Shown: piece after piece, positions 1-25,322 of the stretch
How the letters are laid out: every line of letters starts with the position of its first letter
Numbering within the stretch: position 1 is the first letter of the stretch
Virus record (IMG/VR): IMGVR_UViG_3300035698_031506
Span: 1-25,322 of that record
Length of the DNA: 25,322 nt
Reading direction: 5' to 3' (one strand)
Source: a virus
Position numbers and translations under genes: made by a program
The notes under the pieces: generated by a model
Told to the model about the DNA's origin: nothing
Databases searched by the model: none
Seen by the model: the letters and a program-made list of their open reading frames with translations, nothing else

Positions 1-349
1 AAGGTTATCGGGCGACCGTTAGATTCGACGGTATTTCGGGAATGTCAGAATCTGAAATTAATTTCTTGTTAATTTTAGTGACATGGAGAAATAGACGAAC
101 TCTTTAGTGAGTCAGTTGAATCTAACACGAAGCTATGTTTCGTTCCGGTTTCTTGCCGGAATGAAATATGAGCGACTGTTATCGTGAGTATGACGGACTG
201 AGGCACGAAGGAGTAATATTCACGACTGCCCTTTCATCTCGGCCACTGCCCCCTCTCTTCGCCATCAGGCGTAAATATCATCGAGCGAAGCGAAGATACC
301 TTTCATTCTTACCCTTCTCAGGGACTAACCAGGAGAAGGGTATTTTTTT
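1..349 (+). ncRNA. Large structured RNA, 3' part, class not recognised
   Basis: No convincing protein is encoded here, but the plus strand folds into a series of long helices, read by eye. A 12-bp closing stem pairs 18-29 (GTTAGATTCGAC) with 115-126 (GTTGAATCTAAC), with one G-U pair. Inside it, 42-47 pairs with 79-84 and 52-61 with 69-78. A hairpin pairs 135-148 with 156-169 around a 7-nt loop. A further helix pairs 183-191 with 216-224. The element ends in the intrinsic terminator at 310-349. Several helices keep pairing through G-U wobbles. The 5' end may lie upstream of the window. Large ornate RNAs such as GOLLD and ROOL are known from phages and prophages, but I could not match this one to either. 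A regulatory leader is an alternative, though termination before the next gene makes an independent RNA more likely. Confidence 0.55.
310..349 (+). terminator. Strong rho-independent terminator
   Basis: A perfect 10-bp stem pairs 310-319 (TACCCTTCTC) with 333-342 (GAGAAGGGTA). The loop is 13 nt and seven T residues follow. It ends the structured RNA upstream and separates it from the control region downstream. Confidence 0.88.
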
Positions 350-750
350 GCGTTCCTGTAATCGGCAGGCCGCTTTTTCGTCTGGGTGGCAGTGTGTGTT
401 CTTCTTTTCCTTACCTTTTGTTTGTTTTGTACAAAAAAAATGTAACTCTGTAACCAATTCTCAAAAGACTTAAAAGAGAGAGAGTTACACGGTTACGTTT
501 TGTTTTTGCTATTTTTGTTGGACACACTTTTTTTGTAACCACCCAAACGGGCACACTTTGGTTACACTTTTGGAATCTACAGGGTACATTTTTATTTTTG
601 TGAATGTAACGCTGTAATTAGTTGAAAATAAATATTTTAACTTTTGAAAATTGCCCGGTTACGTTTACACACTTTTTTTGTGCGAAAACTATGGTAACCG
701 GAAAAAAGATAGCGTGTACATTTTGTCAACTCCCGTTTAACAACTATATT
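350..750. promoter_or_regulatory. Gene-free control region rich in GTTAC/GTAAC words
   Basis: About 430 bases without a credible gene. Nine GTTAC or GTAAC pentamers fall between 441 and 699, near 442, 450, 484, 492, 535, 561, 606, 658 and 695. By base composition alone well under one would be expected in that length. A 14-bp perfect direct repeat (CACAC, seven T, GT) occurs at 523-536 and 668-681. Repeated short words in both orientations ahead of a promoter suggest binding sites for a regulator or an iteron-like replication site. Which of these it is cannot be told from sequence alone. Confidence 0.5.
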
Positions 751-752
751 TG
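722..752 (+). promoter_or_regulatory. Canonical Bacteroidota promoter
   Basis: TTTG at 722-725 is followed by a 19-nt spacer and TATATTTG at 745-752, an exact match to the Bacteroidota -33/-7 consensus (TTTG, 19-21 nt, TAnnTTTG). Transcription would start near 758, giving a leader of about 26 nt before the ATG at 785. Confidence 0.72.
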
Positions 753-784
753 TTTTGTTGCATTGGGCAAATTATACGCCCACT

Positions 785-1294
785 ATGAATATTGATTTTT
801 CTGAAAAACCTAAAGTTGCTCTACACCTGGACCCGGTACACCAAGCTTACTGCCGTTACATTTTTAAAACTCCTCGCGAACAGAAAGAAATTGTAGTTAC
901 CAGGTGTCATCCAATTGGGCAAAGGCTTACTTCCATAACCGAGAAATCTAAGTTTCTAAATAAAAATCCTTCTGTAAAGAATTTAGTTTTGTTTATTTTA
1001 CCGCATGATAATGTAAACCATTATCATGTAAAACGTTCTTTTCTGAAAGTGAATGAAACGGAGCGACAAAAATTCAACGATTTTATAAGAAGCGAATTTA
1101 GCCTATGGATTAGGGAAGAGTTTTACAGAGGCTACGAAATTTTTAAGTGGGACCAAAAAACAATTGTTGAAGCAATTTGCCGAAAAATAAACGTGCGAAA
1201 TAATACAGTTAATTCGGCCACTATTACAAAAAACGACTATCGCAACCGGGTGTATGTAGAGAAATATCGCGCTTCCTTCCTCGAAAAGCTGTGA
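785..1294 (+). CDS. Hypothetical protein, 169 aa
   Basis: I do not recognise this protein. The reading frame is open from a TTG at 755, but I prefer the ATG at 785 (product begins MNIDFSEKPK) because the canonical promoter at 722-752 would start transcription near 758, leaving little or no leader for the TTG. The protein is basic and soluble-looking, with no signal peptide or membrane segment. Its middle (YRGYEIFKWDQ...) and C-terminus (NDYRNRVYVEKYR) are rich in aromatic and basic residues, which would fit nucleic-acid or protein binding but proves nothing. It is the first gene after the control region. It could be an early or regulatory phage protein or the first gene of the structural operon. 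Confidence 0.6.
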   Translation: MNIDFSEKPKVALHLDPVHQAYCRYIFKTPREQKEIVVTRCHPIGQRLTSITEKSKFLNKNPSVKNLVLFILPHDNVNHYHVKRSFLKVNETERQKFNDFIRSEFSLWIREEFYRGYEIFKWDQKTIVEAICRKINVRNNTVNSATITKNDYRNRVYVEKYRASFLEKL

Positions 1295-1318
1295 TATAAG
1301 CGAGAAATAAAAATGTAT

Positions 1319-1355
1319 TAATGATTTTCTTTGAAACAGGCTTATAAAATCATTA
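1319..1355 (+). other. Intergenic 10-bp inverted repeat
   Basis: TAATGATTTT at 1319-1328 is perfectly complementary to 1346-1355, with a 17-nt loop. It is followed by A residues, not T residues, so it is not an obvious terminator for plus-strand transcription. It could be an RNA-processing or protein-binding site between the genes at 785 and 1372. Confidence 0.45.
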
Positions 1356-1371
1356 AAAAAAACCTGCAGAA

Positions 1372-1809
1372 ATGGATACAAAATTAAAATCGACAGATCG
1401 CCCCATCGCAATTTATTACACATTACTAAGCGATGTAAATTGGATAAGCAAAGTAAACGATTCTCAATGTACAGTTAATTTGGCTGTGGACTGGAAGTTG
1501 ATAAATACCACAATTGGATCAATAGATTTAAAAGAACCACCTGGAGTACAAACAGCAGCAGGTATTGAATATGTAACCAACATTAATGCAATTTTGCCAG
1601 GGCACAACGAAACAACCCCAGAACAAATTGCGAATATCTCTGGTAGGAAAGTGTTATTAAGGTTCGATTACAGGCAGGGATTAAAGAAAGTAGTAGGCGA
1701 TTCCATGATTGGGCCCCGATTATTTATTGGAATTGATTCCGGCACTTCAACCAAACGAATTTTAAAGGCTTCGTTTAAAAGCACCCACCCCAACCTCTTT
1801 ATAGTATAG
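1372..1809 (+). CDS. Hypothetical phage protein, 145 aa
   Basis: I do not recognise the family. It has no signal peptide or membrane segment. Residues 20-75 read as alternating beta-type sequence (VNWISKVNDSQCTVNLAVDWKL), and the second half has a basic stretch (GRKVLLRFDYRQGLKKV). It lies just upstream of the head protease, so a role as a minor head or joining protein is plausible but only by position. Its stop codon overlaps by one base the GTCCTTT box that precedes the protease gene, so protease and capsid may have their own promoter in addition to read-through from here. Confidence 0.6.
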   Translation: MDTKLKSTDRPIAIYYTLLSDVNWISKVNDSQCTVNLAVDWKLINTTIGSIDLKEPPGVQTAAGIEYVTNINAILPGHNETTPEQIANISGRKVLLRFDYRQGLKKVVGDSMIGPRLFIGIDSGTSTKRILKASFKSTHPNLFIV

Positions 1810-1843
1810 TCCTTTATAAGCCCTGCCCCTTAGAGTAATATTG
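1809..1843 (+). promoter_or_regulatory. Putative phage late promoter (copy A)
   Basis: GTCCTTT at 1809-1815, then 20 nt, then TAATATTG at 1836-1843, which resembles the TAnnTTTG -7 element. The same box with the same 27-nt start-to-start spacing occurs at 14619 and 19239. The ATG at 1849 lies only 5 nt after the -7-like element, so the transcript would be leaderless or nearly so, unless translation starts further in. Confidence 0.5.
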
Positions 1844-1848
1844 TATAT

Positions 1849-2820
1849 ATGATGGATACAGTATTACAGCAACAATGGCAATTTCTACTTATGTCGCAAA
1901 TGCGCAGAGGTATTTGGGCAATGCAGCCCGATAAAGTTATTGCTATGGGCGCCACAGTACAGGAGCTGATGAACCGCGACTGGAACAGTGGAATGCAAAC
2001 TCTTGACCTGGAAACAGAAAAGAGTCGTGCTGAATTTCCGGTTGGCATAAAAACAAAATCGGGAGAAGTACTTGCAGGAAAAAACTCATTAGATCAGGCT
2101 CCCGAAGGAAGTACTGCCGTAATTCCATTAAAAGGAACCATGCTGAAGTATGGAACCTACTGCACGTATGGCACCGAAGAAATTGCCTCGAAATTATTAG
2201 AAGCCGCCATGCACCGAAATATAGCATCGTTGGTATTGGATGTTGATTCGGGCGGAGGAGCTGTTGATGCTGTGGCACCAATGGTACAAGCCATTGCCAA
2301 AACCCGCAATGAAATTGGAAAACCTGTAGTTGCATCTGGTGATTTGTGTGCCAGTGCTGCCGTTTGGGTAGCCGCTGCCTGTACTCGTGTTTTAGCCAAC
2401 AACCTTATTTCTGCCGAGTTTGGAAGTATTGGAGTAATGATGGGGTTCTGGGACGTAGTGCCTTACTGGGAAAAAGAGGGATTTAAACGCCACGACATTT
2501 ATGCTCCAGAATCGGACTGGAAAAACCGTGCATTTAAATTGGCACTGGAAGGAAAGTACGATGAAATTAAACAGGAGGAACTTTCTCCGCTGGCTATTGC
2601 TTTCCAAAATGCAATAAAAGCAACTCGCGGGAACAAACTAAAATTAGATGTTCCGGGATTATTAAACGGGCGAATGTTTTTCGCCAATAACGAAAAAGAC
2701 AATTCACTTAACGCCAAAGAGGTGGGTTTGATTGACGAGGTAGGGACACTGGACGATGCAATCGACCTGAGTCGCGACCTGGCAAAATCAGCCTTTGTGG
2801 ACAAATATGTATCATCATAA
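1849..2820 (+). CDS. S49-family (SppA/ClpP-like) head maturation protease
   Basis: Probably the prohead protease, which cleaves scaffold and capsid precursor during head maturation. The 323-aa protein has the peptidase S49 signature: a beta-strand and glycine loop LVLDVDSGGG (residues 128-137), the nucleophile region GDLCASAAVWVAA with the likely catalytic Ser at 169, then EFGSIGVMMG (190-199) as in SppA proteins. S49 enzymes use a Ser-Lys dyad; I did not pin down the lysine. There is no signal peptide or transmembrane helix, unlike cellular SppA, which fits a phage protease. The capsid gene follows 12 bases downstream. The start could be the ATG at 1849, the ATG at 1852, or an internal Met such as residue 15 if the putative late promoter is real. 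Confidence 0.85.
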   Translation: MMDTVLQQQWQFLLMSQMRRGIWAMQPDKVIAMGATVQELMNRDWNSGMQTLDLETEKSRAEFPVGIKTKSGEVLAGKNSLDQAPEGSTAVIPLKGTMLKYGTYCTYGTEEIASKLLEAAMHRNIASLVLDVDSGGGAVDAVAPMVQAIAKTRNEIGKPVVASGDLCASAAVWVAAACTRVLANNLISAEFGSIGVMMGFWDVVPYWEKEGFKRHDIYAPESDWKNRAFKLALEGKYDEIKQEELSPLAIAFQNAIKATRGNKLKLDVPGLLNGRMFFANNEKDNSLNAKEVGLIDEVGTLDDAIDLSRDLAKSAFVDKYVSS

Positions 2821-2832
2821 AAATTAATTACA

Positions 2833-4302
2833 ATGTTTAAACACGCACTGAGCATGGTTCTTGCTTTTTTAGGAGCTAAAAGTTTTGCCAAAGAAGACGG
2901 CAAATCGGTTATTTCTGAAGAGCAAAAGAAACAGCTTTCCGCTGAATACGGTGAGCAGTTTGTAACCAAGTTCGAGGCTGACTTGGCAAAAAATGAAGCC
3001 ACCGGGGAGGACCCTCTCCGAGCCCGCCTCGATGAGAAGTTTAAAAACTTAGAAGCAATTGTTGAAGGACAAAAAGGCACCTTAGCAACTTTGACTTCTG
3101 AAAACAAGGATCTGAAAGGGAAAGTTGCAAAATTGGAAGACACTCCGGAAGAAGAACCGGCTGCCGAATTTGTTAAAGGAGAAAACGGTAAACAAAAGTT
3201 GAAATTCAACATTAACCGTAATGCTGCCCACAATAAAATTGCTGCCGCATTTTTGGCTGGCGATTCTCGCGTGTTAGCTGCAGGCGAAACTATTGATGTT
3301 GATTCGGTAGTTGGTGAATTTGGCGATTTGGTAAATTATGTGAAGCTGGATATGATCCGGGACTTGTTCCAGGGATTTGAAACTGCACAGCATTTAACCT
3401 GGAAACGTGCCATTACTTCGTGGAAAGCAACCCGTGCTATAATTACTTCGGTAGTTCAGCAGTTTGTACCAAAATTTACTCCACTTGGAGATACCAGTTT
3501 TAAACCACTTACCATTCCGGTACGCAGATTTAAAATTAACGTGCTAATTACACCTGCCGATGTTGAAGATTGGATTTTTGCCATGTACGACGAATCGAAA
3601 GATTTGGACCAGCACCCGGTTACTGTATATATCATCAATAAATTAATTGTGCCCCAAGCGTGGGAAGATTTAGATGATATTGTTGCCAATGGTGTTTATG
3701 AAGAATTGGACTGGAGTACAGTGTCTGAAAACGACCAGGGACAAGATCCAAGTAAATCTATTGATGGATTTATGACTATCCTGAAAAAGGATAAAGCTTT
3801 GGGTGAAGGTAGCCGCCTGATGAACTATATTGCACTTGGGGAAATTACTTCGGCCAACGTTTTGGACAAAGTAAACGTGTTTGTTGATGCAATCGACAAA
3901 AAATACAAGCGCAAAGAAATGCCGATTTATATCGACCCTACTTTGTACCGGATGTACAAACGTGCTTATAAAAATAAGTACGGCGAAGGTTCGAGCAAAG
4001 GCGACGATCCTAGATATGGTGGCGATGTAATTGATTTCAGTCGTAACCGTTTGGTTCCGATGTACAACATGACCGACACGCAAGGTATGTTTACCACACC
4101 AAAAGAAAACTTTATTGGTTTACGCCATAAAAATGAGCCTGGTGCAACCAAGCTTACTTTACGTAAATACGACTACGATATTCACTGTTTAGGAGAATTC
4201 CGCTTAGGTATTGGTTTTGCCATTGCCGGTGGTGTATTCTATTCAATTCCTGACATTGCCGATTCTGGTTCAGGTTCTGGTTCTGCCGGAGGTGGAGTAT
4301 AA
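2833..4302 (+). CDS. Major capsid protein with scaffold-like N-terminal domain
   Basis: The 489-aa product follows the head protease directly, the expected place for the capsid gene. Residues 20-110 are highly charged. A heptad-like stretch at about 60-103 (LDEKFKNLEAIVEGQ...) looks like the coiled-coil delta/scaffold domain that phage proteases remove in HK97-type capsids. The rest (about 125-475) has the mixed alpha/beta character of a capsid subunit, including a long segment of strands (LTIPVRRFKINVLITPADVE). The C-terminus is a Gly/Ser tail (GSGSGSAGGG). The HK97 fold is inferred from context and architecture, not shown directly. A strong hairpin follows the stop codon. Confidence 0.8.
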   Translation: MFKHALSMVLAFLGAKSFAKEDGKSVISEEQKKQLSAEYGEQFVTKFEADLAKNEATGEDPLRARLDEKFKNLEAIVEGQKGTLATLTSENKDLKGKVAKLEDTPEEEPAAEFVKGENGKQKLKFNINRNAAHNKIAAAFLAGDSRVLAAGETIDVDSVVGEFGDLVNYVKLDMIRDLFQGFETAQHLTWKRAITSWKATRAIITSVVQQFVPKFTPLGDTSFKPLTIPVRRFKINVLITPADVEDWIFAMYDESKDLDQHPVTVYIINKLIVPQAWEDLDDIVANGVYEELDWSTVSENDQGQDPSKSIDGFMTILKKDKALGEGSRLMNYIALGEITSANVLDKVNVFVDAIDKKYKRKEMPIYIDPTLYRMYKRAYKNKYGEGSSKGDDPRYGGDVIDFSRNRLVPMYNMTDTQGMFTTPKENFIGLRHKNEPGATKLTLRKYDYDIHCLGEFRLGIGFAIAGGVFYSIPDIADSGSGSGSAGGGV

Positions 4303-4313
4303 AGAACTTACTG

Positions 4314-4339
4314 AGCGAAGCTCCTCCGGGAGCTTTGCT
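4314..4339 (+). terminator. UNCG-capped hairpin after the capsid gene (attenuator or stabiliser)
   Basis: An 11-bp stem pairs 4314-4324 with 4329-4339 (one G-U pair), closed by the tetraloop TCCG on a C-G pair, a UNCG-type loop. Only a weak T-rich run follows. It most likely causes partial termination or protects the 3' end of the capsid mRNA, so that capsid is made in excess over the next gene. Confidence 0.65.
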
Positions 4340-4363
4340 TTATCACTATAAAAATTTACAATT

Positions 4364-4909
4364 ATGACATACGCAGCAGTAAGTGTACCAAAAACCGGAG
4401 CTAATCCCGGGAGACCTAAAGGGAAAAATCCTAATATCATTATTTGTCGTACCGACGAGATTGATAATTTCCCAACGCGCGATGAAAATGGAGTTAAAAA
4501 TGTTGCAGATTCGCTCCTGACTATGTTGGCGGGTAAAAATGCAATTTACATTTATGGCACTACATCGACCATTAAGCGTTATGATACCGGCGAAGGCGAT
4601 CCAGATGCAAAAGGATGGATTCAGAACCTGGAGTTTGAACACCCGGGCGATGAAATTGCCTTGCAGGAATTTTTGGAAAACAACATCAACGAAAATTTGG
4701 TGGCTTTATCGTTCCGCCGTGGTTTTACCGATGTAAAATTACACGGAACAATTGAAGAGCCACTTCAGTTTGAAGTGGAAGAGCAAGATGATAAAGAAGC
4801 ATTAAAAACCACTATTAAATTAAAATCGGTAATGCGTGGACCAAAATCCATGATTTATGTTGGTGCTGCACCAACTCTCGATACCGATTCTGGGGGTATT
4901 GGAGTTTAA
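4364..4909 (+). CDS. Small phage structural protein, tail-tube candidate
   Basis: A 181-aa soluble protein between the capsid gene and a strong terminator. The N-terminal part is hydrophilic (PKTGANPGRPKGKNPN). The C-terminal half has alternating strands (DVKLHGTIEEPLQFEVEEQ, then ALKTTIKLKSV). This strand pattern with a conserved-looking acidic stretch resembles tail-tube or head-decoration proteins, and no better tail-tube candidate is seen near the tape measure gene. The leader ATTTACAATT before the ATG is typical of Bacteroidota starts. Family membership is not recognised with certainty; a head decoration protein is the main alternative. Confidence 0.55.
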   Translation: MTYAAVSVPKTGANPGRPKGKNPNIIICRTDEIDNFPTRDENGVKNVADSLLTMLAGKNAIYIYGTTSTIKRYDTGEGDPDAKGWIQNLEFEHPGDEIALQEFLENNINENLVALSFRRGFTDVKLHGTIEEPLQFEVEEQDDKEALKTTIKLKSVMRGPKSMIYVGAAPTLDTDSGGIGV

Positions 4910-4947
4910 TTCTTTTTTTCTTTCTATAATCTGATTTTATTCGTGTT

Positions 4948-4982
4948 AAAAGGCTTGCCAGAATTTGGCAAGCCTTTTTTTT
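4948..4982 (+). terminator. Strong rho-independent terminator
   Basis: AGGCTTGCCA at 4951-4960 pairs perfectly with 4966-4975, with a 5-nt loop and an eight-T run at 4975-4982. The A residues at 4948-4950 extend the stem. It ends the protease-capsid transcription unit. Confidence 0.92.
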
Positions 4983-4985
4983 GGC

Positions 4986-5030
4986 AACTTACTACTGTCC
5001 TTTAAATGCAATTGCAAATTTCCAAACTTG
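4986..5030 (+). promoter_or_regulatory. Putative phage late promoter (copy B, weaker)
   Basis: AACTTACTACTGTCCTTTAA at 4986-5005 closely matches the box at 14608-14627 (AACTTTCTTCTGTCCTTTTA). The -7-like element is poor (CAAACTTG at 5023-5030) and one base closer than in the other copies. It lies directly after a terminator and before the gene at 5056, where a promoter is needed. Confidence 0.42.
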
Positions 5031-5055
5031 CTGTAAACATTTAAAAATATGAATT

Positions 5056-5949
5056 ATGGCTAAAATTACTGAGAAAAGTACCAAGGCAGATATATATGCT
5101 GCTTACCAAAAATCGTATGGAGAAGTTATAAACCTTGAAGCATCTATTCTTCGGCTTGAAACCGAAAAAGAACAAAGCTCTGAAGCTGCACCGATAAATA
5201 CACAAGCGATTACTATTGTAATTCCATACATTCACGAACTTGCCCAGGCTAATGAATTGCAATTGGCTTTACGCGGATGGGATGAGAATTTTAAGGAAGA
5301 CTTTAAAATTGTTGTAATAGGCGACCGCGAGCCGTGGATGAACGACCTTGTTAATGTAATTGAATGCAAACGCATTGGAAACAATCCACCGCTAGATGTT
5401 GTAAATAAAATGTTGCTGGCCATTGATAGTGACCTGGTAAGCGAAAAGTTTATTTGGGCGAACGATGACCAGTATGTGAATACACCTTGTATGCTTGCCG
5501 ATTTTGAAACCCTTAAATGTGTTGGCAAATTAAGTAAAACGTTTGGAACTACAGTTTTCCAAAAAAATAAAGCGCAAACAGCTGCACTGCTCCGGGAAAA
5601 CAAAATAGGGAATTGGGATTTTTCTTCTCATACACCTATTGTTTACGAAAAAACAAAGCTGCTTGCACTAATCCATAAATTTGGATTAATGAAAAATCCT
5701 TATCTGGTGCAAACGCTTTATTTTAATTACTATTTTCCGAAATATGTGCCTTACAATGTAGAAGCCAGGGAAGCCTTATTAAAAGACAATATTAAAGCCG
5801 GAGTGTACAGAGTTGGTGCAGACCTTAAACTCTTGCAGCAATTAATGCCAGGGAAAAAGATGTTAAGCAATTCGGAAACTGGCTGGTCCGATTCGTTGTC
5901 GAAAATTCTCAACAAACGATTTTCAGAAAAATGCAGATTCGAAAAATAA
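5056..5949 (+). CDS. Stealth-like glycosyltransferase-family protein
   Basis: The 297-aa product has a short N-terminal helical part (residues 1-40), then a nucleotide-sugar transferase-like domain. Features in order: IVIPYIH at 54-60; ANELQLALRGW at 65-75, like the DNELRYSLRS segment of Stealth CR2; VVIGDREPWM at 86-95; an acidic WANDDQY motif at 134-140 matching the NDD metal/sugar-phosphate motif; and SHTPIVYEK at 191-199 in the place of the conserved His-Pro of CR3. Stealth proteins transfer hexose-1-phosphate units onto polysaccharides. Here the gene sits between capsid and terminase, so capsid or tail glycosylation, or modification of a host surface glycan, is possible. The next gene overlaps it by 19 bases. 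Activity is inferred from motifs only. Confidence 0.6.
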   Translation: MAKITEKSTKADIYAAYQKSYGEVINLEASILRLETEKEQSSEAAPINTQAITIVIPYIHELAQANELQLALRGWDENFKEDFKIVVIGDREPWMNDLVNVIECKRIGNNPPLDVVNKMLLAIDSDLVSEKFIWANDDQYVNTPCMLADFETLKCVGKLSKTFGTTVFQKNKAQTAALLRENKIGNWDFSSHTPIVYEKTKLLALIHKFGLMKNPYLVQTLYFNYYFPKYVPYNVEAREALLKDNIKAGVYRVGADLKLLQQLMPGKKMLSNSETGWSDSLSKILNKRFSEKCRFEK

Positions 5950-6722
5950 GCGATAAAACCCAACGGGTAAAAATAGTTACCTGGATGCGCAGCGGGGCAC
6001 CTCTTTCTAAAGGTGTCGCGCTTTATGCATCTCTGCCCCACAATGTGCGATTGCTTACTGCACTTCAGAAAAATGCTGAAGCATACGAAAAAGAGATGGT
6101 GCTAGACATTTGCACAATGTTGGGTATTTCAACCGTAAAATTCAATTCAATTAAAAACCAATACAATGACACCAAGAAAAACGCAGGGACTTCCCGGAAC
6201 CGGAATGTTGGAAGAGAAACTCAGGCAAAAAACAGGAAGGCAAAAAGACCAGGCTCCTTTCGACAAGAGTGGCCGTTCTTATCCAAACCCGAATGTCCAC
6301 CGGAACTCAAGGCACTAGCAGCCGATAAAATAAGTTGTTGGGAACGATACACCGCCAATCATAAAAAACTTTTTGATTGTGGAACTTTGGAGGAGTGCAG
6401 CGAGATTGCACACCAAATTGTAAAAGACTACAAAGAAAATCGGCAAATATTCGAAGAGTTTGAGCATTACCAGAAAAATGGAAAATTACTTGGAGTGCAT
6501 CCGGTATTTAACCACTACAAAACATTTAAGCAGCTCAGAGGCAAAAACGTGATTGCGTTGGTGACTTTGCACGAAAAAACATTACCACACCGTATTTGGC
6601 GAATTAAGAACGAAATTGAGAAAGGCGACAAACCTCATTTACGAGCAAACCGCGAAAAGCGATTGCACGAAGTGGAAGGGGAACTGGCAGAAGTAAAACG
6701 ATTGCTGGGAATGAATGGGTAA
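5931..6722 (+). CDS. Hypothetical protein, 263 aa
   Basis: Overlaps the glycosyltransferase-like gene by 19 bases and the next gene by 8, so it is translationally coupled within a packaging operon. It is a very basic protein. Residues 75-110 (KNQYNDTKKNAG... KNRKAKRPGSF) look disordered and positively charged, and the C-terminal 80 residues are predicted helical with alternating charge (IWRIKNEIEKGDKPHLRANREKRLHEVEGELAEVKRLL). No family is recognised. A nucleic-acid-binding or packaging accessory role would fit the charge and position but is not shown. Confidence 0.65.
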   Translation: MQIRKISDKTQRVKIVTWMRSGAPLSKGVALYASLPHNVRLLTALQKNAEAYEKEMVLDICTMLGISTVKFNSIKNQYNDTKKNAGTSRNRNVGRETQAKNRKAKRPGSFRQEWPFLSKPECPPELKALAADKISCWERYTANHKKLFDCGTLEECSEIAHQIVKDYKENRQIFEEFEHYQKNGKLLGVHPVFNHYKTFKQLRGKNVIALVTLHEKTLPHRIWRIKNEIEKGDKPHLRANREKRLHEVEGELAEVKRLLGMNG

Positions 6723-7317
6723 GTTTTTTGACATAAAAGAAAAGATGGTGCAACCATCGACGAAAGGTGAAGAGGCTGGAATTAAAACTCCGAATAGTAA
6801 TTCAAAGTCGCTGCGCATAAAGTTCGATGAAATGCATGAACGGAAAATAGGAACGCTGAAAATGTTGATGGGAGATCTTCCGGAAGAAAACCAAATGTTC
6901 TTCCTGGAAACTACCAATAGCTTTAATGCTTTCACCTTTATTGTTTATCTGTTAAAACATGCCGGACGCATCGATGAATTATTTATTGCAACCTACTCAA
7001 TAAACCGCCGGATTCTCGACAGTTTAACCAGGCGAATTGTGCAGAACGAAATTGGCAATATCTGCCTTTATATTGCCGATAGCATTAAATACAGGATGCC
7101 AAAAGTAAAGGACCAGCTGAGCACCATGGAAAAGGAACTGGAAAACTTTCAGGTAGAATATGCCTGGACACATAAGAAAGTAATTGCCGCCCGTGTGGGA
7201 GATGACCATTATGTTGTTGAAGGTTCGGGTAACTTTTCGGAGAACACAGCTGAAGAACAATATATTTTTTTGAAATCGAAACGCATTTATGAATTTAAAA
7301 CCGGACATATTAATTGA
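6715..7317 (+). CDS. PLD-motif protein next to the terminase genes
   Basis: A 200-aa protein with one phospholipase-D-type active-site half. H153-x-K155 in AWTHKKVIAARVGDDHYVVEG is followed by GSGNFSENTAEEQY (170-183), the usual HxK...GSxNxS...E pattern of PLD-superfamily nucleases and phosphodiesterases. Residues 75-125 (VYLLKHAGRIDELFIATYSINRRILDSL) correspond to the preceding alpha/beta strand of such domains. The protein carries one HKD motif, so it would need to dimerise to form an active site, as single-motif PLD nucleases such as Nuc do. It overlaps the gene before by 8 bases and the next by 29. A DNA nuclease or phosphodiesterase linked to packaging is likely; lipid hydrolysis is less so because no signal peptide is present. 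Confidence 0.68.
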   Translation: MGKFFDIKEKMVQPSTKGEEAGIKTPNSNSKSLRIKFDEMHERKIGTLKMLMGDLPEENQMFFLETTNSFNAFTFIVYLLKHAGRIDELFIATYSINRRILDSLTRRIVQNEIGNICLYIADSIKYRMPKVKDQLSTMEKELENFQVEYAWTHKKVIAARVGDDHYVVEGSGNFSENTAEEQYIFLKSKRIYEFKTGHIN

Positions 7318-7630
7318 ATGGCCCGACTGGTTTCCGCTTGATAAAGTGGATGAACTGGAGAGTTTGGCAGCCATTGGCTACACACCTGAGAAAATGGCAA
7401 TGTATTTTGATGTGCCGCCTGAATTATTCCTGGACGAAATTGTAAGGGAAGACAGCCAAATACGTTACCACATTGAGAAAGGAATTTTGCAAAACGAAGC
7501 CGATGAAGCAATAGCCACAATGTCGGGAGCAAAAGAAGGTAACGCAACCCAAGCTCAGCGCCTGGATAAAAAACGATACCAGCTGAACTTTCAGCAACTG
7601 AAAGAAGAGATTATTTATGGCAAAGAATAA
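7289..7630 (+). CDS. Helix-turn-helix protein, small terminase candidate
   Basis: A 113-aa protein whose N-terminal part (residues 19-50, VDELESLAAIGYTPEKMAMYFDVPPELF) has the helix-turn-helix pattern seen in small terminase subunits: a glycine before the turn, then a helix ending in an aromatic, then a second helix. The C-terminal helix (ATQAQRLDKKRYQLNFQQLKEE) would suit oligomerisation. It overlaps its neighbours by 29 and 14 bases. Small terminase recognises viral DNA at the packaging site and feeds the large subunit. The assignment rests on this motif and on position two genes before the large terminase; the 207-aa gene at 7617 is the alternative. Confidence 0.55.
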   Translation: MNLKPDILIEWPDWFPLDKVDELESLAAIGYTPEKMAMYFDVPPELFLDEIVREDSQIRYHIEKGILQNEADEAIATMSGAKEGNATQAQRLDKKRYQLNFQQLKEEIIYGKE

Positions 7631-8240
7631 ATTCGATATAAGCCGATACCACGATATTGCCCATTACATTGAGATGGGAAGCACAGGAAATTTTAACGCC
7701 GAAGAATTGGAGTATCTCGATGTTTTGGTTAAAATGAATAACATGCGCCGCCGTTATGGTATGCACAAAACCATGGCATTTTTCAGAAAACCACCTTTCG
7801 AAATTAGTTTATACCGTGCTAAACAAATGTTCGAGGAATCGATTAACCTGTTTTATTCTGATGAAATTATTGAGAAGAAAGCCGCCCGGAACCTCATTGC
7901 TGAAGACCTTGAACAAGCTGCGCAATTGTGCTTAGCTGTGGCGCAATCGCCAAAGGACTTAGAGATTTATGGTGACCTGAAAATGAAAGCGTATAAAGCC
8001 AGGCAATTGGATGTTCCCGATCCAATGGAAATTCCAGAAGAACTGTACAAACGCCCAATAAAAATCTACACACTTACTACAAGGCAAGCCAAACTTCCTG
8101 ACATTAACCGCAACGATTTAGCCAAAGAAATTGATGCACTGCCGGAAAACGAAAGCGATAAAAAACGCTGGAGACAGGAAGCAATGATTGAAGATATTGA
8201 CTTTATAGAAATGATAAATGACCAAACAGAAGACAATTAA
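7617..8240 (+). CDS. Hypothetical terminase-adjacent protein, 207 aa
   Basis: Almost entirely helical by eye and charged, without signal peptide or membrane segment. It overlaps the preceding gene by 14 bases and the large terminase by 23, so it is probably made with the packaging machinery. No family is recognised. An alternative small-terminase role is possible from its position directly upstream of the large subunit. The C-terminal acidic run (IEDIDFIEMINDQTEDN) could be an interaction tail. Confidence 0.62.
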   Translation: MAKNKFDISRYHDIAHYIEMGSTGNFNAEELEYLDVLVKMNNMRRRYGMHKTMAFFRKPPFEISLYRAKQMFEESINLFYSDEIIEKKAARNLIAEDLEQAAQLCLAVAQSPKDLEIYGDLKMKAYKARQLDVPDPMEIPEELYKRPIKIYTLTTRQAKLPDINRNDLAKEIDALPENESDKKRWRQEAMIEDIDFIEMINDQTEDN

Positions 8241-9924
8241 ACTCGATCGTCCCGACGTAGAAGTGCGATATATGAACTGGCTGGCTCAAATTAGTGGACT
8301 AGCTTTGTTTCAGCATTTATACATGATTGTTGGCAGGGGTGGCGCGAAAACCACATCTATTTTAGCTGAACGACTTCAGGAAATGGTTTTCGATATGCCC
8401 GGAGCTCCTGTTGCTTTGGTTGCCGATACTTATTCCAATCTACAGAAAAATGTTTTGCCAACCCTTCAGGAAGGTCTTCGATTGTTAGGATGGGAAGAAG
8501 AAATTCATTATCGCATAGAGAAGCCACCGTTCGACCACTGGAAGGAGAAACCATTTAATATTATTTCGAGTTACAAACACACCATTACTTTTTTTAACGG
8601 ATTTAATCTTACACTTATTTCTCTCGACCGTCCATCGAGCGCTGCAGGTCGTTCTTATGTAGCAATTATTGGAGATGAAGTTAAATTTTTCAAGGAAAGC
8701 AAAATTGCAAAACTCACCAAAGCCATTCGTGGATATAAGGTTAAATACGGTCATTCTCCTTTTTATCGCTCGCAGACATTCACAACCGATATGCCAAATC
8801 CGAATCTAATTGGCGAATACGACTGGATATTGAAGCATAGAAAACGGATGAATCCTAAAATAATTATCCAAATTCTGAAAGTTGCATTTGTTTTAAATGA
8901 CATTAAAAAAGAATATGTTATTGCCAAAGATTCAAAGGATAGGACTTTATTGGCGAATACAAAACGCAAACTCGATCGTTGGGAGGACCGGTGGCGGAAA
9001 GTCCGGAAGAAATCTGTTTTCTTTTGGATAGCCAGCAGTTTTGTAAATGCCGATATCTTGGGAGTGGATTACTTTACTGAAGAGTTCGAAACTGGCCTCG
9101 AAGATGTTCGTGAAGCAATTCTTTCGCTTAAACCATCGTTAACGGCTGGCAATCGATTTTATACAAATTTAGCTGAAAGGCATTTCTACCAGGATGGAGC
9201 TGATTCTTATTGGAGCGAGGAATTTGGTATTCGCGACCAGGAGGATTGTAGGATACTATCGAAGCTTAATAAGTCCAAGGACATAGACATGGGTGTTGAC
9301 TTTGGTAATATGAACTCCATGATAGTTGCACAAGATGGCAAAGGTAAACGTGAGTATAATCTACTGAAGGAGTTCCACACCATCCCTCCAAACTCCATCC
9401 GCGAAATAGCCGATGAATTCCTTGAGTACTTCGAGCCACATGAGCAGAGGACTATCAACCTATACTACGACCGTGCTGGTAATAACTCCAGAGAAGTAGG
9501 ACAAGACCTTGCGGGTAAGCTCAAGAAAGCTATCGAGAAGAACAACAATGGTAAACGTACTGGCTGGAAAGTAATCCTTCGTTCCATCGGACAGGGGAAC
9601 ATCAATTCCAATGTTGAGTATAATTTTATGATTGACCTGTTGTCTGAAGTAAATCCATTGTTGCCTAAAGTCAACATCGACCAATTCAATTGTCGTTGCC
9701 TCAAGTCATCGCTTGAGCTGGCACCAACCAAGATTAGCACACGCCGTGGGCGTACCTTAGTTGAGAAAGACAAAAAGTCCGAACAGCTACCAGCTCACAA
9801 ACTCCCGCTTTTATCAACCAACTTCTCCGACGCATTCAAATACTTAATGTGTCGTAAAAAATGGTTGAAGCTGTCCAAAGGCCACCGTCGCCAAAGCTCC
9901 GGCGAAGTATCTACAACAGGCTAA
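8218..9924 (+). CDS. terL: Large terminase subunit (ATPase plus nuclease)
   Basis: Powers DNA translocation into the prohead and cuts the concatemer. The 568-aa protein has a Walker A motif GRGGAKTT (residues 39-46), a Walker B strand VAIIGDE (148-154, catalytic Glu 154), and RNase H-like nuclease acidic residues D361 (MGVDFGN), D418 (NLYYDRAGNN) and D538 (NFSDAF). The length is normal for the family. From about 9240 codon use shifts: I count eight ATC codons for isoleucine in the last ~225 residues against two in the first ~340, where ATT dominates; TCC and GAG also rise. This marks a recombination joint between the ATPase and nuclease domains. The start at 8218 overlaps the gene before by 23 bases. 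Confidence 0.92.
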   Translation: MTKQKTIKLDRPDVEVRYMNWLAQISGLALFQHLYMIVGRGGAKTTSILAERLQEMVFDMPGAPVALVADTYSNLQKNVLPTLQEGLRLLGWEEEIHYRIEKPPFDHWKEKPFNIISSYKHTITFFNGFNLTLISLDRPSSAAGRSYVAIIGDEVKFFKESKIAKLTKAIRGYKVKYGHSPFYRSQTFTTDMPNPNLIGEYDWILKHRKRMNPKIIIQILKVAFVLNDIKKEYVIAKDSKDRTLLANTKRKLDRWEDRWRKVRKKSVFFWIASSFVNADILGVDYFTEEFETGLEDVREAILSLKPSLTAGNRFYTNLAERHFYQDGADSYWSEEFGIRDQEDCRILSKLNKSKDIDMGVDFGNMNSMIVAQDGKGKREYNLLKEFHTIPPNSIREIADEFLEYFEPHEQRTINLYYDRAGNNSREVGQDLAGKLKKAIEKNNNGKRTGWKVILRSIGQGNINSNVEYNFMIDLLSEVNPLLPKVNIDQFNCRCLKSSLELAPTKISTRRGRTLVEKDKKSEQLPAHKLPLLSTNFSDAFKYLMCRKKWLKLSKGHRRQSSGEVSTTG

Positions 9925-10091
9925 CACTGTTTCACAAAGTTATCCCTTACTAAGAAAATATGGTGTGGAGGTATGCTCCGCACCCTCCACGGTATTGGTT
10001 GGATTTCGGCACTGTCGCTCAGCGGGTTGTCATATGTCCTGCCTCGATATGTCTTTGCAACTGCAATAACGATAGGGGGCGGCTCGGGCTC

Positions 10092-10144
10092 AATCAACTG
10101 AAAACCATTTTTGAATGAAATTCAAAATGGTTTGTGTGTTGATT
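10092..10144 (+). other. Long imperfect hairpin
   Basis: AATCAAC at 10092-10098 pairs with GTTGATT at 10138-10144. Inside it, 10102-10116 pairs with 10120-10133 with one bulged T and a 3-nt loop. There is no T run after it, so efficient rho-independent termination is not expected. Confidence 0.6.
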
Positions 10145-10322
10145 ATTAGGGGATTATTTAGAACGTGTTTTAATAATGGGGCAGAATGATGACCGTTATT
10201 TGATGAAAGTTGCCCGAAATGGAATTTTTGAGGTAAAATATATTTTGTTGATTCTGTTTTGATTCAATTGGCGAAAAAGAGGTTATTTGTTGCTAACCTG
10301 CTATGATGCAGGGACATAGCAC

Positions 10323-10353
10323 TTGTTTTGTATTGTTATTTTTCGTACTTTTA
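10323..10353 (+). promoter_or_regulatory. Possible promoter for the gene at 10413
   Basis: TTG at 10323-10325, a 20-nt spacer, then TACTTTTA at 10346-10353, one mismatch from the TAnnTTTG -7 element. Transcription would begin near 10360, leaving a leader of about 50 nt. Confidence 0.35.
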
Positions 10354-10412
10354 ATCTAACGGAAATGCAGATATAACAGGCGTTTCCGAGTGTTTAACAA
10401 AATTTAATTATC

Positions 10413-10886
10413 ATGACGACAAAAATTGAAGCTGAAAAGCTAAATGGAAAAGGTATGCCGAAAATGGAGGTTAAAAAAACCACCATTGAAAAAGTTACCA
10501 AAGCAACAAAACCAGTTAAAGAACTCACAAAAGAGGACCTACAAAAACAGGTGCAGCAGCTTACTGCAAAACTCCAAGCAGTTCCGCAGGATCTAAATTC
10601 AAGGATCGAGTATTTCAACAATAAAAAAGAGTTGATTCGAAAACTTGGAGGACTGGAAGCCAACACCCAAAATTTACAAACTCATTTAGACGAAATTGCA
10701 GAAGTTGCCGCCTCGAATGATTTCCAAACGGACGAATTTATTTTAACCATTGAGGGAGGCGGAAAGTACAACCGCAAGCAAATTTTTGCATTGCAAAATC
10801 CTGTTTTAATAGGTGAGGTTATTACTTATTTGTTGGGAAAAATGGAAGCAAAAGTTATTGAACTGAAGAAGCAAATTGAAGCTTAG
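10413..10886 (+). CDS. Hypothetical coiled-coil protein, 157 aa
   Basis: The first 40 residues are Lys/Thr-rich and probably disordered (KKTTIEKVTKATKPVKELTKED). Residues 42-58 and 70-98 form heptad-like helices (LQKQVQQLTAKLQ, then KLGGLEANTQNLQTHLDEIAEVA). A compact C-terminal part contains FILTIEGGGKYNRKQIFALQNP. No enzyme motif, signal peptide or membrane segment is seen, and I do not recognise the family. It opens the accessory block between terminase and portal and is followed by a hairpin terminator, so it appears to be its own transcription unit. Confidence 0.65.
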   Translation: MTTKIEAEKLNGKGMPKMEVKKTTIEKVTKATKPVKELTKEDLQKQVQQLTAKLQAVPQDLNSRIEYFNNKKELIRKLGGLEANTQNLQTHLDEIAEVAASNDFQTDEFILTIEGGGKYNRKQIFALQNPVLIGEVITYLLGKMEAKVIELKKQIEA

Positions 10887-10895
10887 AAAAAACAA

Positions 10896-10918
10896 AAGAG
10901 GGGAACTCTTCCCCTCTT
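10896..10918 (+). terminator. Probable terminator after the 157-aa gene
   Basis: AAGAGGGG at 10896-10903 pairs perfectly with CCCCTCTT at 10911-10918, with a 7-nt loop. The following T run is short (AGTTTATAATT), so termination may be partial. Confidence 0.65.
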
Positions 10919-10961
10919 AGTTTATAATTAAAAATGTTTAACCATTTATAATCATAACGAC

Positions 10962-11159
10962 ATGAGCAAAGATAAAAAAAACGACAGAAAAGAAGAATTT
11001 AAATTGAAACGTTTGGCATTGATACAAGCAAGCCAGGGAATTAGAATTTTAGTAAAAGAGGGAGTTTATAACACCGTAAACGAGGGTTTACTTGAAAGCT
11101 ACAAAGAAGAAACGCCAGAGATTGAGGAGTTTAACACCTTTAACCAGTGGAAAGAATAG
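10962..11159 (+). CDS. Small hypothetical protein, 65 aa
   Basis: A highly charged protein with a Lys-rich N-terminus (MSKDKKNDRKEEFKLKRL) and a middle part (ALIQASQGIRILVKEGVYNTVNEGLLE) that could form two short helices. The start is preceded by an A/T-rich leader ending CATAACGAC. The next gene overlaps its end by 13 bases in another frame, suggesting a two-gene unit. No family recognised. Confidence 0.55.
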   Translation: MSKDKKNDRKEEFKLKRLALIQASQGIRILVKEGVYNTVNEGLLESYKEETPEIEEFNTFNQWKE

Positions 11160-11389
11160 GTTTTACCATTAACAAAGGCAGCAAAGCTTTTATTATTTGG
11201 GGGCAGCCACGAAAAGCAGAGCAAGCACCCGAAGGCAACGAAGAACCCGAAGAATATAAATACTGGCCAATTTGTTATTTATTTGCAAATACGCAGGTAT
11301 TTAAAAAAGGGGAAGCACCCGAAGCACAGCCAGAACCACGCAAACAAATACAGGAAGTTGCAAGCCTTGAAGAATCTTTATTGAATTAA
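11147..11389 (+). CDS. Small hypothetical protein, 80 aa, GTG start
   Basis: Begins at a GTG inside the end of the preceding gene (13-base overlap); there is no internal ATG, so coupled translation is the likely way it is made. The N-terminal part is a small beta-rich domain (RIGFTINKGSKAFIIWGQPRKAEQ), continuing with YKYWPICYLFANTQVFKKGE. The rest is acidic and Pro/Glu-rich (EAPEAQPEPRKQIQEVASLEESLL). The family is not recognised. Confidence 0.5.
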   Translation: MERIGFTINKGSKAFIIWGQPRKAEQAPEGNEEPEEYKYWPICYLFANTQVFKKGEAPEAQPEPRKQIQEVASLEESLLN

Positions 11390-11645
11390 AATATTTGGTA
11401 CATGTACAACAGGCGACAATTTTATTTGTAATTTTTTTGAGGTGACCGCCTTAATAATGACCTGAAAAAAAAGAACCGTTTGGAAGTTGAACGTTAACAA
11501 CTCCGCAGGATAGCTTTGTGCTATTCTCGCGCGACGATATGGTGTTCCGTGCCAGCATTGCGTTTTACGCAAAGAAATTTGCACAATATGCAAATAAATT
11601 AACCTATAAGTTAATTTTGGCACTCTACCGGATTTATCTAATTAT
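11390..11645. other. Gene-free stretch with a series of small hairpins
   Basis: No credible gene. Several short inverted repeats follow each other: 11510-11514 with 11520-11524, 11578-11583 (TTTGCA) with 11589-11594, and 11596-11603 (AAATTAAC) with 11610-11617. They lead directly into the repeated promoter at 11646. They may be regulator binding sites or a 3'-end structure for the upstream genes. Confidence 0.4.
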
Positions 11646-11707
11646 TTTTGCCAATTCTCCTAACGTCCGAGTTTTACAAAAAGTTTTTACCTTTGGTTCA
11701 AACCAAA
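11646..11707 (+). promoter_or_regulatory. Duplicated promoter/operator, first copy
   Basis: A 62-bp segment repeated at 12466-12527 with four differences. It contains a perfect -7 element TACCTTTG (11688-11695). The last bases of that element begin a 7-bp inverted repeat, TTTGGTT-CA-AACCAAA (11692-11707), which looks like an operator. No standard TTTG is seen at -33, so an activator may be needed. The ATG of the downstream gene is at 11724. Confidence 0.65.
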
Positions 11708-11723
11708 AAAAATCAATCTTACT

Positions 11724-12032
11724 ATGAGTCAAAGATATATCTGGGAAAAGCTGTATGAAGCAGTTTATTGTTTGATTGGAACTTCTTCAATGGCAGTTCG
11801 TATAAGTGCTGCATACGTTACTCTCGCCACCATTAATGAAAATGATATTCCTGAAGAAATAAGAGGACAGTTTAGAGATGTGATGCAATTAGTACGAACT
11901 GCGAAGTCGGATACGGTCGGAGGAAGAATTAAATCTGCAGTAAGAAAAATGTCAAAATCCGAAAGATACGATATGGCTAAAATAATACTTGGAATGTATG
12001 ATATAGTTACCAGAAATATGCCTGTTCACTGA
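11724..12032 (+). CDS. Hypothetical accessory protein, 102 aa
   Basis: I do not recognise this protein. It is helical throughout, with a slightly hydrophobic first half (LYEAVYCLIGTSSMAVRISAAYVTLATI) and a basic second half (GRIKSAVRKMSKSERYDMAKIILGMYD). No clear transmembrane helix or signal peptide is present. It has its own promoter, a copy of which also drives the secreted protein at 12541, so the two are probably expressed together, perhaps from the prophage. That makes it a candidate moron (accessory) gene rather than part of the virion. Confidence 0.6.
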   Translation: MSQRYIWEKLYEAVYCLIGTSSMAVRISAAYVTLATINENDIPEEIRGQFRDVMQLVRTAKSDTVGGRIKSAVRKMSKSERYDMAKIILGMYDIVTRNMPVH

Positions 12033-12465
12033 GCAACCAATGCCCTACAATCCCAAAAATATTACCCCGTATCCGCCAAATAATCAAAAATCAACCAAAA
12101 AATTCCTTATATTGCCGCTATAATAGTTAGTTGATATAGAAATCAACTATACCATAATCCGTCCCTGGATTTTTTGGTACAATCAGGCTATTAAACAGGA
12201 CGAAATAAGAACAAAATAGGCGGTGTGCTTCCCATAAATCTTCATACATATGACCCATGAATTTTTCACACACGGGCTTTGCACACCGCTTTTCTTTGTA
12301 TTTCAAATCACTTTTCCCTATTGCATGTAACGCAAAACAATTGTAAATAGGTTCCCTAGAGTTTCCTGAAGAAAATTAGATATTTAAAATACTGGAGCAT
12401 GAGAATAGTTTCGAATCACGTCCTCCCCACAAAAAGAAAGGCTCTTGAAAAAGGGTCTTTCCCAC
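12033..12465. other. Gene-free stretch between the two accessory genes
   Basis: No credible gene in about 430 bases. It holds a hairpin at 12128-12149 (TAGTTGAT/ATCAACTA) and a larger stem at 12222-12289. The remainder is A+T-rich and shows nothing I can interpret. The low coding density contrasts with the tightly overlapping structural genes. Confidence 0.5.
12222..12289 (+). ncRNA. Nested hairpin element, possible small RNA or terminator
   Basis: GCGGTGTGC pairs perfectly with GCACACCGC to close a 68-nt element. Inside it a CCC/GGG pairing and a TTCAT/ATGAA stem can form. TTTTCTTTG follows, a fair T run. This may be the terminator of a transcript starting upstream or a small structured RNA. 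It lies about 190 bases after the stop codon of the 102-aa gene. Confidence 0.45.
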
Positions 12466-12527
12466 TTTTGCCAATTCTCCTACCGTGCGAACTTTACAAA
12501 AAGTTTTTACCTTTGGTTCAAACCAAA
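12466..12527 (+). promoter_or_regulatory. Duplicated promoter/operator, second copy
   Basis: The second copy of the 62-bp repeat, with TACCTTTG at 12508-12515 and the same TTTGGTT-CA-AACCAAA inverted repeat (12512-12527). The ATG follows at 12541, so the leader is about 20 nt. The only differences from the first copy lie between the upstream block (TTTTGCCAATTCTCC) and the -7 region. Confidence 0.68.
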
Positions 12528-12540
12528 TAATTAACCAAAA

Positions 12541-13101
12541 ATGAAAAATCTCCTACTTGCATTTCTACTATTTTTTACCACTCAAATTTTTGCTCAAACC
12601 TATTCCGAAGTTGTACCAGTTGAAGGAAGAACGGCAATGGAACTTTATATTAAGGCGAGGGAGTGGTTTGCTATTTCTTTTAATTCTGCGAACGATGTTA
12701 TTCAGATGGATGATCCAGCAAATAAAAAACTAATTGGGAAAGGTGTAAAAACAATAAATTACTTCATAGGGGATATTCCTGCTTATATCAATGTGCACTT
12801 TACGTTAGTAGTTGCGTTTAAAGATAGTCGGTATAAACAGGAGATTAAAGCAGATTATTATTCGACTGCCGGTAACGAAAATTACGACACTGACGCGTTG
12901 CAGAGATTAGCAACCGAAGAAGGACTTAAAGACTTCTATGAAAGAATGGGGGTGAAGCCATGGATAATTGGCAAAAAAGTAATTGCCACTACGCTGGAGG
13001 CGAATAAAAAATTAATTATAGATATTGATACTCAACTCAAAGATGTTTTGCAAGATTTAAAACGAGCTATGACAGAAAAAGAACCAGAAGAAAACTGGTA
13101 A
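12541..13101 (+). CDS. Secreted DUF4468-type protein
   Basis: The 186-aa product has a clear signal peptide (MKNLLLAFLLFFTTQIFA, cleavage likely near residue 18). It is followed by the pattern of DUF4468, a TBP-like-fold domain common in Bacteroidota envelope proteins: VVPVEGRTAMELYIKAREW then FNSANDVIQMDD and IGKGVK (residues 24-68). The function of the family is unknown. It is an odd passenger in a phage structural region. With its own duplicated promoter it is best explained as a lysogenic-conversion gene acting in the host envelope or periplasm, for example in surface alteration or superinfection exclusion, but that role is inference. Confidence 0.72.
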   Translation: MKNLLLAFLLFFTTQIFAQTYSEVVPVEGRTAMELYIKAREWFAISFNSANDVIQMDDPANKKLIGKGVKTINYFIGDIPAYINVHFTLVVAFKDSRYKQEIKADYYSTAGNENYDTDALQRLATEEGLKDFYERMGVKPWIIGKKVIATTLEANKKLIIDIDTQLKDVLQDLKRAMTEKEPEENW

Positions 13102-13114
13102 TAATCTTTTTACT

Positions 13115-13150
13115 AACAAAAAAGCCCAGCTAACAAGCCGGGTTTTCTTT
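13115..13150. terminator. Bidirectional terminator between convergent genes
   Basis: AAAAAAGCCCAGC pairs imperfectly with GCCGGGTTTTCTTTTTT (one bulge, one mismatch) around a short loop. A and T runs on the two sides allow termination from both directions. It overlaps the 3' end of the reverse-strand gene. Confidence 0.6.
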
Positions 13151-13315
13151 TTTCCAAATTTTTGAAATTTCTTTTAAGGCTAAGCTGTAAGCTTGTTTTT
13201 TGTTTAGAACAATTCCTAAGCTTTTGTTTTTTGCTTCAATCGCCTCATTAAATTCTTTTAATAAATCTTCTGAAATATTGAAGAATACTGATGTTTCTCC
13301 CTCTGATTTAGTCAT
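13130..13315 (-). CDS. Small ribbon-helix-helix-like protein, 61 aa
   Basis: The only convincing reverse-strand gene in the window. The pattern is a beta strand (TSVFFNIS, residues 8-15), a helix (EDLLKEFNEAIEAKNK), a turn (GIVLN) and a second helix (KKQAYSLALKEISKIWK), as in Arc/MetJ-type ribbon-helix-helix DNA-binding proteins and antitoxins. A TATATTTG -7 element lies 17 bases upstream of its ATG. It could repress itself and the divergent KilA-N gene through the shared 97-bp region. No toxin partner is obvious, so a regulator is more likely than an antitoxin. Confidence 0.62.
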   Translation of the reverse strand: MTKSEGETSVFFNISEDLLKEFNEAIEAKNKSLGIVLNKKQAYSLALKEISKIWKKENPAC

Positions 13316-13331
13316 ATGTAATTATTTTCAA

Positions 13332-13382
13332 CAAATATAAATCTATTTATTATGAATATTGTAATATATATGCATATATTTG
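13332..13382. promoter_or_regulatory. Divergent promoters with mirrored -7 elements
   Basis: TATATTTG occurs on the minus strand at 13339-13332, for the ribbon-helix-helix gene, and on the plus strand at 13375-13382, for the KilA-N gene. Together they form a perfect inverted repeat, CAAATATA...TATATTTG. No TTTG -33 element is seen for either, so both may need an activator or be weak. Confidence 0.55.
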
Positions 13383-13412
13383 GAATATACTTTTATATTT
13401 AAATATTGAATT

Positions 13413-13958
13413 ATGAAAATTTTAGAATTTATTTACAACGAAAAATCCATCAGTTTCGATCCGACGGGAAACGATAACGTGATGGTAAATGCTACAGAAA
13501 TGGCAAAAGTTTTTGGAAAAGATTTGTTTCAATTCACTAAAAGTGATGCTACAAAAAAGTTCACTTCAGCATGTTTAAAACCTGCAAATGCAGGTTTATT
13601 AGGCATAAAATTAGAGGAAGATTTAATCATTTCCAAACAAAAATCAGGTACCTGGATGCATCGTATTTTAGCTTTAAAATTTGCTGCATGGTTAGACTCT
13701 GAATTCGAAATTTGGGTTTGGACAAAGATTGATCAAATTATTCTTGGCCATTACCGAGAAGTAAAAGCGGCCATGTACGAGAAGCTTTCTGCAGAAAAAG
13801 CAGTTGATTCAAAACGTGAAGAATTATTGAAAAACAACCCTGCATTTGCTGAATTCCTTGCTTTAGAGGGAAAACTTACCGAAAGCGAAAAGAAACGACA
13901 AAAGGCGATCAAAGCCTCTATGTTCCAATTTAAACTTGACTTTCAAGGAATAAAATAA
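13413..13958 (+). CDS. KilA-N domain protein
   Basis: The 181-aa product matches the KilA-N DNA-binding domain of phages and large DNA viruses. It has MVNATEMAKVFGKDLFQFTKSDATKKF (residues 24-50), a variable loop, then GTWMHRILALKFAAWLDSEFEIWVWTKIDQIIL (79-111), the conserved core with the W...A..A.WL pattern. The C-terminal 65 residues are a charged helix (EKAVDSKREELLKNNPAFAEFLALEGKLTESEKKRQKA). KilA-N proteins bind DNA and are often phage regulators or antirepressors. It is transcribed away from the ribbon-helix-helix gene and ends at a strong terminator, so it forms a separate regulatory unit in the accessory block. Confidence 0.8.
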   Translation: MKILEFIYNEKSISFDPTGNDNVMVNATEMAKVFGKDLFQFTKSDATKKFTSACLKPANAGLLGIKLEEDLIISKQKSGTWMHRILALKFAAWLDSEFEIWVWTKIDQIILGHYREVKAAMYEKLSAEKAVDSKREELLKNNPAFAEFLALEGKLTESEKKRQKAIKASMFQFKLDFQGIK

Positions 13959-13960
13959 AC

Positions 13961-14013
13961 AAAAAACCCCCGGGAGGTGCATCGAACACCTTTACCCCGG
14001 GGGATTAATTTTA
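13961..14013 (+). terminator. G+C-rich terminator after the KilA-N gene
   Basis: CCCCCGGG at 13967-13974 pairs with CCGGGGG ending at 14003 (with 13996-13998). A nested stem, AGGTG at 13975-13979, pairs with CACCT at 13987-13991. A T-rich tail follows (ATTAATTTT), and an A run precedes it. Confidence 0.75.
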
Positions 14014-14025
14014 TAAAATAAAATC

Positions 14026-14295
14026 ATGACAAATTTAAACGAAAATTCCTTAAAAACCCACATCGAAATTGAAGGGGCTATTTTAACTCCAGAGGCCTTA
14101 AAAAAAATTAGAAATTGGCAGAATAACGACAATGAAGAATTGCGCTGCTCTCTTGAAGTAATTGCCGAGGCAGTTTGTTTTATTGGCAGTATATTTTATC
14201 TATTCGACCACGATAAAGAGAAACAAGAAGCTGCGCAGGTAATTGCAGATTTGAGTAGTGTGCGAGACGAACTTAAACAAATTCAAAAGCCATGA
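14026..14295 (+). CDS. Small hypothetical protein, 89 aa
   Basis: Not recognised. Residues 20-45 contain PEALKKIRNWQNNDNEELRCSLEVI. A hydrophobic stretch, AEAVCFIGSIFYLF (49-62), is too short and interrupted for a confident membrane helix. The C-terminus is a charged helix (DHDKEKQEAAQVIADLSSVRDELKQIQK). The next gene starts within its stop codon (ATGA overlap). Confidence 0.55.
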   Translation: MTNLNENSLKTHIEIEGAILTPEALKKIRNWQNNDNEELRCSLEVIAEAVCFIGSIFYLFDHDKEKQEAAQVIADLSSVRDELKQIQKP

Positions 14296-14522
14296 GTAAA
14301 ACAAAAAAATTCCAGCTTACCTACCAGGTAGAGGCCGAAACTACAGAACAAGTAATTTACTTAATTTTCGAACTACAAGTAAATACCGGCATGGAGCCGA
14401 CACAAATTGGTTTGCCAAGCGGCAGTCGCTTGCCATGGAACGGTTATGCAGCGCACCAATTTGCCGGAGAAGGAAGAATTACTGAAAAACAGTTTATCGA
14501 ATTCTCGCTAAACCCAAATTAA
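14292..14522 (+). CDS. Small hypothetical protein, 76 aa
   Basis: Overlaps the preceding gene by four bases (ATGA), so the two are co-translated. It appears to be a small alpha/beta protein: KKFQLTYQVEAETTEQVIYLIFELQ suggests a strand then a helix, followed by a Gly/Pro-rich part (LPSGSRLPWNGYAAHQFAGEGRI). No family recognised. A strong terminator follows. Confidence 0.55.
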   Translation: MSKTKKFQLTYQVEAETTEQVIYLIFELQVNTGMEPTQIGLPSGSRLPWNGYAAHQFAGEGRITEKQFIEFSLNPN

Positions 14523-14535
14523 CAAACAGCAACCA

Positions 14536-14576
14536 CAATAGACCCGACAGCCAAAAACTGCCGGGTTTATTGTTTT
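14536..14576 (+). terminator. Rho-independent terminator
   Basis: A 15-position stem pairs 14536-14550 with 14558-14572 with a single mismatch and one G-U pair, a 7-nt loop (CCAAAAA), then TTTT. It closes the accessory block before the portal operon. Confidence 0.82.
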
Positions 14577-14607
14577 AAACCTCCTGCCAACTGAGACTGC
14601 CACTCCC

Positions 14608-14653
14608 AACTTTCTTCTGTCCTTTTACCTCACACGCTCCCTTTCTACATTAG
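14608..14653 (+). promoter_or_regulatory. Putative phage late promoter (copy C)
   Basis: AACTTTCTTCTGTCCTTTTA at 14608-14627 with GTCCTTT at 14619-14625, then 20 nt, then TACATTAG (14646-14653), one mismatch from TAnnTTTG. It stands between a terminator and the portal operon, where a promoter is needed. The ATG at 14658 is 4 nt after the -7-like element. Confidence 0.58.
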
Positions 14654-14657
14654 CAGT

Positions 14658-14930
14658 ATGAACGTTTACAGTGCTATTGATAAAATGCGGGAGATTAGCC
14701 GGCGAAAGGGTGAATTTTCTTTTTCGTTTATGAGTTTTTCTGAAACCACCGGGAAAAGTGAAGGTGTTAAAGATGTTAGTCGTGCCAGATTACGTGCCAG
14801 GCCAACAGTTCAGCAAAATAAAAATGGCGAGATTATGGAAGCTTACACCGACCTGGATACTGGAGAAGCCCGCCAATTTTACCAACCATTGCTAATGCTA
14901 TTTAACGGACAAAAAGTGGAATTGACATGA
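14658..14930 (+). CDS. Small hypothetical protein upstream of the portal, 90 aa
   Basis: Not recognised. It has a basic N-terminal helix (YSAIDKMREISRRKGEF), then a stretch of likely strands (FSFSFMSFSETTG; RARLRARPTVQQNKNGEIMEAYTDLDTGEARQF). Its last four bases overlap the portal start (ATGA). A minor head or neck role is suggested by position. If the putative late promoter is correct, the ATG at 14658 lies almost at the transcription start. The mRNA would then be leaderless, or the Met at residue 10 would be the true start. Confidence 0.62.
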   Translation: MNVYSAIDKMREISRRKGEFSFSFMSFSETTGKSEGVKDVSRARLRARPTVQQNKNGEIMEAYTDLDTGEARQFYQPLLMLFNGQKVELT

Positions 14931-16300
14931 GCAAAAAATCGTCGATAAAAGAAATTGGAAACTCGGGAGTGATGAATGTGCCCGATGTTGGTGTATTTTC
15001 GTACTACACCGGCTTAACAACTACCAGCGACAATTGGGATAGCCTGGTGCTTTCTGACCAGGGCATACAATGGGAAGCCGACCCCGATATTGTGGGCGGA
15101 AAAGAAATAGTTCCGTATGGCGCAAACAACCGCCTGCCTGTTGTGGTGCGCGACATGATGGAAAACAACCACCTGGCACCCGGAATTCTGGAACGCGAGA
15201 TTGGATTGCTGCACGGACAAGGGCCGCAATTGTTTACCGAAATTATTGAGGAGGGAGAAGTGGTTCGTAAATGGACTTACGACCAGGAGATTTGGGACTG
15301 GCTGAACAGTTGGGACCACCGCCGGTTTATTGACATGGCTACCGTTGAATACAAGTACCTGAAGGGCGTATTTGTAAAACGCTTTCAACGGCGCGGTGCA
15401 AGGTTGGGTAAAGCTCCGGAGTTTGTATTAGAAGTTTGTCCCGGAACCGATGCACGTATGGCATGGACAGATAGCCGCCGCCTGGAAGATGTACCCAGTT
15501 TTTACACCGGCGATTTTGAACACGATTGCCGCCGCACCGGAATTCGTACCTGGCCTGTGTGGGATAAGTATTTTCCATTCGATAAAAAAGCAAGTATGAG
15601 TTACCATAACTCTTATTCGTTTGCACATAATTTTTATTCAATTCCGGGTTTTTGGGGATCTCGAAATTGGATTGCACGGGCTTCTGATGTACCTGACATA
15701 TTAAAATATTTGTCTGACAATGGATTGGTATTGACCAACCACATACATTCTCCGGCAGGTTATTGGGCTGAGAAACGTGAGAAGCTGGAGAAAAAATTCC
15801 CGAGCCAAAGCGATTCGGGAATAGATGCTAAACTGGAGGAGTTGAAAAAGGAAACCTTCAGGAAAATATCTTCGGTACTTGCCGGAAAAAAGAACGTAGG
15901 AAAATTTATTGAAACTGTAGATTTTTACGACGATGATGCCGGTGAAGTAGTAAGCTGGAAAATTGAACCCATAGACCAAAAGGTAGCCGATTTTATTGAA
16001 GCTCAGATAAAAATATCTGACAAAGCAGCCGAAGCCACCACCTCGGGAATTGGACTACACCCTGCACTTAGTAACATGATGATGGGCGGAAAGTCGGCCT
16101 CGGGCAGTGAAATGCTTTATGCCTTAAAATTGTATTTGGCAAGCGATACCCGTATTCCGGAGACTGTAATACTGGAAGCCATAAACCAATGCATTGCCGT
16201 AATGTGGCCCAAGAGCAAAAAACGCCTGGGCTTTTACCATAAAATTGTGTTAAAAGAAGAAAACGTGGCTCCTAACGATAGGACTACATCAAACGTATAA
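14927..16300 (+). CDS. Phage portal protein
   Basis: The 457-aa protein has portal-like features. There is a conserved N-terminal segment KEIVPYGANNRLPVVVRDMMENNHLAPGILEREIGLLHGQG (about residues 59-99), in which an unspent Asn-Asn-x-(L/Y)-P is followed by helices leading to an 'interior' glycine loop. A long central helix-rich part follows, and a C-terminal helical region (KVADFIEAQIKISDKAAEATTSGIGLHPALSNMM) resembles the portal stem/wing. Portals form the dodecameric channel through which DNA enters the head and to which the terminase docks. It is separated from the large terminase by about 5 kb of accessory genes, which is unusual. Other joining proteins are an unlikely alternative. Confidence 0.75.
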   Translation: MSKKSSIKEIGNSGVMNVPDVGVFSYYTGLTTTSDNWDSLVLSDQGIQWEADPDIVGGKEIVPYGANNRLPVVVRDMMENNHLAPGILEREIGLLHGQGPQLFTEIIEEGEVVRKWTYDQEIWDWLNSWDHRRFIDMATVEYKYLKGVFVKRFQRRGARLGKAPEFVLEVCPGTDARMAWTDSRRLEDVPSFYTGDFEHDCRRTGIRTWPVWDKYFPFDKKASMSYHNSYSFAHNFYSIPGFWGSRNWIARASDVPDILKYLSDNGLVLTNHIHSPAGYWAEKREKLEKKFPSQSDSGIDAKLEELKKETFRKISSVLAGKKNVGKFIETVDFYDDDAGEVVSWKIEPIDQKVADFIEAQIKISDKAAEATTSGIGLHPALSNMMMGGKSASGSEMLYALKLYLASDTRIPETVILEAINQCIAVMWPKSKKRLGFYHKIVLKEENVAPNDRTTSNV

Positions 16301-16303
16301 ATT

Positions 16304-16615
16304 ATGAATTTTGGACAAGCAATTGAAGCCCTAAAACAGGGCAAACGAGTACAACGAACAGGATGGAATGGAGAGGGATTATTTGTTTTTATGCAAGTTC
16401 CTTCAACCATACAAAGAGAGATTGTACCTAAAATGCAATCATTACCTCAATTGGTAAAGGATGAATTTGAAAGAAGGTTTAATGACCCAAACGAGCAAAT
16501 TGATGCTATTTATTATGTCGACCAACTTGCAATGGTGGGTCCTAGTAATGGAATAACAGGATGGTCTCCTTCTGTGCCGGACTGTATGGCTGATGATTGG
16601 GTAATTTTAGACTAA
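16304..16615 (+). CDS. Tad2-like (DUF2829) anti-Thoeris protein
   Basis: The 103-aa product has the DUF2829/Tad2 pattern. The N-terminus MNFGQAIEALKQGKRVQRTGWNGEGLFVFMQ is characteristic (FGxAIxxLKxGKxVxRxGWNG), and the C-terminus is WSPSVPDCMADDWVILD (residues 87-103), matching the family's W.PS..D..A.DW ending. The middle part (residues 33-75) is an insertion also seen in longer family members. Phage Tad2 proteins are molecular sponges that sequester the cyclic ADP-ribose signal made by Thoeris ThsB and so block this host defence. The gene begins four bases after the portal stop, in the structural operon. Whether this copy binds Thoeris signals or another nucleotide is not shown. Confidence 0.78.
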   Translation: MNFGQAIEALKQGKRVQRTGWNGEGLFVFMQVPSTIQREIVPKMQSLPQLVKDEFERRFNDPNEQIDAIYYVDQLAMVGPSNGITGWSPSVPDCMADDWVILD

Positions 16616-16618
16616 TAC

Positions 16619-16646
16619 TTTGAACTCTGAACTTCAAACTCTGAAC
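16619..16646 (+). repeat. Two tandem 14-bp units
   Basis: TTTGAACTCTGAAC (16619-16632) is followed directly by TTCAAACTCTGAAC (16633-16646), with two differences. It lies in the short gap before the gene at 16657. It could be a slipped duplication or a leader element; no function can be given. Confidence 0.75.
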
Positions 16647-16656
16647 GATTAGAACC

Positions 16657-17655
16657 ATGATTTTCAACAAAAACAATAAAGGAAACGAAGAGCTGCGCAC
16701 CTTAACAGGCAGTTATTACAAAAGCAACGATTTTAATAAAATTGAAGTAAAAGTTACACTCGCTTCAGAAGAATTGATTTCGATAATTGGGAACGAAATT
16801 TTTGTAAAGGCACTGGTGCATTACACGGGAGTAAATTACCAGGTGGAAGAACCAAGCCCGGCACTGGCTTTATTAGACCAGCTGGTGCAGTATATGCAAT
16901 TGCCAATTTCATTTTTAGCTACGCTCTGGCATTACCAGGGGAATGATATTAGCCATGAAGACAGTGGCCGGAAAATGAAAATTGATGCTACCAGTGAAAA
17001 AATGGCCTGGGAATGGATGTACGATAGGGATGATGCAGCAGCACTGCGAAATTACCAACGAGCTCTTGATCGACTAATTAAATTCTTAAACGATAATGTT
17101 GGTTCATTCCCCGAGTGGGCAGATTCTGATGCACGAAAAGAAACACTCTCGTTATTTATAAACACCTGGGAACATTTTAACCGATTGTTTGCCATCGATA
17201 ATTCACCAGCGTTTTTCCTTCGGCTGGCACCAATAATGAAGGAAATAGAGCGCAAGCACATAAAACCCATACTTGGACTGGAAAAGTTTACTGAGCTGAA
17301 AACATTGATTAAAGCGGGAGAAGAACTCACCGCAGCGAACCAGGAATGGTACGATACTGTTTGCGACCCCATTCCTCTACTTACCATGGCAAAAGCTGTA
17401 AAACGATTTAGTGTTACAGTATTGCCCGAAGGAGTTGTTCAGCAATTTTTCTCGCAGTTCCAGCAAGCCAAAGCCAACCAGCCGGTAACAATGGACCAAG
17501 TAAAATATGTTTCTAAAGATTTGTATGCTGACGGCATTGAGGTGATTAATGAATTGAAAAAATACTGGAGTGCTTTAAATGTTGACGAAAGCGACCAAAG
17601 TATTGATGACCTGATTCCAGGCGGAGAAACTACCGATAAATTTATGAGTTTATGA
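16657..17655 (+). CDS. DUF6712-like phage head/adaptor protein, 332 aa
   Basis: Begins MIFNKNNKGNEELRTLTGSYYKSNDFNKIEVKVTLASEELISIIGNEIF, a pattern I associate with the DUF6712 family of Bacteroidota phages: an N-terminal helical part containing the ...LI.IIG.E.. segment. The remainder is helical with aromatic-rich stretches (RNYQRALDRLIKFLNDNVGSFPEWADSD). It follows the portal and Tad2-like genes, the usual place for head-tail adaptor or connector proteins. Its stop overlaps the next start by four bases. Family membership is from memory of sequence patterns; a connector role is inferred from position. Confidence 0.5.
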   Translation: MIFNKNNKGNEELRTLTGSYYKSNDFNKIEVKVTLASEELISIIGNEIFVKALVHYTGVNYQVEEPSPALALLDQLVQYMQLPISFLATLWHYQGNDISHEDSGRKMKIDATSEKMAWEWMYDRDDAAALRNYQRALDRLIKFLNDNVGSFPEWADSDARKETLSLFINTWEHFNRLFAIDNSPAFFLRLAPIMKEIERKHIKPILGLEKFTELKTLIKAGEELTAANQEWYDTVCDPIPLLTMAKAVKRFSVTVLPEGVVQQFFSQFQQAKANQPVTMDQVKYVSKDLYADGIEVINELKKYWSALNVDESDQSIDDLIPGGETTDKFMSL

Positions 17656-18578
17656 ATACCATTGAAATTCCAGAAAAAAACATTAAAGCCACTTACCCCG
17701 GGAGTTGGGAAGAAATGAGCGATAAACAATTTGCCTGCGTTGTACAAAACTGGCTAAAGTTATACGACGGCAAATTAAGTGTGTCGGAATTTTACCTGAT
17801 AGTACTTTACAATTTTCTGGGATTAAAACGTTCTCCGCTTCAAAATTTTAAAGACCGTAGATTAAGTGCCGAACAGCTGGAAGAAAAATTCAGCAATGTT
17901 TGGCAACTTACCGAAACCCTGCATTGGCTTTTAGAAGTTCCGGAAGATTCGAAAAGTGGCAAACCACGTTTAACTTATACCGATACCACCAACCACCTGC
18001 CGGTAATTATTAACGATGGCGAAGTAAAACTAATTGGACTGGCAAGCGGAATGATTGACATTACTTTTGGGGAATACCGCAGGGCAATTGCTCATTTCTC
18101 GTCGTTTAATAAAGACCGAAAAGACATTTACCTCGACCGCTTGATTGCTACACTCTATCTTCCCGAGCGCAGCGACTATGATACCATAAAAAACACACCA
18201 GAATTTAATGGGCGCCAACGCGAAAATTTTAACCAGAACCTTACCGAACATTATGCCGAATTGGTAAATGGAATTCCGTTTTGGCAGAAATACGCCATAT
18301 TCCTCTGGTTTTTTAATTGCGATATTTATTTAAAGTCGGGCGAGCTGGAACTGGATGGAAACCTTATTTCTTTTGAACCGCTATTTAATACTCCAGCCAC
18401 CGAGACAGATGTAGAAACCCTGGACGAAAACGACCTGGGAATTACGCAGCTGCTGTATGGCATTGCCGAAAGTAAATTGTTTGGCAGCATTGCCGAAGTT
18501 GACAATACCGGCTACATTGATATTTTAACTGCACTGCTTTACTGGAAACAGCAAGCCGATAAATTAAAATCAGTATGA
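17652..18578 (+). CDS. Hypothetical structural-operon protein, 308 aa
   Basis: Not recognised. It is an acidic protein with aromatic-rich helical parts (SDKQFACVVQNWLKLYDGKLSVSEFYLIVLYNFLG near residues 23-57; WQKYAIFLWFFNCDIYL near 218-234) and an acidic C-terminal region (ETDVETLDENDLGITQLLYGIAE). It overlaps its neighbours by four bases on each side. Position between adaptor-like and tail-joining genes would fit a tail-assembly or head-tail joining role. There is no visible slippery site that would mark a tail chaperone frameshift. Confidence 0.6.
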   Translation: MNTIEIPEKNIKATYPGSWEEMSDKQFACVVQNWLKLYDGKLSVSEFYLIVLYNFLGLKRSPLQNFKDRRLSAEQLEEKFSNVWQLTETLHWLLEVPEDSKSGKPRLTYTDTTNHLPVIINDGEVKLIGLASGMIDITFGEYRRAIAHFSSFNKDRKDIYLDRLIATLYLPERSDYDTIKNTPEFNGRQRENFNQNLTEHYAELVNGIPFWQKYAIFLWFFNCDIYLKSGELELDGNLISFEPLFNTPATETDVETLDENDLGITQLLYGIAESKLFGSIAEVDNTGYIDILTALLYWKQQADKLKSV

Positions 18579-19111
18579 TACGAATTACAGACTTTAATAC
18601 CCTGCTTGCACAAATGCTAGCAGATATACAGAACCCGGAATTAGTAGAAGAGATTTGGGGAAGCGAACAAATGGAAGCCCGATGGACAACCGAAGAAATT
18701 GAAGCGGGGGTAGAACCAACCGAAGTAGCAGGATTGGTTTTGGTGGCCAACGAAAAACACCTGGTACGCAAACTGAACGATAAAGTGGGAATACAGATTG
18801 CCGTTACCATACCAAGTGCCGACCCCGAAGGAGCGAACGAAGATGCTGTGGCCGAAAACAATATTTTTTGGATGTTTGTGTTGGAGAAAACAGATCCCGG
18901 AAGTTTATCGAACCAGGACGAGCTGGACCATTACCAAAAAATACAAGATGTTGTTACTGCTGTAAAACTTTGGCTGCGTTACCAGAAGCTTGAGGGCAAT
19001 GAATTTCTGGAGTACCTGAATTTAAATAGCATACACACCGACCCCGAATACCAAATTGGCGGATGGAATGGCTGGAGTATTAATGCGAATTTTGATACTG
19101 ATGGGTATTGA
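18575..19111 (+). CDS. Probable tail completion/joining protein, 178 aa
   Basis: The size, position and C-terminal part (YLNLNSIHTDPEYQIGGWNGWSINANFDTDGY) fit small head-tail joining or tail terminator proteins, which often end in a Gly-Trp-rich strand. There is no signal peptide. It starts within the stop codon of the preceding gene (ATGA). It ends at 19111, exactly where a REP-like hairpin begins. The family is not certain. Confidence 0.55.
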   Translation: MIRITDFNTLLAQMLADIQNPELVEEIWGSEQMEARWTTEEIEAGVEPTEVAGLVLVANEKHLVRKLNDKVGIQIAVTIPSADPEGANEDAVAENNIFWMFVLEKTDPGSLSNQDELDHYQKIQDVVTAVKLWLRYQKLEGNEFLEYLNLNSIHTDPEYQIGGWNGWSINANFDTDGY

Positions 19112-19142
19112 CAGCCCCCTCTGACTCCCCCGAGGGGGAGAA
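19111..19142 (+). repeat. REP-like intergenic hairpin, first
   Basis: ACAGCCCCCTCTGACTCCCC and the following CGAGGGGGAGAA contain a stem CTCCCCC/GGGGGAG (19125-19131 with 19134-19140). Similar 'CCCCCTCT(A/G)ACTCCCCCGAGGGGG' sequences recur between genes in Bacteroidota chromosomes. It abuts the stop codon of the gene ending at 19111. Confidence 0.6.
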
Positions 19143-19206
19143 CAAGAAAAGAATAAAGATAGAATGCGGAAGGAAATCCCAATCCGTTAAAGTCGAATCA
19201 TTCGAA

Positions 19207-19238
19207 AAAGCCACAGCCTGTTACCTGTGGCTTTCTTT
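19207..19238 (+). terminator. Rho-independent terminator
   Basis: AAAGCCACAG at 19207-19216 pairs perfectly with CTGTGGCTTT at 19225-19234, with an 8-nt loop, followed by CTTTG. The T tract is interrupted but long. It closes the portal operon. Confidence 0.82.
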
Positions 19239-19273
19239 GTCCTTTTAACCGCCGTACCACCTAATTATATTAG
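19229..19273 (+). promoter_or_regulatory. Putative phage late promoter (copy D)
   Basis: GTCCTTT at 19239-19245, preceded by CTTTCTTT, then 20 nt and TATATTAG at 19266-19273. It starts within the tail of a terminator and lies upstream of the tail operon. The downstream ATG that would be leaderless belongs to a 26-codon leader frame (19282), with the main gene start 73 bases further. Confidence 0.56.
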
Positions 19274-19281
19274 CAATATAA

Positions 19282-19362
19282 ATGAGGAGTAAATTTAAAA
19301 TACGGAGCACCTTCCAAACTCCCTCTCCTTTGGAGAGGGCTGGGGTGAGGCTTTATGAGTGA
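19282..19362 (+). CDS. Possible 26-aa leader peptide
   Basis: An ATG 8 nt after the -7-like element opens a short frame, beginning MRSKFKIRSTFQTP and running through the REP-like element. It stops at TGA 19360-19362, overlapping the ATG of the next gene (19355) by reading in another frame. It could couple translation to the downstream gene or simply be a chance frame created by the REP-like insertion. Confidence 0.3.
   Translation: MRSKFKIRSTFQTPSPLERAGVRLYE
19319..19350 (+). repeat. REP-like intergenic hairpin, second
   Basis: The stem CCCTCTCC (19321-19328) pairs with GGAGAGGG (19332-19339), followed by CTGGGGTGAGG, the form of a common Bacteroidota intergenic repeat. It sits immediately before the ATG at 19355, where a folded mRNA would hinder translation initiation. 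Confidence 0.65.
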
Positions 19363-19765
19363 ACTAACACTTATACGAAAAGAGTTTGTTAAGCAGGTAC
19401 TTCAGGAGGAAGGACAAGAGCTGCACGACAACCAGGGGAAGGCAATTGCTAAATTGTTGCATTTCCATAGTAATAAGCTTTTCGACGATCGGCCCTTTAC
19501 AGTTACCGGAGGTGACGAGCTTGACGGTAAATTTTCTACCAATATAAAATTCTATGGTCGTGTGCTCGACATTAAACCCAAAAACCGAAAAATACAGGAG
19601 CAGGACAAATACACCCATTGGAGGCAACGCCGCCGCACAAAAGCATTCCCGATATACAACCGCTTTGTGTTTGGGCATTACTACACAATAGCTTACCGAT
19701 TGATGTATGGACTAACTGAAGAAGTGGCAGCCGGTATTAAACAACAATTTGAAAAAGAAGCCTAA
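19355..19765 (+). CDS. Hypothetical tail-assembly protein, 136 aa
   Basis: A basic protein (HWRQRRRTKAFPIYNRFVFGHYYTIAYRLMYG) without signal peptide, directly before the tape measure gene; the stop and start overlap by one base (TAATG). No family recognised. The position and conserved-looking tyrosine/arginine-rich segment suggest a tail completion or assembly role. The start is taken at ATG 19355 after the REP-like hairpin. Confidence 0.62.
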   Translation: MSELTLIRKEFVKQVLQEEGQELHDNQGKAIAKLLHFHSNKLFDDRPFTVTGGDELDGKFSTNIKFYGRVLDIKPKNRKIQEQDKYTHWRQRRRTKAFPIYNRFVFGHYYTIAYRLMYGLTEEVAAGIKQQFEKEA

Positions 19766-22700
19766 TGGGAAACAAACTGCGTGACGAAGATTTGAAGCTG
19801 AATATTATCGTAAATGGCGATAAAGGGAAAAAGGAGCTTGGCGACCTGGAGAAATCGACACGGAATTTAACCAACCGCAACAAAGAGCTTCGTGCCGAAA
19901 AAGAAAAGCTGATTCGTGCAGGGAAAAAGGAAACCGAAGAGTTTAAAAGTGTTACCAGGGAGATTCGGGAAAACAATAGTGCAATAAAAACCAACGAAGC
20001 CCGGATGACTGAACTCCGGAAAGAAATTGGATTAACCGGATTAACCATGCGCCAACTGCGCACCGAGCAAACCCGATTGAAAAGGTTAATGGATACTGCA
20101 ACCCACGGAACTCCACAGTGGAAGATGTACCGAACAGAGCTGGGTAAAGTAGAAAAGCAAATGGGTAAGGTACAAGCAGGTTCGCACACCATGCAATTTT
20201 CTATGAGTAAAATGGCCAATGGAATAAACAGATACATTGGATTAATTACTGCAGCAGCTGCCACCTTAACCGGAATTGCATTTAGCATGAAGGAATGGAC
20301 CAAAGGTTTAGTTGGATTGGACGATGCCATTGCCGATGTGAGGAAAACAACCGGCTTAACCCGGGAAGAAGTGCGTGGTATGTACACCGATTTTAAATAC
20401 CTGAATACCCGTACTCCACGCAAAGAATTATTGTTACTGGCCGAAGAAGCCGGACGGTTGGGAATTGAAGGAAAGAAAAATATTGAAGATTTTGTTGAAG
20501 TAGCCAACCAAATTAAAGTTGCCCTGGGCGATGACCTTGGTGGCGAAGCAGAAGTGGCTATTCGTGAAGTGGGCAAACTAGCAGAGGTTTATAAAATTGG
20601 CGAGCAGTACGGAATTGGCTTTAAAGAAAGTTTGAATAAAATTGGTAGTGCCATTAACGAAGTTTCTGCCAACTCTAATTCGCAAGCACCGTTCCAAATC
20701 GGATTTTTAAAACGCATGGGTGGAGTATCGATGCAAGCAAAAATATCTGCTGCCGATATTCTAGGATATGCATCAACCTACGACCAGCTTGGGCAAACAC
20801 AGGAAATTGCAGCAACAGCACATGGTAAAACCATTATTAGCATGTTTAAAGACCATGCCGAATATGCTAAAATTGCCAACATGGAAGCAGGTGAGTTTTA
20901 CAATCTCTTGCAAACCGATGCTAACGAAGCATTTTTGAACGTAATGGATGGCTTAAACGGAAACAACGAAGGTTTATCTGTGATGGCTAAAAAGCTGGAT
21001 GATTTGGGTATTGATGGAGCAAGGGCGGTTCAGGCATTAGCAGCACTTTCCAGTAATACAAAAATGGTTCGCGAGCAGCAAGCATTGGCAAACAAAGCCA
21101 TGGAAGATGGCACATCGCTTACCAACGAGTATAACATAAAAAACAACAACCTGGCAGGAAGTATGGATAAATTGGGCCGTCATATTCGTGCTCAATTTAT
21201 TAATTCCAACTTTTTGGCATGGATGGAAAAAATAGTGGCTAAAACTGCTGAATGGGTAGAACAACCGATATCGGAAAAAATACGCAAGGAACAAACCGAA
21301 TTAAATTTGTTAGTTGCCAGTATTACCAATGCTGCCAATTCGCAGGAAACCAGAAATTCATTTATTGCTGAACTGCAACAGACTTATCCTGATTTTTTAG
21401 ACAACCTCGATGCTGAAAAAGTTACAAATGAAGAATTAGCGATCAAGCTAAAAGAAGTAAACGAGCAATACGAAAACAAAATATTGCTGGCAGTTAAAGA
21501 GGAAAAACTTGCCGATAATTATAAACAGCGAACAGATTTGAAACTGGAGGAGCTACGAATAATTAAAGAAATTGCCAGGTACGAAGAAATTGCAGCCAAT
21601 GCACGGACAAAAGTAGCTGGAGAAACCGACCCAAATAAATTAAGAACACTTTTAAGTGATGAAGAAATTGCAGCCTTAAATGCAATGGACTTACTGCCAC
21701 GTAAACTGGAAACCATAAGAGGAGAATTTCAGGGATTGCTGAACGACGAAGCCGAATTAAACGCTGCAATAAAACAGCTAATGACTGGTGGAGGCACAGG
21801 CGCTGGTTCTGGCACAGGTGGTACAGGTGGAGCTGGTGGCACCGGAGGGAAAGCTAATGGAGGAACAAGTTCTTTCTCTTACGAAGAGGAAAGCGAGGAT
21901 CCACTTGGTTTAGATAGCTGGATGACCTCTTCGAAATGGGATAACATTGGAGCTGAAGAATTGGCTGCCAAAAAAGCCAGTGAAGAGGAATGGACAGCAT
22001 TTTTAATGGCTGAAGTAAAAAAACGTACCGATTCCGAAGCCAAAGCCCTGGGCATAGAAGAAGAAATTGCCGATGCCCGTGTGGCACTAAAAGACATTCA
22101 GGTAGCAGCCGTTGGTCAATTGGCGAACTCTCTTGCAGGGATGTTCGAACAAGGATCGGCTGCACAAATTGCAATGATTGCCGTAGAAAAAGCAATTGCC
22201 ATTGCTCAAATTTGGATGAACCTGGCACGCGAAAAATCGGCTATTAACTTGGCTGCTGCTCAAATGTCAACTATTCCTTTTGTTGGTCCCGCACTTGCCG
22301 CCACATATAAAGGAACAATGACAGCCAAAGCTTTAACAACGGCAAAAATAAACACCGGATTAGTATTGGCGCAAACCGTTGCATCTACTGTAAGCTCTAG
22401 CCAACGCAAAAAATCGCAAGCCTATGCCGATGGGAAATACCCAGACCGACTAAACACCGGGACTTATGGAGACAAACCACACTACGCTGTATTTAACGAA
22501 GTACCGGGAGAACCGGAAATGGTAGTGGATGGAAAAACCTTCAGGAAAATGCAAATGAATTATCCGGAGTTGATTAATGCCATCTACAACATTAGAGACG
22601 GAAAAACTTCGGGTGGGTATGCAACTGGGAAATACGCAAGCGGGGCAAATGAAAATTCGCAGGCTTATGGTGTGGGTACTGCTGTGGATATAGACAAGTT

Positions 22701-22812
22701 TGATAAAGCTGTTGACAAATTAATGGAATGGGAACCTGAGATTTCTATTACCGATATAAAAGCACGTTTGGCTAGATTGGAGCGATTTAATAAGCAATCG
22801 AAATTAAATTAA
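19765..22812 (+). CDS. Tail tape measure protein
   Basis: The 1015-aa product sets tail length and probably helps DNA injection. Residues 10-115 are a charged coiled coil (DLEKSTRNLTNRNKELRAEKEKLI). A hydrophobic segment follows (IGLITAAAATLTGIAF, about 158-173). Then comes the TP901-type core (GLDDAIADVRKTTGLTREEVRGMYTDFKYLNTRTPRKELLLLAEEAGRLG, from about 185). A Gly/Thr linker lies near 675-702. Hydrophobic C-terminal helices occur at about 794-820 and 835-855. The presence of a tape measure and a distal-tail-like protein, and no sheath gene, suggests siphovirus morphology. The length is normal for this family. Confidence 0.85.
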   Translation: MGNKLRDEDLKLNIIVNGDKGKKELGDLEKSTRNLTNRNKELRAEKEKLIRAGKKETEEFKSVTREIRENNSAIKTNEARMTELRKEIGLTGLTMRQLRTEQTRLKRLMDTATHGTPQWKMYRTELGKVEKQMGKVQAGSHTMQFSMSKMANGINRYIGLITAAAATLTGIAFSMKEWTKGLVGLDDAIADVRKTTGLTREEVRGMYTDFKYLNTRTPRKELLLLAEEAGRLGIEGKKNIEDFVEVANQIKVALGDDLGGEAEVAIREVGKLAEVYKIGEQYGIGFKESLNKIGSAINEVSANSNSQAPFQIGFLKRMGGVSMQAKISAADILGYASTYDQLGQTQEIAATAHGKTIISMFKDHAEYAKIANMEAGEFYNLLQTDANEAFLNVMDGLNGNNEGLSVMAKKLDDLGIDGARAVQALAALSSNTKMVREQQALANKAMEDGTSLTNEYNIKNNNLAGSMDKLGRHIRAQFINSNFLAWMEKIVAKTAEWVEQPISEKIRKEQTELNLLVASITNAANSQETRNSFIAELQQTYPDFLDNLDAEKVTNEELAIKLKEVNEQYENKILLAVKEEKLADNYKQRTDLKLEELRIIKEIARYEEIAANARTKVAGETDPNKLRTLLSDEEIAALNAMDLLPRKLETIRGEFQGLLNDEAELNAAIKQLMTGGGTGAGSGTGGTGGAGGTGGKANGGTSSFSYEEESEDPLGLDSWMTSSKWDNIGAEELAAKKASEEEWTAFLMAEVKKRTDSEAKALGIEEEIADARVALKDIQVAAVGQLANSLAGMFEQGSAAQIAMIAVEKAIAIAQIWMNLAREKSAINLAAAQMSTIPFVGPALAATYKGTMTAKALTTAKINTGLVLAQTVASTVSSSQRKKSQAYADGKYPDRLNTGTYGDKPHYAVFNEVPGEPEMVVDGKTFRKMQMNYPELINAIYNIRDGKTSGGYATGKYASGANENSQAYGVGTAVDIDKFDKAVDKLMEWEPEISITDIKARLARLERFNKQSKLN

Positions 22813-22814
22813 TT

Positions 22815-23969
22815 ATGGCATTAACACTTACAATTCCAGGAGGGAATATACAATTGAGCGGAAACCGGGTGCAGGTAAAAGTGGAGACGGATACCCTTAC
22901 CGGCGACATGTACAATTTGCTTTTAAAAACCAGTCCGTTGGACGCTTCGTTTCCCGAAGGCGTGGATGCAGTTGAACCGGATGAAAACAAGCAGGCTGTA
23001 TTCGACATACGTAACCGGGTTACTTTGCCAATTGTATATTCGTTTACGTGGCCATTAAGCGGTGCAGTTGTTACCGAACAGCCACAAATGGCAACAAAAG
23101 TTGCCTTGGATATTGGTGAAAGGTATGTACAGGTTGTGAGTAACGAAAATGTTGACACGGTTAACTGGGCTGGATTGTCGGGGAGCACATACGAGGTGCT
23201 TGTTTTAAAAGGAGGAGTATCGAAACACCAACAGGCAAAATACAACGAACAGGCGACTACTTTTTATACCGAATACATTGCTGCCGGAAGATTCCTGACC
23301 ATGCTTCCTAATAACCTGCGCATAGCACCCGGTCAACCTTTAAAACTGTGGTTTATTACAAAAGAAACCACCAGTCAGGATTTAATGCTTGAGGTAACAT
23401 ACACCAATTTGGACGGCACAACGGGCACCGCATCAATTGCCGTTACCATTGCACCCGACAAAATGTATGAAACAGATGTTGACCCCGGTTCTCTGGGACT
23501 GGATGCTTCTGAGCTTGCCTCGTATTCGTTACAGCTCGAAAAATCAGGTGTTGCCATTGGTGAAGTACGCAATTTTGTAATTGACCATGAATATTACGAG
23601 AACAACACTTTTGTATTGAGCACCAACCGCCTGGGAGGGATTGATTGCTGGTGGTTCACCGGAAGGGTTATAAGCAAGTTCCCAACCGAAAGTGAACGCA
23701 GTCAGCGCGATGCGCGGATAGACGACACCCAGCAGCGCCCCACACAGGAGGTAGATTATAAACATGGAAAACGCAAGTGGACCATTAACACAGGCACTAA
23801 ATTCCCGGAAGAGATGATTGCTTTAACTGCGCTGTTCGAAAGCCGCAATGCATGGTTGCTTGATGGAAACGATATTATTCCGGTAATGATTGATGATGGC
23901 GACCACGACTATCTGAATACCCTGGATGATTTACACGACATAGATTTAGTTTTTACCGAAGCACATTAA
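22815..23969 (+). CDS. Distal tail (Dit-like) protein
   Basis: The 384-aa protein follows the tape measure, the usual position of the distal tail protein that connects tube and baseplate. The N-terminal part is made of strands (LTIPGGNIQLSGNRVQVKVETD...). The C-terminal part has the patterns seen in Bacteroidota Dit-like proteins: NTFVLSTNRLGGIDCWWFTGRVI (about residues 262-284) and a final immunoglobulin-like segment. The exact family was not verified. It begins 2 bases after the tape measure stop. Confidence 0.62.
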   Translation: MALTLTIPGGNIQLSGNRVQVKVETDTLTGDMYNLLLKTSPLDASFPEGVDAVEPDENKQAVFDIRNRVTLPIVYSFTWPLSGAVVTEQPQMATKVALDIGERYVQVVSNENVDTVNWAGLSGSTYEVLVLKGGVSKHQQAKYNEQATTFYTEYIAAGRFLTMLPNNLRIAPGQPLKLWFITKETTSQDLMLEVTYTNLDGTTGTASIAVTIAPDKMYETDVDPGSLGLDASELASYSLQLEKSGVAIGEVRNFVIDHEYYENNTFVLSTNRLGGIDCWWFTGRVISKFPTESERSQRDARIDDTQQRPTQEVDYKHGKRKWTINTGTKFPEEMIALTALFESRNAWLLDGNDIIPVMIDDGDHDYLNTLDDLHDIDLVFTEAH

Positions 23970-23972
23970 AAA

Positions 23973-25322
23973 ATGCACAGAGTCACCAAAAAATATTTAA
24001 AGAACAAATGGCCGGGCAACCACCGGATGCACGAATTAATAGATTATGTAACACCCATTATCTATTACCTGCACCAGGAGTATTTGAATGGAGGAGAAAA
24101 TCCATCGGGGGAATACGAATGGAAACGCAACATTGTTGACCTTGAAGTACGGATGGTTGCTGCCCTGGGGCACGGGCACGAGCAACACGGCGACCTTTCT
24201 ACCATACTTGGAGCCTATGGCAACATTACCCAGGCATTTAAAGAAATAATAATGGGTGGCTATGCTACCGACAGATTGGGCAATCCAACTGTTTGGTACC
24301 CTGACGACCGCTTGTTAACCATTGGCAAAGGTGTAGATGCCGATAACCGCGATGATGCACTTATTTTATACAAAAATGGATTTCTGGAACTGGTAAATGC
24401 AATTGCCATCGGGGCTTTCGATTCGTTGTTAATGGAGCCAATAGATGGTTCGATACAATACATTACCCAACGGCTGGAACTGTATTTTGAGGAAGAATGG
24501 CACCCATTGGCTTTTCTCTCCGATTTGCATCCACCGGTAACTATTGCTGAAGATTCACTTGATTATTTGAAAATTGGTGAAGAGCAGGTATTGAGTTTCA
24601 AGAATTATATTGAAGGCACCCAAACCGCCCACGGCTTAACTGTTGGCTGCGCTATTCGGCACAACGAAACAATATTTGTAAAAGCCCAGGCCAATAGCTC
24701 GGGAAACGCTCAAACTTGTGGGATTGTAACGAAGGTGATTGATGCTGATAATTTCCAATACCAGAGTGAGGGGTTTTTGATTGATGCAGCTTTTGAAGCC
24801 GGTAAAGAATATTTCCTTTCGCCCGACACAGCCGGGTTGGTGATGGAACTGCCAACGCCCGAAGTATGGACAGTTGGTGAAGTGCGACAGAGTTTAGGAT
24901 TTGGAACACCACAGGGTTTGAAGATTGAAATAGATGTGGGTGACGAAATTGGAGAATCGACCATTACAAGCAACGAGGTTACTGCGCTTGTTATTGCAGG
25001 CGGCAATTTAACACTTACCCAAAGCGCAGGGGCGAATGTTTCAACTCCGTTTCCTTACTACACGATAACTGAATTGCAAACAAGCGGTTCAAGTTCGGTG
25101 CATTGGGATAACATTACCAACACACCAACCACCATTGCAGGGTATGGCATTACTGATGCTTATACAAAGACAGAGTTGAATACAAGCGGTGCAGGCGGCG
25201 CGGTTCATTGGAATAATGTTACCAATAAACCTACTTACGATAATTACGATTACTGGTATTATTTAATAAACGGATCTAACTTAAACAGAGTTTATAAAGG
25301 GAATAACGTTACCTTCATGGAA
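23973..25322 (+). CDS. Tail fibre/baseplate protein, truncated by the window edge
   Basis: An uninterrupted frame from ATG 23973 to the last base (450 codons, no stop), three bases after the distal-tail gene. The N-terminal part (MHRVTKKYLKNKWPGNHRMHELIDYVTPIIYYLHQEYLNGG) is a helical adaptor. The middle is beta-rich. From about residue 350 there are repeats of the form (Y)xxTELxTSGxx(x)VHWxNxTNxPT, linked by AGYGITDAYT. This motif is common in fibre stalks and receptor-binding tail proteins. It is likely the adhesin or its attachment protein; the receptor-binding tip is missing from the window. Confidence 0.72.
   Translation, partial: MHRVTKKYLKNKWPGNHRMHELIDYVTPIIYYLHQEYLNGGENPSGEYEWKRNIVDLEVRMVAALGHGHEQHGDLSTILGAYGNITQAFKEIIMGGYATDRLGNPTVWYPDDRLLTIGKGVDADNRDDALILYKNGFLELVNAIAIGAFDSLLMEPIDGSIQYITQRLELYFEEEWHPLAFLSDLHPPVTIAEDSLDYLKIGEEQVLSFKNYIEGTQTAHGLTVGCAIRHNETIFVKAQANSSGNAQTCGIVTKVIDADNFQYQSEGFLIDAAFEAGKEYFLSPDTAGLVMELPTPEVWTVGEVRQSLGFGTPQGLKIEIDVGDEIGESTITSNEVTALVIAGGNLTLTQSAGANVSTPFPYYTITELQTSGSSSVHWDNITNTPTTIAGYGITDAYTKTELNTSGAGGAVHWNNVTNKPTYDNYDYWYYLINGSNLNRVYKGNNVTFME

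Follow-up and report, generated by a model that had tools for sequence, protein, structure and literature searches.

Conserved GTCCTTT boxes coupled to host-type -7 elements as likely late promoters of tailed Bacteroidota phages

Results

GTCCTTT boxes precede the structural operons of a tailed phage

The stretch of DNA analysed here, referred to as the window, comprises 25,322 nt of an IMG/VR virus contig that derives from a tailed phage and contains genes for an S49-type head protease, a capsid protein, packaging proteins, a portal protein and a tape-measure protein, with the capsid and terminase genes assigned by synteny with annotated relatives. Upstream of these modules lie a gene for a 169-residue protein (785..1294, + strand), considered below as a candidate late-promoter activator, and a small open reading frame of unknown function (1372..1809, + strand; 145 residues), which is followed by the first of four GTCCTTT boxes. 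A first-pass annotation had placed such boxes at 1809, 4997, 14619 and 19239, and all four were confirmed on the + strand. Box A (1809..1815), whose first G doubles as the final base of the TAG stop codon of the small open reading frame, lies 5' of the head-maturation protease/capsid operon and is separated by 20 nt (N20) from the -7 element TAATATTG (1836..1843, + strand), with an ATG 5 nt further on (1849). It is retained at the orthologous position in two sets of related loci (L008-L018 and L061-L132). Box B (4997..5003) is located past a terminator hairpin and 5' of the packaging operon (5056-9924), box C (14619..14625) 5' of a small pre-portal gene and the portal operon, and box D (19239..19245) 5' of the tail operon (19355-25322), directly after another terminator hairpin. 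Copies C and D are followed, again at N20, by the -7 elements TACATTAG (14646..14653, + strand) and TATATTAG (19266..19273, + strand), respectively. In copy C, an ATG follows 4 nt after the -7 element (14658), a layout that is kept in relatives, whereas copy D has a leader of ~80 nt.

Several further claims of the first-pass annotation could be assessed at this level. The 27-nt register between box and -7 element held for copies A, C and D, while copy B has only a degenerate element (AAACTTGC, 5024..5031, + strand) in the same N20 register. For two genes, the -7 element had been reported to lie 4-5 nt before the ATG, which was confirmed for A and C. Three of the four copies had been described as directly following a terminator; we find hairpins directly before B and D, and that of C lies ~50 nt further away. 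These hairpins were read by eye from the sequence, and a terminator scan lists only the one before D. An extended sequence common to B and C, AACTTnCTnCTGTCCTTT, failed as a consensus, as it is not conserved in relatives, in which the region 5' of the box shows only a weak T-bias.

The accessory region between the packaging and portal operons offered observations of its own. Two of its genes (11724-12032 and 12541-13101) have near-identical leaders of ~60 nt (11651-11716 and 12474-12532, identified by eye), which carry a host-type TACCTTTG element (GCCAATTCTCCTA...TTTACAAAAAGTTTTTACCTTTGGTTCAAACCAAA) and may represent a duplicated promoter cassette. The same region encodes a KilA-N domain protein (13413-13958) and includes, in a non-coding stretch, an inverted repeat recognized by eye (GCGGTGTGC ... 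GCACACCGC, 12220-12292).

Box, spacing and placement are conserved in related phages

The frequency of the bare heptamer in the window is not significant. Two additional copies (7107 and 7952, - strand) lie in antisense orientation within genes, giving six occurrences against a mean of 4.6 expected. The 3.1 kb of intergenic DNA, read on the + strand, should contain ~0.2 copies and contains three that are wholly intergenic, the fourth + strand copy being box A, which begins at the final base of a stop codon. A scan of the window for sigma-70 consensus promoters yielded matches at shuffle level only, and this consensus is not relevant to Bacteroidota. Since the bare count is within chance, we drew significance from related phages, and it is their conservation of the box and its placement, rather than its count in the window, that confirms it as real.

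Relatives were collected by searches with the portal and protease proteins, which returned 16 viral and 8 bacterial loci, some of them on the same contigs. In the orthologous gaps of these relatives, whose portal or protease is 44-88% identical, the arrangement GTCCTTT-N20-TAnnTT(n)G is retained. Lack of conservation of the box and its spacing in related phages would have refuted the original proposal; this refutation failed, as both are conserved. Scanning 13 virus records in their entirety, we identified 26 exact GTCCTTT-N20-TAnnTT sites, compared to 0 for a reversed control pattern, and within each of these records all exact sites are placed on the same strand. The pattern occurs in phages of Bacteroides, Porphyromonas, Cellulophaga, Polaribacter, Sphingobacterium, Prolixibacteraceae and others, mostly before structural operons. 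Bacteroides phage BT-TP2, Cellulophaga phage Ingeline, two Porphyromonas gingivalis phages and a gut phage record each have 4-5 sense boxes, all of them with a -7 element; in BT-TP2, boxes are located at 10592, 17978, 25812 and 32317. As a side observation, a prophage in a Prolixibacteraceae genome (L019) ranks among the closest prophage relatives (portal 74% identical), pointing to a possible host family for the phage in the window.

In ~1.47 Mb of DNA pooled from related phages and prophage contigs, unique GTCCTTT sites are found 170 times in sense and 55 times in antisense orientation. A TAnnTTTG element (at least 5/6 matches) is present at N20 in 73.5% of the sense and 0% of the antisense sites; at N19, it is found in 4% of the sense sites, and at other distances its frequency is near 0. 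Conversely, an unbiased scan of the position 27 nt 5' of -7-like octamers recovered GTCCTTT 123 times and the runner-up heptamer 9 times, making GTCCTTT the sole enriched 7-mer at that position. One-base variants of the box remained at background, with the exception of those in the last base. The pooled loci were picked for the similarity of their proteins, and many of the contigs are closely related; although sites were made unique based on the 55 nt surrounding them, relatedness is not fully removed.

The first-pass annotation had assumed that the box replaces the TTTG motif at -33 of host promoters. This view needs correction, because the TTT of the box coincides with the TTT of the host -33 element. 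Directly after this TTT, G is under-represented in the pooled sites of relatives (9%).

Promoter B has an additional feature in its spacer, a palindrome (5007..5016, + strand) that reads TGCAATTGCA in the window and recurs in the B promoters of relatives, in many of them (L105-L131) as TTGCAATTGCAA. It mostly lies 9 nt or 18 nt from the start of the box, overlapping the -7 element in the 18-nt group, and 18 of the 99 copies of GCAATTGC in the 1.47 Mb fall within B promoters. It is conceivable that a second regulator acts on the packaging operon through this palindrome as its operator.

The GTCCTTT pattern is not a host element. In 60 Bacteroidota genomes of one class, the full pattern had 22 matches, as opposed to 68 for the reversed control. 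In eight genomes that carry prophages, the matches concentrate in the prophage contigs (e.g. 5/6 in G019).

The box changes in concert in Flavobacterium phages

Flavobacterium phages with diverged homologs of the candidate activator use variant boxes, which are repeated across their late operons. Phage laban6-1 contains a ATGTCACAA box (GTCACAA) five times at N20 in the corresponding gaps, and phages 6H and 1H contain a ATGTCTTAA box (GTCTTAA), mostly at N19, in both cases together with a -7 element. Additional contigs whose regulators share 56-57% identity with those of laban and 6H show GTCACAC at N20 and GTCYTAA at N19. Thus, the box has changed in concert across the late promoters of a single phage, as would be predicted for promoters that share one trans-acting reader. 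A phylogeny of structural proteins groups laban and 6H as sister phages and places the GTCCTTT-bearing Ingeline next to this pair, so that GTCCTTT looks like the ancestral form.

The candidate proteins also differ in their basic C-terminal helix, which reads IKKxDYRNR in the main GTCCTTT group and LRRLFYREK or IRRLLDRGQ in the two variant groups, with a single Arg common to all box types. These differences could reflect a change in specificity, but descent alone would give rise to them as well.

A small protein family accompanies the box

The 785-1294 protein belongs to a family of 160-200 residues that is encoded just 5' of the first late promoter in 13/13 contigs, with a small open reading frame likewise situated between its gene and the first box in relatives. 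In a gene comparison seeded with the open reading frames (at least 70 aa) of two phages, which may have missed small genes, this family was found in 12/12 complete phages, covering all box types, and it was the sole such gene outside the structural and packaging modules; a primase and an integrase were each present in 11/12. With an alignment of this family alone as a query, 72 loci were found, and among the 61 new contigs obtained in this way 59 contain the exact GTCCTTT heptamer and the other two GTCCTTG. Clustered boxes are absent from phages without the protein, as seen for the unrelated Bacteroidota phages B40-8, crAss001, Molly and Hankyphage. No match for the protein was obtained in MT835559, a gut phage record that does have boxes, although this record may be incomplete.

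AlphaFold models of the family are confident (pLDDT 86-88), but comparisons of the protein with PHROGs, Pfam, NCBIfam, PDB sequences and PDB folds produced no match that would identify it, and neither Pfam nor PDB fold searches detected a recognizable DNA-binding domain. Its C-terminal segment is basic, including the helix with the invariant Arg, and one family member showed a weak match in its C-terminal half to a 'positive control sigma-like factor' (E=0.013). A tblastn search against an annotated phage collection was uninformative, as the sequences are too diverged. A fold search of viral models returned one good match, gp39 of Polaribacter phage Leef. This phage, which is assigned to another family, was discovered only after the fold match to have six intergenic GTCCTTT boxes at its late operons, just two of which are associated with a well-scoring -7 element.

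On this basis, the 785-1294 protein is a strong candidate for the activator, and likely the correct one, although this identity is inferred in the absence of binding data. Protein and box always reside in one syntenic late module, and their constant company might simply reflect common ancestry. Recombination that would clearly have separated the two was not found, and the regulator tree was poorly resolved and gave no decisive discordance.

Existing annotations touch this family at two points. PHROG 21888, a group of unknown function, matches the Flavobacterium versions only (L133 32730-33290 and L136 31125-31658, both - strand) and could be re-annotated if binding were shown. The homolog in BT-TP2, gp8 (L134 5501-5989), was labelled 'transcriptional regulator' by its depositors on an unstated basis; the laban6-1 version is gp042.

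A subset of the promoters may produce leaderless transcripts

When the interval between the -7 octamer and the first ATG was tallied, a spacing of 4-5 nt stood out as a sharp mode (31/151 sites, promoter C among them). With the -7 element centred at -7, an ATG at this distance would lie at, or within 1-2 bases of, position +1. The alignment of the gaps shows that the start of the protein encoded downstream of promoter C (M-x-[LV]-Y-x-A-I) is conserved in relatives. Other promoters, including D, have ordinary leaders. The earlier suggestion of leaderless late mRNAs is therefore plausible for a subset of sites (31/151); it remains an inference without data on transcription start sites. In B. theta, leaderless mRNAs are rare, and 5' UTRs of less than 10 nt account for only about 3.7% (PMC7366714).

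Discussion

Our analysis establishes the existence of the box, its spacing, placement and conservation, its absence as a host element, its co-occurrence with a phage protein and its concerted change in Flavobacterium phages. We consider it likely (with a probability of roughly 0.75) that the boxes mark late promoters throughout a large group of tailed Bacteroidota phages, and that these promoters are read by a phage activator, in this reading the 785-1294 protein family, in conjunction with a host sigma factor, while noting that neither transcript nor binding data are available. The first-pass idea of a late activator or the appropriation of a sigma factor is thus supported, with the identity of the activator, the timing and the start sites being inferred. 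The promoter architecture, GTCCTTT - 20 nt - TAnnTTTG, combines a -7 element of the type recognized by the host primary sigma factor (σABfr) with a box occupying the -33 site. In this model, the 785-1294 protein would accumulate and then most likely bind to the box at -33, where it would hold host RNA polymerase with σABfr at promoters that are weak without it, in the manner of MotA in T4, thereby turning on the head, packaging, portal and tail operons together. Binding of the box by this protein, activation, late timing, the start sites, the contact with sigma and the leaderless start at a subset of promoters are all inferred. A bolder reading, which we consider less likely than not, holds that the system is an ancient, Bacteroidota-wide switch of tailed phages that relies on a protein with a fold unseen in the PDB to take over the host primary sigma factor at a near-invariant heptamer, underwent a concerted change of specificity in at least one lineage and generates leaderless mRNAs at a subset of its promoters.

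Among the alternatives, the most serious one is that the box does belong to late promoters but is recognized by some other phage factor, such as a LuxR-like or HTH protein from the early region or an alternative sigma factor, and that the 785-1294 protein has a different role. LuxR-like regulators are indeed annotated in laban6-1, Ingeline and Leef, and a DNA-binding fold has not been proven for the 785-1294 family. However, no second gene outside the structural and packaging modules is shared by 12/12 phages (within the limits of open reading frames of at least 70 aa from two seed phages), and the position of the 785-1294 gene directly 5' of the first late promoter as well as the helix differences by box type speak against this explanation, which we regard as unlikely. 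Even less probable is a scenario without any activator, in which the primary sigma factor itself recognizes GTCCTTT as a strong form of the host -33 element. In favour of this view, the box and the host TTTG motif have their TTT in register, at a host-like distance to the -7 element. However, GTCC is invariant, whereas the G of TTTG is unselected (9%), the combination is rarer than the reversed control in the 60 host genomes, and the GTCACAA and GTCTTAA boxes of the Flavobacterium phages lack the TTT yet keep the -7 element.

The remaining two possibilities can be all but dismissed. A host regulator, for instance an ECF sigma factor or a stress regulator, could in principle drive the box promoters, given that a second promoter motif is known in B. 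theta, which also encodes numerous ECF sigma factors (PMC7366714). The counts in the 60 host genomes (22 vs 68 for the reversed control) led us to reject a host regulon: the pattern falls below its control and is absent as a class, and, moreover, the identity of the box tracks the phage clade and the -7 element matches that of primary-sigma promoters. It is similarly hard to maintain that the box is a DNA signal unrelated to promoters, such as a packaging site, a terminator companion or a replication element. Several copies do lie directly after terminators, but the rigid N20 register to a sigma -7 element, the strand bias and the placement before gene starts argue against this notion.

A search of the open-access literature turned up no account of a system for late transcription in Bacteroidota phages and nothing relevant on GTCCTTT or the late promoters of Bacteroides phages. 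If confirmed, the late-promoter model would provide the first described late-gene switch of these phages and equip Bacteroidota with an inducible promoter pair of phage origin. With the box and its spacing, late operons can be called from sequence alone in a major group of gut, oral and marine phages. Our results also name one testable activator, with GTCACAA and GTCTTAA as natural specificity variants for swap experiments, and the box promoters offer a test of leaderless translation in a phylum in which short 5' UTRs are rare.

Comparison with known systems

Small positive regulators encoded by phages are also known from the PBSX-type 'positive control sigma-like factor' family (NCBIfam PRK06930), but the only match, obtained for a single member of the candidate family, reached 15.2 bits and thus stayed far below the family cut-off of 136. 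In phage Mu, one small phage activator, C, likewise controls several late operons with host polymerase (PMC4461284). Mu C binds a dyad, and its site is placed upstream, whereas the element described here, at -33, spans only seven bases and is not palindromic. Neither Pfam nor PHROG searches link the candidate to the Mor/C proteins.

σABfr promoters (TTTG / TAnnTTTG; PMC7366714) share the same -7 element, TAnnTTTG, and the same distance to the -33 position with the box promoters. Their -33 motif is not reproduced, however, because TTT is present but G is uncommon at the fourth position (9%), and the TTT is itself lost in the boxes of Flavobacterium phages. The box promoters further differ by the invariant GTCC before the TTT, by their rigid spacing and by the absence of the motif as a class from host genomes.

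The closest parallel is provided by the middle promoters of T4, which depend on MotA/AsiA (PMC2988021). The MotA box, (a/t)(a/t)(a/t)TGCTTtA, tolerates deviations (PMC2988021), whereas GTCCTTT is unrelated in sequence and near-invariant, and the candidate shows no significant match to MotA or any other protein in PDB sequence or fold searches. The genes downstream of the box are structural, and by inference late, while those controlled by MotA are middle genes. The organization of the promoters is nevertheless alike: a box at about -30 replaces the -35 contact while the host -10 element is kept (73.5% of sense sites), and both systems use a phage box for the -35/-33 contact together with a host -10/-7 element, fixed spacing, a dedicated phage regulon and the host RNA polymerase. 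A phage activator box combined with a host sigma factor is thus of a known kind; new are the box, its Bacteroidota-wide spread and the candidate activator family.
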